From Alicyclobacillus sp. (GTDB lineage Bacteria; Bacillota; Bacilli; Alicyclobacillales; Alicyclobacillaceae), in assembly GCA_023511295.1 (NCBI GenBank), contig JAIMBT010000012.1, positions 53,815-117,814 of the forward strand: DNA of 64,000 bases. Reading direction: 5' to 3'. Below are positions 1 to 64,000 of the stretch, piece by piece. The translations under genes and the position numbers were made by a program. The notes under the pieces were generated by a model that was given only the letters and a program-made list of their open reading frames with translations, made no database searches and was not told where the DNA came from. Each line of letters opens with the position of its first letter. Positions within the stretch are counted from its first letter, which is position 1.

Positions 1-13
1 GAGGCGGATGGAG

Positions 14-3000
14 ATGGAACAAACGGTTGAAAACAGCATGTTACCGTTTACCGACGAAGATCGGTTGGGTACGACGGGAGAGCGGATTGTGGCAGATCGC
101 TACCTGCTCAAGGACGTTCAGAAGGAGACCTTGCAGGTCGGTTCCCTGGTCGTCGCTGTGTTGGACAAGAAGCGCGCGTACCACGAACTGGCTCGGGTGG
201 TTGCCTTGGACGCGGAGCAGCAGACCGTGACCGTCGAGCTGAAAGACGGTGCAACGGAAGTCTTGCCGTGGCACCAGGTGGACGTACTGCTTGAGACCAG
301 TCCTCGGGAGATGTGGCGGCGCGTCGCGCGCGGAGCCGCGGCCGTGACGCGTGACCCCGACCACTGGGCCGAGCAGTTTTACCGCCTGCAAAGTCATTGG
401 CGTTACGTACCTGGCGGCCGCATCAACGCGTCGATGGGAACGGGTATGCAGACGACGAGTTACAACTGCTTCGTCATCCCGAGCGTCGGCCCCACCCTGC
501 GGGACTACGCGGAGTCGTTCGGGCAGACGCTGGAGATTCAGGCGCGCAGCGGCGGCGTTGGCATGAATCTGTCCCGGATTCCGCCACAGGGCACCTATGT
601 CCCGGTCAGCGACGAGCCGCGCCAGCGGTACCTGCACTTGGTTCTCGACGTGTGGCACGCGGACCTGCTGGACTTTCTGCAACAGGAATATCCCCACAGC
701 ACGAAGGTCGTACGGTTGAACCCGGCGTTCCTGCGGGCGGTCGAAGAGGACGAGGTGTGGCGGTTCCAATTCCCGGACACGTCGGTGCCGGGGTATGACG
801 AGCGGTGGAACGGGCGTCTCGAAGACTGGGTGGCCGCAGGGCTCCCTGTGGTGGACAACGGCACGGTGAAGGCGCGCGAGCTCTACGACCAGATTCTCGA
901 GAGCGGTGCCGTCGCCGTGTCCGACCTGGCGGGGTCTCAGTTGTACCCCGGTGACCAGCGCAACACCATCGCGTCGACGCTCGGCGACATGTGGGAGCGC
1001 ATGCGGGAGGGGCGGCGCGTGACGCTGGTTCTGTCGTCGCTGCGTCCGCGTTACAGCTATGTGCGCGGTGTCAACGGCCGCAGCTCCGGCGCCTATTCGT
1101 GGGGCCTTCTGTACGACAAAGGGAATCAGGTGTTCGGCGACGGGTTTGGGCCGGTTGGGGTTGGCGAAATTATGAGCGTCGGCTGCCAACTCACGCTGCA
1201 GGGGGGCTCGCGCCGCGGGGCGTTGATGCTCATCTTGAACGACCGCCACGCGGACATCCTGAAGTTCATTCGCTGCAAGCAGGTGGATGGCGTCATCACG
1301 GGGGCGAACATCTCCGTCGGCGTATCCGAGCGGTTCATGGAGGCCAAGGAGAAAGGCGAACCGTGGCCCATCGGGTTCGTCCCAACCAGTCACTGGTCCA
1401 CCTTCAGCGGTGATTTCGACCAGTGGGTCAACGATGGGAAGCCGTTCGAGGAGACCGCAACCCTGCCTGCCGATGCCTTGTGGGATGAGTTGGTGTTGTC
1501 CGCGTGGAAATCGGCCGAACCGGGCGTCGTCTTTTTGGGCCGTGCGAACCGGATGAGCAATTCATGGTACTTCAACCCGCTCGTCGCGACGAATCCTTGC
1601 GGAGAACAGCCGCTGCCGGCAAACGGCATCTGTAACCTCGGAGCGGTCGTGTTGAGCCGGTTTACGGCCGGGTTTGCAGACAGCGGCCGAACCATCTCGT
1701 TCCAGGATTCGAAGAAAGAGGCGTACATCCGCGGCTTGCTCGCAAAACACTTTGACGCCGAACAGGCGGAATTCTTGCTGCACCATATCCGCTGGGAGGA
1801 ATTGGAGGAAACGACGAGGCTCGGGATTCGGTTCCAGGACGCCGTGATCGACGCGACGTATTATCCATTCGAAGAAAACCGCGTCAATCAGATGAGTGAG
1901 CGGCGAGTCGGACTGGGCATCATGGGTTTGCACGACCTGCTGCTCTTTTGCGGGATTCGCTACGGTTCGGACGACTCGGTGCGCCTGATTGACGTGTTGC
2001 TCGGGATGATGGCGGAATGGGCCTACCTCGAGTCGGTGGAACTGGCGAAGGAGAACGGGCCGTTCCCGAAGTTTGAGGCGGAGAAGTTCCTGCAATCCGG
2101 TTTCATGCAGCAGATGGCGGCCGAGCGGCCCCACGTTGTGGAGGCCATCCGACAGCACGGCGTCCGAAACGTCACCACGATGACCATCGCGCCAACCGGG
2201 ACGACGGGTACGATGGTCGGTTGCTCGACCGGCTGTGAGCCATACTACGCGTGGTCGTACTTCCGCAACTCGCGGCTTGGGATGTTCGAAGAGAACGCGT
2301 CCATCGTCCAGGAGTACATGGACGCACACCCCGGTCAGCCGCTGCCGGAGTACTTCGTGACGGCGATGCAGCTCACGCCAGAGGAACACGTCCGGGTCCA
2401 GGGTGCATTGCAAAAGTGGATTGACAGTTCGATTTCGAAGACCTGTAACGCACCGAACGACTACACCGTGGATGACACGCGGCGACTCTACGACTTGGCC
2501 TACAAGCTCGGGTGCAAGGGTGTGACCATCTACCGCGACGGGTCTCGCTCTGAACAGGTGTTGAGCCTCAAAGCGGAGGATGCCGACCGGACGGGCAAGG
2601 GACCGGAAGCGGAGGACGCCCCAGCTGCGGAGGGCGCACGGTCCGTCAACCGGGGCGTGGAGGATGCACCCGTGGTGGATGCTACTTATCGCAAGCGAAA
2701 CCGGCCGGATGTCCTGTACGGAGCGACGTATCGGAAGAACACGCCGCTCGGCAAAGCGTACATCACCATCAACGATGACCCTGACGAGCATGTCGCGTTG
2801 GAGATGTTCGTCAACATCGGCAAGGCAGGCAGCGACGTGTACGCGAGCAACGAGGCGTTGGGCCGGGCCATTACGCTGTACTTGCGTGACTCCCGCAATC
2901 CGAACAAGGAAGCGGAACTGGTGCGGCACTTCTCCGGAATCGGTGGGTCCAGCTCTGTCGGCTTCGGCGCGCAGCGGATTACATCTGTACCGGACGCCAT

Positions 3001-3223
3001 CGCCAAGGCGCTGATTGAGCACTCGGAGACGTTTCCGCTGCGCAAGACCGCATTTCGGGAATGGGCGACATCAGGAGAGGAAACCGTGACGGTCGCTGAC
3101 GAAAAGCCAGCACTTCGCAACTTCACGCTGGCGAAGGATCTGTGTCCCAACTGTCACCAACACAGCTTGGTTCACACGGGTGGCTGTTATGAATGTGAGG
3201 CGTGCGGATACAGTAAGTGCTAG
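14..3223 (+). CDS. nrdJ: adenosylcobalamin-dependent (class II) ribonucleotide reductase
   Basis: Reduces ribonucleotides to deoxyribonucleotides using a B12-derived radical, so it works with or without oxygen. About 1069 residues. The centre carries the radical-site motif NPCGEQPLPANGICNLG (near residue 527), matching the N-x-C-x-E triad of the family. APTGTTGTM followed by GCSTGCEPYYAW is the conserved phosphate-binding stretch. The tail has a Zn-ribbon-like CPNC...CYECEACGYSKC, whose cysteines probably pass electrons to the active site. An N-terminal stretch of about 100 residues before the reductase core is of the kind seen in long NrdJ forms. ATG at 14 is preferred to ATG at 8 because GAGGCGG (1-7) then lies 6 nt upstream. 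The upstream region is outside the window. Confidence 0.95.
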   Translation: MEQTVENSMLPFTDEDRLGTTGERIVADRYLLKDVQKETLQVGSLVVAVLDKKRAYHELARVVALDAEQQTVTVELKDGATEVLPWHQVDVLLETSPREMWRRVARGAAAVTRDPDHWAEQFYRLQSHWRYVPGGRINASMGTGMQTTSYNCFVIPSVGPTLRDYAESFGQTLEIQARSGGVGMNLSRIPPQGTYVPVSDEPRQRYLHLVLDVWHADLLDFLQQEYPHSTKVVRLNPAFLRAVEEDEVWRFQFPDTSVPGYDERWNGRLEDWVAAGLPVVDNGTVKARELYDQILESGAVAVSDLAGSQLYPGDQRNTIASTLGDMWERMREGRRVTLVLSSLRPRYSYVRGVNGRSSGAYSWGLLYDKGNQVFGDGFGPVGVGEIMSVGCQLTLQGGSRRGALMLILNDRHADILKFIRCKQVDGVITGANISVGVSERFMEAKEKGEPWPIGFVPTSHWSTFSGDFDQWVNDGKPFEETATLPADALWDELVLSAWKSAEPGVVFLGRANRMSNSWYFNPLVATNPCGEQPLPANGICNLGAVVLSRFTAGFADSGRTISFQDSKKEAYIRGLLAKHFDAEQAEFLLHHIRWEELEETTRLGIRFQDAVIDATYYPFEENRVNQMSERRVGLGIMGLHDLLLFCGIRYGSDDSVRLIDVLLGMMAEWAYLESVELAKENGPFPKFEAEKFLQSGFMQQMAAERPHVVEAIRQHGVRNVTTMTIAPTGTTGTMVGCSTGCEPYYAWSYFRNSRLGMFEENASIVQEYMDAHPGQPLPEYFVTAMQLTPEEHVRVQGALQKWIDSSISKTCNAPNDYTVDDTRRLYDLAYKLGCKGVTIYRDGSRSEQVLSLKAEDADRTGKGPEAEDAPAAEGARSVNRGVEDAPVVDATYRKRNRPDVLYGATYRKNTPLGKAYITINDDPDEHVALEMFVNIGKAGSDVYASNEALGRAITLYLRDSRNPNKEAELVRHFSGIGGSSSVGFGAQRITSVPDAIAKALIEHSETFPLRKTAFREWATSGEETVTVADEKPALRNFTLAKDLCPNCHQHSLVHTGGCYECEACGYSKC

Positions 3224-3285
3224 TCCGACGCGAGCGGTGCGGTGGCGACCCGCTGGGCGGATTTGCTCGAAGCCGCGATACGGGA

Positions 3286-3320
3286 ACGACCCCACAGAGC
3301 GTGATGCCCTGTGGGGTCGT
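3286..3320 (+). terminator. hairpin after nrdJ
   Basis: A perfect 12-bp stem (ACGACCCCACAG with its complement) closes an 11-nt loop 60 nt after the nrdJ stop. No T-run follows, so it may act as a weak or bidirectional terminator between nrdJ and the convergent microprotein gene. Confidence 0.55.
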
Positions 3321-3377
3321 CGTGTCGCGACTGCGACGGTGCACGTCTGTATCGCACCGGCACGGGCTGCCGAATGC

Positions 3378-3488
3378 TCAGTATGCGGCGCCCGCAGCGC
3401 CCGCCGCCGGGACGAAGAGGAAGAACAGCACGAAGATGATCAAAAACACGACCGCCCAACGCGTGTAGCCACCAAAGACACCATACAT
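3378..3488 (-). CDS. YjcZ-family-like spore microprotein (36 aa)
   Basis: A 36-residue protein too short for most gene callers. It starts MYGVFGGYTRW, continues with a single strongly hydrophobic segment (VVFLIIFVLFFLFV), and ends in an Ala/Gly tail closed by Tyr. That layout (Gly/Tyr-rich head, one membrane span, small-residue tail) is typical of the YjcZ/YczN-type proteins of Bacillus spores. An excellent AAGGAGG Shine-Dalgarno sits 8 nt before the ATG. It is convergent with nrdJ and is the only gene I can support in the 490-bp gap before rsuA. Family membership is inferred from composition and layout, not from an alignment. Confidence 0.65.
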   Translation of the reverse strand: MYGVFGGYTRWAVVFLIIFVLFFLFVPAAGAAGAAY

Positions 3489-3713
3489 ATTTGCATCCTC
3501 CTTCGCACAATGGCCGCTTCAGGGTGCATCCTGAGGCAGCTGAGCTTGGTAAGACACCATTACCGTATGACGGGGGCAGGGAGGGGGCGCGGGCACGTGT
3601 CCCGACTCCGTTCTTCTCTATGTCGACTTGGGCCGACGGCCGGGGGCGGATTCCTGACGATGCGCCGGACCGCACGGTTCGCCTGGCCGTCGTCCGGGGA
3701 AAGGAGATAGACC

Positions 3714-4454
3714 ATGTCGGAAAAGCCGCAGCGGATCGACAAGTTGTTGAGTCACGTCGGATTTGGGTCGCGGAAGGACATCAGAGCTCTGGTCAAGGCC
3801 GGCCGGGTTCTCGTCAACGGGGACGTGGTGCGGGACCCGGGCCGGCACGTCGTACCGGATGTGGACGACATCACGGTGGACGGCGAGACGGTCGTGTACA
3901 GAGCGTTTGTCTACCTGATGATGAACAAACCCCCCGGTGTCGTCTCCGCCACGGAAGACCTGCGTGACCGGACGGTCACCGATCTGCTCGAACCGCACTG
4001 GCAAGCGTTTGAACCGTTTCCGGTCGGGCGTCTGGACAAGGACACCGAGGGACTTCTGCTGCTCACGAACGACGGCCAACTCGCGCACCGACTCCTCTCC
4101 CCGCGGCGCCACGTTCCGAAGCGCTACTACGCCGAGGTGGCGGGCGAGGTCACGCGGGCGGACGTGGAGGCGTTTCGCGCCGGTTTGGAGCTCGACGACG
4201 GGTATCGAACCCTGCCTTCCGAACTGTCCATCCAGTCTATGGGCCAACACGCTTGCGTCGAAGTCACGCTGTATGAGGGCAAGTACCACCAGGTCAAGCG
4301 CATGTTTGAAGCCGTCGGCAAACGCGTGGTCTACCTGAAGCGGTTGTCGATGGGGAGTCTCACACTGGACCCGCTGCTCCCGGTCGGCGCGGTTCGCGAG
4401 TTGACCGACGACGAGCTGGTCAGGCTGCGAACCGACGCTGGCCTTGAGGTATAG
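3714..4454 (+). CDS. rsuA: 16S rRNA pseudouridine synthase, RsuA type
   Basis: Isomerises a uridine of small-subunit rRNA (U516 in E. coli numbering) to pseudouridine. 246 residues. An N-terminal S4 RNA-binding domain (RIDKLLSHVGFGSRKDIRAL, residues 7-26 onward) precedes the catalytic domain. Its catalytic loop GRLDKDTEGLLLLTNDG contains the invariant Asp. The later stretch GKYHQVKRMFEAVG fits RsuA better than RluB. AAAGGAGATAGACC gives a good ribosome site. It appears monocistronic, with sleB close behind. The exact target uridine is by family only. Confidence 0.9.
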   Translation: MSEKPQRIDKLLSHVGFGSRKDIRALVKAGRVLVNGDVVRDPGRHVVPDVDDITVDGETVVYRAFVYLMMNKPPGVVSATEDLRDRTVTDLLEPHWQAFEPFPVGRLDKDTEGLLLLTNDGQLAHRLLSPRRHVPKRYYAEVAGEVTRADVEAFRAGLELDDGYRTLPSELSIQSMGQHACVEVTLYEGKYHQVKRMFEAVGKRVVYLKRLSMGSLTLDPLLPVGAVRELTDDELVRLRTDAGLEV

Positions 4455-4500
4455 GCCCTCGGGAATCGCACACGCTACACCTCAAAAAGGGGGGCGGTGT

Positions 4501-5274
4501 GTGGCGATGAAAGGACGCGGAATCCGCCGAGGCGCTTGGATTTCGATGATGTCCACCGCGGCGGCGGTGTGGATGGCTGTGTTCTCTCTGGAGCCGGCGG
4601 CTGCGTTTACCGCGCGGGACTTGATGTACGGCAGCCGCGGTTACGACGTCGACGAACTGCAGAATCGGTTGAAATACGATGGCTACTACCACGGTAAGGT
4701 GGATGGGATCTTCGGGTGGAAGACGTATTGGGCGGTTCGCAACTTCCAGTACAACTTTGGGATGAAGGTCACCGGTTACGTCGATATGGCCACCAAGATG
4801 AAGCTGGTGGCGGCGACACAGGGCTGGCATTACCAGCCTGCGAACAGCAGTGGTGCAGGGGGGAGCACCGGATCAAACAGCGGCAGTGACACCACGGCAC
4901 TGGCACCGGTGGGGAACCTGAGCAGTTCGGACCTGAACCTGATGGCGCACACGGTGTACGCGGAAGCCCGCGGCGAACCGTTTGAAGGGCAGGTCGCCGT
5001 GGCGGCGGTCATTCTCAACCGCTTGCAAAGCCCGAAGTTCCCAAACACAATTCCAGGAATCATCTATCAGCCCGGTGCGTTTACGTCCGTCTCTGACGGC
5101 CAGATCAACCTGCAGCCAAACGCAGAGGCGATGAAGGCCGTGATGGATGCGGTTCACGGGTGGGACCCGTCACACGGTGCTCTGTACTACTTTAACCCGG
5201 CCACGGCCACCAGCTCTTGGATTTGGTCCCAGCCGGAGATCACGAAGATTGGGGATCACATCTTCTTGGCCTGA
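4501..5274 (+). CDS. sleB: spore cortex-lytic enzyme / cell wall hydrolase SleB
   Basis: Hydrolyses muramic-lactam peptidoglycan of the spore cortex during germination. About 257 residues: signal peptide (WISMMSTAAAVWMAVFSLE, cleaved near AAAF), a peptidoglycan-binding domain (SRGYDVDELQNRLKYDGYY... residues about 40-95), a Ser/Gly linker, and a C-terminal Hydrolase_2 (SleB) domain starting at MAHTVYAEARGEPFEGQ, where the Glu of EARGE is the presumed catalytic residue. GTG at 4501 is chosen because a G-rich ribosome site lies 6 nt upstream; ATG at 4507 is an alternative. No ypeB partner follows here. It supports a spore-forming host. Confidence 0.88.
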   Translation: MAMKGRGIRRGAWISMMSTAAAVWMAVFSLEPAAAFTARDLMYGSRGYDVDELQNRLKYDGYYHGKVDGIFGWKTYWAVRNFQYNFGMKVTGYVDMATKMKLVAATQGWHYQPANSSGAGGSTGSNSGSDTTALAPVGNLSSSDLNLMAHTVYAEARGEPFEGQVAVAAVILNRLQSPKFPNTIPGIIYQPGAFTSVSDGQINLQPNAEAMKAVMDAVHGWDPSHGALYYFNPATATSSWIWSQPEITKIGDHIFLA

Positions 5275-5390
5275 TGTCGACTCGGGTGTGCTCTGGTGTC
5301 CGCTTCATTACGTTGCTAAAATGAATACGGAATCGGACAAAACCGACGGCGAACAACAGACACGCATCAGAGACGAGGGGGTCTTCGAAT

Positions 5391-5900
5391 TTGGCCGAAT
5401 CGAAGCTGCATCAGCCGTTCGTTGAATTCGAGCAGCTGATGGAGCGCTTCGCCCGTTTGACGCACCAGCGGTTGGCGGCGAAGAAAGGGGGACTGACGGG
5501 CAGCCAGATCTTCATCCTCCGTTTTTTAGAGCCCCGAGACTTCGCGAAGGCGTCTGACCTGGCCCGCGTATCCGGCCTCAGTCCGGGTGCGGTCACCCAG
5601 GTGTGCGACGAACTGGTGAAAGAGGGGTACGTGGAGCGGACGCGTTCCCAGGATGACCGGCGGGTGGTTCACATCTCCATCACGCCGCCGGGGCGCGAAA
5701 TGCTAGATCAACTCGTCGCCGAGCGGCGCGCCCACATTCGCTGGATCTTTGAACAACTTGGAGCCGAGGACGCGACGGAGTTTGTACGCATTGTCCGGCG
5801 GATTGTCGACCTGCTCGAGCGCGAGGTCGGCGGCGGAGACGACCGGGACGGGACGGATGCACCGTCGCATCCGGTGACATCCGATGGAGGGAGAGGGTGA
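5391..5900 (+). CDS. MarR-family transcriptional regulator
   Basis: 169 residues with a winged-helix MarR fold: GLTGSQIFILRFL, then ASDLARVSGLSPGAVTQVCDEL as recognition region, then YVERTRSQDDRRVVHISIT as wing. The TTG start at 5391 follows a GAGGGGG site. The stop lies just before the GTG of the next dehydrogenase gene, so regulator and enzyme are likely co-transcribed. The Asp/Gly-rich tail is probably disordered. The ligand is unknown. Confidence 0.85.
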   Translation: MAESKLHQPFVEFEQLMERFARLTHQRLAAKKGGLTGSQIFILRFLEPRDFAKASDLARVSGLSPGAVTQVCDELVKEGYVERTRSQDDRRVVHISITPPGREMLDQLVAERRAHIRWIFEQLGAEDATEFVRIVRRIVDLLEREVGGGDDRDGTDAPSHPVTSDGGRG

Positions 5901-5904
5901 CGTC

Positions 5905-6774
5905 GTGAACATCGGATGGATTGGACTCGGCAACATGGGGGTGCCGATGGTCCGGAACGCTGCGAAGGCGGGATTCAACGTCCGCGCCTACAACCGAACC
6001 GAACGCACGTTTGACCTTGGTCCTGCAACGCGTGCGGCTTCTATCCGGGATGCCGTCACAGCAGCGGACGTCGTTGGCATCATGGTGTCGGACGCGGCGG
6101 CTGTCGAGGCGGTGGTCTTCGATGCGGACGGCGTCTGTGCTCACGCCCGCCCCGGCACGTTGGTGGTGAACTTCAGCACCATCGGCGTCGACGAAACCCG
6201 TGCACTGGCGCTGCGGGCTGCCGATGCAGGGCTGGAATGGCTGGATGCCCCGGTTTCCGGTTCGGTTGGACCGGCGAACGACGCCAAGTTGGTGGTGCTC
6301 GCTGGCGGTTCCGAGGCCGCATTTGAACGCGTGCGGCCGTGGTTGCTGACGATGTCGAAACAGGCGTTTCACCTGGGACCTGTCGGTAGCGGCGCGGCCA
6401 TGAAGCTGCTCGTCAACGCTTACCTTGGCGCGGTTGTCGCCACCGCATCGGAGTGCATGGCAGTCGCCGAGAAGGCTGGGTTGGGTCAAAACCGCTGGCT
6501 GGAGGTCATCCGTGAAACGGCGATGTGGTCCCCCATCCTTGCGGGCAAACAGGCTCTGTGGGAGGCGCGCGATTACCCGCAGGCCTTCGCGCTCAAACAT
6601 ATGAACAAGGACCTCGCGTTGATGTCCCGGTATGCTTCCACGCTGTCTGCTGCCGTTCCTGCCCTGACGGCGGTGTGGCAAGCCTACCTCGAAGGCGTTG
6701 CAAGTGACTGGGCTGAACACGATATGTCCGCCGTCTTGGAAGTGGCGTTGCGGCACGCTGGGGTGACGCCGTGA
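5905..6774 (+). CDS. NAD(P)-dependent 3-hydroxyisobutyrate dehydrogenase-family oxidoreductase
   Basis: About 290 residues. The N-terminal Rossmann domain opens with GWIGLGNMGVPM. The substrate loop is DAPVSGSVGPANDAKL, and the catalytic lysine lies in GAAMKLLVNAYLG. These are hallmarks of the beta-hydroxyacid dehydrogenase family (3-hydroxyisobutyrate, tartronate semialdehyde or glyoxylate substrates). GTG at 5905 is chosen because a GGGAGAGGG site sits about 8 nt upstream. The end overlaps the next gene by 4 nt (GTGA), so they form an operon with the upstream MarR gene. The substrate cannot be fixed from sequence. Confidence 0.88.
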   Translation: MNIGWIGLGNMGVPMVRNAAKAGFNVRAYNRTERTFDLGPATRAASIRDAVTAADVVGIMVSDAAAVEAVVFDADGVCAHARPGTLVVNFSTIGVDETRALALRAADAGLEWLDAPVSGSVGPANDAKLVVLAGGSEAAFERVRPWLLTMSKQAFHLGPVGSGAAMKLLVNAYLGAVVATASECMAVAEKAGLGQNRWLEVIRETAMWSPILAGKQALWEARDYPQAFALKHMNKDLALMSRYASTLSAAVPALTAVWQAYLEGVASDWAEHDMSAVLEVALRHAGVTP

Positions 6775-7277
6775 GGCGGGCCGTCGTGTTGGACCGGGAT
6801 GGCGTCATCAACGACAACCAACACCCCGTGAACAGGCCAGAGGAACTCACCTTGTTTCCCGGCGCCGCATCCGCCATCGCCCGGCTGAATCAAGCCGGGT
6901 TGTTGGTCTGTGTGGCGACGAACCAGGGGGGTGTCGGCCTCGGATACATGACCGAGGAGGCCTTGAACGCCGTTCATGCGCGCATGCGGGCTTTGCTCGC
7001 CGAATCGGGCGCTCGAATCGACGCACTGCAGGCATGCATCCATCCGCCGGACGCGGGATGTGCGTGTCGCAAACCCCAGCCCGGGATGCTGTTGGCGCTG
7101 CAACGGGAGCTCGGGTTTTCCGCGGCCGACAGTTTCATGGTGGGAGACCGCGAGACGGACGTGGAAGCGGGGATGGCCGCGGGGATGCGGACCATCCGAA
7201 TTGGTCCTGGGGCGACGGCGGCTGACTTCCAGGCTGCGGATTTGCCAGCCGCTGTCGCGTACATCCTCCGCGCGTAG
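6771..7277 (+). CDS. gmhB: HAD-IIIA phosphatase, GmhB type
   Basis: 168 residues. The HAD nucleophile motif is VVLDRDGVIN, motif II is CVATNQGG, and the Asp pair of motif IV lies in GDRETDVEAG. The zinc site CIHPPDAGCACRKPQPGM is the GmhB signature (D-glycero-D-manno-heptose-1,7-bisphosphate 7-phosphatase). In Gram-positives such enzymes feed GDP-heptose for S-layer or surface glycans, or act on other sugar bisphosphates. It overlaps the preceding dehydrogenase by 4 nt. No other heptose genes are nearby, so the pathway is inferred. Confidence 0.82.
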   Translation: MRRAVVLDRDGVINDNQHPVNRPEELTLFPGAASAIARLNQAGLLVCVATNQGGVGLGYMTEEALNAVHARMRALLAESGARIDALQACIHPPDAGCACRKPQPGMLLALQRELGFSAADSFMVGDRETDVEAGMAAGMRTIRIGPGATAADFQAADLPAAVAYILRA

Positions 7278-7308
7278 CGGCGCGCGAAGCGCCCGGCTCG
7301 ACGCCGGC

Positions 7309-8718
7309 TCAGCCCGGGTCGGAGAGCAGCCAGTCTGCGATAAAGCCGACGCCGCCGCCCGATACGGAGACTTCGTCCCAAGAACCGGATGTCCCCAAGA
7401 CCTCCACCGAAGCACCGCCAGCGACCGACGCGATGATGGGGTAGGTGGTGTCGGGACCGGATCGAATATTGGCTCCTTCGGGCGGCACGAGCATCGGATG
7501 AGGCGCCGTGGGTTGAACGGGGAAGGCGCCTCCGCTCGACCCGGCGGTGCCAGATTCGTTCTGTCCGTCCGCTTCTGGGCTCGTCGAGGCAGCGCTCGCA
7601 GCGTTGGCGCTGTTCCCGGACGAGGGACCGGGCGATGCCGCTTGGTTTCCGCCTCCTTCGGCGGATGACGATGCGGGAGGTGCCCAGTTGGCTGTGACCG
7701 TGGGGTCCTGTATCGGGTTCTTCTGAACCACACCGGCGGTGAAGAACTGGTTGGACACGTACTTCGCCTCGAGCGGATTGACAATCCAGTAGCTCTCATC
7801 TCCCGGGATCTTCGGGTCCGGGTTGTGAAACGACCCGGGCAGCGTCTCCGTGATGATGTCATACCCCTTGTACTGCTCGGCGTGGGACGCCAACTGGAGG
7901 ACGTTCAGCATCGACATGTCCGTATCGAGCGTGCCCCAGAACTCCCGGATGAGTGTGGGCAGTTGCACGATATTGGATGGCTGCAGTAACTTTTGCGTCA
8001 GCGCGCGAAGAAACGCCTGCTGGCGCTCCGTACGGCCGATATCGCCGAGGGCGTCGTGGCGAAACCGCACGAATCCGAGCGCCTGTTGACCGTTCAGGGT
8101 CTGTACACCGGGGCGCAGGTTGATGAGGTTGTACTGCTTGTCCCCAGTGTTATAGTACATCCGCTCCGGCACGTTCACCGTGACCCCGTGGATGGTGTTG
8201 ATGATGTCGACCAGCCCTCCGAAATGAGTGAGGGCGTAGTGGTCGATAGGCTGTCCTGTCAGGCCTGTCACCAGGTTCTCAAGCAGAGCCGGCCCACCGA
8301 GGGAGAGCGCTTCGTTGATTTTGGCGTAGGAGCCGTCCGGATACAGCACCTTCGTGTCGCGGGGGATTGACATCAGGGCGATCCGGTGGTCAGCGGGATC
8401 AATACTGGCCAAGATGAGCGAGTCGGTGTTGCCGCCTGTCTCACCCGGGCGCGTGTCGGTCCCAATCAACAGCACGTTCAGCCGGCCGTCCTCTTCGGCA
8501 GGAGGACCCGCTGTATCGTTGGTGGATTTCGCTGCCGTGTCGATACCCGGGAACTTCGGATAGGCAACGTGGTGCGTCAGCGGCCGCGTCATCCAGTAAT
8601 ATCCTCCGGCGCCGAGTGCGACCACGACGGCCGCTATCGATCCGCCCATCCACAAAACCCGGCGCCTCGAGTTGCGTTCCTTTTCCTCACGGCGTTTGCG
8701 CGCATGGCGTCCTGCCAA
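7309..8718 (-). CDS. LytR-CpsA-Psr (LCP) cell-wall ligase with SH3b tail
   Basis: Attaches undecaprenyl-linked teichoic acids or polysaccharide to peptidoglycan at the outer face of the membrane. About 469 residues: basic cytosolic head, one membrane span (WMGGSIAAVVVALGAGGYYW), then an LCP domain with GTDTRPGETGGNTDSLILAS, the Arg-rich SIPRDTKV and GFVRFRHDALGDIGRTERQQ. A Ser/Ala/Gly linker leads to a C-terminal SH3b wall-binding domain (ANIRSGPDTTYPIIASV). The open frame extends further upstream, but TTG at 8718 has AGGGAG 8 nt before it and gives a normal LCP N-terminus. Convergent with gmhB. Confidence 0.88.
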   Translation of the reverse strand: MAGRHARKRREEKERNSRRRVLWMGGSIAAVVVALGAGGYYWMTRPLTHHVAYPKFPGIDTAAKSTNDTAGPPAEEDGRLNVLLIGTDTRPGETGGNTDSLILASIDPADHRIALMSIPRDTKVLYPDGSYAKINEALSLGGPALLENLVTGLTGQPIDHYALTHFGGLVDIINTIHGVTVNVPERMYYNTGDKQYNLINLRPGVQTLNGQQALGFVRFRHDALGDIGRTERQQAFLRALTQKLLQPSNIVQLPTLIREFWGTLDTDMSMLNVLQLASHAEQYKGYDIITETLPGSFHNPDPKIPGDESYWIVNPLEAKYVSNQFFTAGVVQKNPIQDPTVTANWAPPASSSAEGGGNQAASPGPSSGNSANAASAASTSPEADGQNESGTAGSSGGAFPVQPTAPHPMLVPPEGANIRSGPDTTYPIIASVAGGASVEVLGTSGSWDEVSVSGGGVGFIADWLLSDPG

Positions 8719-8842
8719 TCCGTTCACTCCCTGGTTCAAGACGATACGTGGGTTCTGATCTCGCTTCTCACCGAGTGCGAGAAAGCGGGGGCACGGGACC
8801 TCAGGTGTCAGTTTTTGTCCTTTATTGTCAGCGATTGCTCCC

Positions 8843-8864
8843 ATTGTACACGGAAACGCTTTCC
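8843..8864 (-). promoter_or_regulatory. promoter -10 and palindrome upstream of the LCP gene
   Basis: On the minus strand TACAAT (8848-8843) makes a -10 box. Directly upstream lies the near-perfect palindrome GGAAACGCTTTCC (8852-8864), in the -10/-35 spacer. It resembles a catabolite-responsive element with about three mismatches, so it could be a repressor operator. No clear -35 box. Confidence 0.35.
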
Positions 8865-8930
8865 ACCGAAAGTTCCTGGAAGTGATTCGGCGACGACGGT
8901 GACCACCCGCTCGGGTCAGAAAGCAGGTGA

Positions 8931-8936
8931 TATAAT
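8931..8936 (+). promoter_or_regulatory. -10 box for the 9001 gene
   Basis: A perfect TATAAT lies 65 nt upstream of the ATG at 9001, in the divergent gap between the LCP gene and the small membrane protein. The -35 is poor. Confidence 0.45.
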
Positions 8937-9000
8937 GGAACGGTAGACTCGGGATGTTGTGCCACGTGGCACAGCGGCCTGTAGACAAAGGAGAAGTTGC

Positions 9001-9225
9001 ATGAATCAACTGCTTCCCGACTGGATGTTTGCCGCGTTTGCCATCGGCGCGTGGACGCTCGCCGGGTGGATTGTCCGACACTGGCACTGGATGCCGGCCC
9101 GCGGGCTCGCGATTGCGGTCGTGGCTGGATGTGCACTGGTGCTCGCGGCCCGGTACGTGACGCGCTTCATTCGGCACCGTCGAAACCCGGACACCCCAGA
9201 TCCAGACGAGTGGAAGCAGTACTGA
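9001..9225 (+). CDS. small two-span membrane protein
   Basis: 74 residues of no family I recognise. Two hydrophobic segments (WMFAAFAIGAWTLAGWIV and LAIAVVAGCALVLAARYV) are separated by a short basic turn. The C-terminus is charged (RHRRNPDTPDPDEWKQY) and likely cytosolic. AAAGGAG precedes the ATG by a proper distance. Followed after 78 nt by the enoyl-CoA hydratase gene, possibly on the same message. Confidence 0.6.
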   Translation: MNQLLPDWMFAAFAIGAWTLAGWIVRHWHWMPARGLAIAVVAGCALVLAARYVTRFIRHRRNPDTPDPDEWKQY

Positions 9226-9302
9226 GGGAATGGTACGACTGTGCGGTCACCTGAGGCGACGGTGCAATGAGTTCAGATGGACGGTGAGGGAGGCTGACAC
9301 CC

Positions 9303-10079
9303 GTGGCGCTGGTGAAATTGGCGTTTGACGAAGATCTGTGTCTGGTCACACTCGACAACCCGCCTGTCAACGTGTTGAGCTTGCAGATGGCGCGCGACCT
9401 GCGCGCTGCGCTGTCGGACATCGCCGCGCGCACAGACGTGTCCGCCGTGATTGTGACGGGGGCGGGCAGCAAAGCGTTCGTCGCCGGCGGCGACATCCGC
9501 GAATTCCCGGAATTTATCGCCAACGGTACAGCGAAACAGGCCGCACTCGAATTTGACGAGGTCCTTCAGCGTCTACACCAGTTGCCGCTGCCGACCATTG
9601 CGGCCATCGGTGGACACGCGCTCGGCGGCGGCTGCGAGCTGGCGCTGGCGTGCGACTTCCGCATCGCAGAAATGCAGGTTCGCCTTGGCTTTCCGGAAAT
9701 CACGCTCGGCGTGCTGCCGGGGGCAGGTGGAACCCAGCGCCTGCCCCGGTTGATTGGCGTGGCACGGGCGAAGCGGATGATCTTGTCCGGGCAGCCCGTG
9801 TCGGCCGCGGAGGCGCTGCAGATAGGCCTGGTGGACGAGGTGGTCGGCCAGGGAGAGGCGATACCTGCAGCGAAGCGCTTTGCAGACTTGTTTCGAGGAA
9901 AGAGCCGCATCGCCCTGCGACTTGCCAAGCGCGCGGTGGATGAGGGCCTGGAGCACACACTCGCCGAAGGGTTGGCGTTGGAAGCCGAACGATTCGGGGA
10001 AGCGTTCACGTCCGAAGACGCGCTGGAGGGCGTGACAGCGTTCATGGAGAAGCGCGCGGCGCAGTTTCGTCACCGCTAG
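9303..10079 (+). CDS. enoyl-CoA hydratase/isomerase (crotonase) family protein
   Basis: 258 residues. The two oxyanion-hole segments are AFVAGGDIREF and GGHALGGGCELALACDFRIA; the first catalytic Glu lies in GGCELAL and the second in GFPEITLGVLPGAGGTQRL. Both Glu present suggests true hydratase chemistry on short-chain trans-2-enoyl-CoA. GTG start with GAGGGAGG upstream. No thiolase or acyl-CoA dehydrogenase lies beside it, so the pathway (fatty acid or branched-chain breakdown) is open. Confidence 0.88.
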   Translation: MALVKLAFDEDLCLVTLDNPPVNVLSLQMARDLRAALSDIAARTDVSAVIVTGAGSKAFVAGGDIREFPEFIANGTAKQAALEFDEVLQRLHQLPLPTIAAIGGHALGGGCELALACDFRIAEMQVRLGFPEITLGVLPGAGGTQRLPRLIGVARAKRMILSGQPVSAAEALQIGLVDEVVGQGEAIPAAKRFADLFRGKSRIALRLAKRAVDEGLEHTLAEGLALEAERFGEAFTSEDALEGVTAFMEKRAAQFRHR

Positions 10080-10097
10080 TCGGAGGAGGCGGATGGT

Positions 10098-10361
10098 TTG
10101 TTCACCTACTGGACGCTGTTGTACATTCTCGGCATCGTGTCGACATTTGGGTTTGGGGTCGCGCTGAACATGGTCGTTCGGCGGGGTTGGGTGGCGCCGC
10201 TCATCGCCGTATGTCTTGCTGGGTACACGTTGTTGAAGACGCGTGCACACTTGACGGGGCCCCTCTGGGGACTGTTCAGCATCTGCTTGGCCGGCGCCCT
10301 GTTGTCCGGCTGGGCCGTCCGCAGTCTGCGGCGGCGCGGTTACTCGCTGTTTACGCGCTGA
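10098..10361 (+). CDS. small membrane protein
   Basis: 87 residues, TTG start after GGAGGAGG. Three hydrophobic stretches (LLYILGIVSTFGFGVALNMVV; WVAPLIAVCLAGYTLL; PLWGLFSICLAGALLSGWAV) separated by basic turns, with a basic end. I do not recognise the family. It begins 18 nt after the crotonase stop and is probably in its operon. Confidence 0.55.
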   Translation: MFTYWTLLYILGIVSTFGFGVALNMVVRRGWVAPLIAVCLAGYTLLKTRAHLTGPLWGLFSICLAGALLSGWAVRSLRRRGYSLFTR

Positions 10362-10470
10362 TGCTGCCGGCGCATGGGCCGCTCAGCAGCGGGAATCCTA
10401 GCGGAGTACGCGTACGGTTCGATGCGCCGACCGGCAGACATACATATATGGAAAGATAGGGGCGTTCTGC

Positions 10471-11520
10471 GTGCTCAAGTGGTTTATCCCGGCGAGCATC
10501 GGGCTGTTTGTCGCGAGCGCACTGCTGCATGCGTTTCACGCGCCGGTGGCTTGGAATTTCATCGTCACGGGCGTTGCCATCATCCCGGTCGCAGGATGGA
10601 TGGGGCGGTCCACCGAGTCGATTGCAGCCCATGCGGGGCCGCGCGTCGGCGGTCTGCTCTCGGCGACCTTCGGGAACGCCGTGGAGCTCATCATCGGTAT
10701 CATCGCACTCAGCCAGGGGATGAATACCCTGGTCAAGGCGTCCATTACGGGCTCCATCCTCGGCAACCTCCTGTTTGTCCTCGGTATCAGCTTTGTCGTG
10801 GGAGGATTGCAGCACCCGATTCAGCGGTTCAATGTGCGCGCCGCGCGCAACCACGCCTCCATGTTGTTGCTCGGGATTGGCGTGGTGTTCATCATCCCCG
10901 CGGCCTTCGCCGCGATACACCCGCAGGTCGTCGATGTGCTGTCGCCGGTGGCAGCCTGCGTGTCTCTGGCATTGTACCTGTTGGGGTTGCTGTTTGCCCT
11001 GTTCACCCACCGCGAGATGTTGGAATCGATGACCGAGATTGCCGAACCCGACGGGTCGCCGCCGTTGCGGCTGGGCGTCGCACTCGGGTTCCTCGCTGTG
11101 ACCACCGTGCTGGTTTCGTTCGAGAGCGAGTGGTTGGTGGGGAGCCTTGATGCCGTTGCTCGTCAGCTCGGGTGGAGTGAGGTGTTTATGGGCGTCATCA
11201 TCGTCGCCATCGTCGGCAATGCGGCAGAACACGCCTCCGCGGTGTGGATGGCTTGGAAGAACCGGATGGACCTGTCGCTCGAGATTGCCGTCGGCAGCAC
11301 CCTGCAGGTTGCGATGTTTGTGGCGCCTGTGCTGCTGCTCGCCGCGATGTTGATGGGACAGCCGATGAACCTTCTGTTCACCTGGCCAGAACTCATCAGC
11401 ATGGTGATGGCCGTGCTGTTGGTCGTCGTGCTCATGCTCGATGGAGAGTCGAACTGGATGGAGGGCGCCCTGGCTCTGGGGGCGTATGCGGTGATGGCGG
11501 TGGGATTTTTCTTGTTCTAG
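10471..11520 (+). CDS. Ca2+/H+ exchanger (CaCA superfamily, ChaA/CAX type)
   Basis: Membrane antiporter exporting Ca2+ (or Na+/K+) against protons. 349 residues with about 11 hydrophobic spans. The two inverted alpha-repeats that bind the ion are visible: ATFGNAVELIIGIIAL (about residue 68) and IVGNAAEHASAVWMA (about residue 250), each with the key Glu. GTG start. It stands alone between two small genes. Confidence 0.9.
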   Translation: MLKWFIPASIGLFVASALLHAFHAPVAWNFIVTGVAIIPVAGWMGRSTESIAAHAGPRVGGLLSATFGNAVELIIGIIALSQGMNTLVKASITGSILGNLLFVLGISFVVGGLQHPIQRFNVRAARNHASMLLLGIGVVFIIPAAFAAIHPQVVDVLSPVAACVSLALYLLGLLFALFTHREMLESMTEIAEPDGSPPLRLGVALGFLAVTTVLVSFESEWLVGSLDAVARQLGWSEVFMGVIIVAIVGNAAEHASAVWMAWKNRMDLSLEIAVGSTLQVAMFVAPVLLLAAMLMGQPMNLLFTWPELISMVMAVLLVVVLMLDGESNWMEGALALGAYAVMAVGFFLF

Positions 11521-11575
11521 GATTCGGCTGCAAGCGTCGGCCTCGAAGTTGGATGGCACGCAAGGGGGCGCAACC

Positions 11576-12262
11576 ATGGCGATTCTGCGGCAGTTGGCGA
11601 AACACTTCGGTGTGGGGTTGGTGACGGTACTGCCGTTCGCGCTCGTGATCTGGGTCGTCGTGAGTGTCTTCAACGTCGTGGATGGCTGGTTTGGGCCGTT
11701 TTTTGACTGGTTGGTCGGAAAGACGTACCCCGGCGCGGGGTTCCTCTTCATCCTGGTGATGATCACGTTGGTCGGCGTGCTGATGCGGCTCTACATCAGT
11801 CACAAGGTCGTTTCGGCGATGGACGCGCTGTTCAAGCGAATCCCGTTCATCAAATCGCTGTATTCCATGGTGAAAGAGATTGTCGACAACCTCCTGGGCA
11901 GACGGCGCCGAGGGTTTCAGCGGACGGTGTTGGTCGCCTGGCCGGACGAACGCGCGCTCGTGGTCGGCTTCGTGACGAACGAACAGCTCCCGGAAAGCCT
12001 AGATCCCGACGGCTCCAAGATCGCCGTCTACATCCCAAACGCCTTCCAGTTTGCGGGTATTACGGCGATTGTCGACCGAGATCGGACCCAGCCGTGTGAT
12101 CTGACCATCGAGCAGGCCCTGAAGTTCACGCTGTCGGCCGGCCTCGGCAGCAGCGAGACAGATCACCCGGCGGACGCTGTGGAGCGCCGCGGGGCGCCGC
12201 AGGAACCGGCACCCCCGGCGCTGGCACAGGCTGGCGAGCCTCGAGGCGCGGGACTCGAATAG
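11576..12262 (+). CDS. DUF502 family membrane protein
   Basis: About 228 residues. Two N-terminal membrane spans (GLVTVLPFALVIWVVVSVF and FLFILVMITLVGVLM) precede the soluble DUF502 domain with its typical IPFIKSLYSMVKEIVDNL stretch. The function of this bacterial family is unknown; plant members (COV1-like) sit in the Golgi. ATG at 11576 follows AAGGGGGCG; an upstream in-frame ATG at 11549 lacks a ribosome site. The Pro/Ala-rich tail looks disordered. Convergent with ilvA. Confidence 0.8.
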   Translation: MAILRQLAKHFGVGLVTVLPFALVIWVVVSVFNVVDGWFGPFFDWLVGKTYPGAGFLFILVMITLVGVLMRLYISHKVVSAMDALFKRIPFIKSLYSMVKEIVDNLLGRRRRGFQRTVLVAWPDERALVVGFVTNEQLPESLDPDGSKIAVYIPNAFQFAGITAIVDRDRTQPCDLTIEQALKFTLSAGLGSSETDHPADAVERRGAPQEPAPPALAQAGEPRGAGLE

Positions 12263-12288
12263 TTGTCCGGCCCAGCCGGCCGATGCTC

Positions 12289-13527
12289 TCAGCAGCGATC
12301 TGCTGGTTGGTATCCCCGGGCGTGGAGAAGCCCCATAATCTGCTCGATGTGGCGCCGGTCCTTCGTTTCAAGGTCGACTTCGACTTCCGTCTGGCCGAGG
12401 AGAATGCTGGACCCGACGCGGTAATGCTGTACACTGATGACGTTCGCCCCGAGTTCCGCAAAAACGCCGAGCAGGTCCCGAAGGGAGCCGGGGCGGTCCT
12501 CAATCTTTACCGACAACCGCAGGTATCGACCGGACTCTACCAGTCCGTGCTCGATGATGCGAGAGAGGAAGGTCACATCGACGTTGCCGCCCGACAGGAC
12601 CACGACGGCGTTTCCAAGGTCACGGGGGACCTTGTGGTAAATGCACGCGGCGAGAGCAGCAGCGGCCGACCCTTCCGCGACAATCTTGCTCCGCTCCATC
12701 AGCAGCACCATCGACCGGGCAATCTCTTCCTCGCTCACGGTCAACACGTCGTCCACGTGTGTCTTGACCAAGCGGTAGGTAAGTTCTCCGGGACGGCGAA
12801 CCGCGATGCCATCCGCAATCGTCGGCGCGCTCGGCACGGTTTCAATCCGCCCCGTGTCGAGCGCGTTGCGGAAACTTGGGACGGCCGCCGACTGTACTCC
12901 AATCACGCGGATGCCCGGTTTCAACGCTTTCGCGGCCACGGCAATTCCGCTGATGAGCCCGCCGCCTCCCATCGGAACGATGAGGGTGTCCACGGCGGGC
13001 AACTGGTCCAGAATCTCCAAGCCGATGGTCCCTTGCCCAGCGACAATCCGCGGGTCGTCGAACGCATGGACGTAGGTGTAACCGTATTCATCCCGAAGCT
13101 TGCAAGCGTGCTCGTAGGCTTCATCGTACGATCCGCCGGCGAGCACGACGGTGGCTCCGTATCCTTGGGTCGCGGCAATCTTCGCGAGGCTCGCGGTCTC
13201 CGGCATGACGATGGTGCACGGCGCCCCGTGGAGCTGGGCGGCGTACGCCACACCCTGCGCGTGGTTACCGGCGGACGCGGCGACGACGCCGCGGGCGAGT
13301 TCGTCGCGGCTCAGATTGGAGATCTTGTTCAGCGCTCCGCGCAGTTTGAAGGACCCTGTCTTCTGCAAGTTCTCCAACTTTAAATAGATGTTGCTGCCGC
13401 TGAGGTCCGAAAAGGTCTTCGAGTAGTCGAGCGGCGTCACCTGAATGATGCTGCCAATCTGCGTCCTTGCTGCCAGAATATCCGTCAGCGTGACGGACGG
13501 AAGCGGCGCGGCATCTGTTGTCGTCAT
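12289..13527 (-). CDS. ilvA: threonine ammonia-lyase with ACT domain
   Basis: PLP enzyme turning threonine into 2-oxobutyrate. 412 residues. The PLP lysine is in KTGSFKLRGALNK, the Asn/His loop in SAGNHAQGVAYAA, and the phosphate-binding Gly loop in VPMGGGGLISG. A single C-terminal ACT domain (KIEDRPGSLRDLLGVF) marks the shorter form, which may be biosynthetic (isoleucine) or catabolic (TdcB-like). ATG at 13527 has AAAGGA upstream. Divergent from hisC, sharing a 171-nt promoter region with a TACAAT on the minus strand at 13654-13649. Confidence 0.9.
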   Translation of the reverse strand: MTTTDAAPLPSVTLTDILAARTQIGSIIQVTPLDYSKTFSDLSGSNIYLKLENLQKTGSFKLRGALNKISNLSRDELARGVVAASAGNHAQGVAYAAQLHGAPCTIVMPETASLAKIAATQGYGATVVLAGGSYDEAYEHACKLRDEYGYTYVHAFDDPRIVAGQGTIGLEILDQLPAVDTLIVPMGGGGLISGIAVAAKALKPGIRVIGVQSAAVPSFRNALDTGRIETVPSAPTIADGIAVRRPGELTYRLVKTHVDDVLTVSEEEIARSMVLLMERSKIVAEGSAAAALAACIYHKVPRDLGNAVVVLSGGNVDVTFLSRIIEHGLVESGRYLRLSVKIEDRPGSLRDLLGVFAELGANVISVQHYRVGSSILLGQTEVEVDLETKDRRHIEQIMGLLHARGYQPADRC

Positions 13528-13698
13528 GTGGGTTCGCCCGTCCTTTCCACAAGCGCCTGTGCCAGGACACCTGCGCGGTTGTGTTAGAATCACGACATGG
13601 ACTTGCGGCACCGCAGCAGCGGGATGGACCGCAGGTTCTCCAACGGGTATTGTAACAGACCCGAAACGTCTTGACATGCGGTGTCGGGGGGATGACGG

Positions 13699-14799
13699 AT
13701 GGAACAGTTGGCCAGTCGCGTACGGCCCGGGCTGCAACGGATTGAACCGTACGTTCCAGGTTTGACCGATGACGAGTTGATGCGCCGCTTTGGACTGGAG
13801 CGGGTCATCAAACTGAACGCGAACGAGAACGCCCTGGGGCCGTCGCCTTTGGCGCTACAGGCCATTCAAGCGGAGCTGCCGCGGTTGCACCACTACCCGG
13901 ACGGCGGTAGCGAGGAATTGCGGGAAGCCATCGCCGCGTTCCACCACGTGGGCACAGACCAGGTGTTCGTTGGGAACGGGTCCGACGATATCATCAAGCT
14001 GATTTCGGAGACATTTCTGAATCCGGCGGACGAGATTGTCGTCCCGGTGCCGTCGTTCTCGCAATACGCCTTTGGAGCGGCGGTGATGCAGGCACAGGTT
14101 CGCGGGGTGCCGCTCGGACCGGAGTTTGCTTATGACATCGAGGCACTGGCTACGGCGGTCAACCAGCGGACGAAGTTGGTGTACGTGTGCTCGCCAAACA
14201 ATCCGACGGGAACGATTTTGCGCCAAGAGGATGCCGAGCGCTTACTCCATCAACTTCCGGAAAACGTGATTGTGGTTTTCGACTTCGCGTACAACGATTT
14301 CACGGAGTGCCCGGACCGAGTGGTGGAATCCGAGGCGCTGCTGTGTGACCCGCGGGTCGTCGTCTTGCACACGTTCTCGAAACTGTACGGACTTGCAGGG
14401 TTGCGCGTCGGCTACGCGCTGGGCGATCCGGAACTGTGGTCGTTCGTCCACCGCGTCCGTGAACCGTTCAACGTCAACCGGATGGCCCAGCGAGCGGCTG
14501 CCGCTGCGCTGGCGGACGAGGCGCACCGCAGAGCATCCATCCGACATGTTGCGATGAGTCGCAATCTGTTCGCCGCATGGGCGCGCCGCCACGGGTTGCA
14601 AGCGCCCCCGACGGAGGCTAACTTCATCCTCCTCCGAACGGGGGATGGCGTCGAGACGATGAACCGGTTGATGACCCACGGTGTGATGGTCCGAGCCGGG
14701 TTTTCCGGTCTGCCCGAGTGGGTGCGGGTGACCTTTGGAACGGAGGAAGAAAACGAAGCGTGTCTCCGCGCGTTGGAGGCGGTTCTGCACCTCGCCTGA
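13699..14799 (+). CDS. hisC: histidinol-phosphate aminotransferase
   Basis: Class II PLP aminotransferase that converts imidazole-acetol phosphate and glutamate to histidinol phosphate. In Bacilli HisC also serves Phe/Tyr synthesis. 366 residues. KLNANENALGPSPLA opens the substrate loop, VCSPNNPTGTI binds cofactor, HTFSKLYGLAGLRVGY carries the Schiff-base lysine, and the Arg in GFSGLPEWVRVTFGT binds the carboxylate. ATG follows GGGGGGATGACGG. It is isolated from other his genes, so an aromatic role is possible. Confidence 0.87.
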   Translation: MEQLASRVRPGLQRIEPYVPGLTDDELMRRFGLERVIKLNANENALGPSPLALQAIQAELPRLHHYPDGGSEELREAIAAFHHVGTDQVFVGNGSDDIIKLISETFLNPADEIVVPVPSFSQYAFGAAVMQAQVRGVPLGPEFAYDIEALATAVNQRTKLVYVCSPNNPTGTILRQEDAERLLHQLPENVIVVFDFAYNDFTECPDRVVESEALLCDPRVVVLHTFSKLYGLAGLRVGYALGDPELWSFVHRVREPFNVNRMAQRAAAAALADEAHRRASIRHVAMSRNLFAAWARRHGLQAPPTEANFILLRTGDGVETMNRLMTHGVMVRAGFSGLPEWVRVTFGTEEENEACLRALEAVLHLA

Positions 14800-14834
14800 C
14801 GCGCTGCTAGACCAACCTGTCAACCTGTTGGTCG

Positions 14835-14857
14835 CCAGCCCGGTCCTTCCGGGCTGG
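14835..14857. terminator. hairpin between convergent hisC and lgt
   Basis: Perfect 9-bp stem (CCAGCCCGG and its complement) with a TCCTT loop, 36 nt after hisC. No strong T-run; probably shared by both strands. Confidence 0.5.
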
Positions 14858-14963
14858 CTGCGTTCGCTCCGAACGCATCTTTGGGATGCTCGGGATGGCG
14901 GTGATAGACGATAACCGGCAAGTGGCGGCCACATACGGCTTACGGCCGGTGACAAAGGGTGGA

Positions 14964-15782
14964 TTATGCCTCCGTATCGGGCCCGTCCGGCGCACGGTTT
15001 GGATGCCGACGCTGATAGATGAACATCCAGATGGTGACCGCCAGCCCGAAGACGACAATCGGGGCGGAGGTCCACTGAGCGGCGTCCCAATGGAGCGCGA
15101 ATCGCGGCGAGTCGCCGCGCAAAATCTCCAAGCAGAAGCGGACCGCGTTGTAGGTGACCAGGTAGTACATGAAGAAGAACCCTTTCGGCCACGGCTTCTT
15201 GCGCTGTTTCAGGATGAGCAAGATGGCAAAGAGGATGATGTCTGCCTGACCCTCCCACACCTCTGCGGGCCACAGCGGTTGGTTGCCAAACGTCGCGTAG
15301 GCCAGAGTGCCCGGCGGGTACAGCAGGCCGAAGCCTCGGTGCGTGGGGTCCCCAAACGCGTCGCCATTCATCAAGTTCGCGTCTCGGCCGATGCTTTGGG
15401 CGAGTAGGATAGCGGGTGCCGCTGCGTCCAGCATCGCGCCGAAGTCGATTCGGTGGCGCCGTATGTACCAGAGGCCGACGAGAAAGGCGCCGGTGACGCC
15501 ACCTTGGATGGACAGCCCGCCCTGCCAAATGGCGATGATATCACCGGGGTGCTTGGAGTAGTACGGCCAGTCAAAGAAGAAGACCTGCCAGAACCGGGAG
15601 CCGATGAGACCGCCGATGAGAAGCAAGGGTGCGAGGTTCCAAAAGTGTGGAACGAGGTCCTTTCGGCCGTCGGCCCGCGCGAAGTAGAGCGCGGCCCCAA
15701 GACCGAAGAGGAATGCGGCGGCGAAAATGGTACTGTAGGCCCGTACCGGGAAGTTGCCAATCCAGAACCAGTACTGGTGCAC
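14964..15782 (-). CDS. lgt: prolipoprotein diacylglyceryl transferase
   Basis: Transfers diacylglycerol from phosphatidylglycerol to the lipobox cysteine of prelipoproteins. 272 residues, about seven membrane spans. The Lgt signature is visible as GRDANLMNGDAFGDPT, with the conserved GGLSIQGGVTGAFLVG before it. GTG at 15782 is chosen since GGAAAGGAG lies 8 nt upstream and gives the usual HQYWFWIG N-terminus. The short gene upstream on the same strand may share its message, but a TATAAT between them suggests a separate promoter. Confidence 0.9.
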   Translation of the reverse strand: MHQYWFWIGNFPVRAYSTIFAAAFLFGLGAALYFARADGRKDLVPHFWNLAPLLLIGGLIGSRFWQVFFFDWPYYSKHPGDIIAIWQGGLSIQGGVTGAFLVGLWYIRRHRIDFGAMLDAAAPAILLAQSIGRDANLMNGDAFGDPTHRGFGLLYPPGTLAYATFGNQPLWPAEVWEGQADIILFAILLILKQRKKPWPKGFFFMYYLVTYNAVRFCLEILRGDSPRFALHWDAAQWTSAPIVVFGLAVTIWMFIYQRRHPNRAPDGPDTEA

Positions 15783-15837
15783 GTATGCCACTCCTTTCCA
15801 GCTGGTGGGACGGGCTGCCATCCCCTCAGCCCGTCCA

Positions 15838-15843
15838 ATTATA
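15838..15843 (-). promoter_or_regulatory. -10 box of lgt
   Basis: TATAAT on the minus strand 56 nt before the lgt start. No convincing -35 at 17 nt. Confidence 0.4.
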
Positions 15844-15885
15844 GCACGGCTGGATTTGAGTCGTGGTACAATGGCTCCGCCTGAT

Positions 15886-16221
15886 TCAGTTCTGGCCTTC
15901 GATGGACCCGCGCGGCTGGCCGTGTGTCGGTGGCTCATCGAGTGGGACCTTGCGGTCAGAGAAGACCGGATTCTGATCTCGGTACGCGCTGATAGCTCGC
16001 TGTCCGGGTTCCCATGGTGTGGACTTGCCTTTCACGGGTTCGCTGCGGGAAGATCCATACGGACCCTCCGGGAACTCCTCCAGCAGGATGTCGTCTTGCT
16101 GCGCCTGTACATAGGACAGCTCTTGATTGTCGTGTGGATCGAGGGGGCCAGGGTTGTACCCACCGGAGTCGACACTTTGCAGGTCGTGGTGGGAGGTCTC
16201 ATTGTCGGCGGCTTTGGTCAA
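15886..16221 (-). CDS. small hydrophilic acidic protein of unknown function
   Basis: About 111 residues with no membrane segment, rich in Asp, Glu, Pro and Gln (for example NPGPLDPHDNQELSYVQAQQ), probably disordered. I do not recognise the family. A near-perfect GGAGGTGA lies 5 nt before TTG at 16221; ATG at 16236 would be the other choice but would overlap that site. It lies upstream of lgt and divergent from gltX. Confidence 0.5.
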   Translation of the reverse strand: MTKAADNETSHHDLQSVDSGGYNPGPLDPHDNQELSYVQAQQDDILLEEFPEGPYGSSRSEPVKGKSTPWEPGQRAISAYRDQNPVFSDRKVPLDEPPTHGQPRGSIEGQN

Positions 16222-16351
16222 GCGAATCACCTCCATCTGCGGCCAGATCCTCTGCCGGCGCCGCATCGAGCACCGGCAGAAGCTGCAGTATAGTGTGTGA
16301 CAGTGGGCCTGAACTATCCAGGCACAAGTGTGAGGACGGGGAGGAAGTGCG

Positions 16352-17848
16352 ATGACGAAAGACGGGGAGACACAACGCTCGGTGCGCGTTCGATTTGCGC
16401 CGAGCCCAACCGGCTCTCTGCATATCGGCGGCGCCCGAACGGCGTACTTCAACTGGTTGTTTGCGCGTCAGTCGCAGGGCGTGTTCGTGTTAAGGATTGA
16501 CGATACCGACCAGAGGCGGTCGACGGAAGCGTCGGTGCAGCAGATCTTGGAGAGCTTTCGCTGGCTCGGCATCGATTGGGACGAAGGGCCGAATGTCGGT
16601 GGCCCTTATGGTCCGTACCGCCAGTCGCAGCGAACGGACATCTACAAGGAAGAGCTGCAGCGCTTGGTCGCACAGGACAAGGCGTACCCTTGTTTCTGCT
16701 CGCCGGAGCAACTGGCTGCGGAGCGGGAGGAAGCGCAACGCCTCGGCGTGGTGCACCGCTACAGCGGGCGCTGCCGACACCTTTCGGTGACGGAGCGCGA
16801 GGCCCGGCTGGCGCGAGGAGAGCGGCCCGTCTACCGGCTGCGGGTGCCGGAGCAAGGGGTGACCACGGTTCATGACCTGATTCGGGGAGACGTGGAGTTT
16901 CGAAACGACGGGCTCGACGACTTCATCATCTGGAAAGCCGACGAGACACCGACCTACCACTTCGCGAGTTGCGTCGACGATGCGCGAATGCGAATCACGC
17001 ACATCATCCGGGCGGACGAACACCTCTCGAACACCCCCCGTCACGTCCTGCTCTTCGAGGCACTCGGCTACGGGATGCCTCAGTTCGCGCACGTGCCGAT
17101 GATCCTCGCGCCGGACCGGAGTAAGTTGAGCAAGCGCCACGGGGCGACCAGCGTCGAGGAGTACCGGGATCAGGGCATCTTGCCGGAGGCGTTGGTCAAC
17201 TACCTGCTGTTGCTCGGCTTCTCGCCGGGGGACGACCAGGAAGTGCTGACGCGCGACCAAGCGGTCCAGATCTTCGACCTGTACCGGGTCACCAAACACG
17301 CGGCCATCTACGATGTGAAGAAGCTCGAGTGGATGAACGCTCAGTACGTCCGAAGTATGCCGACGGACGTCTTGCTGGACCGGATTTGGCCGGACCTCGC
17401 TGCGCGTGGGTGGGTCAGAGTCGACATGACGCGGGAGTCTCTGGCCTGGCTGCGCTGGGTGGCGGCTGCCGTCCAGGTCCGGGGGTTGTCCTTGGCCCAT
17501 GTGGTCGACAGCCTGGCGCCGTATCTGGACGGCGTCGCACGTTACGACGAAAAGGGGAAAAAGAAACACTTCACATCGGCCGTGGCGGACCGCCTGGAGG
17601 TGGCGGCTTCGGCGCTGGAATCGGTGGAGCCGTTTATCGCACCGGTCGTCGAGCGGTGCTACCGCGATTTGATTCAGCGGCTCGGGGTCAAGGGTGGGGA
17701 ATTGATTCATCCGACCCGCCTGGCGCTTACGGGGCAGACGGTTGGCCCAGGACTGTTTGAGGTGATGGCCATGCTCGGGAAGTCCGCCTGTCAGGAGCGG
17801 TTGCGGGCGGCTGCTGCGTTGATTCGCGCGGAAGCGCCACAGGCTTGA
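16352..17848 (+). CDS. gltX: glutamyl-tRNA synthetase
   Basis: Charges tRNA-Glu (and usually tRNA-Gln in Bacilli, for later amidation). 498 residues. The class I HIGH motif appears as PSPTGSLHIGGARTAYFNW near the start, and KMSKS as DRSKLSKRHGATSV about residue 253. GGGAGGAAGTGCG precedes the ATG. It lies directly before a cluster holding tRNA-Gln and tRNA-Glu genes, which suits a non-discriminating enzyme; that last point is inference. Confidence 0.95.
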   Translation: MTKDGETQRSVRVRFAPSPTGSLHIGGARTAYFNWLFARQSQGVFVLRIDDTDQRRSTEASVQQILESFRWLGIDWDEGPNVGGPYGPYRQSQRTDIYKEELQRLVAQDKAYPCFCSPEQLAAEREEAQRLGVVHRYSGRCRHLSVTEREARLARGERPVYRLRVPEQGVTTVHDLIRGDVEFRNDGLDDFIIWKADETPTYHFASCVDDARMRITHIIRADEHLSNTPRHVLLFEALGYGMPQFAHVPMILAPDRSKLSKRHGATSVEEYRDQGILPEALVNYLLLLGFSPGDDQEVLTRDQAVQIFDLYRVTKHAAIYDVKKLEWMNAQYVRSMPTDVLLDRIWPDLAARGWVRVDMTRESLAWLRWVAAAVQVRGLSLAHVVDSLAPYLDGVARYDEKGKKKHFTSAVADRLEVAASALESVEPFIAPVVERCYRDLIQRLGVKGGELIHPTRLALTGQTVGPGLFEVMAMLGKSACQERLRAAAALIRAEAPQA

Positions 17849-17900
17849 CCCTGGCGTCGGGCACGTTTTGGATGGTTGAAAATTCCATGCGGTTTGGGCG

Positions 17901-17929
17901 TTGACAAGGGGGATGGGCCTCTGTATAAT
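17901..17929 (+). promoter_or_regulatory. sigma-A promoter of the tRNA cluster
   Basis: Exact consensus TTGACA (17901-17906), 17-nt spacer, exact TATAAT (17924-17929), 20 nt upstream of the first tRNA. Confidence 0.9.
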
Positions 17930-17949
17930 TCGTTGATGTCAGCGCCCGA

Positions 17950-18023
17950 TGCCGAATGGTGTAATGGTAGCACGACTGACTCTGACTCAGTTAGTCTAGG
18001 TTCGAGTCCTAGTTCGGCAGCCA
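17950..18023 (+). tRNA. tRNA-Gln (anticodon CTG)
   Basis: Seven-bp acceptor stem (TGCCGAA with TTCGGCA), anticodon loop CTCTGAC giving CTG, T-loop TTCGAGTC, discriminator G and encoded CCA. 74 nt. Confidence 0.93.
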
Positions 18024-18026
18024 GCC

Positions 18027-18101
18027 GGCCCTATCGTCTAATGGTTAGGACGCCGCCCTCTCACGGCGGTAATCGGGGTTCGAATCCCCGTAGGGTCACC
18101 A
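18027..18101 (+). tRNA. tRNA-Glu (anticodon CTC)
   Basis: Acceptor GGCCCTA with TAGGGTC, anticodon stem CCGCC/GGCGG around CTCTCAC, so anticodon CTC. T-loop TTCGAAT, CCA encoded. Only 3 nt separate it from tRNA-Gln. Confidence 0.93.
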
Positions 18102-18106
18102 CGCTT

Positions 18107-18182
18107 GGGTCATTAGCTCAATTGGCAGAGCATCCGACTCTTAATCGGCAGGTTGAAGGTTCGACTCCTTCATGACCCACCA
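18107..18182 (+). tRNA. tRNA-Lys (anticodon CTT)
   Basis: Acceptor GGGTCAT with ATGACCC, D-loop AGCTCAATTGGCAGAGC, anticodon loop CTCTTAA giving CTT, encoded CCA. Last of the cluster, 5 nt after tRNA-Glu. Confidence 0.93.
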
Positions 18183-18187
18183 GAAAA

Positions 18188-18223
18188 GCGGCCCTCTCGC
18201 GACTGTGTTTGCGAGAGGGCCGC
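18188..18223 (+). terminator. terminator of the tRNA cluster
   Basis: Perfect 13-bp GC-rich stem (GCGGCCCTCTCGC) with a 10-nt loop, starting 5 nt after tRNA-Lys. T-content after the stem is modest. Confidence 0.75.
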
Positions 18224-18331
18224 GCTGTCTTGTCCGCCGATTCGGCGGCAGCACCCACTGGTTCTCGCCGTCCGCACTGGGGAGGTGCTGTGATACAATA
18301 CAGAACAACGAACCGGTACGCGGAGGGTGTC

Positions 18332-20227
18332 ATGAAACGCAAACCTCGCATGGATAGGCTCGACGTTGTGTCTCGGTGGATGGAGGCGTTCGCACCCGCC
18401 GTCTACCAGTTTGCGTGCTTGTACACGGGATCTCGCGTGGGTGGGGAAGACCTGACGGTGCGAGCCTTTGCGAACGCGCTCCGCCGTTACGATATCGCAC
18501 ATTTGTTTTTGTCAGACGCGAACGCCATGTTCGCATCCCTCGCGGCAACGTGCAAGGAATTGGAGCCGTTGGATGGCGCCGTCGGCGCTGTCCAGGACGC
18601 GTGGGGAGATGTTCAGCGCCTGCGCCCCGAGCTGCGGGCGCTGTTGCTGTTGTACGCCATCGGCCGGAGAGATGTGGCGGACCTCAGCCGCATCCTCCTC
18701 CTACCCGGCCGGGTGGTGCTCGCACGCTTGCACGCCGCCTGTGCGGCGTTACATCCGCACGTGGAACCACCGCGGGGGGGAGTCGAGAGCGACGGGCTGA
18801 TTCGCGCGGTCTCCGAAGACTTGCTCGCGCGGGTGAGCGGGCTGGACGTTCCAGAGGAGTTGTGGGTGCGCATCCGGAAGGTCGTGTGGGCGACAGATCG
18901 CGAACTGGAGGCGGGAAGACGTCACCGCGGCCCGCGTTGGCTTGTCTACGCGGTGGTGTGTACGGTCTTGTTTGGTGCCGTTGCAGTCGACATCGGAGCG
19001 AGAGAGAGCCCAGTGGCGGGTGCGCAAATGGCCGTCAACCGGAACACGCCGCCGGTGCTCGCGGGCGGTCTGCCAGACCCGCTGCAAAACCTTCCGGTGG
19101 TGACACAGGCCCAGTTTTCGCTGTCGCAGATGCCGCCGTCGGATCTTCTCAGTCACGTCGCCATCTCGGATACAGCGATGTACTTCCCGCAGTTGAGACA
19201 GTCCGTCAATACCTGGCCGTCTATCGACGTCTCGTCGGTGCAACTCGGCAGGACGGGACAACCGTTCGATGCAGCCCTCGCAACCAGTGGGACCATCCCG
19301 CTGGTCCCACCGATTGAAAACGGCGTGACGTCAGGTGACAACTGGAAGATTGCAGACTGGGATTTTGACGTATCCGGTGACTGGGCGTATGCCTCCGTCA
19401 CGTGGGGCGACGGCAATTCGAACCGTTCGGTGGTCCAGGTCTATGGCCTCTACTTACCGACAGGAAAGTCGGGTCTCGCGCTTTCGGTCGACGTACCACA
19501 GGGCGGAGCGGCCGTTGCAGCGATGGGGCGCAACCGCGTGGTCATCCAAACCGGTGTCCGCAACTCGACGAAGGCTGTTGCCGCACCGAGCACTTCGGCG
19601 AATGCGGCGGCACAGGGCACGAGCGGTGGACCGAGTGGGGCGGCCGGAGGCGGGGATATAGCGGCCAACCGCGCCAGCAGCAATGCCGTCCCTGGCGCGC
19701 CAGGTGGCGGGGCCACGGCCAGTGTTCAGGCCAAACTGGTCGGGTTGCCTGTGAACGTGTATCGAGTGTACGGCACACAGCCTCTCCAGTCGCTGGTGAA
19801 GTCGTCGCAGATCGGCGCGCCCTTCGGGTTGATGGAAGACCCAACCGTGTTTCCCGACGGCGTACTGTTCACGGGGATATCGGGGGCGGCGTCGCTGCCG
19901 CTTGAGCCCAACACGGAGTGGTACCTGCTCAACTGGAACGGCGACCTGAGTAAATTCACGGGCCCGCCGGACGACGGTCAGCAGCACTGGGCTGTGATGG
20001 GTGCCGCGAACGACCTGTGGTGGGTTGAGACCACGCCCAGCCCCAGCGCGACGCGGTTGCAGGCCTGGCAGGTGTTGATGGCGCCGCTGGCGACACAAAG
20101 CGGCTCCACGCCGGCAGCTCTGAGTCTGGACGGGTCGGTGGCGTGGTTCACCGCCTACCAGTCGCACGTGGCCTGGATTCAAAGTACCGGGGGCCGGTTG
20201 GAACTGGTGGTTTCCGCCGTGCAGTGA
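18332..20227 (+). CDS. sigma-like N-terminus / membrane span / exported beta-rich domain protein
   Basis: 631 residues with an unusual build. Residues about 1-160 are helical and carry a layout like a degenerate ECF sigma factor (WMEAFAPAVYQFACLYTGSR..., then LRALLLLYAIGRRDVADLSRILLLPGRVVLARLH, like regions 2 and 4). A single span follows (WLVYAVVCTVLFGAVAVDIGA, about 205-225). The remaining 400 residues are beta-rich with repeated WxYAS/WAVMG-type stretches and a long Ala/Gly/Ser linker (about 415-470), perhaps a propeller outside the cell. ATG at 18332 follows GGAGGGTGTC, with TACAAT about 40 nt before. A membrane-tethered sensor or regulator is a guess; the sigma resemblance is weak. Confidence 0.65.
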   Translation: MKRKPRMDRLDVVSRWMEAFAPAVYQFACLYTGSRVGGEDLTVRAFANALRRYDIAHLFLSDANAMFASLAATCKELEPLDGAVGAVQDAWGDVQRLRPELRALLLLYAIGRRDVADLSRILLLPGRVVLARLHAACAALHPHVEPPRGGVESDGLIRAVSEDLLARVSGLDVPEELWVRIRKVVWATDRELEAGRRHRGPRWLVYAVVCTVLFGAVAVDIGARESPVAGAQMAVNRNTPPVLAGGLPDPLQNLPVVTQAQFSLSQMPPSDLLSHVAISDTAMYFPQLRQSVNTWPSIDVSSVQLGRTGQPFDAALATSGTIPLVPPIENGVTSGDNWKIADWDFDVSGDWAYASVTWGDGNSNRSVVQVYGLYLPTGKSGLALSVDVPQGGAAVAAMGRNRVVIQTGVRNSTKAVAAPSTSANAAAQGTSGGPSGAAGGGDIAANRASSNAVPGAPGGGATASVQAKLVGLPVNVYRVYGTQPLQSLVKSSQIGAPFGLMEDPTVFPDGVLFTGISGAASLPLEPNTEWYLLNWNGDLSKFTGPPDDGQQHWAVMGAANDLWWVETTPSPSATRLQAWQVLMAPLATQSGSTPAALSLDGSVAWFTAYQSHVAWIQSTGGRLELVVSAVQ

Positions 20228-20260
20228 TACCGTCAAAGGCGGAGGAGAGGGGGGACGGTC

Positions 20261-22105
20261 GTGCAGGAACCGGTTCGCGAGAAACTCCGGCTGCTGCCCG
20301 TTCAGCCGGGCGTGTATTTAATGAAGGATAACCGGGGCCGAGTCATCTACGTCGGCAAGGCCAAGGTGTTGCGCAATCGTGTCCGGTCGTATTTTACCGG
20401 CTCCCACGACCGCAAGACACAGCGGATGGTATCCCAGGTTGCGGACTTTGAGTACATCGTGACCGATACCGTGGTGGAGGCCCTCGTCCTCGAGTGCAAC
20501 CTGATTAAACAGTACTCGCCCCAGTACAACATCATGCTGCGGGATGATAAGGCCTACCCGTATATCAAGATCACCAACGAGCCGCACCCACGCCTCGAGA
20601 TTGTCCGGCGCGTTCAAAAGGACAAAGCGAAGTACTTCGGTCCGTACCCCAACGCGAGTTCCGCCGCGGAGACGAAGAAGTTGCTGGAACGACTGTATCC
20701 TTTGCGAAAATGCAAGCGACTGAAGAAGAAAGTCTGCCTCTATTACCACATCGGCCAGTGCTTGGCGCCTTGCGAGTTTGCTGTGGCGAATGAAACCTAC
20801 GACCAAATCATCCGCGAGATCTCGAGCTTCTTAAACGGCGGGCACCGCGAGATTGTGAAGGACTTGCGAGAACAGATGGAGCGCGAAGCCGAGCGCCTCC
20901 ACTTCGAGCGGGCGAAGGACCTGCGGGACCTCATCGCCCATATCGAGCGCGTGATGGAGGAGCAGAAGGTGACGGTCGCCGACCAGGTTGACCGGGACGT
21001 GTTCGGGTACTATGCCGACAAAGGGTTGCTCTGTGTACAGGTGTTCTACGTGCGTGCAGGCAAACTGATTGAGCGGTCGGTCAGCGTGATGCGACACTAC
21101 GGGGAGCCCGCCGAAGATTTCCTGTCCTACGTGGAACAGTTTTACTACCAGCATGCCGATGTCCCGAAGGAAGTCCTGTTGCCGCAGGGAATCGACAGCG
21201 GTCCGCTGGCCGGTTGGCTTGGCACCAAGGTCTTGCACCCCCAACGGGGTGCCAAGCGGCAGTTGGTGGACCTCGCGACGGAGAACGCACGCCTCGCGTT
21301 GGAGGAGCGGTTCCGGTTGATGGAGCGAGATCAGGACCGTACGCTCGGAGCGGTGGCGCAGTTGGCGGACATTCTCGGTATTCCAGGTGCATCGCGGATA
21401 GAGGCGTTTGACAACTCGAACATCCAGGGGGCTGACCCGGTCGCCGCGATGGTTGTATTCCACGACGGACAGCCGCTGCGCTCTGAGTACCGGAAGTATA
21501 AGATCCGGTCCGTCCAAGGCCCGGACGACTACGCTTCGATGCGGGAAGTGGTCCGCCGCCGCTACCTGCGCGCGTTGCGGGAGCGGACGAACTTGCCCGA
21601 CCTGATTGTCGTCGACGGTGGACGCGGCCATTTGAATGCCGTCCTCGACGTGCTCGAAGATGAACTCGACCTCGATATCCCGGTGTGCGGACTGGCGAAG
21701 GATGACCGTCACAAGACCAGCCAGCTATTCTTCATGCGCGACCCGGAGCCGGTGCCGATAGACCGGCATTCGCAGGCGTTCTATCTGCTGGAGCGCGTGC
21801 AGGAAGAGGTGCATCGGTACGCCGTGACCTTTCACCGCCAGACCCGCAAGAAGACGGGGCTGGCGTCGGTCCTCGACGGTATCCCGGGCATCGGACCGCA
21901 GCGCAGAAAGGCGCTCTTGAAGCGATTCGGGTCGCTCACGGCAATCCGTTCCGCGGACGTCGCCGAGCTGCAGTCGGCCGGTCTCAGCCGAGCGCTGGCA
22001 GAAGCCGTTTTGGCCCACCTGGCCGAGCTGCCGGGGGGCAGACGCCCGGAGGAGCCCGCGGTTCCACCCGGAACGGCGGCGGAGGACCCTGGCGTTCAGG
22101 GTTGA
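20261..22105 (+). CDS. uvrC: UvrABC excinuclease subunit C
   Basis: Cuts both sides of bulky DNA lesions marked by UvrAB. 614 residues. The N-terminal GIY-YIG nuclease is QPGVYLMKDNRGRVIYVGKA; the UVR motif lies about 200-235 (LREQMEREAERLHFERAKDL); the RNase H-like C-terminal nuclease includes IEAFDNSNIQGADPVAAMVV and LIVVDGGRGHLNAVLDVL; tandem HhH follows (LDGIPGIGPQRRKALLKRFG). GTG start with AGGAGAGGGGGG upstream. It precedes sdhCAB, as in B. subtilis. Confidence 0.95.
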   Translation: MQEPVREKLRLLPVQPGVYLMKDNRGRVIYVGKAKVLRNRVRSYFTGSHDRKTQRMVSQVADFEYIVTDTVVEALVLECNLIKQYSPQYNIMLRDDKAYPYIKITNEPHPRLEIVRRVQKDKAKYFGPYPNASSAAETKKLLERLYPLRKCKRLKKKVCLYYHIGQCLAPCEFAVANETYDQIIREISSFLNGGHREIVKDLREQMEREAERLHFERAKDLRDLIAHIERVMEEQKVTVADQVDRDVFGYYADKGLLCVQVFYVRAGKLIERSVSVMRHYGEPAEDFLSYVEQFYYQHADVPKEVLLPQGIDSGPLAGWLGTKVLHPQRGAKRQLVDLATENARLALEERFRLMERDQDRTLGAVAQLADILGIPGASRIEAFDNSNIQGADPVAAMVVFHDGQPLRSEYRKYKIRSVQGPDDYASMREVVRRRYLRALRERTNLPDLIVVDGGRGHLNAVLDVLEDELDLDIPVCGLAKDDRHKTSQLFFMRDPEPVPIDRHSQAFYLLERVQEEVHRYAVTFHRQTRKKTGLASVLDGIPGIGPQRRKALLKRFGSLTAIRSADVAELQSAGLSRALAEAVLAHLAELPGGRRPEEPAVPPGTAAEDPGVQG

Positions 22106-22137
22106 GCGGTGCGGGGGTCGGATGCTGTCGGGTTTTC

Positions 22138-22166
22138 TTGACGCTGCCCATGCCAATTAGTACAAT
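22138..22166 (+). promoter_or_regulatory. promoter of sdhCAB
   Basis: TTGACG (22138-22143), 17-nt spacer, TACAAT (22161-22166). It leaves a 125-nt leader before the sdhC start. Confidence 0.75.
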
Positions 22167-22185
22167 TTGATCTGGAAACCGAACC

Positions 22186-22278
22186 CCCTACCCGATAGGC
22201 AGTCGACAATCGACTGCCGTTACATATGCGCGCGCACAGACCCCAGGGGGATTGCGCCACTGATCATCGGGGGTAGGG
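22186..22278 (+). promoter_or_regulatory. structured 5' leader of sdhCAB
   Basis: A perfect 9-bp hairpin with a 3-nt loop (GGCAGTCGA at 22198-22206, complement at 22210-22218) stands early in the leader. CCCTACCC (22186-22193) can pair with GGGTAGGG (22271-22278) a few bases before the AAAGGAGG of sdhC, closing a multibranch fold next to the ribosome site. Message stability or translation control is possible; no known riboswitch class was recognised. Confidence 0.5.
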
Positions 22279-22298
22279 TACTGAAAGGAGGCACATGC

Positions 22299-22922
22299 GT
22301 GGCACAAGCACAGCAGAGTTCGCAGTTCTTGCTACGCCGATTGCACACCCTGGCGGGTGTCGTTCCGGTAGGGTTGTTCCTCCTGGAGCACTTGTTCACC
22401 AACGCCATGGCCACGGCACCAAACGGAGCGGTTCAGTTCAACCGTGCAGTGGATGTCATCCAGCACATCCCGCTCCTGCACTTCGTCGAGTTCTTCTTTA
22501 TCTTCCTGCCCCTCATCTACCACGGGGTGTACGGACTGTACGTCGCGTTCACGTCTGGTTACAACGCTGGGCAGTACTCCTGGACGCGCAACATTCTCTT
22601 CATGCTGCAGCGCATCACCGGGATCATCACGTTTGTCTTCATCATCTTCCACCTGTGGACAACCCGCTTCTCTGGCAAGGCACCGACGTTCCAGATGGTG
22701 CATGAGTTGGTGAGCAACCCCGCCTACTTCTGGTTCATGATCATCGGCGTGGTTGCAGCGACCTTCCACTTTGCCAACGGCTTGTGGTCCTTCTGCATCC
22801 ACTGGGGCATCACAGTCGGCGCTCGGGCGCAGCGGGTGACGGCGGCGGTCACCATGGTGATCTTCGTAGTCTTGGCCGCGGTGGGCGTCGACGCGATTGT
22901 CGCGTTTACACATTCCGCGTAA
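22299..22922 (+). CDS. sdhC: succinate dehydrogenase cytochrome b558 subunit
   Basis: Membrane anchor of complex II, binding two haems b and menaquinone. 207 residues with five hydrophobic spans; candidate haem-ligand histidines lie in LLRRLHTLAGVVP, FLLEHLF, IYHGVYG and FIIFHLWT. This is the single-subunit Bacillus type, with no SdhD. GTG at 22299 with AAAGGAGG 8 nt upstream. First gene of sdhCAB. Confidence 0.93.
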   Translation: MAQAQQSSQFLLRRLHTLAGVVPVGLFLLEHLFTNAMATAPNGAVQFNRAVDVIQHIPLLHFVEFFFIFLPLIYHGVYGLYVAFTSGYNAGQYSWTRNILFMLQRITGIITFVFIIFHLWTTRFSGKAPTFQMVHELVSNPAYFWFMIIGVVAATFHFANGLWSFCIHWGITVGARAQRVTAAVTMVIFVVLAAVGVDAIVAFTHSA

Positions 22923-22935
22923 GGAGGGGACACAC

Positions 22936-24696
22936 ATGAGCAACCAACGCATCATCGTCGTCGGGGGCGGTTTGGCCGGCCTGATGACGACCATCAAAAT
23001 CGCGGAAGCCGGAATCCCGGTCGACCTGTTCTCCCTGGTCCCCGTCAAGCGTTCGCATTCTGTGTGCGCACAGGGCGGCATCAACGGTGCCGTGAACACC
23101 AAAGGCGAGGGCGATTCGCCTTGGGAGCACTTTGACGATACCATCTACGGTGGCGACTTTCTGGCGAACCAGCGTCAGGTACTCGGTATGTGCGAAGCGG
23201 CTCCAGGCATCATCCACCTGCTCGACCGGATGGGTGTGATGTTCAACCGCACGCCGGAGGGCCTGCTCGACTTCCGCCGTTTCGGTGGGACGAAACACCA
23301 CCGCACGGCGTTTGCCGGTGCGTCGACAGGACAACAGTTGCTTTACGCGCTGGACGAACAGGTTCGCCGCCACGAGGTGGCTGGCCTCGTCCAGAAGTAC
23401 GAAGGATGGGACTTCCTCGGGGCGGTCCTCGATGACGAGGGCATCTGCCGTGGGATTGTGGCGCAGGACCTGCGCTCCATGGAGATCCGCGCCTTCCGCG
23501 GCGATGCCGTGGTGATGTGCACGGGTGGCATCGGGATGGTGTTCGGGAAGAGCACCAACTCGATGATCAACACGGGTTCCGCGACCTCCATCCTCTATCA
23601 ACAAGGGGTCAAGTACGGCAATCCAGAGATGATTCAAGTCCACCCGACGGCCATTCCGGGCGACGACAAGCTGCGCCTGATGTCGGAATCCGCTCGCGGT
23701 GAGGGTGGCCGCGTTTGGACGTACAAGGATGGCAAGCCGTGGTATTTCTTGGAGGAGATGTACCCGGAGTACGGAAACCTCGTCCCGCGCGACGTGGCGA
23801 CCCGCGCCATCTTCGATGTGTGCGTAAACCAGGGACTGGGTATCGACGGGCAAAACCAGGTGTACCTGGACCTCTCCCATATCCCTGCGGAGATCTTGAA
23901 CGTCAAGCTCGGCAACATCATGGACATCTACGAGAAGTTCGTCGGAGATGACCCCCGCAAGGTTCCGATGCGCATCTTCCCAGGCATGCATTACAGCATG
24001 GGCGGTCTGTGGGTGGACATCGACCAGCAGACGAACATCCCCGGCTTGTTCGCCGCCGGTGAGTGCGAGTATCAGTACCACGGCGCGAACCGCCTCGGTG
24101 CCAACTCGCTGTTGTCCTGCATCTACGGCGGGATGATTGCCGGTCCGAACGCCGTCAACTACATCAAGGGACTGAAGCGGTCGAGCGAGGACGTCTCGTC
24201 CACGGTGTTCGACGGCCGTCTGCGCGAAGAACAGGAGAAGTTCGACAACCTGCTGCGCATGGAAGGCGACGAAAACCCATATCGGCTGCATCGAGAACTG
24301 GGCAAGATCATGACCGACAACGTCACGGTCGTGCGTTACAACGACCGCCTGAAGCAGACCGACGAGAAGATTCAAGAACTGATGGAGCGCTACAAGCGGA
24401 TCAACATGGCGGACCGCTCGCGGTGGGAAAACCAGATGGCGCAGTTCACGCGACACCTGTGGAACATGTTGCAGATGGCGCGCGCGATTACCATCGGTGC
24501 CCTGTTGCGCGACGAGAGCCGCGGTGCGCACTACAAGCCCGATTTTCCAGAGCGCGATGACGAGCGCTTCCTGAAGACGACCATCGCGACGTGGACGCCG
24601 GACGGGCCCGAAATCACCTACGAAGACGTGGACGTGTCCCTAATCCCTCCGCGTAAACGCAACTACGCTGTGGCGAAGGAGGAGACCGCACAATGA
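22936..24696 (+). CDS. sdhA: succinate dehydrogenase flavoprotein subunit
   Basis: Oxidises succinate to fumarate with covalent FAD. 586 residues. The dinucleotide fold is IIVVGGGLAGLMTTIKIAEA; the His of RSHSVCAQGGINGA is the FAD attachment site; HPTAIPGDDKLRLMSESARG contains active-site residues; YSMGGLWVD and GANRLGANSLLSCI complete the FAD domain. ATG at 22936 after AAGGAGGGG. Ends in an ATGA overlap with sdhB. Confidence 0.97.
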   Translation: MSNQRIIVVGGGLAGLMTTIKIAEAGIPVDLFSLVPVKRSHSVCAQGGINGAVNTKGEGDSPWEHFDDTIYGGDFLANQRQVLGMCEAAPGIIHLLDRMGVMFNRTPEGLLDFRRFGGTKHHRTAFAGASTGQQLLYALDEQVRRHEVAGLVQKYEGWDFLGAVLDDEGICRGIVAQDLRSMEIRAFRGDAVVMCTGGIGMVFGKSTNSMINTGSATSILYQQGVKYGNPEMIQVHPTAIPGDDKLRLMSESARGEGGRVWTYKDGKPWYFLEEMYPEYGNLVPRDVATRAIFDVCVNQGLGIDGQNQVYLDLSHIPAEILNVKLGNIMDIYEKFVGDDPRKVPMRIFPGMHYSMGGLWVDIDQQTNIPGLFAAGECEYQYHGANRLGANSLLSCIYGGMIAGPNAVNYIKGLKRSSEDVSSTVFDGRLREEQEKFDNLLRMEGDENPYRLHRELGKIMTDNVTVVRYNDRLKQTDEKIQELMERYKRINMADRSRWENQMAQFTRHLWNMLQMARAITIGALLRDESRGAHYKPDFPERDDERFLKTTIATWTPDGPEITYEDVDVSLIPPRKRNYAVAKEETAQ

Positions 24697-25463
24697 CCGC
24701 AACGGCTGTCGAGACGAAGCGCAAGACGGTCCATCTCATCATCGAGCGTCAGGACAATCCGGACTCCAAACCGTACACGCAGGAGTTCGTGGTTCCATAC
24801 GTGCCGGGAATGAACGTCATCGCGTGTTTGATGGAGATTCAGCGCAACCCGGTCGACAAAGACGGGAAACCCGTTGCACCGGTCACCTGGGAGATGAACT
24901 GCCTCGAAGAGATCTGCGGCGCGTGTATGATGGTCATCAACGGCAAGCCGCGCCAGGCCTGTACTTCGCTGGTCGACCAGTTGGAGCAGCCGATTCGGCT
25001 GAAGCCGGCCCGGACGTTCCCTGTGGTTCGAGACCTGGTGGTGGACCGCAGCCGGATGTTCGACGCGCTGAAGAAGATCAAGGCGTGGATTCCGATTGAC
25101 GGTACCTACGACCTAGGGCCCGGACCGCGGATGCCAGAGAAGGATCGGCAGTGGGCGTACGAGCTGTCGCGTTGTTTCACGTGCGGCGCTTGTCTCGAGG
25201 CGTGCCCGAACGTGAACGAGCGTACCTCGTTCATCGGTCCGTTCGCCATCTCGCAGGCCCGCCTGTTCAACGAGCACCCCACCGGTCAGATGCACCGTGA
25301 GGAGCGGCTCGAGGCGTTGATGGGCGAGGGGGGCATCCACGAGTGCGGTAACGCCCAGAACTGCGTCGAGGTCTGTCCGAAGGGCATTCCGCTGACCACG
25401 TCCATCGCGGCGATGAACCGTCAGGTGACTTGGCACGCCATCGGTGCCTGGTTGAAGAAGTAA
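24693..25463 (+). CDS. sdhB: succinate dehydrogenase iron-sulfur subunit
   Basis: Carries electrons from FAD to quinone. 256 residues. The 2Fe-2S ferredoxin motif is CLEEICGACMMVINGKPRQAC; the 4Fe-4S and 3Fe-4S clusters use CFTCGACLEACPN and CGNAQNCVEVCPKGIP. The ATGA overlap with sdhA suggests translational coupling. Last gene of the operon, followed by a terminator. Confidence 0.96.
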   Translation: MTATAVETKRKTVHLIIERQDNPDSKPYTQEFVVPYVPGMNVIACLMEIQRNPVDKDGKPVAPVTWEMNCLEEICGACMMVINGKPRQACTSLVDQLEQPIRLKPARTFPVVRDLVVDRSRMFDALKKIKAWIPIDGTYDLGPGPRMPEKDRQWAYELSRCFTCGACLEACPNVNERTSFIGPFAISQARLFNEHPTGQMHREERLEALMGEGGIHECGNAQNCVEVCPKGIPLTTSIAAMNRQVTWHAIGAWLKK

Positions 25464-25504
25464 CGTCGGGTATCGCGACAACCCAATCCTCTGACACATT
25501 GGAT

Positions 25505-25532
25505 ACGGTCCGGCACGCTCGTGCCGGGCCGT
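25505..25532 (+). terminator. terminator of sdhCAB
   Basis: Twelve-bp stem with one G:T pair (ACGGTCCGGCAC), GCTC loop, then TTACTTCT. Confidence 0.8.
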
Positions 25533-25584
25533 TTACTTCTGTCTGGACAGGATCATACTGGTACCGAATGGAGGTTTGATCCTG

Positions 25585-26226
25585 TTGAGCAAACGTACGG
25601 AAGCCGGATTCGTAGTTGCCATTGCAGCGTTGACGGTCTTGTCGACGGCGACGGCGTTGCACGATAGAAGCGCCGGACGTCCTGATCCGCTGGCTGGCTG
25701 GCTGCAACGCGGGTGGACGGCAGTGAAAGGGTGGAGCGAGGCGTCCGCGCATGCCGACGTTGTTCCCGACGCGCATCGACCCGTCGGACAACCCGTGCTG
25801 TCGGCGGAGGGTGCTGCGGCTGAAAACGGCCGGGTCGCCCAATCGGGAACCCGTACGAGCTGGGCCAATTCCTCGTGGTCTGCGTCAGATTCGACCCGGC
25901 TGGACCGGATTGGAACCGAGTTGTCGGAGCGGATGACGCCGTCCGACTGGACGACGGTGGAGCAAGCGCTGATGGAAGACACCCCGCAGACCGCGGCTCC
26001 TCGACTCACCGCCATCCTCAACCGCGTCCTCTCTCCGAGCGACGTGCAGTGGCTGCAGGCACAGTTCGGAGGGGCGGAGCCCTTCTCCCCGGAAGATGTG
26101 GCGTTGCTGCAACAGACGTTCCAAGAGGTGCGGGACAACCTAACACCGGGCGAGCAGGCGCTCATCGCGCAGGAACTTCAAAGAATGGGCGTATCCGTGG
26201 GCAATTGGATGATGTCCGGACAGTGA
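25585..26226 (+). CDS. exported or membrane-anchored hypothetical protein
   Basis: About 213 residues. A single N-terminal hydrophobic segment (FVVAIAALTVLSTATAL) reads as an uncleaved signal anchor. The rest is soluble; the C-terminal third (MTPSDWTTVEQALMEDTP... to ELQRMGVSVGNWMM) is helical with paired LSPSD / FSPED / LTPGE turns, possibly three short repeats. TTG at 25585 lies 10 nt after GGAGG. Not recognised. Confidence 0.6.
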   Translation: MSKRTEAGFVVAIAALTVLSTATALHDRSAGRPDPLAGWLQRGWTAVKGWSEASAHADVVPDAHRPVGQPVLSAEGAAAENGRVAQSGTRTSWANSSWSASDSTRLDRIGTELSERMTPSDWTTVEQALMEDTPQTAAPRLTAILNRVLSPSDVQWLQAQFGGAEPFSPEDVALLQQTFQEVRDNLTPGEQALIAQELQRMGVSVGNWMMSGQ

Positions 26227-26343
26227 GGGCCGGAGTCCAGGTTTCTCTGCACGCGCTTGTCCCGCGCTGTCCAGCGTGGCATGATGGTGCATGCAGGGCA
26301 GCTCTGTGCTGTCTCGCGGATTGGAGAAGGAGGGGACGACACG

Positions 26344-26550
26344 GTGGACGACGTGACCACCATCACCGTTCGCGACAATGGGCCGCTTCGGGTCGAAGGA
26401 CCGGTGCGGCTGGTTGACGCAGAAGGGAACGTTTTCGAACACAAGGCAGCGTTTTCACTTTGCCGATGCGGACACTCTCAGAACAAGCCGTTTTGCGACG
26501 GATCCCATCGCACGGTTGGGTTCGAGAGCGCTCCCCGCGCCAGCCGGTGA
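26344..26550 (+). CDS. CDGSH iron-sulfur domain protein
   Basis: 68 residues. The C-terminal half has the 2Fe-2S CDGSH signature CRCGHSQNKPFCDGSH, with three Cys and one His ligand as in mitoNEET-type proteins. GTG start after GGAGGGGACG. Its stop overlaps the start of mtnN (GTGA). Function in Bacilli is unclear; redox or cluster transfer is assumed. It occupies the position of ysmA in B. subtilis but is a different family. Confidence 0.85.
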   Translation: MDDVTTITVRDNGPLRVEGPVRLVDAEGNVFEHKAAFSLCRCGHSQNKPFCDGSHRTVGFESAPRASR

Positions 26551-27269
26551 GTCGCGGGGCGAGTGGGCCGGTTGGTATCATCGCCGCCATGGACGAGGAA
26601 CTCGCTGCCTTGCGCGCAGGCATGGCGGACGAGCAGGCGGTGACCGCCGCCGGCATGGAACTGTACACAGGCACGCTGGCCGGAGTTCCGGTGGTTCTGA
26701 GCCGGTGCGGCATCGGGAAGGCACGGGCGGCAATGGGGGCGGCGCTCCTGTGTGACCGGTACCAGCCAGCAGCGGTGGTGAACACAGGGTCTGCAGGTGG
26801 GCTTGACCCCATCTGCCGCATCGGCGACATCGTGCTCGGTGCGGAGACCGCCTACCACGACGTCGACGCGACCACGTTCGGCTATGCGTACGGTCAAGTA
26901 CCACGCGAGCCAGCGCGGTTTGCAGCCGATGAACACGTCCTGGCGCTGGCCCGCGAAGCTGCGGCCACAATGGACCTCTCCGGGGTCGACGTGCACGTCG
27001 GACTGATTGTCTCGGGAGACCTGTTCCTCGACCAACCGGAGCGAATTGGACATGTCCGTCACCACTTCCCGGATGCGCTCGCCGCCGAAATGGAAGGCGC
27101 CGCCGTTGCGCAAGCGTGCCGTCACTTTGGGGTGCCGTGCTTGGTGGTACGCTCGATTTCTGACGTCGCGGGTACGGCGTCCCGTGTCGACCATACGGCC
27201 TATTTGAAGTTGTCCGCAGAAAACGCATCCCGCCTCGTCATGGGCCTGCTCGCGCGCTGGGGTTCCTAG
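26547..27269 (+). CDS. mtnN: 5'-methylthioadenosine/S-adenosylhomocysteine nucleosidase
   Basis: Splits adenine from MTA and SAH in methionine recycling. 240 residues. VGIIAAMDEELAALRAGM opens the PNP/UDP fold with the catalytic Glu; NTGSAGGLD is the phosphate-like loop; AEMEGAAVAQACRHFGVPC holds the ribose-binding Glu; RSISDVAG has the catalytic Asp. GTG at 26547 overlaps the CDGSH stop by 4 nt, implying coupling. Confidence 0.9.
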   Translation: MSRGASGPVGIIAAMDEELAALRAGMADEQAVTAAGMELYTGTLAGVPVVLSRCGIGKARAAMGAALLCDRYQPAAVVNTGSAGGLDPICRIGDIVLGAETAYHDVDATTFGYAYGQVPREPARFAADEHVLALAREAAATMDLSGVDVHVGLIVSGDLFLDQPERIGHVRHHFPDALAAEMEGAAVAQACRHFGVPCLVVRSISDVAGTASRVDHTAYLKLSAENASRLVMGLLARWGS

Positions 27270-27442
27270 TCGCAGAAGGGCGGGTGCGAGCCGAAGCCAA
27301 GGGGGGACCTCTGAGGCTCCATCCGCCCCCATTCGGGCAGCCCATGTTCGCATCGCTCCGCACGCCAGATCTCACGGCGACATACTATACCGTGACTGTA
27401 TCCCATTCTTGTAGACCGACCGACAAGGAGGGATCAAAGGAA

Positions 27443-27613
27443 ATGGCGTCCGGTAGTGACCTGCGGGGTAAGTCGCTGCTCACGAATCGAGAGCGGGAAG
27501 TCTTTGAGCTGCTTGTACAGGACAAGACGACGAAGGAGATTGCGAAACAGCTATTCGTGAGCGAGAAGACCGTTCGCAATCACATCTCTAATGTAATGTG
27601 TTCAGTTGTGTAA
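27443..27613 (+). pseudogene. gerE: gerE 5' part, interrupted at codon 51 by the ICE
   Basis: First 51 codons of the LuxR-type spore regulator GerE (MASGSDLRGKSLLTNREREV, then FELLVQDKTTKEIAKQLF), including the recognition helix SEKTVRNHISNV. After the att core the frame enters element DNA and stops after five foreign residues (MCSVV). The missing last helix forms the dimer interface in B. subtilis GerE, so this 56-residue product is probably inactive. AAGGAGGG precedes the ATG. Identity is secured by the near-identical sequence to B. subtilis GerE as I remember it and by the sdhB / marR / racE neighbourhood. The rest is at 60,938-61,015. Confidence 0.95.
27583..27594 (+). repeat. left attachment core (attL)
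   Basis: CATCTCTAATGT, shared with 60928-60939. The left flank continues gerE (GCAATCA), the right flank is element DNA (AATGTGTTCAG). Confidence 0.92.
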
Positions 27614-28062
27614 AATCCCACTCAGTTCATATTAACAGTCTGAGCCTAAACAGTGCGGGCTTAGCTGGATAATTTGTTATGGTGGGGCAGCAGAACACGG
27701 CATCCACCGTTTTACAGACAGGCAGGACGATGGAATTACACGGCTCAGATGAGACGCTGGGAGACATGAGAGGATAAGCCGCAAAGGTGTATGTGGATAT
27801 CCAATGTGCGACCATATTCTGGAAATCTGGGACACCCGTGTGCTCGACCCAGCGGGTCCTCCCACGCCATCCGAACAATCTGTCCGTCATGTCACACGAG
27901 AATAACTACGGATGGGCTAGCATGAGGGAGAAAACGGAAGATCATAGAGAGAGGAGTGCGCAATACGACGCGCGCTGTCCCGATCGTCTTACAAAGACGT
28001 ATTTGGTAAATTTCAGAGTCGCTATCTCTTCCTTCAACTCCGCCGCTTCCGGGCTGGTGCCT
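27614..28062. other. no supported gene beside attL
   Basis: About 450 bp next to attL with only short frames lacking good ribosome sites. A minus-strand frame (27627-27890) may be a decayed gene, but I cannot name it. This stretch would form one arm of attP. Confidence 0.5.
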
Positions 28063-28692
28063 CTATGGCCCTTGTTGAGTAATTCCATCTCCGTCAAGCT
28101 GATCTGACTTCCAATTTGGATCGTTAGTGTTGACCTGTCCAACAGTGGTCGTGGTTTTGATGTGTGCCCCGTTCAACGCTAAGTAGTCATCCAAGAAGTA
28201 TTGTTTCGTCCCGATCACATACGTCTGAACGTTTTTACTAGTTCGCTCGATTCGTGCGAACATATTCGGATGCTTTTTCAGGTACGCATTCCACTGCGTA
28301 GCTGTAACAGTTGTGGCATCCGTTGTGCCGGGATAAACAATCAAGAATTGATCCTTAGTGTCGCTTGCAGGCGCAGTCAGCACATTCCCATTCAACTTTG
28401 CAGTGGGGTGAGCGATGCTGTTAGCATCCAGATTCAACTTAACTGCGAAGTTGTCCACATACAGTGCGCCAGTCGGAACCTTGTCATAGTGTCCAGGCTT
28501 AAACGGTTTTGGCGCTCCAGCAGACATCACCGAGTATAAGCGCGATGCTTCTGCCGTTGAACCAGAAAGTGAAGTCTGAACACTAGGTGGAAGGCTTTTG
28601 ACCCAAAACGGACTAAGAACCCAAACCAAGAAAATCAGTATCAAAAATACCAATATAAGTGGGAGTCTCCTTAGTACGAAAATGCCAATCAC
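28063..28692 (-). CDS. membrane-anchored protein with QWNA motif domain (paralogue 1)
   Basis: About 209 residues. N-terminal anchor (LPLILVFLILIFLVWVLSPFW), then a soluble exported domain. Residues near 130 read VTATQWNAYLKKHPNMFARI, closely matching VTPAQWNAFVKQHPDYVRAV in the next minus-strand gene, so the two share a domain. I do not recognise it. The start is uncertain: GTG at 28692 has AGGA too close, while an in-frame TTG after CTAAGGAG about 40 nt downstream is possible. Both genes point toward attL. Confidence 0.6.
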   Translation of the reverse strand: MIGIFVLRRLPLILVFLILIFLVWVLSPFWVKSLPPSVQTSLSGSTAEASRLYSVMSAGAPKPFKPGHYDKVPTGALYVDNFAVKLNLDANSIAHPTAKLNGNVLTAPASDTKDQFLIVYPGTTDATTVTATQWNAYLKKHPNMFARIERTSKNVQTYVIGTKQYFLDDYLALNGAHIKTTTTVGQVNTNDPNWKSDQLDGDGITQQGP

Positions 28693-28780
28693 TCCTATCT
28701 ATCGTCTGCTCATAGTGGTGCGCAAGTCATTTGATATCGCCCGTTACAATACTCCATCACACTACCACTCTACCAGTGAG

Positions 28781-29500
28781 TTATTGCGCGTTCGAGAACT
28801 GCTTCCCGTCAGGGAATGTGAAAATCTCATTCGGAGCGACCAGAGCATAAGAGTTTCCATCATGGAAAATCTTCCACCCTTGTCCTTCGTGCGCCTTCAC
28901 ATCAGCCTCAAACGTACCGTATGTGACTGCATAATCAGTCGTTGCAGGTTCATCTTGAGTCACAACAAAGTATTGATTTTGCTGTTGTGCAGCCGTTCCT
29001 GGATTCGTCAGGTTCGGCGCAGACGCGACATAGACAGGTACTCCATTTTGAGACGTTACCGCTCGAACGTAATCAGGATGTTGCTTCACAAAAGCGTTCC
29101 ACTGCGCCGGAGTAACCCTTTCGGATTGATCCGTTGGTGTATTGATGAAACACGTTGCGTTTGCGGGCGCAACCGCATTGGAACCGCCAGAGTAAACAAC
29201 CTCCTTCTTGACTTGCTGGACTTTCTGGACCTTCTGGACGTGCTGTACTGGCTTTGAAACTTCTTGAGTCTTACTTCCCCCGACATCTGAACTGGACTTC
29301 TTTTGAGTCGTGACAGGCGTGGTGTTGGCAGTGTCATTACCTTTACCAAGCGCTTCAACGCTTAACGCAATCGCCGTACCCAGGTTCTTGCCTGCAACGG
29401 TAAGAGTCGATTGCGCCAACTCCGTTTGAGTTGGGTAAAACTTGTATGCACCTAACACCAAAACGGCAATCACGGCCACGAAAATCAAGAACTTTCTCAC
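28781..29500 (-). CDS. membrane-anchored protein with QWNA motif domain (paralogue 2)
   Basis: About 239 residues. Signal anchor (FLIFVAVIAVLVLGAYKF), a Lys/Val/Gln-rich stalk (HVQKVQKVQQVKKEV, about 90-105), then the same VTxxQWNAxxKxHP module as the neighbour and a C-terminal beta-rich part (GWKIFHDGNSYALVAPNEIF). GTG at 29500 lies 6 nt after AGGTGG; GTG at 29515 is possible. Likely displayed at the outer membrane face. It may act in mating, entry exclusion or as cargo; none can be shown. Confidence 0.65.
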   Translation of the reverse strand: MRKFLIFVAVIAVLVLGAYKFYPTQTELAQSTLTVAGKNLGTAIALSVEALGKGNDTANTTPVTTQKKSSSDVGGSKTQEVSKPVQHVQKVQKVQQVKKEVVYSGGSNAVAPANATCFINTPTDQSERVTPAQWNAFVKQHPDYVRAVTSQNGVPVYVASAPNLTNPGTAAQQQNQYFVVTQDEPATTDYAVTYGTFEADVKAHEGQGWKIFHDGNSYALVAPNEIFTFPDGKQFSNAQ

Positions 29501-29650
29501 CAGCGGCCACCTCACTCCGACATTTTCTGTAGAAGTCGTGATGTGTTTATTGTCGGAAATTTACGCCTGTATTGTATCCGATGTAGGCGATCCGCGCCAC
29601 TGTCTATGAAAACATATGTTCTGGATTTATATTTTATCCAACCCGTGCTA

Positions 29651-29679
29651 TTGACTCCTGTTTTTGGTTGAGATATACT
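29651..29679 (+). promoter_or_regulatory. sigma-A promoter of the leader RNA
   Basis: TTGACT (29651-29656), 17-nt spacer, TATACT (29674-29679). Start of transcription expected near 29686, just before the first stem of the structured leader. Confidence 0.75.
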
Positions 29680-29693
29680 AGAACTGCACTAGA

Positions 29694-29986
29694 GCTTAGT
29701 AGTTTTCGCCCGTTACAGGGCACTCGCCGGCAAGAGCCGGGAGCAGGCGGCTACTAAGGCATAACAGATGTATGGGGGCGGCCCAACACTGGGCCGGGAG
29801 CCGACACAAGTTGTCGGCCCACACCGCAAAGCGGATGTGGATGAAGTAAACAAGCATCGGTGCATGGAGTGCATCGGTGGTTGGCTTCGTCCGCGTCCGC
29901 TTTTTTGTGTTCTGTCGTTGTCGCACGAGTTTTGCAACTGTTCTCGGCTGGATAGCCGAGCCCACCTCGGGTCCTACAGGGGAGGT
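29694..29986 (+). ncRNA. hairpin-dense leader or regulatory RNA
   Basis: About 290 nt with many perfect stems: an outer CTTAGTAG/CTACTAAG helix (from 29695) enclosing GCCC/GGGC and CCGGC/GCCGG hairpins; CGGCCC/GGGCCG; a 7-bp GCCGACA/TGTCGGC hairpin; CCGC/GCGG extended by CCACA/TGTGG; a GTCCGC repeat followed by TTTTTT (about 29900); a 7-bp CTCGGCT/AGCCGAG hairpin; and ACCTC (29964-29968) able to pair with GAGGT (29982-29986), which is the ribosome site of the next gene. The promoter, the early T-run and the masked ribosome site resemble a riboregulator. It matches no class I recognise. Confidence 0.6.
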
Positions 29987-29992
29987 ATGTCT

Positions 29993-30448
29993 ATGAGGGT
30001 GCCTGTGTTTGACAGTACGGGATTGCTCTGGAACGACATGAAGCCAAGTCAAGCGCGACGAGAGGTTGAGCGAGGGTTTGCCAGATGGGTAACGCTGCAG
30101 CAAGTGGCTGATGACGCCATGGATTACTGGTGTAGCGCACGAGGTTTGCCAACTGCGAACGCTCGCTGGGACGTTGTACGGCAGCTACGACGAGATTGCC
30201 TCAATGGTGCTGCGGATATGGTTGTCCTTCAGACGGTTACTGCCGCTGTTTCAGTTAGAGGAGTTCGCCGTGCGGCGGCACACGCGACGTATGAGGCCCG
30301 TCTACGCGAGGCCGTAATGCGAGCCAATCATCCGTCGCAAGCCGAGCGGTTGTACGCTATAGCTGGTGTCCGCCCAGATGACAGGGCAATGGCTGACATC
30401 CACAAGCACGCCGATGTCGTAGCTGTGTTTGGGCGGGGCGCAATGTGA
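29993..30448 (+). CDS. hypothetical protein behind structured leader
   Basis: 151 residues, soluble, helical, Arg- and Ala-rich, no family recognised. ATG at 29993 is chosen because the GGGGAGGT site touches the earlier ATG at 29987. Its ribosome site can be masked by the leader fold, so expression is probably controlled. It precedes the Rep-like HTH gene, and a strong terminator separates them. A replication or copy-control role is a guess from position. Confidence 0.55.
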   Translation: MRVPVFDSTGLLWNDMKPSQARREVERGFARWVTLQQVADDAMDYWCSARGLPTANARWDVVRQLRRDCLNGAADMVVLQTVTAAVSVRGVRRAAAHATYEARLREAVMRANHPSQAERLYAIAGVRPDDRAMADIHKHADVVAVFGRGAM

Positions 30449-30507
30449 GGGCGATGGCTGCCACCATCGCCCGTCGAAAATTGAAGACCTGTACAAAGTA
30501 TAACACG

Positions 30508-30535
30508 GGGCCGTGCTGTGGAGCACGGCCCTTCT
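30508..30535 (+). terminator. intrinsic terminator
   Basis: Perfect 10-bp stem GGGCCGTGCT with GTGG loop, then TTCTTGG. Confidence 0.85.
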
Positions 30536-30562
30536 TGGTTTTGCACAGCGAGGTGATGCTAT

Positions 30563-31471
30563 ATGGGTGATATGGTGGTGCAGTTTCGCGGCACCATCTA
30601 CGAAAGAGGGTACGGCACGATTGCCCAAAAAGTGATGCGGGACAAGACATTACATCCTTATGCGAAAGTCATATATGCATATCTCGTGTCGTTTGCCGGA
30701 CAAGACGGAAGCGCATTTCCGAGCGTCAACTTGATGATGCGCGAACTTGGGATAAAAAGCGAAGATACCTTTTACAAGTACAGAAAGCAACTTACCGATG
30801 CCGGATACATCACCATCGAAAAAGGCAATCCCGATGGCGGAAAGTTCCAAAACAACATCTACGTCATCGAAACCACAGTTAAACCGTACCCTAACTCGTC
30901 GAGTACGGCCAAATCGAGCACGACGAAATTGAGCACCACCAAATCGACCTCGATGAAATCCGGCACTACAACGAACAGTGCTTTACAAGTATCAATAGAT
31001 CACAATAATCAAGCTATCAACAACGAACAAGAGTCGGTTGTTGTCGAGAACGTACGTGAATCGATAGAGTCTATTTTGGGTGTCGGTGTTAAGACGCTAA
31101 CAGATCTACCCAAGTGGATCGACACATACGGTACCGATTATTTGGTACAAAAAGCCACGATAATCGCCAACGATCCGCCAAAAGGTGGTTGGAGAAATGT
31201 GGTAGGGGCTTATCGATCTGCTGTGCTGGGTAACTGGAGCGAAACAAGCAGCACTGCACAGTTGGATGAAGGTGGGAAAGCATCCCCATCTCATTACGAC
31301 TTCCGCTACCACAACTACTACATGGCTTGCGAAAGAGAGCAGTACTTGCTCTATTGTCAGAGCCATCCGCAGTATGTCGAACAGTTGGTTGCACAGTATG
31401 GGAGCCGAGCGCTGCAAGATATACCAGGGATGATCTCAGGAGGTGATGATGATGTGGCGTTATGGTCTTAG
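30563..31471 (+). CDS. HTH_36-type DNA-binding protein, possible replication initiator
   Basis: 302 residues. The N-terminal winged helix LHPYAKVIYAYLVSFAGQDG followed by SAFPSVNLMMRELGIKSEDT is the HTH_36 module found in RepA_N/DnaD-like replication proteins and phage regulators. A Ser/Thr/Lys linker (about 115-140) leads to a C-terminal helical domain. GAGGTGATGCT ribosome site. TGTATTAC repeats about 300 nt after its end would suit an initiator that binds iterons. Many ICEs replicate as circles after excision; I infer such a role. Confidence 0.65.
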   Translation: MGDMVVQFRGTIYERGYGTIAQKVMRDKTLHPYAKVIYAYLVSFAGQDGSAFPSVNLMMRELGIKSEDTFYKYRKQLTDAGYITIEKGNPDGGKFQNNIYVIETTVKPYPNSSSTAKSSTTKLSTTKSTSMKSGTTTNSALQVSIDHNNQAINNEQESVVVENVRESIESILGVGVKTLTDLPKWIDTYGTDYLVQKATIIANDPPKGGWRNVVGAYRSAVLGNWSETSSTAQLDEGGKASPSHYDFRYHNYYMACEREQYLLYCQSHPQYVEQLVAQYGSRALQDIPGMISGGDDDVALWS

Positions 31472-31739
31472 CACTCGTCAGGTTGCTAGTGGGGCCTGGT
31501 CCAACTCGTGGTGGCGTGAGTACATCCGTTTGCGCCTTGTCGTTGAGCAGTTGCCCCCCGACGTTGCAGAGCCTCGGGAGGCGTTGCGTCACGTGGATCA
31601 CATCCTCTATCTGGCGCACAAGCGCGGCGACAGGTCCTTTACCCATGTGGCCCAAGGCAAACGCCTTAGGCCGGCAATGCAGGCTGTTTGCGATGCTTTG
31701 GTTGCAGTTGGGTACGCCGATCTCTACCAAGCGATGTAA
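31452..31739 (+). CDS. small basic protein
   Basis: 95 residues overlapping the previous gene by 20 nt, with AGGAGGTG before ATG at 31452. Begins MWRYGLSTRQVASGAW; Arg- and Trp-rich, helical, no membrane span. Translationally coupled to the HTH gene; function unknown. Confidence 0.5.
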   Translation: MWRYGLSTRQVASGAWSNSWWREYIRLRLVVEQLPPDVAEPREALRHVDHILYLAHKRGDRSFTHVAQGKRLRPAMQAVCDALVAVGYADLYQAM

Positions 31740-31744
31740 CACAG

Positions 31745-31863
31745 TGTATTACGTCTGAAATCCTGCGCCCCACAAGAGATGGCGGGATTTTGTATTACGT
31801 CAAAACATGTGATTGTATTACATTTTGTATTCGCCTCCATGGAGGTAATACAAAGTGTATTAC
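31745..31863 (+). repeat. TGTATTAC repeat array (iteron-like)
   Basis: TGTATTAC occurs at 31745, 31791, 31814 and 31856, the first two extended to TGTATTACGTC. GTAATACA at 31845-31852 is inverted and forms, with the last copy, a palindrome with a 3-nt centre. Such spacing suits binding sites for the HTH_36 protein just upstream, as in iteron origins or operators. Confidence 0.6.
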
Positions 31864-31865
31864 AA

Positions 31866-31906
31866 AACGCCGAGAACGCCTATTGTATCAAGGGTTCCCG
31901 GCGTTT
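31866..31906 (+). terminator. terminator-like hairpin after the repeats
   Basis: AACGCCG and GAAC arms pair with GTTC and CGGCGTT around one A/C mismatch, followed by TTCTTA. The loop contains another TTGTATCA. Confidence 0.6.
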
Positions 31907-31927
31907 CTTATACGAGGGGGTGGGTGG

Positions 31928-32131
31928 ATGCCAAGGCGGACAACAATCAAGGTCGTACAGGTGGTTCAGGAAGCGAGGATGTTAATGGCTGTTCCGTCTG
32001 ATGACTGCTCACCTCCTAGGGGGGATACGCATTGGGTCAGATGGACACGATTGCGGCAGTGCTTGCGGCAACGCTGGCGGCAAGGGATGCGGGTATGGAC
32101 GCTGCGGCCATCGAGACGATGCAAAACATGA
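31928..32131 (+). CDS. possible small protein
   Basis: 67 residues starting MPRRTTIKVVQVVQEARMLM after GGGGGTGGGTGG. The Arg/Trp-rich end overlaps the next gene in another frame and looks non-coding, so the true product may be shorter or absent. Confidence 0.25.
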   Translation: MPRRTTIKVVQVVQEARMLMAVPSDDCSPPRGDTHWVRWTRLRQCLRQRWRQGMRVWTLRPSRRCKT

Positions 32132-32229
32132 TGGAACACTATCTCACGTTGCCTCGGTCGGCATTGTGGCGGGACATGGCGGAATACGAGTCGCACTTAT
32201 GGGAGGCGAAGGACCATGACCAATCGTGA
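32032..32229 (+). CDS. small helical protein
   Basis: 65 residues, TTG start 7 nt after a GGGGGG site. Ala/Met-rich helical sequence (MDTIAAVLAATLAARDAGMD) ending acidic. Overlaps the next gene by 14 nt, typical of ICE small-gene operons. Function unknown. Confidence 0.5.
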   Translation: MGQMDTIAAVLAATLAARDAGMDAAAIETMQNMMEHYLTLPRSALWRDMAEYESHLWEAKDHDQS

Positions 32230-32389
32230 GGCGGAGGCGTACATGGTGTTGGCCGCCAAAGATGTTGGCTTGAGTCGAGAGGTTGTGAGACAGCTGGTCG
32301 AGTGCTTGGCATGGCGCATGGACGTGATGACAGAGAGTGAGGCAGTACGGGCGGCCGACAAGTGGTTGCAGTCAGCAGAGGGAGGTTGA
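32216..32389 (+). CDS. small protein (57 aa)
   Basis: MTNREAEAYMVLAAKDVGLS then REVVRQLVECLAWRMDVMTE: one or two amphipathic helices, no membrane span. GGGAGGCGAAGGACC ribosome site. It overlaps the gene before by 14 nt and abuts the membrane protein after it. Confidence 0.5.
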   Translation: MTNREAEAYMVLAAKDVGLSREVVRQLVECLAWRMDVMTESEAVRAADKWLQSAEGG

Positions 32390-32391
32390 TG

Positions 32392-32589
32392 ATGGTGATG
32401 ATGTGGAGACTGGTGCGGCTTGGCGTGTTTTTGGCTGGTGCTGTCGTCATCTGGTCACACAGTGGTGCTATTGAGGATGCTGTGATATCCAGAGTCGACC
32501 CAAGCTACCAGCCAGGGCAAGTGCAGGTGACGATGCATCAGGCGGTGCAGGGGATTCAGGAGGCTTCACTGGTGCTTGGCGGTGATTGA
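32392..32589 (+). CDS. small single-span membrane protein
   Basis: 65 residues. LVRLGVFLAGAVVIWSHSGAI is a membrane span; the polar tail ends LGGD. The GGGAGG site lies within the end of the preceding gene. Followed by a strong terminator that closes the small-gene operon. Confidence 0.5.
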   Translation: MVMMWRLVRLGVFLAGAVVIWSHSGAIEDAVISRVDPSYQPGQVQVTMHQAVQGIQEASLVLGGD

Positions 32590-32662
32590 TACCGGTCCGT
32601 CTAAATGGTACCTTGATGCTAGGCGTCAAACACTCACGGCTAGGCAAATAACGGGACCAAAG

Positions 32663-32694
32663 AAGTCTGGAGACTGCGACTCCAGGCTTTTTTG
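32663..32694 (+). terminator. intrinsic terminator
   Basis: Ten-bp stem AAGTCTGGAG / CTCCAGGCTT with 7-nt loop, then T6. Confidence 0.9.
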
Positions 32695-32723
32695 GTGTTT
32701 TCGGTTTTATAGGGGGGATGCCC

Positions 32724-32903
32724 ATGGCGAACAATGTCGCAACAGAGACACCCCGGATCGATGAGGTGGTACGAACATACGGTAAAACAACCGTGCACAT
32801 CAGGCCTTCCATCATTGACGACTCGATAAATCGACGCAAGGCGGTTTTGGAAGCCATAGCTGATTGCTTCAGAAAGACAAGCGGTTATATGTCAAGGGGG
32901 TGA
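32724..32903 (+). CDS. small soluble protein (59 aa)
   Basis: Begins MANNVATETPRIDEVVRTYG and contains HIRPSIIDDSINRRKAVLEA. GGGGGG site 6 nt before ATG at 32724. Helical, unknown. Followed 3 nt later by another frame. Confidence 0.5.
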   Translation: MANNVATETPRIDEVVRTYGKTTVHIRPSIIDDSINRRKAVLEAIADCFRKTSGYMSRG

Positions 32904-32906
32904 TCG

Positions 32907-33050
32907 ATGAGAATTGGAAATCACTTTGGGAAATGGCGACAATTTCACAGATGGAGGCATGACTCGAATAGAACCCGCTTGTTCGCCGAATTTTCAGAAC
33001 GGCGTCGTGGGCCTCGGAATTGGAAATACCGGACTCGGTTGGCGGGAGTA
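32907..33050 (+). pseudogene. gene fragment cut by the IS110 element
   Basis: ATG after AAGGGGGTGATCG, encoding a very basic head (MRIGNHFGKWRQFHRWRHDS). The frame runs into the insertion element and ends inside it at 33104, so the native C-terminus was probably lost. No matching remainder was found beyond the element. Confidence 0.4.
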
Positions 33051-34440
33051 GTTATCTCCTCCTATCCGGTGGTGTGTACAGCTGTTTGGTGGTCAGTAGT
33101 GTGAACACCAAGCGTACCAGTTTTCTTGCAGTTAGGACGAGTGCTCTTTTGTGTTTGTGCTTCAACGCTTCACTATATTTCTTGCGGTAGAACTCGGCAT
33201 ACTCAGAGTCATGCTGCCGTACCTTGTCCGCAGCCTGAATCAAGTAGTAGCGCAGATACCTGTTGCCGGTGCGCATTCGGCTTGTCTCTTCGGACTCGTA
33301 GTCTCCGGACTGGTACTGGCTCCACACGAGGCCTGCGTACTTTGCCAAAGCGCTGTGGTTCCTGAAGCACCCAATGTCGCCGATCTCAGCGATGATGCCA
33401 GCGGCGTAGACCGGACCGATGCCATTGACAGTTTCGAGCGTATTGGGGATTGCCCGCATGAGTTTGGCAATGGCCTTGTCGAGTCGTTTTACTTCAGACT
33501 CCATGTGCTGGATCACACTGAGAGTGACGGACAACGAGAGGTTCACCGGGTCTTTCATGACCTTGTCCAGACGGAACGAGTTGCGGGCCAGCTTTTGCAG
33601 TTCCCGAGCTGTCTCCTCTGGGTCATCGAAGCGGTTCCTGCCCTTTTCGACCAGGAAAGCGACGAGGTCTTCCAGGGGCATGGAGGCAATCTGCTCCGGC
33701 TCGAGTTCCTGAATCACCGCCAACGAAGTAGTGCCGAACGTGTTGGAGAACGGGCTGTCCTGACGCAGGCCGCTGAATTTGAGGAACAGCTGATTCAGGA
33801 AAAACGTCTTGTCCCGAGTAATCGTCTGAACAAGATGAAAGCGAGTCCGGGTCAGCCTTTGCAATGCTTCGTATTGGGCAGTATCTGTCATGGCTTGTGG
33901 AAGTCGGCCAAACCGCAGATGGTCTGCAATCACCCAGGCGTCGATGCGGTCGTTCTTGGGAAGGGTGTCGTACCCTTTCTTGAAACGAGCCACTCTCCGT
34001 GCGTTCAAGACGTGTATCTGGGCTTGGAGGTCTGGCTCATATGCTTCGAGTTCGTTCTTCAGGTAATGCGCCAGATGCCATCCGAGGTTGGAGGTAGCCT
34101 CCATCCCCAAGACGACAGCATCCATTTGTCTGGCCTGTGTGGTTTCCAACACCTTGCGAATGAGCGTGTCAGCGCCCGGCTGGTCATTGGAAACCTTGAA
34201 AGAGTCCAAGCCTTGTCCGACCTCATCCATGAATTGAACATGGTGAGAGTCTAAGCTCACGTCGATCCCAACGTGCAGTTTGGACATTCGATTCACCTCC
34301 ATTCAGGAGTAGAGTCAAGCCAGTCCCGGACCTGGGTGCCCGTGGGAAACCACCGACTACAGCCTCGTCATCAGCACTCATCCATGAAGAGGTCAATTAC
34401 GGGTCACTACACCCCCTCAACCATGGAGGCGCAACAAGCG
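33045..34440 (-). mobile_element. IS110-family insertion sequence (ends approximate)
   Basis: One transposase gene on the minus strand with about 150 nt upstream that may encode the guide (bridge/seek) RNA used by this family. IS110 elements have no clear inverted repeats, so the ends cannot be read from one copy; the coordinates are estimates. Confidence 0.7.
33052..34287 (-). CDS. IS110-family transposase (DEDD)
   Basis: 411 residues. N-terminal RuvC-like DEDD domain: LHVGIDVSLDSHHVQF, VVLGMEATSNLGWHLAHYL, PKNDRIDAWVIADHLRFG. C-terminal Transposase_20 domain with VNGIGPVYAAGIIAEIGD and YAGLVWSQYQSGDYESEET, where the conserved serine acts as nucleophile. GGAGGTGA precedes ATG at 34287. The frame is intact, so the IS may be active. 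Target choice in this family is directed by the element's own non-coding RNA. Confidence 0.93.
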   Translation of the reverse strand: MSKLHVGIDVSLDSHHVQFMDEVGQGLDSFKVSNDQPGADTLIRKVLETTQARQMDAVVLGMEATSNLGWHLAHYLKNELEAYEPDLQAQIHVLNARRVARFKKGYDTLPKNDRIDAWVIADHLRFGRLPQAMTDTAQYEALQRLTRTRFHLVQTITRDKTFFLNQLFLKFSGLRQDSPFSNTFGTTSLAVIQELEPEQIASMPLEDLVAFLVEKGRNRFDDPEETARELQKLARNSFRLDKVMKDPVNLSLSVTLSVIQHMESEVKRLDKAIAKLMRAIPNTLETVNGIGPVYAAGIIAEIGDIGCFRNHSALAKYAGLVWSQYQSGDYESEETSRMRTGNRYLRYYLIQAADKVRQHDSEYAEFYRKKYSEALKHKHKRALVLTARKLVRLVFTLLTTKQLYTPPDRRR

Positions 34441-34876
34441 GTTAGAACATGAGTGGTGGATCCTGGGTATCAGGCTTATCACAGCAGTACCAAGTGGTCC
34501 GCAAGGAGGAACAGAAATCTCCCGAGAAAGACTTGCTGACCCCATTGTCCCACAGGCAAGCCCAGGCAGGAACAGGTTCACATCCGTTGGCGTTGGGGCA
34601 TCCCCCAACCAGATGTGGCAAATATGCGGTTGTCAAGGAACGAGCGCATGACAAAGAACCGGAGAAGCGGTCAATCCGACTCCAAGCAAGTACACATACA
34701 GTTGAATCGATACCGACAGCGGCTTGACGGGGGCTCCCCCATCCGGGGTGAAACGGGCAGTGCAAAGGGCATTACTGGTTGGATGAGGGAGCCCCATCAA
34801 CCGTCGCCATCCTTCTGAGCAGCTGTCTCATTCGGATGGCCTTGCAAGAGCCGGCTCTGGAAATTCTTCAGCGTCG
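34441..34876. other. stretch without a supported gene
   Basis: A plus-strand frame (34449-34727, MSGGSWVSGLSQQYQVVRKE...) has no good ribosome site. GGGGCTCCC near 34730 pairs with GGGAGCCCC near 34790 in an imperfect hairpin. Could be IS flank or decayed DNA. Confidence 0.4.
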
Positions 34877-34902
34877 TTCCAGTTGGCCCGGGCCAACTGG
34901 AA
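34877..34902. repeat. 26-bp perfect palindrome
   Basis: Arms TTCCAGTTGGCCC and complement meet with no spacer. CTGGAAATTC occurs at its right edge and again about 40 nt to the left. Possible protein-binding site or single-strand fold. Confidence 0.7.
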
Positions 34903-34964
34903 ATTCAACGACAAAGAACTTCAACTACTATGATACGAGGAGTTTGAGAGTTAGGGACAAAAAC

Positions 34965-35067
34965 GATACCACGGCTTGTCCTTTACCGGGCAAGGCCCGC
35001 TCCTTATCCTCCCTCGCTGCGCTCAGTCCGGTATCGCTCTTCGCCTTGCCCTCGGGCTACGCCGTGG
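34965..35067. promoter_or_regulatory. nested hairpin region upstream of ardC
   Basis: CCACGGC (34969-34975) pairs with GCCGTGG (35061-35067), enclosing GGGCAAGGC (34988-34996) with GCCTTGCCC (35043-35051); GATACC/GGTATC also fits as an alternative pair. It lies 60 nt before the ardC start. In other plasmids such folds upstream of leading-region genes act as promoters on single-stranded DNA; that role here is inference. Confidence 0.5.
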
Positions 35068-35126
35068 ATGAGATCGGGGTAAGCCCCTCACCACAGGGGG
35101 TGACACCCGAACCGGAGGCGAACAGG

Positions 35127-35967
35127 ATGGACAAGGTACAAGTGTTGGTTGACAAGCTGGAGCAGGGCGTATTGGCAGTATATAGCGGTGACAAGTGGCG
35201 AGAAGTACTGGAGGTCCAATCGCGCTTTCACAATTACAGTTTTAGCAACGTGATGTTGATTTTGATGCAGTGCCCGCACGCCTCACATGTCGCAGGGTTC
35301 AACACTTGGAAACAGCTTGGACGGCATGTTGTGAGGGGCGAAAAAGCAATTCAGATTCTTGCTCCTATGATTTGCAAGAAGGTAGAAATCAATGAAGATG
35401 GAGCGGAAGTGGAAAAGTCGAGCCTTTATGGATTTCGTGTGGTTAATGTATTTGATGTCAGCCAAACGGCTGGTAAGGAACTCCCAAGGCTGACAACCGA
35501 GCTCGACGGGAATAGTACGATGGCCACAAGAATTGATTGAAGCTCTCATAAATGTGATTCAGATTCCAGTCGAGTTTGACGACATCGCGGGCGGCGCAAA
35601 AGGGTACTATTCGCCCGGCGAACACCGGATCGCAATCAAAGCGGGAATGGCAGCCGACCAAACGGCCAAGACGTTGGTCCATGAGTTCACGCACAGCCTG
35701 TTACACAACGTGGATTCGGACAACAAGGGCAAGACACGAGGGCAAATCGAGGCGGAGGCGGAGGCGGAGGGCACAGCATTCGTGGTCGCCAGTTACTTCG
35801 GACTGGATACCAGTAACTATAGTTTCGGGTACGTTGCAGGATGGGCGTCCCAAGATGGTGGGACTGAACTTGTACGATCCATCGGTACCACGATCCAGCG
35901 CACCGCGCACCAAGTCATCGCAGCGTTAGAGGCATACCTACACCCGGATTCTAAGGCCAGCGCTTGA
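35127..35967 (+). pseudogene. ardC: ArdC-like antirestriction protein, frameshifted
   Basis: The first frame (35127-35540) has the ArdC N-terminal ssDNA-binding domain (LEQGVLAVYSGDKWREVLEV, then SFSNVMLILMQCPHASHVAG). The second frame (from about 35521 to 35967) has the metallopeptidase-like half with zinc motif TLVHEFTHSLLHN. They join near 35520, where TMATRID* in one frame gives way to RWPQELIEALINV in the other, so one base is missing or two are extra. GGAGG precedes ATG at 35127. Known ArdC proteins protect incoming conjugative DNA. It may be a true pseudogene, a sequencing error, or recoded. Confidence 0.8.
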
Positions 35968-35996
35968 GACACTGTACACCCTTTATCACCAGATGG

Positions 35997-36018
35997 ACCG
36001 CCCGACAACCAGGGCGGT
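35997..36018 (+). terminator. terminator after ardC
   Basis: Seven-bp ACCGCCC/GGGCGGT stem, 8-nt loop, then TTCTTACATTT. Confidence 0.65.
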
Positions 36019-36040
36019 TCTTACATTTACTGGAGGTGAT

Positions 36041-36148
36041 CTGGTTGCAGAAAAGAAATACAGGATAACCACCGTTCCGGTGTTGTTCCACACACCCGGC
36101 AACGCCGGGTGGGAGTACGTAGATAAGGGTGACACAAATTTGTTCTAA
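36041..36148 (+). CDS. doubtful small frame over the oriT-like region
   Basis: A CTG-started frame (35 residues, VAEKKYRITTVPVLFHTPGN...) follows GGAGGTGAT closely. It covers the oriT-like site, whose repeats alone may explain the sequence. Kept only because the ribosome site is strong. Confidence 0.25.
   Translation: MVAEKKYRITTVPVLFHTPGNAGWEYVDKGDTNLF
36060..36111 (-). other. oriT: putative origin of transfer (oriT), MOBP type
   Basis: On the minus strand the repeat AACACCG-GAA-CGGTGGTT (one bulge) is followed at once by ATCCTG then T (36066-36060), matching the nic consensus YATCCTG|Y of IncP/VirD2-type relaxases. A second perfect hairpin, CACCCGGC-AAC-GCCGGGTG (36093-36111), lies beside it. 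It sits about 180 nt upstream of the RHH-relaxase gene pair, as expected. With this orientation the transferred strand would carry ardC first. Consensus match only; no experiment. Confidence 0.6.
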
Positions 36149-36189
36149 CTCTTGCAAGGTCCGCGAAAACGTGGTCCTTAATTCTCGGT

Positions 36190-36214
36190 AGTCCGCGTTA
36201 TAGCGGGCTTTTTT
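36190..36214 (+). terminator. terminator before the transfer operon
   Basis: AGTCCGC/GCGGGCT stem with 6-nt loop, then T6. A second hairpin (AAGGTCCGCG-AAAA) lies just upstream. Confidence 0.75.
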
Positions 36215-36241
36215 GATGTCACACAAGGAGGTGATTGGAGG

Positions 36242-36643
36242 ATGGCAACACAAACTGACACCCGCGTACAAATTAGGGTGCGCATGGACTCGGATGCACT
36301 GGCCTTACTCGATGCCGAGTCAGAGCGCCGCAAGATTAGCCGTGATCAACTTATTCGAGAGGCTGTTGACACTCACCTGTCGGTAGATGTGCTGCATCGA
36401 TATACACCACTTTTGCGTGATGCATTTGATGGAATCCTACAAAGGCATGTTGACCGTCTGTCCAAGCTGTCAGCCAAAGGTGCGCGGTCAGCAGAGGCAA
36501 CGTTTTATTTAGTCACCGAAATGATGCAAATGTTGGACGGGATCAATGTCGAGGATGCGACTTACGAGGCCCGCAAAAAGGCTGCCGCATATGTTCGATC
36601 TCCACTTACAGATGAAATAGGTGAGTATGATGCCGACAATTAA
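36242..36643 (+). CDS. ribbon-helix-helix relaxosome accessory protein
   Basis: 133 residues. N-terminal RHH/CopG fold VQIRVRMDSDALALLDAESE then RRKISRDQLIREAVDTHL; C-terminal helical part. It stands immediately before the relaxase, as PcfF/MobC-type proteins do, and probably binds the oriT repeats and recruits the relaxase. AAGGAGGTGATTGGAGG ribosome site. Overlaps the relaxase start by about 16 nt. Confidence 0.78.
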   Translation: MATQTDTRVQIRVRMDSDALALLDAESERRKISRDQLIREAVDTHLSVDVLHRYTPLLRDAFDGILQRHVDRLSKLSAKGARSAEATFYLVTEMMQMLDGINVEDATYEARKKAAAYVRSPLTDEIGEYDADN

Positions 36644-37862
36644 CAAGCCCTTTGTCTTGCGTATTCGGCACGGACGATCTCGCGAAGCGAACGTCGCCCA
36701 TGCTAAATACATCGCAACGCGTGAGGGGGTGGATTTGGAAACAGAAATGAAGTCGTTTGACACTGACCAGGACCTTTCGATCCACGCGCAGTATATGGAC
36801 GAGCGTCCGCGCTCTGAGGGACTCTTCGGACCAGACCCGCATGCACCTCCAGATTTAGACGCGGTGAAATCCATCATGCGCCATCACGATGGTCATGTGT
36901 GGCAGGGAGTATTTTCCCTTGCCGAAGAGGACGCTGTGACACTCGGTTACGGCGATGGGCAACAATGGCGCGATCTCACAAGACGGTCACTGGCACGGTT
37001 AGCCGAGGAGGGCATGGGCCTACGCCCCGGTGAGTATCACTGGGTAGCCGCACACCACCGCGAGCCAGGACATCCACACGTACACTTTTTGATGTGGCAG
37101 GATGACGCCGCGCCAAGGCGTCGAGCGATGTTGAGCAAAGATGAATTACGCAAAGCTCGGCAAGCTGTGAGCAAAGAAGTCTATGGTCCTCTGAGAACTC
37201 AGATAACTATGGAAAAAACCATCATGAGGGATTTGATTGTTGCGGAAGCAAGGGACACTATCCGCCCATCTGAAAAGACGGCGGATCGGGTAGAGCAAAC
37301 GCTTGAAAAAGCGGAAAGAGAATTGGTAGCAACCGGACGGCTAGAAAAGGATGTGCTTGCTCCGACAAGCTGGCCTGCAATTGATGTGGCAGAACTAAAT
37401 GATAAGTTAACCGCGCTCTCGCAAAAAATGCCCGGTAAAGGCAGGGCGGCACTGGCATTCATGCCCGAGGAAGTTAAAAGAGAAGCAAGAGACATTGCCG
37501 ACTGGGTTTTATCTCGTCCCTCACTCGCTAAAGTGCGGCACCAATGGGAGCAATCAGTTGACGATCTTACATCCTTGTACTCTTCACAACCAAAGCGACT
37601 ACAAGAGGCGCGAGAGAAAGCCTATGCAGACCTGCGGGATCGTGTTGCACAGTCGGTAATACAACGGGCCGGGGATATGGATCGAACGGCCAAACTTGGT
37701 CAACTGCATGTCCGCCAAAACGTCAAATCCGTGTTTCAATCGGCCTTCCAAGCAATACAGGGGGAACACCTAAAAGCCCAGGCGCAGGCCGAAGTCGCAA
37801 AACGAAGAGCGGTTCAGCAAAGTGCCGCAGAACAAAGAAGGGACAACGAGAGGGGGTGGTGA
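36627..37862 (+). CDS. conjugative relaxase, MOBP/MobL type
   Basis: Nicks oriT and pilots the strand into the recipient. About 411 residues. The HUH metal site is HHREPGHPHVHFLMW (about residue 140). An N-terminal Tyr in HAKYIATREGVDLE is the likely nicking residue. The remainder is helical with coiled-coil character. Starts considered: GTG 36621, ATG 36627, ATG 36630, behind AGGTGAG. It overlaps the coupling-protein gene by 7 nt. The presence of the HUH motif plus a TATCCTG oriT supports MOBP. Confidence 0.85.
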   Translation: MMPTINKPFVLRIRHGRSREANVAHAKYIATREGVDLETEMKSFDTDQDLSIHAQYMDERPRSEGLFGPDPHAPPDLDAVKSIMRHHDGHVWQGVFSLAEEDAVTLGYGDGQQWRDLTRRSLARLAEEGMGLRPGEYHWVAAHHREPGHPHVHFLMWQDDAAPRRRAMLSKDELRKARQAVSKEVYGPLRTQITMEKTIMRDLIVAEARDTIRPSEKTADRVEQTLEKAERELVATGRLEKDVLAPTSWPAIDVAELNDKLTALSQKMPGKGRAALAFMPEEVKREARDIADWVLSRPSLAKVRHQWEQSVDDLTSLYSSQPKRLQEAREKAYADLRDRVAQSVIQRAGDMDRTAKLGQLHVRQNVKSVFQSAFQAIQGEHLKAQAQAEVAKRRAVQQSAAEQRRDNERGW

Positions 37863-39718
37863 CGACGAAACAAAATATGTTCCGATGGGCGATAAGGGCA
37901 GTCCTGTGGGCTGTCCTCTTAGTCGTAGATTTTCGCATTTTGCCAGCACTTGGGCATCTGCACGGGTACATCAGGATTGCGGACCCTAACCTTTTTGCTA
38001 ACTACTGGCTGCTGGCCCTATCGGGCCATTGGTCTTGGCATCCGCAATGGCACAGTCAATCATGGTGGATCATGCAGGGGGTCATGATTCTTTTGGCCAC
38101 CGCTGTCTACTGGGGTACCCGAGGTGGTTTGGCCGCAAGACTTAGTAAATTGAGCACCGCTGCCGCAGCGACGCATGGGTCGGCACGGTGGAGAACGAGG
38201 AGAGAATGGGGACGAACCCTTGATAAGCAATTGATGGATACGCCGACGGCGGCGGGGATCGTGGTCGGATCGGGGGCGGGAACCACGTGGACAACCAAGC
38301 CTGCATGGGGTAATCCGCACGTCTTAGTAATTGGCGCTACGCGGTCGGGTAAATCGCGGCGAGTAATTTTGCCGTCCATTTGGGCTATCGGTCATGCCGG
38401 AGAATCCATGGTTCTCACCGATCCCAAAGGAGAGTTACACACAATGACGGCAGCGTGGTTACGACAGCAGGGATATGAGGTTATCCAGATCAACCTTCTC
38501 CATCCCACCGCGGCTAATCGTTGGAACCCATTTACAGCCATAGAACAGGCGCGGGAGCAAGGGGACACAGAAGAAGCTGTTCGTCTGGCATGGGAGCTAG
38601 CAGATGTTATCGTGAGCGACAACGGTCAAACCGATCCCATTTGGCCTCAAGCGGAGCAGTCGTTAATCTCAGCACTTTCGTTAGGGGTTGTGTGGGAAGC
38701 ATCACAGGCGGCTAAACATCCTGCAACCGCATATCGCATTTTAACCGAACTTGGACAAGATGGCGGAGAGCAACTGGACGCATGGTTTCGTTCGCTACCA
38801 TCCGATCACCCAGCGCGGCTCGCTTATGGAACGGCCGCACTCTCAGAAAGCCGTACCCGATCATCTATATATACCGGTACAGCGGCCCATATGCGCTTGT
38901 ATGCGGATACTGGAATCGCAGCGATGACATCCATCAGCGACCATGATCCGGCGAGTGTCGGAGTCAAACCGACAGCAGTCTTTCTTCTGTTGCCAGATGA
39001 AGCCGCGTCTCGAAGAACCATTGCAAGCCTATACATCACGCAGCTTTATTCAGCACTCACCACGGTTGCAAGGGACTGCGGTGGAACTTTACCTACACCA
39101 GTTTGGTTCGTTGCAGACGAATTTGCGAACATGGGGAAAATTCCCGACATGTCAGGGAAAATGACTGTCAGCGCTGGGCGCGGCATCCGATGGTTATTAG
39201 CGATTCAAAGTCTGTCTCAAATTGAGCAAGTCTATGGTAGACAAGCGGCGGAGACCATAACAGGCAACTGTGATACATGGCTTTACCTTCGCACTGCCGA
39301 CCCGCAGACGGCAAAAGTCATTAGCGCCAAAGCTGGACAGTACACAGTGCGCACATATTCGCAGTCCCAACAATCTCGCCAACCTAGCGTTTTAGGGCTG
39401 TCCGAATCCGTAACCGGACGGCCCTTAATCATGCCCGACGAGGTATTGAGATGGCCGCAGGGCCAGTCATTATTGCTTCAAAGCGGAGAGTACGCGGCCC
39501 AGTTACCACTCGCTGATTTATCCGAGTGGCCGCTGGCGTCCAAAGCGTTTGACGCACGACAGGCGTTCAGCGGGCAGAGGGGAGTGAGTACTGCGCACGT
39601 GGAGACGTGGGTGCCGGATACTACGCAACCCGCAGTATCCTCTACTGACAAAATCAAAAAGACCAACGCCTCGCGATTGTTTGGCAAGGGCAACAAGTCG
39701 AAATCACAGGAGGATTGA
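37856..39718 (+). CDS. type IV coupling protein (VirD4/TraG-like)
   Basis: Membrane ATPase linking the relaxosome to the mating pore. 620 residues. Two N-terminal spans (WAIRAVLWAVLLVVDFRIL; IMQGVMILLATAVYWG), Walker A VIGATRSGKSRRV, Walker B SMVLTDPKGELHTM, and the family stretch TPVWFVADEFANMGKIPDMS. GTG at 37856 overlaps the relaxase stop, implying coupling. Intact. Confidence 0.92.
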   Translation: MVTTKQNMFRWAIRAVLWAVLLVVDFRILPALGHLHGYIRIADPNLFANYWLLALSGHWSWHPQWHSQSWWIMQGVMILLATAVYWGTRGGLAARLSKLSTAAAATHGSARWRTRREWGRTLDKQLMDTPTAAGIVVGSGAGTTWTTKPAWGNPHVLVIGATRSGKSRRVILPSIWAIGHAGESMVLTDPKGELHTMTAAWLRQQGYEVIQINLLHPTAANRWNPFTAIEQAREQGDTEEAVRLAWELADVIVSDNGQTDPIWPQAEQSLISALSLGVVWEASQAAKHPATAYRILTELGQDGGEQLDAWFRSLPSDHPARLAYGTAALSESRTRSSIYTGTAAHMRLYADTGIAAMTSISDHDPASVGVKPTAVFLLLPDEAASRRTIASLYITQLYSALTTVARDCGGTLPTPVWFVADEFANMGKIPDMSGKMTVSAGRGIRWLLAIQSLSQIEQVYGRQAAETITGNCDTWLYLRTADPQTAKVISAKAGQYTVRTYSQSQQSRQPSVLGLSESVTGRPLIMPDEVLRWPQGQSLLLQSGEYAAQLPLADLSEWPLASKAFDARQAFSGQRGVSTAHVETWVPDTTQPAVSSTDKIKKTNASRLFGKGNKSKSQED

Positions 39719-39722
39719 TAGC

Positions 39723-40043
39723 ATGACCAGGATAATGCGCTCCATTATTGGTGCTTTGGCCGTGATGACTTGGCCTTTCACAGCATTTGCAAGCAGTCAG
39801 CCGCAGTTTATATCAGGCATTTACAACATGCTTAACTCCATCGACACCTGGCTTCTGTTTCTCACCCCAGTTAGTGGTGGCGTAATGATTGCCTATCACC
39901 AGTTGTCCAAAATGTTTGCTGGTGGCGACTTCTCGCAAACAGAGCAACATAATCGGGCGACCAAAAAGGTATTGGTCGCCGTTGTCATTGTCGAACTCGC
40001 CATGGCTGGCGTCAAGTGGCTCATCTCCACCCTCGGCGGGTGA
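39723..40043 (+). CDS. VirB2/TrbC-like pilin-type membrane protein
   Basis: 106 residues. Signal peptide (MRSIIGALAVMTWPFTAFAS) with Ala-Ser cleavage, then two spans (TWLLFLTPVSGGVMIAYHQL; KVLVAVVIVELAMAGVKWL). This matches VirB2/TrbC-type small subunits by layout. AGGAGGATTGATAGC ribosome site. Followed by the VirB6-like gene. Confidence 0.7.
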   Translation: MTRIMRSIIGALAVMTWPFTAFASSQPQFISGIYNMLNSIDTWLLFLTPVSGGVMIAYHQLSKMFAGGDFSQTEQHNRATKKVLVAVVIVELAMAGVKWLISTLGG

Positions 40044-40083
40044 TTCTGATGCAAGGAGGTGAACAATGTGGAGGTGATCGTGT

Positions 40084-40962
40084 ATGGGCAATGTTGCTGG
40101 CAATCTGATGTGGCGGGGTCTTGGGTACTTGCTCCAGCATATGGCGCAGTCCCTATTTGGGACTCCGCTGCATGACATGATCAAGTTGATCACCACGGTC
40201 GGGGGGCTGAAAGATTACTTTTCCGCCCCTTGGCTCGTCTACCTGATCCACTTGTCTCAAGCATTTGCAGGGACATTGTTGGGATTAACACTGGCTTGGC
40301 AGGCGTACCACCTTTATATCATGAGAACTACTGGCGACGGGGGTAATCCTACCGACCTGCTGGTCAAGGTAATGTATGGGGCGGTGGGAATCGTGGTGTA
40401 TCCCTGGGCGGCACGGTACATGATCCCGGTCGCCAATGGGCTGGCCGATGTGGTGGCCAGTGCACCGTTTGGGTCATCCCTACCAAACATGTCCACCAAT
40501 CTGCAAGGCACACTATCGACGGCGATGCAAGCACAGGCTGACATGTTTCTCGTACCCCTGCTGCTGTTGATAGGCTTGGTCTTGCTGATTGTGATATTCA
40601 TTCAGAGCATGATTCGTACGGTGGAACTGATCGTCATTGGTGTGATCGGACCTGTATTTTCCGTTGGTTGGTTGGGCAATGGGGGTATAGCAATGTCATT
40701 TTGGAGGGAGCTCATTACACTTGGTATGTCCCAGGTAGTGCAGGTAATGATGCTTTGGATTACGTCGGCGTTGGTCGCGAGTCCGGCCCAGTCTATCGGA
40801 CACGCGATTATCACACCCTTTATGTTGATTGCCTCACTTTGGGTGACGTATAAGACGCCATCGCTCCTGCGCCAGTGGACTTACCACACAGGCGTCGGGC
40901 AGGCAGCGGGTGCTGGTGCAAGCACAGCGATCCACGTTGCACTGATGAGAGCAAAATGGTGA
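40084..40962 (+). CDS. VirB6/TrbL-like polytopic channel protein
   Basis: 292 residues with six to seven hydrophobic spans (for example LIHLSQAFAGTLLGLTLAWQ, PLLLLIGLVLLIVIFIQSMI, ELIVIGVIGPVFSVGWL). The central VIGVIGPVFSVGWLG motif is typical of TrbL/PrgH-like inner-membrane channel proteins of Gram-positive T4SS. GGAGGTGATCGTGT ribosome site. C-terminus Gly/Ala-rich. Confidence 0.75.
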   Translation: MGNVAGNLMWRGLGYLLQHMAQSLFGTPLHDMIKLITTVGGLKDYFSAPWLVYLIHLSQAFAGTLLGLTLAWQAYHLYIMRTTGDGGNPTDLLVKVMYGAVGIVVYPWAARYMIPVANGLADVVASAPFGSSLPNMSTNLQGTLSTAMQAQADMFLVPLLLLIGLVLLIVIFIQSMIRTVELIVIGVIGPVFSVGWLGNGGIAMSFWRELITLGMSQVVQVMMLWITSALVASPAQSIGHAIITPFMLIASLWVTYKTPSLLRQWTYHTGVGQAAGAGASTAIHVALMRAKW

Positions 40963-40977
40963 TTGGAGGTGATGCTT

Positions 40978-41268
40978 ATGCGGGAGTATTTGGTTCCCGC
41001 CAACGTGGTTACACACTTTGAATTTTTTGTAGGTTTTGGATGGACGGAGATGGGGATTACGTTGTTGGGCATCGCAGCAGGCGGTGTCCTTTTTGCTGCC
41101 CTTGGAGTAGTTCACGCGCCGGTTGTGGTGCGGCTAGTGGTGTGGGCGACGTGCGGGGCGGTCGCGTTTCTATGCACTCGTAAGGTCGATGGCACGTTTT
41201 CGCTACTCGACTATTTGCGGCTCTGGCGACGATGGGCAAGCAGACCGAGGGAGTATTGGTTGTGGTAG
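40978..41268 (+). CDS. PrgI/VirB3-like membrane protein
   Basis: 96 residues. Two adjoining spans (MGITLLGIAAGGVLFAALGV; APVVVRLVVWATCGAVAFLC) followed by LLDYLRLWRRWASRPREYWL, a tail typical of PrgI proteins, which sit before VirB4 and contact it. GGAGGTGATGCTT ribosome site. Next gene 7 nt downstream. Confidence 0.72.
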   Translation: MREYLVPANVVTHFEFFVGFGWTEMGITLLGIAAGGVLFAALGVVHAPVVVRLVVWATCGAVAFLCTRKVDGTFSLLDYLRLWRRWASRPREYWLW

Positions 41269-41275
41269 GAGGTGC

Positions 41276-41884
41276 ATGCGGGTGTTTGGTACACGTAACG
41301 GACGGGACCCGCAAGAGACGGCGAGGCAGCACAGGTACAAGACGGCGCTAGAGTGGATGCCTGTAAAGGACGTGTACGAGGGGCTTATTCACCGCAAGGA
41401 CGGACAGTACGTTGCCGTGCTGGAGATTTCGCCGATCAATCTGTCCTTGCTGTCCGAGCGCGAACAAGAGCAAAAGGTGGCAGCACTACATGAGGCAATT
41501 AACGGACTGAGGGGTGGATTCCAATTGCTCATTTTACCCCATCCAATCGACTTGTATGGGTATTTCAGGAGTTTAGAAAACCAGATACGCGAAGCAAATG
41601 GAATCCGTCGCAGTTTGCTGGTGGATCAGCTAGCATATGTCCGGTTAATTGTTTCTGGTGGACAAGCGATTGAGTGGCGGTACTACATGCTCGTCGCGTC
41701 TCGTGATAAGAAAGACGCAGTGGAACAGGCTCGCGAACTGGCCCACAGTCTTTCAGGCGCTGGGCTTGAGGCTACGCTGTTGGAAGACGATGCACTAATC
41801 GGGATGTTGCACACATGGGCGAATCCGAGCAGTGCGGCGTTTGAGCGCCCAGTTACCACAAGCCTAACGACGCTATCAGTCTGA
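41276..41884 (+). CDS. VirB4-like protein, N-terminal half as separate gene
   Basis: 202 residues resembling the N-terminal domain of VirB4/TrsE ATPases: EWMPVKDVYEGLIHRKDGQY then VAVLEISPINLSLLSEREQE. It ends in a proper stop, and the next gene has its own AGGAGGTGATGAAACC site, so the split is a gene organisation rather than an obvious frameshift. The two products probably assemble as one VirB4 unit. Confidence 0.72.
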   Translation: MRVFGTRNGRDPQETARQHRYKTALEWMPVKDVYEGLIHRKDGQYVAVLEISPINLSLLSEREQEQKVAALHEAINGLRGGFQLLILPHPIDLYGYFRSLENQIREANGIRRSLLVDQLAYVRLIVSGGQAIEWRYYMLVASRDKKDAVEQARELAHSLSGAGLEATLLEDDALIGMLHTWANPSSAAFERPVTTSLTTLSV

Positions 41885-41899
41885 GGAGGTGATGAAACC

Positions 41900-43654
41900 A
41901 TGGGCAATCCAATCATCGAGGCAGTCACGCCGGCAGGAGTTGGTTTTCAGCCCAACCACCTGTACTTTGGTGACCAATACGGCAAGGTTCTACTTGTTAC
42001 AAATTACCCGCCTCGGGTAGGCATTGGGTGGCTGTCACGAGTTGGCCAAATACCTGGAGTGGTCCTGAGTGTTCACACGACGCCGACCGACCCGACTGCA
42101 CTTATCAAACAGATCAACATTTCCATCGGGGAGTTGGGCGCGCGCTTGGAGCAAGGCAGCAACGCACTAGTCCGCCAGCGCACAGAGCAGGCATTGCAAG
42201 ACGCGCAAACCTTGCTCCGTACAATCGACCAGGAGCAGCAACAGGTCTACTATGTAACGGTTACGATCTTGGTTCTGGCGGCCACTCAGGAGGAGTTGTC
42301 GCGCCGAGTCAACCGAGTTCAGTCTTCCGCTGCCGCACAGGGTATGCGTGCAAGAGTTCTAACTTTTGCGCAAGAACAAGGTCTACGGGCGACGTCTCCC
42401 TGGGCTGAGTTGCCTGTGGATGTGCCTGGACAACGCAATATGCCAGCCGAAACCATTGCGGCGATGTTGCCATTTACCAAGCACGGCCTTAATACGGGTA
42501 CGGGTGTCATCATAGGGCGCGACGCAGATAGCGGCCTTGTGTTGCTGGATCATTGGGGATCGGAGGGAGCCAACACAACTAACGCCAACATGGCTGTACT
42601 CGGAATCCCCGGCGGAGGCAAGTCCTACAGTGTTAAGGTCGAGATGTTACGTCACTATGCACAGGGCGTGCAATTCATTGTCGTCGATCCAGAACGAGAA
42701 TATGGAGGGATTTGCGAATCACTCGGTGGCGACTGGATCGATACAACAGGCGATGGTGGCCGAATCAACCCTTTGCAAGTTCTTCCTTTGTTGGATGAGT
42801 CAGCAACTAGCGGGTCTACGACGCGAGGGCCATTAGCTTCACACTTGCAATTCTTCCGGGGGTTCATTGCTGCCTATCTCCAAGACCTAACCCAAACGGA
42901 AATGGCAGCTCTGGAAGAAGCGGTGACGGAGGTATACAAGACACACGGGATTGACTGGCATACCGATCCGTCTACGGTTGAAAAGTGGCCGACGATGGCA
43001 GACCTGTACGAGTATCTGCAAACCCACTATGAGGACTCTCGCTTGCCATTATTGCTGCGGTCGGCGGCAGTGGGCGCGGATGCGGCCATCTGGCAAGGCC
43101 AAACTACAGTCACAACGAACTCAGATTTGACAGTGCTCGACATCTACGGATTGCGCGACGCTGCTGATAATGTGAAACGGGCGCAGTACTACCTGACCAC
43201 GTATTATGCGTGGTATCTCGTCCGCCGCGCCCGTTCGAGTAGTAGGCATATCGTGATGGTGATTGATGAGGCGTACCTGTTGATCGATGAGCGCAATCCA
43301 GCGACTTTGCAATTTGTTTTTGAAGTTGCGAAGAGGATCAGGAAATACGGTCCGCCCCCGATTGGGGCGGGCCTATGGTTGATTACCCAAAACGTATCCG
43401 ATTTTCTGAGCGGGTCGGCTAAATCCTACGGAGAAGCGATTTTTGGCACGTGCGATTACAAGCTGTTAATGAGACTAGGGGAGAGAGATTTGGAGCGATT
43501 GATTCCGCTTCTTAAGCTGTCCGAAGCCGAACAAACACTGCTTACCAACGCTAAACGTGGAGAGGGCTTACTGTTGGCTGGACGCGACCGCGTGCGGCTG
43601 AAGACCGAGGCCACGGAGTTAGAGCACCGGATTATAACGGGTGGTGATGGCTAA
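41900..43654 (+). CDS. VirB4-like conjugation ATPase (motor domain)
   Basis: Energises pore assembly and substrate transfer. 584 residues. Walker A VLGIPGGGKSYSVK (about residue 235), FIVVDPEREYGGICESLGG, Walker B HIVMVIDEAYLLIDERNPA, and the sensor stretch LWLITQNVSDFLSGS. The N-terminal 200 residues complete the domain begun by the preceding gene. Its stop overlaps the next start (TAATG). Confidence 0.88.
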   Translation: MGNPIIEAVTPAGVGFQPNHLYFGDQYGKVLLVTNYPPRVGIGWLSRVGQIPGVVLSVHTTPTDPTALIKQINISIGELGARLEQGSNALVRQRTEQALQDAQTLLRTIDQEQQQVYYVTVTILVLAATQEELSRRVNRVQSSAAAQGMRARVLTFAQEQGLRATSPWAELPVDVPGQRNMPAETIAAMLPFTKHGLNTGTGVIIGRDADSGLVLLDHWGSEGANTTNANMAVLGIPGGGKSYSVKVEMLRHYAQGVQFIVVDPEREYGGICESLGGDWIDTTGDGGRINPLQVLPLLDESATSGSTTRGPLASHLQFFRGFIAAYLQDLTQTEMAALEEAVTEVYKTHGIDWHTDPSTVEKWPTMADLYEYLQTHYEDSRLPLLLRSAAVGADAAIWQGQTTVTTNSDLTVLDIYGLRDAADNVKRAQYYLTTYYAWYLVRRARSSSRHIVMVIDEAYLLIDERNPATLQFVFEVAKRIRKYGPPPIGAGLWLITQNVSDFLSGSAKSYGEAIFGTCDYKLLMRLGERDLERLIPLLKLSEAEQTLLTNAKRGEGLLLAGRDRVRLKTEATELEHRIITGGDG

Positions 43655-44610
43655 TGCCCGCACCTGCCGTTACCGCCGCCGCCAAAGCCGGGATAAAGGT
43701 CCTGTCGTATCTTGTGGACACCGACGATCTCAAACGGATCGTCGGTTTTTTGTTGGCGTTCGCGGCAGGCATTCTTGCCTTAGTTGTAATACTTCCGATG
43801 TTGTTTCTGTCCATGCCGCTTGCATCTGGCACGCAAGTAACGCAATACATTCAAGCCAGCGAACAAATCCAAAAATCAAAAGGGGTGATGGTGCCGTGGC
43901 AGGACTTAGCAGCAATTGATGCAGTGCGTTTTCACCAAAATTTCAGTCATACCAGTCCCGCCGAGATCAAGCAACTTGCCGGGCAGTTTTTGCTTGCTCA
44001 CAAACGCAAGGTGACTATGTGTCACGGATCGGGAGCTAACAAACACTGTACCAAAGTTACTAAGACTACCTACACGGTCCGGTCACTACAAGGTGTCATG
44101 GACAAGTTGGAAATGAGCGACAAGCAACAACAGCAGGTACGCAACATGATCCAGTCACTGACGATGCAAACGACTCGCTGGACGGGTGCCAAAGGGTCAG
44201 CAGGTGTCTACAAGTGGATGCCAGTCATCACCCAGGATGCACGGCAGGCGGGTATTAATCCAGCATTAGTGGCAGCCATCATGAGCGTTGAGAGTGGGGG
44301 TAATCCAAGCGCCGTCTCACCCGCTGGGGCTGAAGGCATTATGCAAATGATGCCGGGCACAGCGGCTGATTGGGGGGTCGATGACCCGTTCGACCCGCAA
44401 CAAGAGATCGCAGGAGCAACGCGGATGATTGCGAGTTTGTATCGTCAATACAACGGTGACATTTCGCTCGTCGCGGCAGCTTACAATGCCGGGTCTGGAG
44501 CGGTTGCCGAGTACGGTGGGGTTCCGCCGTATCTAGAAACGGAAGCGTATGTCGGCAAAGTCGAATCCGCCTACCAATACTACCACTCTCACCCAACGGC
44601 GTCCCAGTGA
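43654..44610 (+). CDS. membrane-anchored lytic transglycosylase (VirB1/PrgK type)
   Basis: Opens peptidoglycan for the mating channel. 318 residues: one span (IVGFLLAFAAGILALVVILP), an extracellular linker with two cysteines (MCHGSGANKHC), then an SLT domain with catalytic Glu in MSVESGGNPSAVSPAGAEG, IMQMMPGTAADWGV and AAAYNAGSGAVAEYGG. No CHAP domain, unlike many ICE hydrolases. Overlaps VirB4 by 1 nt. Confidence 0.88.
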   Translation: MPAPAVTAAAKAGIKVLSYLVDTDDLKRIVGFLLAFAAGILALVVILPMLFLSMPLASGTQVTQYIQASEQIQKSKGVMVPWQDLAAIDAVRFHQNFSHTSPAEIKQLAGQFLLAHKRKVTMCHGSGANKHCTKVTKTTYTVRSLQGVMDKLEMSDKQQQQVRNMIQSLTMQTTRWTGAKGSAGVYKWMPVITQDARQAGINPALVAAIMSVESGGNPSAVSPAGAEGIMQMMPGTAADWGVDDPFDPQQEIAGATRMIASLYRQYNGDISLVAAAYNAGSGAVAEYGGVPPYLETEAYVGKVESAYQYYHSHPTASQ

Positions 44611-44642
44611 CGCCGATTTCATTTTCATGGAGGAGATTCACT

Positions 44643-45737
44643 ATGAAGAAAACTACCATCCGCAACGTCGCAATTGCGTCCGGTATTGCCGCGCTTTCGG
44701 TACTTGGCGTCGGCATCGCCAATCCAACAGCGCTCGTACCGACGACACATCAAGTCATCCAGCATCTTGAGCATACCGGCAAGTTGGCGGTGCCGTCTGC
44801 ACACCCGTTGAGTGGGTCTGACAATGACCCGGTGCATAATCACACAGGATTTGTGGAGATTTCGGACAACAAAGTCTACGTTGGGCAACCTATCCTGGCG
44901 ATCTTAGGCACGACATGGCCGACAGCGAGTCTCGACGCGCCGGGGGCTAAGATCAAGGTCGTTAGACCAATCATTTCTCAATGGCAATCACAGAATTATG
45001 CCGAGACCATCACGCAATTTTTGCCATCCCATGACACACCGCAACTCGATAATTATGCTGGTCACTTTGCTGTGGGATACTGGCAATTGATTTATGCCAC
45101 TCCTGGGAAACACGATATCACGGTAAATCTGGGTGGCGGCCACGTACACACTGCGAGTATTACTGTCGTTCCGTTGCCCGCGAAATACCATGACGTGCAA
45201 TATCGCGGTGTGGCCGAGTCCACGACCATGCAGCTTGGTATTGACCCATCAGGCGAACAACCTGCCAATTGGCCGTGGGCATTCGTTGTCAAAGTGTCAA
45301 CTAACCATACCCACTTTAGCCACAGCATTCCGAGGGTTACGCAGCCATGGTCAGTGCCTTTTACGATCCATGCGAACGAGCGGGGCGAGATCGTCGAGAG
45401 GCTGACGACACCCAGTTATCCCAGTAACGGTAGCTTAACATCTCCGGCAGAGACGTTTACTCCGCAGGCAGCGGCTACGCCTAACTATCTCGCTACTTAC
45501 TCTGTGCCAACGCCCGTGACCGAGCATGGTACGACTCCAGTGCGGTTTTGGTCTTATTGGCTGGGGCACTACAACACCGCGCAGTCGTGGACATGGCAGC
45601 CGACACTATATGCGGAGTGGGAGTGGCTGGCGCTGGCTGGGTTATTCGCCTTAATGTCGCTGCTGGGCGGGGTCCACCGTCCGAACAAAGGAGACAAGTC
45701 AAGCCAAACGACCATTGGAGGAAAGGCGGCCCTTTAA
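44643..45737 (+). CDS. exported surface protein of the transfer operon
   Basis: 364 residues. Signal-like N-terminus (NVAIASGIAALSVLGVGIA), His-rich beta-strand regions (SDNDPVHNHTGFVEIS; NLGGGHVHTASITVVPL; STNHTHFSHSI) and a C-terminal span (WLALAGLFALMSLLGGV) with a Lys-rich tail. The repeated HxH pairs might bind metal. Not recognised. Position suggests a mating-surface component. An 8- to 11-bp GC hairpin overlaps its stop (about 45723-45747). Confidence 0.65.
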   Translation: MKKTTIRNVAIASGIAALSVLGVGIANPTALVPTTHQVIQHLEHTGKLAVPSAHPLSGSDNDPVHNHTGFVEISDNKVYVGQPILAILGTTWPTASLDAPGAKIKVVRPIISQWQSQNYAETITQFLPSHDTPQLDNYAGHFAVGYWQLIYATPGKHDITVNLGGGHVHTASITVVPLPAKYHDVQYRGVAESTTMQLGIDPSGEQPANWPWAFVVKVSTNHTHFSHSIPRVTQPWSVPFTIHANERGEIVERLTTPSYPSNGSLTSPAETFTPQAAATPNYLATYSVPTPVTEHGTTPVRFWSYWLGHYNTAQSWTWQPTLYAEWEWLALAGLFALMSLLGGVHRPNKGDKSSQTTIGGKAAL

Positions 45738-45771
45738 GGGTCGCCTTCAAAGTCGGAAGGAGGAAAAAACC

Positions 45772-46203
45772 ATGGTGTCTACTACAACCTGTAAAACTCG
45801 TAAGTACCCCGCGATCATGAGTCCGCAAGACGGAGCCGCATATCTCAGGACATCCCGGTCGTCTTTGTCCCGATGGGCACACGAGGGGCGGAATCCCGCC
45901 CTCGTCAGGCTTGGTGGGCAGTATTGTGTGTCGGCAGATAGGTTGGCCGAGCAGGTATATCCCTACCCCGACCAGGTCATGGCCAGCAAAGATGGACAGG
46001 GATATGTGGATTTGCCCGTACTTCACACGGTATCGGAAGTCGCCGAGGCACTGCACGTGACTGACCTAGTGGTCTACCGGGCAATCCGCGAAGGCCATGT
46101 GTATGCAGTGCAAATTGGCAAGCGTTACCTCATCCCCGATCACCAGATGGGGAATCTGCACGAGTACGTGGGTTATACACAGCTCGCTTCATATGGGAGG
46201 TGA
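45772..46203 (+). CDS. double helix-turn-helix (excisionase-type) protein
   Basis: 143 residues with two MerR/Xis-like HTH units: SPQDGAAYLRTSRSSLSRWA (about 16-35) and LHTVSEVAEALHVTDLVVYR (about 84-103), each followed by a short wing (LVRLGGQYCVSADRL; VQIGKRYLIPD). Such units occur in excisionases and DNA-bending regulators. It could be a transfer-operon regulator or a recombination directionality factor. GGAGGAAAAAACC ribosome site. Confidence 0.7.
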   Translation: MVSTTTCKTRKYPAIMSPQDGAAYLRTSRSSLSRWAHEGRNPALVRLGGQYCVSADRLAEQVYPYPDQVMASKDGQGYVDLPVLHTVSEVAEALHVTDLVVYRAIREGHVYAVQIGKRYLIPDHQMGNLHEYVGYTQLASYGR

Positions 46204-46207
46204 CAGC

Positions 46208-47296
46208 ATGATCTACGCGATCTCTTCGCAGGCAACGGCGGATTCGGTACGAGGAGTACTAGGGGATGCAGACATTGTACAGACCGTCAAGGACTGCCGA
46301 GACTCACTTTCCGAGGCCCAGCGTCTTCCAGTTGACACGATGCTCCTTGACGTGGCAACGATTCACAGCGCGGACGACGTGCTGGCGTACCAAACCACAG
46401 TGCGCCAGTGTCCGCGTATCGTTTTGTTGGCTCCAGATGCTGTGCCAGGCAACAAAACCATAGGGCAACTTGTTAGCTATGGTGTGTACGACATCGTAAC
46501 TGACCTCGATAGATTGCGGCAGGTGATTGATGGACCTGCCGCAACGATTGTTCAGGCAGCGAGGTGGATTATACGCAACAATCATAAGCAGGATCTGGGT
46601 AAGAACGTAAAAATCGTCAAACAACTGCCAAACGTAAGTCGCATCGGAAGACGTGTCGTTTCTGCAATTGCACAGGGTTGCAGGCGGTTAGGTGCTGTTG
46701 CGATGTCATCGGTGATGATTTCCCGTCATAAACAGCAGGATCGTAAGGCCAAGAAGGCTGTTGGTAAAACCAGTGCGAGCCTTAAGCAGGGCATTAACGA
46801 CGAGCCTACACTTTCGGCATTTTCGGAAGAAGATACTACAACTAACAATACTACAGAGTCTATGTGCACTGTTGATGTCGCTGTTCCCGATCCTGTTTCT
46901 TTTGCCGACCATATTTGGGACGAGCCGAAACCAGTGAAGTCAGAGACGCAGTCGGAACCAGCACAACCTAACCCCCAAATGCCTTATACCCATCGACAAT
47001 CTGTCTTGTATCGCCACGTGCTGGGTGCGATTACAGTTGAGTCATGGGCATTAGCCCGCGCCGTTATCCTCCTTGCATGGCGTGCGGCAGTGCTCGGTGT
47101 GCAATTGTTGCCCTACGCACTTGGAGCAGAGGTAGCAGTATTGCTCGGATACCTGCCACACTGGACAGGTATGCCAGCACAAGGTTACTGGTCTATTGCG
47201 CAGGCCGTCGATCCCCGTGTCCCGAGCATGCAGTCCGCATGGCATTACGTTATTCACTTTGCCTCATTCGTCGGACGAGGAGGTGGTAAAGCATGA
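46208..47296 (+). CDS. receiver-like domain fused to membrane C-terminus
   Basis: 362 residues. Residues 1-120 have a CheY-like alternation (DTMLLDVATIHSADDVLAYQ, then CPRIVLLAPDAVPG and SYGVYDIVTDLDRL) with Asp near 48 as possible acceptor. Residues 165-265 are Lys/Thr-rich linker. The C-terminus has one to two spans (VILLAWRAAVLGVQLLPYAL; AEVAVLLGYL). I do not know a named family with this build. GGGAGGTGACAGC ribosome site. Confidence 0.6.
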   Translation: MIYAISSQATADSVRGVLGDADIVQTVKDCRDSLSEAQRLPVDTMLLDVATIHSADDVLAYQTTVRQCPRIVLLAPDAVPGNKTIGQLVSYGVYDIVTDLDRLRQVIDGPAATIVQAARWIIRNNHKQDLGKNVKIVKQLPNVSRIGRRVVSAIAQGCRRLGAVAMSSVMISRHKQQDRKAKKAVGKTSASLKQGINDEPTLSAFSEEDTTTNNTTESMCTVDVAVPDPVSFADHIWDEPKPVKSETQSEPAQPNPQMPYTHRQSVLYRHVLGAITVESWALARAVILLAWRAAVLGVQLLPYALGAEVAVLLGYLPHWTGMPAQGYWSIAQAVDPRVPSMQSAWHYVIHFASFVGRGGGKA

Positions 47297-47466
47297 CACC
47301 GCAGTATCGCAAGTGGTCGCCAGCCCGGTATGTGCGCGGGCTGGCTGACTTGTTAGAGCGCATCTCTGAGGCGATTCGGGCAGTCACAGCGGTGGCGTGG
47401 GTAGTTACCTTGATTGGAGCGATTGGTTTTATTGGGGTCCTGGTCTTTCACGTCATGCATGATTGA
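47293..47466 (+). CDS. small single-span membrane protein (57 aa)
   Basis: Overlaps the receiver-like gene by ATGA. A basic amphipathic head (MTPQYRKWSPARYVRGLADL) leads into a span (WVVTLIGAIGFIGVLVFHV). Probably a partner of the preceding membrane protein. Confidence 0.55.
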   Translation: MTPQYRKWSPARYVRGLADLLERISEAIRAVTAVAWVVTLIGAIGFIGVLVFHVMHD

Positions 47467-47479
47467 AGGGGGTGTTAGA

Positions 47480-48622
47480 GTGGATGAAATGAAGACGATT
47501 GTTGAGGATATGCGCACTATAGAGGTGGAATTAGGTATATCAGGGTCACAAATCAAAAAGATAGCTCCTACAAATCAATATTCTGCGCGATTGAGGACAA
47601 AACGGGGCGCGAAACTGTGGTCTAGAATGATCGCGTTGGATGTATCTCTTCAGCGTACTCTCGCAACATCGCCGATGTATAGCGGTCCAGCGGCACGGCT
47701 TCTGGCACAGGCGAGAGTAGACAAGGTGATGCAGGTATTTACGGATTTTGACTTCGAATCACAAATGGCTGAATACACCTCCAAACATGGTTTGAATCCG
47801 GTCATCTATGAGAATTTGATCGCGCGTACTCGATTGCTTATCCTGACCGGTTTGGCATTACCATCCTATATGCTTTCGCCCACGGAACTGGCGACATACC
47901 GGAACTCAATACCGACATTAGCTTATGCACACCAATTACACGCATTTACGCACGAGGTCAAACAAGATTTAGTGGTACTGCAAGATATGTATCACACGCT
48001 TCCTACTCCTTTGGACGTACAACAAGGATTCCAAGACCTGTGGGTGCGCATGTCGTCCAACTTGGAGACTGTACTTAACTGGCAGATTGGCACAGACAGC
48101 GGGCGCCCACTTGCGACCTTGGAGTCCATCAAAGCGCAAATTACTGCAATGCACCACACGAACGTCCCCTATCTGTGGGCTGATGTTCTGAAGGCCAAGG
48201 GACATATAGACATCAAAGTAGTGGACGGGCCTCGGGATGGGTCAATTGACGTTGATTCTGTTAATCCGACAGAGGGAGACCAACGCTATCTATCACAGGT
48301 AAAAGCTTGGCGTAATCCGCCAATTGGGGCGGAAATAGTGCGCCAGCATGCTCAAACGTGCAGAACCTATCGGGCACGGGGTTACTTTGTAACGACACAT
48401 CGGTATGCCAAAAATGCAGAGTTAGGTCAATATCCCCTCGTGAACAATGGCACAGACGAACGCATCAAAATTGCAGACGTGGAACTGGTCGACTTGGATG
48501 CGCTGACGTGCTACGTAATGCAATACAAAATTGGAGTCACTGGTGCTGATCGAATTGACGCCTCTTATTGGGCTGATATGCAGATTCCCCATAGTAGGAA
48601 AAACCGGGAGCAGGGAAGGTGA
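47480..48622 (+). CDS. Mrr-like (type IV restriction) endonuclease with unknown N-terminal domain
   Basis: 380 residues. The C-terminal third reads as an Mrr catalytic fold: Asp in DGSIDVDSVNPTEGDQ, then RYLSQVKAWRNPPIGAEIVR (Q-x-K variant) and YRARGYFVTTHRYAKNAELG, with VELVDLDALTCYVM at the end. Mrr enzymes cut modified foreign DNA. The N-terminal 230 residues are helical and unknown to me. GTG at 47480 lies 5 nt after AAGGGGGTG. It heads a nuclease-related trio with the zinc-ribbon and NERD genes. Confidence 0.7.
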   Translation: MDEMKTIVEDMRTIEVELGISGSQIKKIAPTNQYSARLRTKRGAKLWSRMIALDVSLQRTLATSPMYSGPAARLLAQARVDKVMQVFTDFDFESQMAEYTSKHGLNPVIYENLIARTRLLILTGLALPSYMLSPTELATYRNSIPTLAYAHQLHAFTHEVKQDLVVLQDMYHTLPTPLDVQQGFQDLWVRMSSNLETVLNWQIGTDSGRPLATLESIKAQITAMHHTNVPYLWADVLKAKGHIDIKVVDGPRDGSIDVDSVNPTEGDQRYLSQVKAWRNPPIGAEIVRQHAQTCRTYRARGYFVTTHRYAKNAELGQYPLVNNGTDERIKIADVELVDLDALTCYVMQYKIGVTGADRIDASYWADMQIPHSRKNREQGR

Positions 48623-48626
48623 TCAC

Positions 48627-48842
48627 GTGTTTGTTATCAGATGCACAATGTGTGGACGAGAGCAGGAATGGAAAACCGGTTCTCAGGTCGGTCGTATGGA
48701 AATTGAAATGAGCGGAAGTGTTGTCATCTGTGCCTGTGGCCATGGAGTTGCGGAAGACGCGGGACATGATGCATTGCGTGAATTTCACGTGCCAACAGGG
48801 GTTGTCACGAGAGAAAAGGATCGGGGGAAGGACAATGGATAA
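48627..48842 (+). CDS. small zinc-ribbon protein
   Basis: 71 residues with two Cys pairs (CTMCGREQEW and VVICACGHGV) that fit one zinc ribbon, then an acidic and basic tail. GTG start after GGAAGGTGATC, 4 nt after the Mrr-like gene. It overlaps the NERD gene by 8 nt, so the three are co-expressed. Confidence 0.6.
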   Translation: MFVIRCTMCGREQEWKTGSQVGRMEIEMSGSVVICACGHGVAEDAGHDALREFHVPTGVVTREKDRGKDNG

Positions 48843-49533
48843 CACGCAGCAATCAATGCTACATTCGTACCAAGCCGCCGTTGTCCAGCAAAACATCGAA
48901 TTTTTGCTGTTTGGGGTATTGCTGTTGGCCACTTTGGTAATTCTCGCCAAGTACCGTCCGTCACGCGGTAAGCCGCGTAGGAAGGCCCGGACGGGCAGAA
49001 TACCTGTTGATAACAACTACGGTGATGCGGGAGAACGCATGGTGCAGCACCAACTACAATTTCTTGGTCCAGAGTACGTGGTGATGAACGACGTACTTTT
49101 GGCCGGTGGTGGACAACGGCAGCAAATCGACCATTTGGTGGTTGGGCCAACAGGAATATTCCATGTAGAAACCAAGCACTGGTCCGGTGCAGTGCTTTTT
49201 GATGGTGTCGGAATGCAACATATCAAGAACGGAGTCCTAACAGACGATTCCGATCCCACGGTGCAAATGGACAGGCATGATTACGTCGTCCGGTCCGTAC
49301 TCGCGGAGTATGATATTCATGCGGATGTTATGGGGATCATCTGCTTTACGCATCCTCGCTGTCAGTTAGTCGGGGCAAGTCCTCGCTATGCTACTATAAA
49401 GCTAGATAGACTGTTCGGAATGATTCAGGCCAACCGGCCTAGTCGGTCGCTAAAGCCAACTGAAGTGCAACGGATTGCCGCTATTTTGGAACGACATAGC
49501 CAGCCCACACCTGTCGGTTACGGGCAGCGCTGA
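48835..49533 (+). CDS. membrane-anchored NERD-domain protein
   Basis: 232 residues. One N-terminal span (FLLFGVLLLATLVILA), then a nuclease-related domain: GDAGERMVQHQLQFLG, QQIDHLVVGPTGIFHVETKH (Asp and ExK of the PD-(D/E)xK core), and MGIICFTHPRC. NERD proteins often accompany helicases or kinases; here no such domain follows. Tethering at the membrane near a mating pore is suggestive of acting on incoming DNA. Confidence 0.8.
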   Translation: MDNTQQSMLHSYQAAVVQQNIEFLLFGVLLLATLVILAKYRPSRGKPRRKARTGRIPVDNNYGDAGERMVQHQLQFLGPEYVVMNDVLLAGGGQRQQIDHLVVGPTGIFHVETKHWSGAVLFDGVGMQHIKNGVLTDDSDPTVQMDRHDYVVRSVLAEYDIHADVMGIICFTHPRCQLVGASPRYATIKLDRLFGMIQANRPSRSLKPTEVQRIAAILERHSQPTPVGYGQR

Positions 49534-49555
49534 AGCAGATGGGGGTTGAATAATT

Positions 49556-49759
49556 ATGGTCGTGTCTACGCGTTCGGGGAAGAAGGGTCAGTATACGGAT
49601 GTACTTTTGCAACGTCTTGGCATGGGACAACCTCTAACAGAGTACGAACGCAAGAAGATTAAGCAGGAAAGGGAGGAATTCATAGGAGCATTAAGGTCTG
49701 ACTCCTCGTGCACCACGTGCCATTGCTGTTATTTTTGCTGTTGTCGGTGCGGGTGCTAA
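49556..49759 (+). CDS. small protein with cysteine-packed C-terminus
   Basis: 67 residues: a basic head with LTEYERKKIKQEREEFIG, then CTTCHCCYFCCCRCGC, nine cysteines in sixteen residues. Metal binding is possible, yet the cysteine run could be a reading-frame accident. Ribosome site GGGGG is moderate. Confidence 0.4.
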   Translation: MVVSTRSGKKGQYTDVLLQRLGMGQPLTEYERKKIKQEREEFIGALRSDSSCTTCHCCYFCCCRCGC

Positions 49760-49901
49760 TCGAGAGGCTGCGATGTTACGCATTTTTTTCGGGACGAGCT
49801 GAGCTGTTGCAGCGGAACCGCTCTGATGGGTAAAAACCTAGGGCGGTTATGTGCGTTGTACGGAAAGAATCAGTGGTAACGATGGATCGGAGGGAAATGC
49901 T

Positions 49902-50063
49902 ATGACTGTATATGGACGGCGGCCAAGTAAGACCACGTTGAGAATATTTAGAGGCGTGATCGAGGAGATGAAAGCGGACCCGCTTAATCGCAAGGCGGCG
50001 GAGGGTATGAAGCATCCGCCGAAGCCAGAGATGACAGCAACCACTCTCGTTACGACGCATTAA
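49902..50063 (+). CDS. small basic protein (53 aa)
   Basis: Begins MTVYGRRPSKTTLRIFRGVI after GGAGGGAAATGCT. Pro/Lys-rich second half. No family recognised; isolated between two short gaps. Confidence 0.45.
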   Translation: MTVYGRRPSKTTLRIFRGVIEEMKADPLNRKAAEGMKHPPKPEMTATTLVTTH

Positions 50064-50154
50064 ATAATGGGTAACCATTCTCCGGAGTCCGTAAGAACAA
50101 TGTCAGTATCTGCATAGTGGCGAATTGTGACGAGTTTACGAAGGCGCAACGATC

Positions 50155-50397
50155 TTGGCTAACGCCGTGGAACGCGAGCAGCAACGGGAGGAACTGAATT
50201 CGCGATGGAACACTGGCGAGTGGATCATGAAGGAGCTGGCGCGCTGGCACGTTCTGAAGGCGGAGTTCCTCGGCAAGGAATTCCTGAGAGCGCCATCAGC
50301 GCCGCAGGGACTTGGTGAGGTCCTCCACGTACTGAACATCCCTCTCCCTGCGAAGGCAATCCATCTGCGTCAGACGTCGCCCGGCGCGATCATTTAG
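50155..50397 (+). CDS. small protein (80 aa)
   Basis: TTG-started frame with AAGG upstream: MANAVEREQQREELNSRWNT, helical with several Trp and Leu. A terminator follows. The opposite strand is also open, so the strand choice rests on the ribosome site and terminator. Confidence 0.4.
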   Translation: MANAVEREQQREELNSRWNTGEWIMKELARWHVLKAEFLGKEFLRAPSAPQGLGEVLHVLNIPLPAKAIHLRQTSPGAII

Positions 50398-50415
50398 CAC
50401 GAACCAGCATCCCGA

Positions 50416-50439
50416 AGCCCCAACGCGCTTGGGGCTCTT
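50416..50439 (+). terminator. intrinsic terminator
   Basis: Eight-bp AGCCCCAA/TTGGGGCT stem, CGCGC loop, then CTTT. Confidence 0.7.
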
Positions 50440-50715
50440 TGCGTTGTAGGGCAAACTGCCCCCTACAATCCCTTGCGGGGGCATAGTGGGCTGTCAAAGA
50501 TGAGCTGAAAATACCCGGCATGGGCCCGTTCTAAACCGTGTCGCCAACCTGAGGTGCGCTCCAAGCGTCTTCACGATTATGGCGAAAATGGTATCTTCGA
50601 GGAAGTATTGTGCGAAGGCAATGGTCGTTGCGTATAAATATTTCTCCTGTACTGCATCGCCAGTGTCCCCCTATGCCGGTACTCTGTGCATATACACTGG
50701 CAGGAGGGGATGAGG
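50440..50715. other. stretch without a supported gene
   Basis: About 275 bp. A second GC-rich inverted pair (GCCCCC near 50460 with GGGGGC near 50475) follows the terminator; no coding frame with a ribosome site. Confidence 0.5.
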
Positions 50716-50931
50716 ATGTTAAACGTCGTATCAGCCGCGCTCACGATTGCGCGGTGCATGAATGGATTGACCATTCCGGAGGTTGCCAAGCTTGCTGGGG
50801 TTTCACCGGACGATGTGTTTGACGCGGAGAACTTTTTAGAAGACGCACCGATGGTTGGCGTATGGCGAATCGCCAACGTGCTGGGCGTAGATCTCGATTG
50901 GATTCAGGACAGGTGTGGCCCGCTGCAGTGA
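50716..50931 (+). CDS. small XRE-type HTH protein
   Basis: 71 residues with a Cro/C1-like helix-turn-helix: LTIPEVAKLAGVSPDDVFDA, then VGVWRIANVLGVDLDWI. ATG at 50716 after GGAGGGGATGAGG. Placed just upstream of the EcoRII-type operon, it could act as its controller protein. That is inference. Confidence 0.6.
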   Translation: MLNVVSAALTIARCMNGLTIPEVAKLAGVSPDDVFDAENFLEDAPMVGVWRIANVLGVDLDWIQDRCGPLQ

Positions 50932-50944
50932 ACAAGCCTGGGAG

Positions 50945-50974
50945 ACAAGCGAACCGACATCGGGCGCTTGTTTA
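50945..50974 (+). terminator. terminator of the XRE gene
   Basis: ACAAGCG/CGCTTGT stem, 13-nt loop, then TTTA. Confidence 0.55.
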
Positions 50975-50999
50975 GCCTCAAATCTTTCCCACCGGGCCG

Positions 51000-51060
51000 T
51001 TTGAAATATGCTTCAAACCAACACATCACCTTTACGAATGTATGTTCTTGTTGGTATAAT
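51000..51060 (+). promoter_or_regulatory. promoter and inverted repeat of the R-M operon
   Basis: TATAAT at 51055-51060 with a weak TTACGA 17 nt before. TTTGAA-N6-TTCAAA (51000-51017) upstream is a candidate operator, perhaps for the methylase's own N-terminal HTH, as known for M.SsoII-type enzymes. Confidence 0.5.
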
Positions 51061-51094
51061 GTCAAAAACAGTCCCAGAGAAGGTATGATACATA

Positions 51095-52363
51095 ATGAAA
51101 ACTGTCAGGATAACGGAATTTGCTAGACTCAGAGAAGCTGCAGGGCTATCTATCCGTGAGACAGCCGAGTTTCTTGGTGTCAGCGAGCGTACAGTGTATC
51201 GATGGGACAATGGAGAAACAGAACCGGACGTTTCTAGGCTGACCGAAATGCGCATTATGGCCGGTGTACCTTATCAACGCCAACAAAATGGACAGGCTCT
51301 TTTTCGATTCATCGACTTGTTCGCGGGGATTGGGGGCTTGCGCCGAGGATTTGAAGCTATTGGTGGTCAATGTGTTTTTACAAGTGAGTGGGACGATGCT
51401 TGCAGGAAAACCTACCAAGCAAACTTCGTATGCGATCACGCGGTGGTTGGAGACATCCGTGAAGTGGACGTAGATCAGGACATCCCGGAATACGACGTGC
51501 TTTTGGCAGGTTTTCCTTGCCAGCCCTTTTCGATTTCTGGCGTAAGCAAGAGAAACTCACTCGGTATGCCTCACGGTTTTCATTGTGACACACAGGGAAC
51601 GCTGTTTTTTGATGTAGCGCGTATCATCGAACATACGCGACCAAAGGCTTTCCTGCTTGAAAACGTGAAGAACCTCACGAGCCATGACAAAGGTCGTACG
51701 TTCCAAATAATTATGCGTACGTTGGAGGATGAACTTGGATACAAGGTTAAATACATGGTCATTGACGGACGCGGTTGGGTACCACAGCACAGGGAGCGTA
51801 TCTACATTGTCGGTTTCCGGGGGGATGTAGGTTTCTCATTCGAAAACTTTAAGGCGAAGCCGGCTGATGAGGGGCCACGATTGAGCAGTATCCTTCATCC
51901 GGAGGACGGGTCAGAACCCGCTGAAGAACCATATACTTACGGAGACTTGGGGAAGGTAGCAGACAAGTATACCCTGAGCGATAAACTTTGGAACTACCTG
52001 CAAGCATACGCAGAGAAACACCGCGCCAAAGGGAATGGCTTTGGGTACGGGTTGTTCGGCCCGGACGACGTCGCTCGCACACTGTCTGCCCGTTATTACA
52101 AGGACGGATCTGAGATATTGATTGCACAGGAAGGCAAGAACCCGCGCCGTCTGACACCTCGTGAGTGTGCAAGACTAATGGGGTTTGACATGCCTGGAAG
52201 GGAACCGATGCGCATTCCTGTTTCCGATACGCAAGCGTACAAGCAGTTCGGAAACTCGGTTGTCGTTCCGGTTGTTGAGGCCGTTGCGAGACATATGCTT
52301 CCTGGCATCCTGAAATCCATGAGGCAGCCGGAAATCAATGAGCAGATAGCCCTGCCGGTCTGA
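51095..52363 (+). CDS. C5-cytosine DNA methyltransferase, EcoRII/Dcm-SsoII type
   Basis: 422 residues. An XRE HTH (LREAAGLSIRETAEFLGVSE, 11-30) precedes the methylase. Motif I FIDLFAGIGGLRRGF, motif IV AGFPCQPFSISG (catalytic Cys), motif VI FLLENVKNL, motif VIII PQHRERIYIVGF, motif X YKQFGNSVVVPVV. The fused HTH is typical of M.SsoII relatives that repress their own operon. With the EcoRII-type nuclease next door, the target is probably CCWGG or CCNGG (inner C methylated). First gene of the operon. Confidence 0.93.
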   Translation: MKTVRITEFARLREAAGLSIRETAEFLGVSERTVYRWDNGETEPDVSRLTEMRIMAGVPYQRQQNGQALFRFIDLFAGIGGLRRGFEAIGGQCVFTSEWDDACRKTYQANFVCDHAVVGDIREVDVDQDIPEYDVLLAGFPCQPFSISGVSKRNSLGMPHGFHCDTQGTLFFDVARIIEHTRPKAFLLENVKNLTSHDKGRTFQIIMRTLEDELGYKVKYMVIDGRGWVPQHRERIYIVGFRGDVGFSFENFKAKPADEGPRLSSILHPEDGSEPAEEPYTYGDLGKVADKYTLSDKLWNYLQAYAEKHRAKGNGFGYGLFGPDDVARTLSARYYKDGSEILIAQEGKNPRRLTPRECARLMGFDMPGREPMRIPVSDTQAYKQFGNSVVVPVVEAVARHMLPGILKSMRQPEINEQIALPV

Positions 52364-52368
52364 TTGCC

Positions 52369-52839
52369 ATGACGGACATAGTTTCACCTGACGACAGAAG
52401 CTGGATGATGGCAGGTATCCGCAGCAAGAATACGAAACCCGAACTGATAATTCGTTCTGGGTTACACAAATTGGGGTTTCGCTACCATGTAAACTATCTT
52501 AAGCTGCCCGGCAAGCCGGATCTGGTATTTCCCCGCTACCAGGCAGTGATTTTCATTCACGGATGTTTCTGGCATAAACACGGCTGCCATCTCTTCCGCT
52601 GGCCAACTACCAGAGCGGATTTTTGGAAAGTGAAACTAACCGGCAACGTAGAACGGGACCGAAGAGCGACTGAAGCACTCCTTTCTAGCGGTTGGCGAGT
52701 ACTGGTTGTATGGGAATGCGCGCTTAAAGGTAAAACCAGATTGCCGATCGGCGAAGTTATAGAACGCTGTGGTGTATGGATCCGATCAGACGACAAGTAC
52801 AACGAAATACAAGGTGAGGAGTTGGGTAACAGTGACTGA
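52369..52839 (+). CDS. vsr: very short patch repair endonuclease
   Basis: 156 residues. Nicks T:G mismatches left by deamination of 5-methylcytosine in the methylase site. Visible core: IRSKNTKPELIIRSGLHKLG, KLPGKPDLVFPRYQAVIFIH (catalytic Asp) and GCFWHKHGCHLFRWPTTR (zinc Cys/His and Phe/Trp wedge). It begins 5 nt after the methylase stop and overlaps the endonuclease start by 8 nt. Confidence 0.95.
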   Translation: MTDIVSPDDRSWMMAGIRSKNTKPELIIRSGLHKLGFRYHVNYLKLPGKPDLVFPRYQAVIFIHGCFWHKHGCHLFRWPTTRADFWKVKLTGNVERDRRATEALLSSGWRVLVVWECALKGKTRLPIGEVIERCGVWIRSDDKYNEIQGEELGNSD

Positions 52840-54061
52840 TGTCCGCGCAGGCTTTTTGTCACAGTATTTTGACGGAGTCGTTATGAAGCGTCTTAGCGCT
52901 GTCGAAGCGGACATCAATAAATCCCATCAACATGAATTCAACGGAACCGTGCCATTGCAAAAGCTGTTAGGGCGTGAAAAGTTGTCTAACTACCCGGCAC
53001 GGTTTCTTTGGCTTGGGGGAGAGAACGAAGGCATTACCGATGAATCAACAGTCACATGGTACGATGCGCGCGAAAACCACCCTACCCGTACGGAGTACCG
53101 CCTATATTTTAGAGATAATCCTGTAATGGGCATGGCTTCAGAGAACGACCTGCTGATTGTTGCAAAACGACCGGATGGAGAACTGTACTTTCTTGTGGTT
53201 CCTGCTGGAAGTACCGTCGAACAGCAACTGTTGTGGTTGTTTGATGCTCCGGAACATCTTGGACTGACATTTCAGCATCGGGCATTTGGAGGTGAACACG
53301 ATGTAGAAGTTGATTTTGTTGTACGGTTCATTCTCGAGGAACTGGGGATCGAGGTCCAGGACTCGGATGTCGGATTCTTGGACAGCCACCTCGAACCATA
53401 TATGCAGCAAGGGATTTTCCCAACCACGAAGGAGTTTTCTGAGTTGACGAGGCGGATTGCTCGTGGGATATCTGCTGCTGACGACCCGGATACTGCTTTG
53501 ATGGAATGGATGGATCTTGAGGAGCGGTTGTTCAAGCGTCTGGAGCGTTACCTCATTGCTGCCCGTATCGAACGCGGGTTTACCGAGGGCAGTGAAATTG
53601 ATGTTGATGGTTTCATTAAATTCTCCCTAAGTGTCCACAACCGGCGCAAGTCCCGCGTAGGTTACGCTCTTGAGAATCATCTCGAAGAGGTGTTTAAAGC
53701 GAACAGAGTTCGATATTCCCGCACTGCGGTGACGGAGAACAAATCCAAACCTGACTTTCTGTTTCCGGGAATTGGTGAATATAGGAACAACACCTTTCCG
53801 CCCAATCGACTAACGATGCTGGGAGTTAAGTCAACGTGCAAGGACCGGTGGAGGCAGGTACTTGCGGAAGCTGCCCGAATCAAGGAAAAACATTTGTTAA
53901 CATTGGAACCAGGAATAAGCGAAAACCAGACCAATGAAATGCAGACAAACTCGCTACAGCTCGTTCTTCCTCGAAGATTGCACGACACCTACAAGCCGTC
54001 CCAGCAATTGTGGCTGATGAACGTACAAGAGTTTGTAGACTTAGTGAAAGCACGCCAATAG
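52832..54061 (+). CDS. type II restriction endonuclease, EcoRII family
   Basis: 409 residues, near the 404 of EcoRII as I recall it. An N-terminal effector-binding domain is followed by an EcoRII-C catalytic domain: YALENHLEEVFKANRVRYSR, KPDFLFPGIGEYRNN, MLGVKSTCKDRWRQVLAEAA (K-x-T/S-C-K-D-R-W signature). EcoRII-type enzymes need two sites, one as effector. GTG at 52832 overlaps vsr by 8 nt. The full methylase-Vsr-nuclease set looks intact, so it would stabilise the element by post-segregational killing. Confidence 0.92.
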   Translation: MTDVRAGFLSQYFDGVVMKRLSAVEADINKSHQHEFNGTVPLQKLLGREKLSNYPARFLWLGGENEGITDESTVTWYDARENHPTRTEYRLYFRDNPVMGMASENDLLIVAKRPDGELYFLVVPAGSTVEQQLLWLFDAPEHLGLTFQHRAFGGEHDVEVDFVVRFILEELGIEVQDSDVGFLDSHLEPYMQQGIFPTTKEFSELTRRIARGISAADDPDTALMEWMDLEERLFKRLERYLIAARIERGFTEGSEIDVDGFIKFSLSVHNRRKSRVGYALENHLEEVFKANRVRYSRTAVTENKSKPDFLFPGIGEYRNNTFPPNRLTMLGVKSTCKDRWRQVLAEAARIKEKHLLTLEPGISENQTNEMQTNSLQLVLPRRLHDTYKPSQQLWLMNVQEFVDLVKARQ

Positions 54062-54215
54062 GACTGCACTCTGCTCGAGGGGTGTAGGCTAGGTACGAAC
54101 AATTCGCGGTGAACAGAAAAAGCATCAATGATGCCGGTAATGCCGTTCTTAAAGACGACGTAGGGCTCATCGCTTGGTACGAGGCTAATAGTGGCGGCTA
54201 TGTCCTTAATTTCTT

Positions 54216-54248
54216 TTGCAATGGCTCTTTTCGTATAGATTGTTGCTC
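54216..54248 (+). repeat. 33-bp inverted repeat, left copy
   Basis: Inverted copy at 54811-54843, one mismatch (TTGCAAT versus TTGCAAA), shared core CTCTTTTCGTATAGATTG. The pair encloses 562 bp with one membrane-protein gene. A weak frame (54109-54291) crosses this copy. Confidence 0.8.
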
Positions 54249-54343
54249 TTTGGACGATACTGATATAATGACGGATACATCATATGAGTAGACATCCAAG
54301 GAGTGATTTCAGTGGGTAAGACGGAAAGTTTAATTGTTGGACT

Positions 54344-54721
54344 TTAGCCATTCATTGCGGTCAGCCCAAAACATATTGCCGTTAATAGCGACAACGGTGT
54401 CATGGTAAGCCTTTCTTTTTTACTTTTTGACAAAAAATTTATGACCGTATTCAGCAGTAAGTAAACCGCAAATAAATAACATACGCCCTTTTCTATTCCG
54501 TGTGGAAATCCAATAGAAATCACATTTCCCGATTGCAGTAGATCTAATATTCCAATAATTTGTATGAGTACCGAAACTACACACGCCACTCTGATTCGTT
54601 TCGGCATGATTCTATATTTTCCACCCATGGCAAATTCTCCGTATGGCAACCCAAATGCTAATAATACATATAGAATAGCGATTCCTAAGAGGGTAATGCT
54701 TCCAATCCATGCCGTTATCAT
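54344..54721 (-). CDS. four-span membrane protein within inverted repeats
   Basis: 125 residues. Spans include WIGSITLLGIAILYVLLAFG, VACVVSVLIQIIGILDLL, VCYLFAVYLLLNTVINFL and LSLLTAICFGLTA. The loop GLPYGEFAMGGKYRIMPKRI is a feature I associate with unnamed Bacillus/Paenibacillus membrane proteins. AAGGGGAG lies before ATG at 54721. AT-rich, unlike the flanking R-M operon, so a separate acquisition. Confidence 0.65.
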   Translation of the reverse strand: MITAWIGSITLLGIAILYVLLAFGLPYGEFAMGGKYRIMPKRIRVACVVSVLIQIIGILDLLQSGNVISIGFPHGIEKGVCYLFAVYLLLNTVINFLSKSKKERLTMTPLSLLTAICFGLTAMNG

Positions 54722-54810
54722 CAGGACTCCCCTTTTAGCGATTTCTAAATATTTGTTGATAGAGTTATTATACAAAGTTTTAGGGTACAACCATTGTTTA
54801 ACTAATCGCA

Positions 54811-54843
54811 GAGCAACAATCTATACGAAAAGAGCCTTTGCAA
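54811..54843 (-). repeat. 33-bp inverted repeat, right copy
   Basis: Partner of 54216-54248. It overlaps the region after the 3' end of the next minus-strand gene. No target duplication was seen outside the pair. Confidence 0.8.
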
Positions 54844-54990
54844 TACATAAGCACAAGGCGACATGAATGTAATCCACCGAGCAGAATGTCGGGCATATTT
54901 CAGGAACATCGGATGAGGGCCGAGGAACCACGACACACCGAAAAGTTTGTCCAAATACCTTGGTTCTTTTATAGTGGAGCATTTCCGGTT

Positions 54991-55983
54991 CTACAATGTC
55001 GGTAGTAATGAATCCAACCGTGTGAATGCTAATTTTGGAACTCTCACGGTTGTTGATGGTCCTCCAGTCATCGCTTCTCCTCCTGCGGAAGAAAACCATG
55101 AGCAGTTTTTTAGGAGGTCTGAAAACTTTATTCCCCACCACTCTATAGTCGCCCCGCTATCGTCTATTTCTTCCACTACAAAAAGAGCATCCATGTTGTT
55201 GCTCAGGGATATAAAATACGATAACTTTACGAAAGGTGCTACGTCGATGCCAAAGAAGTCTCCAATGCTTGGGTCGATACCGGGCGTTTTACTCTTGAAC
55301 TCTACGGGAAATGATCTGCCTGAATTCGCCACCAAGAAGAAATCCAAGTCATTGTTTGATATCAAAAACCTAACCTGCAAGTAATATTTAACGTACTCCT
55401 TCCAGAACAGGGACGTAACGATGCTTGGGTCATTCCATGGGAATACGCATCTATTCAATCTTCCTGTTTGGTAAGCCCTCAATCCAATCGCTCCTCTTCG
55501 ACTTGTAAAGTTGCGCATAACAGTTTTCTCCGGAACTGACTGTAGTCCGGATGAACTCACTTTATGAAATGTTAACGGATAAGAACGTTGGTAATTGCGA
55601 CGAGCCGGAAGCGTGAAAGAAACTTCTGAACTTCGGGTGGGTGCGGGGTCAGCGTACGCAAAATAAACTTCCATGCCAGCCTGTCGGAAGTAACTATGGG
55701 CAATTACTTGGGCAGTAAATGGATGTGTGGTAGTTGTGCTACTCCATGAAAACGGCTGATTTACAGGTATTATTACTATTCGTTTTTGTGCAGGGATGAA
55801 GCCGGTTGGCTTATTCGGCGTAAGAATCCATCCTCCTGGAATTTGATATTCGAAGAGCGAAGACAGGGAATTGAGGTAATCCGTAAAGCGTATTTCAGCC
55901 AGAACGCCCTTGGTCTTATTTTCATTAATTGATGACCATTGGGTTTCCAAGAACAGGATCGCATCATTTAATGAAGCAGGCAT
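54991..55983 (-). CDS. putative PD-(D/E)xK nuclease
   Basis: 330 residues with no close family known to me. The C-terminal part holds DLDFFLVANSGRSFPVEFKS, an Asp followed by E-F-K at strand spacing expected of a restriction-endonuclease core, then TPGIDPSIGDFFGIDVAPFV. The N-terminal half contains VIAHSYFRQAGMEVYFAYAD and may recognise a target. GGGGGTTGCCTT precedes ATG at 55983. Divergent from the DUF3883-like gene, suggesting a defence pair. Confidence 0.6.
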   Translation of the reverse strand: MPASLNDAILFLETQWSSINENKTKGVLAEIRFTDYLNSLSSLFEYQIPGGWILTPNKPTGFIPAQKRIVIIPVNQPFSWSSTTTTHPFTAQVIAHSYFRQAGMEVYFAYADPAPTRSSEVSFTLPARRNYQRSYPLTFHKVSSSGLQSVPEKTVMRNFTSRRGAIGLRAYQTGRLNRCVFPWNDPSIVTSLFWKEYVKYYLQVRFLISNNDLDFFLVANSGRSFPVEFKSKTPGIDPSIGDFFGIDVAPFVKLSYFISLSNNMDALFVVEEIDDSGATIEWWGIKFSDLLKNCSWFSSAGGEAMTGGPSTTVRVPKLAFTRLDSLLPTL

Positions 55984-56217
55984 AAGGCAACCCCCACAAC
56001 AGTTGTTTATACATTTTAACACGTGGATGATTATTTGCTATCATATATATCAATGAGGACTGAACGCGGCGTGTGTACACGGGAGGTTCTAGACATATCT
56101 TCGCGGATTCATCTAAATAACGGCCGAATTTCTCCATTATAAAGTATACGTAGCTATTGTCCGTTTACGCCCTTGTTTCTTGCCCGCGGGCGATTGTTAA
56201 ATAAGGGGACTTAAAAA

Positions 56218-57006
56218 ATGGAGGAAAATCACAGATTGGCGCTCGTTATCGCGTTTTATTTGTCTAAGCACGACACGCTGGCAGTAAAACATTTGGGGTA
56301 TAACAGCTTTACTCAAGCATTCAATGAAATTGGCAAGCGCCTAGATGTTAAACCAAATACAATAAAAAATATGCGGGATGAATTCGATCCCTTTCATTTC
56401 AATAGAAGGAAGGGATGGTATCAGCGCGAACTGCGACCCAGCCGACTAATGGTACTTGAAAAATGTCAGGACCTGAGTGAAGAAGCACTTCGAGAGATAG
56501 TGAAGGCTATTATTCAGAACCACTCAAATGACACACAGGCCAAAGTGGACCCGCGGACCTTCTACATGGATCTTTTTGATTTTAGCGCTGCGGAAGATGA
56601 CGACAGTAAGAACGACGACAAATTCGTTGGCGCGCGTGGAATAACAGGGGTTAAGGCTGAGAAATTGTTTATAGAATGCTATAACATGGGTGAATTTCCC
56701 CAGTTCTCTGGCTCTCTGGTTGACAGGCGTCATGATGCTTGCGGCTATGATTTTGAATCCACTGCCGTGCCTAAATATGTTTTTGAGGTCAAAGGATTAT
56801 CAAATGATAGAGGCAATGTTACCTTTACCGACAAGGAGTGGAGCATGGCCAAGGACTTAAGGGAACACTACATTCTAATCGTTGTGAGTGGCCTTGAAAC
56901 GCAACCTCAAATTTCTGTAATCCCCGACCCATATTCCCGGCTATCCGCCCGAATGCATACTTACACGACGATCGCAGTAAATTGGTCCATAAGCTGGCCA
57001 CAATAA
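56218..57006 (+). CDS. DUF3883/NOV-C-like nuclease-domain protein
   Basis: 262 residues. C-terminal half: DRRHDACGYDFEST, KYVFEVKGLSND and VTFTDKEWSMAKDLREHYIL resemble the DUF3883 (protein NO VEIN C-terminal) restriction-like fold, with G-x-D and E-V-K as core residues. The N-terminal part contains an HTH-like segment (YNSFTQAFNEIGKRLDVKPN). AAGGGGACTTAAAAA ribosome site. DUF3883 modules are common in McrBC/Mrr-like defence loci. Confidence 0.68.
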   Translation: MEENHRLALVIAFYLSKHDTLAVKHLGYNSFTQAFNEIGKRLDVKPNTIKNMRDEFDPFHFNRRKGWYQRELRPSRLMVLEKCQDLSEEALREIVKAIIQNHSNDTQAKVDPRTFYMDLFDFSAAEDDDSKNDDKFVGARGITGVKAEKLFIECYNMGEFPQFSGSLVDRRHDACGYDFESTAVPKYVFEVKGLSNDRGNVTFTDKEWSMAKDLREHYILIVVSGLETQPQISVIPDPYSRLSARMHTYTTIAVNWSISWPQ

Positions 57007-58098
57007 ATTGTCCGGTGAAAGTACAGATGGGCACGTTGGTCGAACCTCACTCAAGGCTTAAGAAAGATTGGTCTTGTCGGGCTCATGAGACGTACATATT
57101 GCCCCGATTTTTAGTTCCGGAGATGGATGATGAAACGTACAGAATATCACCGATAACTGTTGCATTATCGGCCTACACATGACCGGGGCGGATTATCCAA
57201 ATGATGTCCTCACTGACCCGGAAACGTACACTTTTACGTGAGTAGGATTGTTTTACGAATGGATTGCCATACTGTAGAGCCGCGGAGTTTAAATCGCGCA
57301 AAGCTGGAGTTGTCTTCTCGTACTTTTACCAATTCTTCTACCGTACGAGGTAAAACTGAACGGATTTTACGGACTATATCACCGCGCAACACACAGAATT
57401 CCCGACTTGGCGGGAGCAGGTGAACTACTTGAACTACGTAGAACAAGCGCCAGAGATCTTGAAAACGTTGAAGGCGCAATGGACAGTTTCCGTGAGATTG
57501 CCGATAAATTGAGTAAGTGACTCGCAACCACCTGCGGTTTGCAAACACGGTTGCAAACCGGACTGCAAACGGATCACGCGAAACAGACATCATTCATTGA
57601 AAGAGACATTCAAAAGATCCCGACATGGAGCGGATTATGCGAACGGTATAAAACATAATGAACTGGCGAAAACGCCGTCCAGAGATCTGCAAAACCTCGA
57701 TTCGCCAGTTCGAATCTGGCTGGCGCCTCCAAACAAATCCTTGTATGACGCGGCTTTCGGGGCTCTCCCTGAAAGGCGCGTTTGCCGTTGTGTGTGCTAC
57801 CGAATTGCAAACCTTCGCGCGGCGAAACTGCTTGTCAAGTCATTTTGGGGCGGTCATTCAAAAGCCAGGGGGTTATAGACCTTTGCCTTGAAAGGAGCGA
57901 CCGCTCCAGAGGTGGATTCTGGTCAGGGTGTTGCGGTGGTGCGTTGCTCACTCAGCGCTTCGTCGGCTCCCGAAGAGATATGCGTATCGGAGTATGAAGA
58001 TGCCCTTGTTGCATCGCGGAGGAGGCAATTGGGTTCACTATGTATAGCGCGGTTTAGATTTGCAGAAAAACGCGGTGGCGTTTTTTCCAATTCCACAA
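57007..58098. other. decayed DNA without intact genes
   Basis: About 1.1 kb. The best coding remnant, 57368-57520, reads TDFTDYITAQHTEFPTWREQ in one frame and ELLELRRTSARDLENVEGAM in another, as if frameshifted. GCAAAC repeats lie at 57535-57570. A tRNA 3'-end fragment is listed separately. No full gene with ribosome site. Confidence 0.55.
57704..57731 (+). pseudogene. tRNA 3'-end fragment
   Basis: A perfect T-arm (GCCAG-TTCGAAT-CTGGC) is followed by TGGCGCC, T and CCA, exactly a tRNA 3' end. The matching 5' acceptor GGCGCCA is absent within 90 nt upstream, so it is not a whole tRNA. Probably a leftover att site from a tRNA-targeting element. Confidence 0.6.
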
Positions 58099-58208
58099 GT
58101 GCTTGACATGGAGTGGCGAGCATGATAGCCTGACCAAATTTACGGCGGAGCGTCCTTCCAGCCTTTATACGCGGGGAATCATGCTCGCAGAGGCTCCATG
58201 TCAAGCAC
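58099..58208. repeat. 110-nt inverted-repeat hairpin
   Basis: Arms of 15 bp (GTGCTTGACATGGAG) and 11 bp (GCGAGCATGAT), separated by a 2/5-nt internal loop, fold around a 51-nt centre (58127-58177). Could be a MITE-like insertion, a replication or recombination fold, or a bidirectional terminator. Confidence 0.7.
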
Positions 58209-58438
58209 GGCCCCTAAAGCGCAAATGGAAATGTGTTGCTGGAAAATCTAACACCGCGTTTTTCTGCACTTTTTACTTGCGGAAAACACTTCTGAGTCTT
58301 CTTCTTCACTCTGAGCACTCTAATTCGGCTGTAACAACGGTGTAACTATATGAATCGGAACGTGGAATACGATAACGTCCCGTTCACATGATAGTCCGAA
58401 AACTTTCACCAAAGACCGGAATGGAGTTGTTGCAAGTC

Positions 58439-58729
58439 ATGAAAATCAATTTATTTCTTGACGACATGCGGTCATGTCCCAACGGGTATGTGTTGGCGAA
58501 GAATTTTGACGAGTGTATCCTAATGCTGACGGAATTCGAAGTGCAAATTTTATCTCTGGATCACGATCTCGGTGAAGAACGAACAGGGTATGATGTGGCC
58601 AAGTGGATCGTCGAGAACAACCGATGGCCGAACGAAATTCGGTTCCACACGTCCAATCCTGTAGGTCGTCGGAATATGCAACAACTTCTGCAAAGATACG
58701 CACCCCAAGACGTCATAATCGGTCGTTAA
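58439..58729 (+). CDS. cyclic-phosphate processing receiver-domain (cREC) protein
   Basis: 96 residues: KINLFLDDMRSCPNGYVLAK, VQILSLDHDLGEERTGYDVA and EIRFHTSNPVGRRNMQQLL. The LDD...SLDHDLG...HTSNP pattern is that of the cREC family, proposed to act on cyclic phosphates in RNA repair; its activity is unproven. ATG at 58439 has only a weak GGAG upstream. Often found in phages and mobile elements. Confidence 0.75.
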   Translation: MKINLFLDDMRSCPNGYVLAKNFDECILMLTEFEVQILSLDHDLGEERTGYDVAKWIVENNRWPNEIRFHTSNPVGRRNMQQLLQRYAPQDVIIGR

Positions 58730-58837
58730 ACACTGCCCGCAACTCCAAGAAGTAAGGAAAGACGGGTATTCAGATCCGTTCTGTTACGGCATTACCCTGC
58801 AAGTGCACGGTTTGTAGCAATAAAGTGAGTATTCTAG

Positions 58838-58986
58838 TATAATAAACGCAAGAAGTCAGGGGGAATGAGCGTCCCATCGGAGAGAATCCGCAGCGACGCC
58901 GCAAGAAGTTAGGGGAGTTTTGGTTTCCCGCCACAATGGCGGGAAACCCCTAATTTCCATTGCGGCGTTCGGCTGCGGATTTTTTG
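58838..58986 (+). ncRNA. orphan structured RNA with own promoter and terminator
   Basis: TATAAT at 58838-58843 (weak -35) starts a transcript of about 135 nt. From 58885 it folds as one long nested stem: AATCCGCAGC with GCTGCGGATT, ACGCCGCAA with TTGCGGCGT, TTAGGGG with CCCCTAA, and TTTCCCGCCA-CAA-TGGCGGGAAA, ending in T5-6. A near repeat, CGCAAGAAGTCAGGGG (58847) and CGCAAGAAGTTAGGGG (58900), precedes and enters the fold. It could be a small regulatory RNA or a transcription attenuator for the genes that follow, including the integrase. Confidence 0.65.
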
Positions 58987-59004
58987 TGCCGGGGAGTGTA
59001 AGCA

Positions 59005-59256
59005 TTGCACCAGCAGGGTAAACGTAGTCAGGCCATACTGCATACAGATGTCGTATCTGGCAGCACGAGGAGTGGTGTCGCTACGACTACCTCAAACGAC
59101 GATTCCCAGTACGTCATGCTGGATGAACAAACGCTACCCGACGGGACCAAGATGAAGTTCTACGCCCACAAAACTGACGCCCCAACGCTTGACGAAATAT
59201 TGGAAGACATTTATGACCTGGCGTCCGAAGCACTTATACGAAAGCTGTCCAAGTAA
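59005..59256 (+). CDS. small protein upstream of the integrase
   Basis: 83 residues. TTG start after GGGGAGTG. A polar, low-complexity head leads to YVMLDEQTLPDGTKMKFYAH and an acidic helix (LDEILEDIYDLASEALIRKL). No family recognised. It lies 70 nt before the integrase and after the structured RNA, a usual place for a recombination directionality factor, which is only a hypothesis. Confidence 0.55.
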   Translation: MHQQGKRSQAILHTDVVSGSTRSGVATTTSNDDSQYVMLDEQTLPDGTKMKFYAHKTDAPTLDEILEDIYDLASEALIRKLSK

Positions 59257-59326
59257 GTTGAGTCATGTGTTTACGCACGGCCGTCCGATTTGGTATCCTA
59301 GCCTTTGACGAGGCGAGGTGAGGGTA

Positions 59327-60892
59327 TTGAGTCGGGCGGCTATTTATGTTCGCGTCAGTACAGACCAAGATGCACAGAAATATAGCCCCGAACACCAACT
59401 CGCAGCGTGTCGTGAGTATGCGGAAGCTGAAGGGCTGATCACGGACGACACGCTGGTCTATAATGATGCCGGATTGTCTGGTACGGAAATGGAGAACCGT
59501 CGCGAAGTTAAACGTCTGTTGAGTGACGCCCGTTTGGGCAAGTTTGATGCAGTACTATTCACAGCGGTAAGCCGCTTTGGACGTGATATGGCAGACGTGT
59601 TTTCTATGAAGAAGAAACTGGAATCCGTTTACGGAATCAGAATTGTGAGCATTGAGGAAGGATACGATTCGGCGGTCGAAGGACGTAACAATGATATGGT
59701 GTTTACTGTTCACGCGATGCTTGCGGCTCATAAATCCAAAGAGATGTCGATAGCGATTAAACGTGGTCTGCGGCAAGCGGCAAAGAACGGTCGCCACATC
59801 GGCAACGTAGTCCCATACGGATACGCCAAGAACGGGAACAAGCAACTAACGCCCAATCCAACAGAAGCCATTATCATTAAAGACATATTCCAGATGTACC
59901 TTGATGGGAACGGGTCGAAGGCAATCGCTGAGCAACTTAATCGTCGTGGAGTTCCAACAGCGACGAAAGCACGTAAAGGGAAACATACACTGTGGCAAGC
60001 GTCCACGATTAACGCGATCCTTCATAATGAAGCATATATCGGAAGGCTGATCGCCCATCGTTGGCAAATAGCAACGAATTTCGAGGTTTCGCGTAAGGCT
60101 GATTCAGCAATCAAGCGTCAATCGCTACGTGATGAGGACGAATGGATCGTGATTGACGGTGCACATGAAGCAATTATCGACGTGGAGACTTTCAACCGCG
60201 TGCAAGACCTAATGGATAAGAAGTCACGTAACAAGGGGATCAAGCGTACGTCAAATCTTCTTGCCGGACTCATGACATGTAAGAACTGTGGCGGCTCGAT
60301 GATTGTAAGCGGACGTGGTAGAGGTGATGGCAACAGGACCGTCTACAAATACATCGTTTGTGCCAAAACCAGACGAATCGGTAAGTACGCTTGTCAGAAC
60401 CACCATACGGTCAAATACGAGTACGTACTTAATGGGATACTTGCATCGTTGAGGTCGCTGGCACAGTCGAAGCGAGACTTTGATGGCATAGCTAAAGCCA
60501 TTTTGGAGACAGTTTCGTCTGGTCAACAGGAACAGCAGGTGCGGATTGAAGCGTTGAAGCGTCAACTGAACGAGAACCAAAACCAACAGATGAAGAACTT
60601 AGAAGCGTTCAGTTCAGGTTTGTTTACGCGTGAACTGGTCGAACAGCGTCAAAGGAGCCTGATGCAGGAAGCAGAACGTCTTAATAAGGAAATTGTGCGT
60701 CTGGAAGCATCATCACAACTCCAACAGAACGCGACCAACAAGTTAGACGAAATTCGGGAGTCGTTGAATATCTTCAAGAACCTGGATGAATATGACGAAA
60801 TGACTCAAAAGATAGCAATACGTAAGCTTATTGACCGAATCGAGTTTGACAGCGAGGGGAACGTTGAAGTTCGTTATTCTTGGCTCGCTTGA
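59327..60892 (+). CDS. int: large serine recombinase (ICE integrase)
   Basis: Integrates and, with a helper, excises the element. 521 residues. Resolvase domain with catalytic Ser in AAIYVRVSTDQDAQKYSPEH and FTAVSRFGRDMADVF; recombinase domain (YGYAKNGNKQLTPNPTEAII; GVPTATKARKGKHTLWQAST); zinc ribbon CKNCGGSMIVSGRG and CAKTRRIGKYACQNH; coiled coil about 400-490. TTG at 59327 lies after GAGGTGAGG; GTG at 59318 is possible. Same protein class as SpoIVCA (skin) and SprA (SPbeta), the sporulation excisionases. The stop is 35 nt from attR. Confidence 0.95.
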   Translation: MSRAAIYVRVSTDQDAQKYSPEHQLAACREYAEAEGLITDDTLVYNDAGLSGTEMENRREVKRLLSDARLGKFDAVLFTAVSRFGRDMADVFSMKKKLESVYGIRIVSIEEGYDSAVEGRNNDMVFTVHAMLAAHKSKEMSIAIKRGLRQAAKNGRHIGNVVPYGYAKNGNKQLTPNPTEAIIIKDIFQMYLDGNGSKAIAEQLNRRGVPTATKARKGKHTLWQASTINAILHNEAYIGRLIAHRWQIATNFEVSRKADSAIKRQSLRDEDEWIVIDGAHEAIIDVETFNRVQDLMDKKSRNKGIKRTSNLLAGLMTCKNCGGSMIVSGRGRGDGNRTVYKYIVCAKTRRIGKYACQNHHTVKYEYVLNGILASLRSLAQSKRDFDGIAKAILETVSSGQQEQQVRIEALKRQLNENQNQQMKNLEAFSSGLFTRELVEQRQRSLMQEAERLNKEIVRLEASSQLQQNATNKLDEIRESLNIFKNLDEYDEMTQKIAIRKLIDRIEFDSEGNVEVRYSWLA

Positions 60893-60927
60893 TGGAGTCA
60901 CGCAGGTGTTTATTACACTTTTAAACG

Positions 60928-60939
60928 CATCTCTAATGT
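60928..60939 (+). repeat. right attachment core (attR)
   Basis: CATCTCTAATGT; gerE codons resume directly to its right (CATGAAGAAGCTC). Confidence 0.92.
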
Positions 60940-61015
60940 CATGAAGAAGCTCAACGTGAAAGGGCGCTCGCAAGCGGTTGTCGAGCTTGTTCGCCTCGGA
61001 GAATTGACCATCTGA
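60938..61015 (+). pseudogene. gerE: gerE 3' part
   Basis: Codons 51 to 75 of gerE: (V)MKKLNVKGRSQAVVELVRLG then ELTI and a stop. It contains the turn and last helix of the HTH domain and dimer interface. Joining 27594 to 60940 restores GT-C (Val51) and an unbroken 75-codon frame. It has no start of its own. Confidence 0.95.
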
Positions 61016-61022
61016 CCGCGGA

Positions 61023-61050
61023 GACCCCTGCCGTTGCGTGGGGGTTTTTC
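61023..61050 (+). terminator. terminator of gerE
   Basis: ACCCC and GGGGT arms around the CCGTTGCG region, followed by TTTTTC, 8 nt after the gerE stop. Confidence 0.75.
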
Positions 61051-61078
61051 GCGTCGTTGATTCCCTTTGGCCGCGAAT

Positions 61079-61093
61079 GGTAAAATACTTACC
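61079..61093. promoter_or_regulatory. inverted repeat at the marR promoter
   Basis: GGTAA-N5-TTACC overlaps the TAAAATACT region about 30 nt before the marR start. Position suits autorepression by the MarR protein. Confidence 0.4.
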
Positions 61094-61120
61094 AATCAGT
61101 GGACGATCCGAGGTGTGAAT

Positions 61121-61561
61121 GTGAGAGAGCCGTGGCCAGAACACGTGGTGGACATCGAGCAGCTGTTGCGCCAGATTGCGGGTGTGGTTCGCCGGCGGGG
61201 TCGGCAATTGCTCGAGCGGTACGGCATCACGCCACCACAGTTCGATGCGCTGTGGATATTGAATCGACACGGGAATCTCACGATTGGAGAGCTCAGCAAC
61301 CGCCTCTACCTCGCGTACAGCACGACGACGGACCTGGTGGACCGGCTGGAACGCGCCGGGTTCGTTGTGCGTTCGCGGGATACGGGGGACCGGCGCGTCG
61401 TCTTGGTGACGTTGCAAGAGAAAGGCGCGGCAGTCATCGAACAGGTGCTCGACGCGCGCCGAGCGTACCTGGCGACGGTACTGGACACCATCGACCCTGC
61501 GGACCAGGGAGAGATCCACAAAGTCCTCCACATCTTGTACGACCGGATGTCCAACGCGTAG
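61121..61561 (+). CDS. MarR-family regulator (ysmB-like)
   Basis: 146 residues. Winged helix: YGITPPQFDALWILNRHGNL, TIGELSNRLYLAYSTTTDLV (recognition), FVVRSRDTGDRRVVLVTLQE (wing). In B. subtilis ysmB holds this place between gerE and racE. GTG at 61121 has GAGGTG 7 nt upstream. Probably self-regulated through the adjoining inverted repeat. Ligand unknown. Confidence 0.87.
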   Translation: MREPWPEHVVDIEQLLRQIAGVVRRRGRQLLERYGITPPQFDALWILNRHGNLTIGELSNRLYLAYSTTTDLVDRLERAGFVVRSRDTGDRRVVLVTLQEKGAAVIEQVLDARRAYLATVLDTIDPADQGEIHKVLHILYDRMSNA

Positions 61562-61683
61562 ACGCCGTGCAGGGTGTGCATGGCGTTTTTTGCGACTGTT
61601 GGGCGTGAGGTCTTGTTTCGCGTATCACGCCGCAGACCGTCTGGATATGTTGGTTGCGAAACCCTGCGAAAGAAGGCGGTTGT

Positions 61684-62508
61684 GTGGCGTCTTCGCTGCC
61701 GATTGGTCTCTTTGACTCCGGCGTGGGCGGGTTGACTGTCGCGGCAGCCCTGCGAATGCGGTTGCCGCGGGAGTCCGTCGTCTACTTCGGCGATACAGCT
61801 CGTTGTCCGTACGGAGACCGAAGTCGTGCAGAAGTTATCCAGTTTTCACGGGAAATCTGTCGTGTTTTGATGGATCTCGGTGTGAAGATGCTGGTCGTCG
61901 CATGCAACACGGCGACGGCGAGCGCTTTGCCGACGCTGGCGGCGGCCTGCCCCGTGCCGCTGGTGGGTGTGATTGAGCCCGGTGCCACCGCAGCCGTGCG
62001 TGCCACTCGGGGCGGAAAGATTGGCGTCATCGGCACGAGCGTAACCATCGGCTCCCGGGCGTATGAGCGAGCCGTTCACGTCATCCGCCCAGACGTCGAA
62101 GTGGTGGGTCTCGCGTGTCCAGCCTTTGTGCCGCTCGTGGAGCAGGGTCGGATTCGCGGTCCCGAGGTGGACGCCATCGTACACGAGGCGCTGGCACCGC
62201 TGCGCCATATCGGTCTCGACACGCTGATTTTGGGTTGCACGCATTATCCCTACCTCAGCGACGCCATCCAATCGGCCGTGGGTCCGGACGTGACCCTCAT
62301 CTCGTCCGCGGAAGAGACGGCCCGTTGGGTTGCCCGTGTCCTGGCGGACCGTGACCTGGAGGCACCGCGAGACGCCGTGCCGATGGACCAGTTTCTAACC
62401 ACCGGGGATCCCCTGTCCTTCCGCCGGGCGGTGGACCGCGCGCTGGGGAGCCGGGCGTCTGAGGTGCGCACGGTGGCGCTGCCTTCCGGGGTGGCCACGG
62501 TAGGCTGA
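61684..62508 (+). CDS. murI: glutamate racemase
   Basis: Makes D-glutamate for peptidoglycan (racE in Bacillus). 274 residues. GLFDSGVGGLTVAAALRM; the catalytic cysteines in VACNTATASALP and ILGCTHYPYLSDA; YFGDTARCPYGDRS binds the substrate. GTG at 61684 with AAGGCGG upstream. Neighbour order matches B. subtilis. Confidence 0.93.
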   Translation: MASSLPIGLFDSGVGGLTVAAALRMRLPRESVVYFGDTARCPYGDRSRAEVIQFSREICRVLMDLGVKMLVVACNTATASALPTLAAACPVPLVGVIEPGATAAVRATRGGKIGVIGTSVTIGSRAYERAVHVIRPDVEVVGLACPAFVPLVEQGRIRGPEVDAIVHEALAPLRHIGLDTLILGCTHYPYLSDAIQSAVGPDVTLISSAEETARWVARVLADRDLEAPRDAVPMDQFLTTGDPLSFRRAVDRALGSRASEVRTVALPSGVATVG

Positions 62509-62596
62509 CGACTGGCCGAACCTGAACGTTCGCAGGGAACGCCTGTGGTAGCATGGAAGAGACGGATTGGCTGGCGGTGGCCGACGACGGGACAGG

Positions 62597-63223
62597 ATGG
62601 TGCTGGAGTTGCAGAGTGTCTATATCGCGTCGAAAAACCGGCACAAAGTGGACGAGTTCCAGCAGTTGTTGGTACGCTGGGGGGTCCGAGCGCGCGCTCT
62701 GCCGCCCGAGGTTCCGGATAGTCCGGAGACCGGTGACAGTTTTGCGGCGAATGCCATGCAAAAGGCCGCGTTTTACGGCGACTTTTGCGAGGGGTGGATT
62801 CTCTCGGACGACTCGGGACTGTGTGTGCCGGTTCTGGGTGGGGAGCCCGGTGTGCACTCCGCGCGTTATGCGGGCCGACACGGGGACGATGCCGCGAACC
62901 GCCGCCTGCTGCTGGAGCGCCTCTCCGGGTATACAGGGACAGAACGCCGGGCGGTGTTTGTCTGTGTGCTCACCGCGTGGCACGGAGCCACCGGTGTTGG
63001 CCTGACCGTGCGCGGCGAGTTGCATGGCGAGATTGCGGATAGCGCCCGCGGTACGGGCGGCTTCGGTTATGATCCGCTGTTCTACGTTCCAGCGCTCGGG
63101 GCGACGCTAGCAGAAGTCCCCGCCGAGGTGAAGAACGCGCACTCGCACCGGTCCGCCGCACTGAACCGGCTGATGCGTTTGTGGAGGGAGGCTACGTGGG
63201 ATGCGCCTGTGCGTGGTCAGTGA
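62597..63223 (+). CDS. rdgB: dITP/XTP pyrophosphatase (RdgB/HAM1)
   Basis: Removes non-canonical purine nucleotides. 208 residues. SVYIASKNRHKVDEF opens the fold; SDDSGLCVPVLGGEPGVHSA, RYAG and GGFGYDPLFYVP are the family motifs; HSHRSAALNRL ends it. ATG at 62597 behind GGGACAGG. Overlaps ysnB by 23 nt; rph and gerM, which lie between in B. subtilis, are absent. Confidence 0.92.
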   Translation: MVLELQSVYIASKNRHKVDEFQQLLVRWGVRARALPPEVPDSPETGDSFAANAMQKAAFYGDFCEGWILSDDSGLCVPVLGGEPGVHSARYAGRHGDDAANRRLLLERLSGYTGTERRAVFVCVLTAWHGATGVGLTVRGELHGEIADSARGTGGFGYDPLFYVPALGATLAEVPAEVKNAHSHRSAALNRLMRLWREATWDAPVRGQ

Positions 63224-63788
63224 CACTCACCGCCACCGCCACGAACTGTTGACCGCAGTGAAATCCCTCCAGCCTCTCGATGGCATTTTGCACGTCGGAG
63301 ACGAGACGTCGGATGTGGCGTGGCTGGCCGAGCGAGTGGACTGGCCCATTTTTGCCGTCGCCGGAAATTGGGACCCGGTGACCGATACGTGCCCGGTCGC
63401 ACGCGTACTCGACTTCGGCGTGCGCATCTGGATGACCCACGGGCACAAGTACCATGTCAAGGAGAGCCTTGATGGTTTGCGACAGCAAGCTCGCCAGGTG
63501 AACGCGCAGGTGGTGGTGTTTGGACACACCCACAAGGCGCTGGCGGAGTTAACCGACGGGCGCTTGTTCCTCAACCCGGGGAGTTTGGCGACGCCGCGCG
63601 GCAGGCGTGAGCGGACCTGCGCACTGCTCGAGATCGATTCAGTGAGCCCGCCGGGCCCTGCGGGCCAATTCCAGATTCGCGCCTCGCACATGACCATTCA
63701 TGGAGAAATCACGCATACCATGATGTTCACCGCAGCCACTGGAGACGGCGGCGCTTCCGTGGACGGACCGGGCGCGGGCGGGACTTGA
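63201..63788 (+). CDS. ysnB: MJ0936/YfcE-family metallophosphodiesterase (ysnB)
   Basis: 195 residues. Metal-binding motifs MRLCVVSDTHRHRHEL, ILHVGDETSDVAWL, AVAGNWDPVTD, MTHGHKYHV and VVFGHTHKALAEL form the calcineurin-like phosphoesterase site. The C-terminal 40 residues (Gly/Ala-rich) extend beyond the usual length. It overlaps rdgB, so both are translated together. The natural substrate is not known. Confidence 0.88.
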   Translation: MRLCVVSDTHRHRHELLTAVKSLQPLDGILHVGDETSDVAWLAERVDWPIFAVAGNWDPVTDTCPVARVLDFGVRIWMTHGHKYHVKESLDGLRQQARQVNAQVVVFGHTHKALAELTDGRLFLNPGSLATPRGRRERTCALLEIDSVSPPGPAGQFQIRASHMTIHGEITHTMMFTAATGDGGASVDGPGAGGT

Positions 63789-63847
63789 TCTTCCGTCCGT
63801 TCTTCGTCTACACTGTTTGAGTGCGCGTGTCTGGATAGGTGTTGCGT

Positions 63848-63921
63848 GCGGGTGTAGTTCAATGGTAGAACTCCAGCCTTCCAAGCTGGTCGCGTGGGTT
63901 CGATTCCCATCACCCGCTCCA
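63848..63921 (+). tRNA. tRNA-Gly (anticodon TCC)
   Basis: Acceptor GCGGGTG/CACCCGC, anticodon stem CCAGC/GCTGG with loop CTTCCAA giving TCC, T-loop TTCGATT, encoded CCA. Confidence 0.93.
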
Positions 63922-63924
63922 CAT

Positions 63925-64000
63925 GTCTCAGTAGCTCAGTTGGATAGAGCAACAGCCTTCTAAGCTGTGGGTCGGGGGTTCGAATCCCTCCTGAGACGCC
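63925..64000 (+). tRNA. tRNA-Arg (anticodon TCT), cut by window end
   Basis: Acceptor GTCTCAG/CTGAGAC, anticodon stem ACAGC/GCTGT with loop CTTCTAA giving TCT. The window ends within the CCA tail. Confidence 0.92.

Follow-up and report, generated by a model that had tools for sequence, protein, structure and literature searches.

A conjugation-type element splits gerE at the gin site in Alicyclobacillus sp. and is predicted to excise, probably in the sporulating mother cell

In the 64,000-nucleotide stretch of the Alicyclobacillus sp. genome analysed here (the window; contig JAIMBT010000012.1) the sporulation regulator gene gerE extends from its ATG at 27443 to the TGA at 61013-61015 and is interrupted by an element of 33,345 bp, measured as the distance between equivalent codons. 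The element has a G+C content of 0.511 vs 0.623 in its flanks. The following features were assigned at the two joints:

27362..27389, forward strand: sigma-K-like promoter of gerE (AC, 17 nt, CATACTATA; -10 at 27381)
27443..27594, forward strand: gerE 5' part up to and including the core (codons 1 to 51)
27583..27594, forward strand: attL core CATCTCTAATGT, inferred crossover AA at 27590-27591
60928..60939, forward strand: attR core CATCTCTAATGT, inferred crossover AA at 60935-60936
60928..61015, forward strand: gerE 3' part, from the core to the TGA

The initial annotation had described gerE halves on either side of a 33.3-kb element with a 12-bp core at both joints, and had proposed that excision restores a GerE of 75 residues. 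The coordinates were confirmed, and joining the flanks in silico does result in the 75-residue protein, which is 97% identical to the closest intact GerE of relatives among the matches listed. In the unexcised state the 5' part runs on into the element to give a 56-residue frame. The core reaches from the end of codon 47 into codon 51 of the rejoined gene, the inferred crossover AA occupying the first two positions of codon 50, and no further copy was found on either strand of the window. In the reconstructed attP, an inverted repeat, the best centre of symmetry coincides with this AA (15/25 pairs), a modest symmetry when taken alone given a best value of 13/25 anywhere in the corresponding attB. 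The ORFs 3' of gerE, judged by eye to be MarR-like, glutamate racemase, RdgB-like and YfcE-like, presumably represent the usual gerE neighbourhood.

No second intact gerE, the presence of which would have spoken against a developmental switch, was found in the 99.6%-complete host assembly: one match only was obtained at E 1e-15 or better, and one right half only. Five other PF00196 matches sit in ORFs of 224-294 aa, two of which share 47% identity with GerE among the matches listed. The SigK-family genes of the host are uninterrupted; the element lies in gerE, not in sigK as does skin. As the assembly is a draft of 42 contigs, two unrelated pieces might have been fused inside gerE. This has next to no probability considering that both joints lie within one contig and share the exact 12-bp core, that in finished or near-finished genomes (G006, G024) same-site splits fall within long contigs and that the gin element provides a precedent.

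The gene content of the element was predicted as follows:

28063-28692 and 28781-29515, reverse strand: two ORFs without Pfam match
30563..31471, forward strand: HTH_36 protein, replication-initiator-like as inferred from size and domain
33052..34302, reverse strand: IS110-family transposase
34779..35540, forward strand: ArdC-N (anti-restriction) protein
36242..36643, forward strand: ribbon-helix-helix protein adjoining the relaxase
36621..37862, forward strand: MobP3-family relaxase (Pfam MobL)
37856..39718, forward strand: VirD4-like coupling protein (CD1115 family, above NCBIfam cut-off)
40084..40962, forward strand: TrbL/VirB6-type membrane protein
40963..41268, forward strand: PrgI/VirB3-like protein (weak match, below Pfam cut-off)
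41189..43654, forward strand: VirB4 as two same-frame ORFs (41189-41884, 41900-43654; junction TGA-GGAGGTGATGAAACC-ATG)
43654..44610, forward strand: SLT lytic transglycosylase (VirB1-like)
47414-48622, forward strand: Mrr_cat nuclease
48718-49533, forward strand: NERD protein
51095..54061, forward strand: restriction-modification cargo: C5 cytosine methylase (51095), Vsr (52369), EcoRII-C restriction enzyme (52769)
56218..57006, forward strand: NOV_C-domain protein
58845..58995, forward strand: very stable hairpin followed by a T run, directly upstream of the predicted RDF gene
59005..59256, forward strand: predicted recombination directionality factor (RDF), 83 aa, TTG start
59318..60892, forward strand: large serine recombinase, 524 aa

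A broken VirB4 was considered and rejected, since a strong ribosome-binding site and an ATG follow the internal TGA and the two ORFs match successive parts of a single profile (NF045975), the first covering positions 106-280 and the second 301-893. The full transfer system supposed earlier is nearly borne out: relaxase, VirD4, VirB4 (as two ORFs), the weakly matching PrgI/VirB3-like protein, the TrbL-type protein and the lytic transglycosylase were recognised, and no VirB8-type protein was identified in the element. With a relaxase, a coupling protein, a VirB4 ATPase and channel genes next to an integrase and att sites it has the components of an integrative and conjugative element (ICE). By its predicted gene content the element carries a conjugation-type, near-complete transfer gene set; transfer itself is a prediction.

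The insertion site equals that of gin, an element in gerE of Bacillus cereus ATCC10987 for which excision during sporulation has been demonstrated (PMC5595907), and the principle of gerE excision is therefore already known. The core of gin is CATCTCAAA with AA at Asn49 of 74, compared with CATCTCTAATGT and AA at Asn50 of 75 here, and AA is both the centre of the attP palindrome here and the predicted crossover of gin (PMC5595907). Both elements have a serine recombinase, accompanied by a small RDF (GirX, 42 aa) in gin and by a merely predicted one here, as well as restriction-modification cargo, and in both excision would rebuild GerE. Unlike the present element, gin (PMC5595907) measures 28.6 kb, lacks structural conjugation genes and has three serine recombinases (girA, girB, girC), whereas the window element encodes a type IV secretion system (T4SS) with a MobP3 relaxase, has one recombinase among its ORFs of at least 400 aa, and is predicted rather than demonstrated to excise. 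The transfer route of gin is called unknown by its authors (PMC5595907).

A mother-cell regulator is likewise split by skin (sigK of B. subtilis) and by the prophage that Alicyclobacillus phage MMB025 forms in sigK, each with its own recombinase (PMC13141910); the former is a phage remnant and the latter a phage, whereas here a conjugative backbone resides in gerE. Other published intervening elements among the matches listed comprise yin in yabG, skin of C. difficile and an insertion within sigK of a Bacillus cereus biovar. Among the matches listed from the open-licence PMC literature, including PMC10747680 and PMC9713406, neither gerE nor sigK was described as the site of a conjugative element, and a class-wide split count was not encountered. 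New here are the T4SS genes in a gerE element, the backbone shared with a sigK element and the gerE-split counts.

Taken together, we put the probability at roughly 75% that a conjugation-type element splits gerE at the gin site and that its predicted self-excision, which most likely takes place in the mother cell during sporulation, would rejoin the gene. The large serine recombinase would recombine the sites at the codon-50 AA with the adjacent small protein acting as RDF; excision would occur in the mother cell, rejoining gerE, and spores would inherit the integrated copy. The same recombinase together with the T4SS would let the element move between cells. We infer the mother-cell timing from the gin precedent and from the promoter motifs of sibling cassettes. 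The earlier proposal of a skin-like intervening element with its own large serine recombinase agrees with the uninterrupted recombinase ORF, the restored GerE frame, the lack of a spare gerE among the matches and the conjugation-type genes; its reading as a developmental switch is likely right, and not unprecedented. Its suggestion that the host retains the insertion on account of the terminal fate of the mother cell stands as a proposal.

Split gerE genes were detected in 15 of the 59 genomes of the order and in at least 37 of the 267 sampled Bacilli genomes with a GerE-like match; family f4, in which GerE scores are generally weak, was left out of this examination. Complete elements numbered 34 and ranged from 2 to 52 kb. 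In all 34, attL and attR both carry AA at codon 50 and joining there yields an in-frame GerE without stops, and the best inverted-repeat centre of attP falls exactly on this AA in 31 (the exceptions being G061, G278 and G107). Offset 15 is likewise identical between attL and attR in 34/34 elements and three other offsets are so in 32/34, so that the assignment of AA rests on the palindrome centre too. The recombinase ORF is uninterrupted and at least 486 aa long in each of the 34; a stop was flagged by the profile match in that of G352, yet its ORF comprises 516 codons. A match to PF02534 (VirD4) was absent from all 33 other complete gerE-splitting elements, and in the smallest, 2 kb in length (A. 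mengziensis), the predicted RDF and the recombinase alone were recognised. As judged from these genomes gerE splits exceed chance, same-site splits recurring across many of them.

Codons 51-75 of split gerE gave pS 0.80 and pN 0.06 (the order's 11), pN is low in both halves, and the gerE halves look as if under constraint. Furthermore, CATANNNTA is located 56-74 nt upstream of gerE in 30 of 34 split loci (a raw count, without shuffle control), and the att sites have diverged to differing degrees among elements, which suggests insertions of different ages. These data bear on the possibility that the locus is a relic with gerE broken, coats poor or absent and a recombinase that served integration only. 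Excision is predicted here, and the window insertion could be young, in which case the absence of decay would carry little weight for the window by itself. Nevertheless, the relic appears very improbable in view of the absence of any stop or frame loss in the 34 split genes, the low pN in both halves, the retained promoter motif and the unequal att divergence.

Counting the window, 14 cassettes of the order have a complete or almost complete recombinase, and in 13 of them a homologue of the predicted RDF adjoins it; by position and conservation this small gene likely encodes the RDF. The hairpin preceding it in the window (-81.8 kcal/mol, z -8.9) is strong and terminator-like, which weighs against the developmental reading, and no Rfam family was matched in this region up to E 0.1. 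Upstream of the RDF gene the mother-cell-like -10 motif CATA[CT]NNT occurs in 9/13 cassettes vs 1.06 in shuffles, a figure that overstates the evidence: the motif was picked after inspection of the same regions, in trials of five -10 patterns and three that included a -35, and the 13 cassettes are relatives of one another. The motif was not found before the RDF gene in the window, in G006 (the nearest relative of the window) and in G022, and G061 has the looser CATANNNT form only. A sigma-K-like promoter pair precedes the RDF gene in 4/13 cassettes and CATANNNTA in 2/13; a sigma-E promoter with its -35 was found in 0/13. As mother-cell promoter for the RDF gene of the window the best candidate, at 59041, was rejected: it lies inside the RDF ORF and is matched by shuffles in 63/500.

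The window's RDF gene without the motif, the T4SS and the relaxase would also suit a plain conjugative element whose target gene is idle in growing cells and which excises vegetatively for transfer without sporulation control, with gerE repaired only on a chance exit. The apparently recent transfer of the backbone, which is shared with another genus, points in the same direction. However, RDF and recombinase are retained in related cassettes as small as 2 kb in which transfer genes were not recognised, the motif precedes most sibling RDF genes, and both gin and phi3T excise during sporulation (PMC5595907, PMC6957869); we therefore consider such an element unlikely and prefer the developmentally excising one.

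In Alicyclobacillus cycloheptanicus, which has an element in gerE as well, the same transfer backbone was detected within sigK, together with a different recombinase. The two backbones share 9 kb at about 99.8% identity across two host genera, and a protein 95% identical to the window's relaxase occurs in A. cycloheptanicus; host DNA reaches 69% in the sole aligned stretch downstream of gerE (274 bp) and 81% in the gerE 5' stretch (228 bp). Plasmid records gave no match to the backbone at megablast sensitivity. The sister element is inserted in sigK at AATGA, which we take to be the core of skin. A core of five nucleotides is given in PMC13141910. The near-identical transfer genes in gerE and sigK with different recombinases suggest that the landing cassette (att sites, RDF, recombinase) was swapped against the backbone. 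That recombination units are exchangeable between backbones is known from SPbeta in spsM and phi3T in kamA, and an engineered ICEBs1-SPbeta chimera integrated in spsM after conjugation (PMC6957869); those are phages or laboratory-built, whereas here a natural sigK-gerE exchange in a conjugative element is indicated by the sequences.

Such an exchange would place one conjugative lineage in two mother-cell regulators. It seems somewhat more probable than not, with less confidence than for the excision itself, that this lineage lives in mother-cell regulators, that the swap puts the same backbone in gerE or sigK with the terminal mother cell as cost-free site, and that gerE splitting is recurrent in Bacilli with its cassette retained down to 2 kb. 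If so, the disruption would be free of cost, as the dying copy is repaired by excision and the spore keeps the element, and the gerE cassette is so retained that a two-gene "intron-like" remnant persists. The series from 52 kb to 2 kb makes it possible to ask which genes the host cannot lose after a developmental gene has been split. Among the matches listed, the described sporulation gene-intervening elements are phages, phage remnants or gin, as opposed to the near-complete conjugation set found here. With a conjugation-type element in gerE and its twin in sigK, conjugation as the supposed route and a developmental safe haven as the supposed reason both become directly testable in harmless thermoacidophiles.

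Several candidates were dismissed from the census. G045 represents an assembly break, its two contigs overlapping by exactly 127 bp; G129 and G074 were not accepted as confirmed splits, since neither shows a right half, apart from a paralogue-level match in G129, or a recombinase at E 1e-60; and the genes of G071 and G098 are LuxR paralogues (46-50% identity). The genus of G198, guessed to be a possible gin holder, has full-length GerE in 25 of 26 genomes, G418 giving a partial match only.

The best recombinase matches in phages and plasmids show about 30% identity among the matches listed, and no relative was confirmed in a scan of viral contigs. A first genome-contig scan with a single recombinase as query confirmed no relative, whereas a profile scan did. 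The gerE recombinases group together in a quick tree (SH-aLRT 94), and the 11 loci recovered by the profile, from 10 genomes, are all at split gerE.

The gerE gene of the window is interrupted by an element carrying conjugation-type genes, and its two parts lie 33,345 bp apart. As the initial annotation had described, a 12-bp core (CATCTCTAATGT, without a further copy in the window) is repeated at both joints, and the flanks, once joined, encode a GerE of 75 residues. Among the matches listed, the most similar intact GerE proteins of relatives are 97% identical to the joined protein. Without excision the 5' part forms a 56-residue frame containing 52 GerE residues and missing the final 23. A second intact gerE, which by the annotation would refute its reading, was not found in the host genome assembly (3.43 Mb, 42 contigs, 99.6% complete): at a threshold of E 1e-15 GerE matched once, and a single right half is present, the remaining five PF00196 matches being ORFs of 224-294 aa. 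Upstream of gerE lies a sigma-K-like promoter, judged by what we take to be the sigma-K consensus. The two loci above the spore_sigmaK cut-off in this genome (C22:88083 and C24:105367) are both uninterrupted.

Features of the split gerE and the element, from left to right
27443-27594, plus strand: 5' part of gerE, left of the element
left end of the element: two ORFs without Pfam match
next: HTH_36 protein (domain match)
next: IS110 insertion
next: ArdC-N protein
next, in series: ribbon-helix-helix protein, MobP3 relaxase, CD1115-type VirD4, TrbL-type protein
next: PrgI-like protein (weak match)
next: VirB4, as two adjoining ORFs with a clear ribosome-binding site in between
next: lytic transglycosylase
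next: Mrr_cat and NERD nucleases
next: C5 methylase, Vsr and EcoRII-type enzyme
next: NOV_C and cREC_REC proteins
58845-58995: very stable hairpin and T run, before the small protein gene
between hairpin and recombinase: 83-residue small protein
directly before attR: large serine recombinase, 524 residues
60928-61015, plus strand: 3' part of gerE, right of the element

The G+C content of the element is 0.511 versus 0.623 outside. Regarding the full transfer system proposed initially, the relaxase, VirD4, VirB4, TrbL-type protein and lytic transglycosylase were recovered, but no VirB8-type protein was identified in the element. The inverted repeat at 58845-58995 (fold -81.8 kcal/mol, z -8.9) is followed by TTTTTT; a 75-bp stretch of this region (58841-58915) has an 89% identical counterpart in the A. 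cycloheptanicus sigK element, where it adjoins an ORF that by eye resembles an XRE-type repressor. A match to the Rfam Bacillus-plasmid RNA (RF01691) at 35000-35036, minus strand, lies exactly at the gathering score.

The skin-like reading is likely right, and a gerE-splitting element at the same site is already known. The gin element of B. cereus ATCC10987 interrupts gerE at CATCTCAAA and is excised in mid-sporulation by GirC and the 42-residue GirX, which rebuilds a working gerE; its authors predicted AA as the crossover and mention a prophage within gerE of B. glycinifermentans (PMC5595907). Since Asn49 of the 74-residue B. cereus GerE corresponds to Asn50 here, gin and the window's element share one site. 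Unlike the latter with its conjugation-type genes, gin has three serine recombinases and lacks structural conjugation genes (PMC5595907). The window's element is predicted to be excised, most likely in the mother cell, and may transfer between cells. New are the conjugative backbone at gerE, its twin in sigK, a minimal cassette of two genes and how widely gerE is split.

Among the 59 genomes of the order Alicyclobacillales, 54 gave a GerE match at E 1e-15, and gerE is broken at the window's place in 15. The right half was located in 14 of these 15, and a related recombinase adjoins a gerE half in 14, though in one case a contig end leaves just 100 residues of it; in G054 gerE is broken, but neither right half nor related recombinase was found. 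A further candidate, G045, was rejected as an assembly break. The class sample (Bacilli, 398 genomes) contained 267 genomes with a GerE-like match, a few of them paralogues. Follow-up covered 33 genomes, nearly all chosen for low score, and 29 were searched for right halves and recombinases; in 27 of the 29, all outside the order, the two gerE halves were present along with a recombinase (E 2.5e-76 or lower), spread over separate contigs in four. Together with 10 of the order's 15 that belong to the same sample, gerE is thus split in at least 37 of 267 genomes, a count leaving out two further candidates and one family with weak GerE scores. Two right halves apiece occur at L100-L101 (genome G229) and L125 (genome G153), suggesting tandem elements at gerE. 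In the genus of G198, genome G418 has a partial GerE match only; of G331 and G307, one carries an intact copy beside a partial one and the other has two copies of full length.

Complete elements (11 in the order and 23 elsewhere, n = 34; size range 1,978 to 51,532 bp) were compared with the att register fixed by counting back from codon 75, the G229 element being bounded by its outer right half. The AA of codon 50 is identical in attL and attR in all 34, as the sole dinucleotide so shared; of single positions, offset 15 is also common to 34/34 and three more to 32/34. When all centres were searched, the best inverted-repeat centre of attP, the joint of the excised circle, was this AA in 31 elements (misses: G061, G278, G107). 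In every element the joined frame reaches the GerE stop uninterrupted and the recombinase ORF is uninterrupted (486 aa or more), though for G352 the profile alignment of the recombinase stretch indicated a single stop. For codons 51-75, pS was 0.80 and pN 0.06 among the 11 elements of the order; over the whole set of 34 they were 0.84 and 0.10, pS being near saturation. We read the shared AA, attP centres, open frames, uninterrupted recombinase ORFs and apparent codon constraint as marks of a recombination system that is presumably kept to restore gerE. Cargo of metabolic type was seen by eye in the small elements L071, L053 and L054 (3.6-4.4 kb): Lrp and an aminotransferase, an AsnB-like protein, and a membrane protein.

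In a quick tree the gerE recombinases formed three clades (SH-aLRT 100 each), grouped at 94 and separate from six further serine recombinases that these genomes encode. The window's clade has a sharp boundary: identity is at least 44% for 48 sequences and then drops to 32% or less (5.8 billion proteins searched; 7,997 candidates scored), and all 11 loci that its profile found in named genomes (10 genomes) lie at a split gerE. Two sequences first labelled as outside gerE fall inside the gerE clades. In phage Lily of Paenibacillus larvae the predicted attP adjoins the recombinase and holds a gerE-like core centred on AA; the other belongs to a 41-kb circle of Bacillus altitudinis rich in phage genes (NZ_CP124832), whose junction by eye is an AA-centred inverted repeat. 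Both resemble phages that target gerE, in their free form. The B. altitudinis record, labelled a plasmid, appears to be a complete phage that encodes AimR and a recombinase of the gerE type.

The window's relaxase was found in two of the order's 59 genomes, its own and that of A. cycloheptanicus, where the 95% identical protein is encoded far from gerE. There, a 30.1-kb element with the window's backbone splits a SigK-family gene; its joint is AATGA, presumably the core of skin, and the joined flanks give a 244-codon SigK frame. This element aligns with the window over 15.1 kb at 94.5% and 1.45 kb at 87%, reaching about 99.8% at 39,445-48,446 (99.4-100% per 500 bp); the stretches of host DNA that aligned between the two genomes are 69% identical over 274 bp downstream of gerE and 81% identical over 228 bp at its 5' end. 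Its recombinase is different from the window's and distant. The gerE of A. cycloheptanicus is likewise split, by a separate element of 19.8 kb. Its right 2 kb, with the small ORF, the recombinase and attR, is 71.5% identical to the window, the rest having little in common with it (a 169-bp stretch at 70%, gerE flanks). The window's element therefore reads as a module exchange and looks like a conjugative backbone of the sigK type that carries a landing cassette of the gerE type (att sites, predicted directionality factor, recombinase). The same relation of landing unit to backbone holds for SPbeta/phi3T among phages, and a laboratory-built ICEBs1 carrying the SPbeta unit integrated into spsM (PMC6957869). 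A search of 34 genomes for one coupling-protein family (PF02534, VirD4) placed it inside the gerE element in the window only. At E 1e-5 the window's main genes matched the other 33 elements in a weak VirB4 match (G076) and methylase or Vsr matches (G187, G330), with no other match.

The small ORF and the recombinase are the only genes recognised in the 1,978-bp element of A. mengziensis (chromosome NZ_CP071182). Homologues of the small ORF adjoin the recombinase in 13 of the order's 14 cassettes whose recombinase is complete or almost so, the window's included, and a weaker candidate is present in the element of A. tolerans; we predict this small protein to be the recombination directionality factor (RDF). 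CATA[CT]NNT, which we take to be the -10 of a mother-cell sigma factor, occurs within 200 bases upstream of the ORF's conserved core in 9/13 cassettes (1.06 in shuffles, never 9 in 300). As a sign of a mother-cell promoter this excess is only suggestive, because the pattern was picked after viewing the same regions, several patterns were tried, and the cassettes share ancestry. Upstream of the small ORF, a full sigma-E promoter was found in none of the 13, a sigma-K-like pair in four and CATANNNTA in two. The motif was not found upstream of the window's small ORF, and the best candidate promoter, at 59041, lies within that ORF and is not significant (63/500 shuffles); sporulation control of the window's element is therefore inferred from its kin, not from the window's DNA. 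In the MAG JA2.bin28 an RDF-recombinase pair occurs on the left-half and right-half contigs alike (L068, L069), as two cassettes in one element or as tandem elements.
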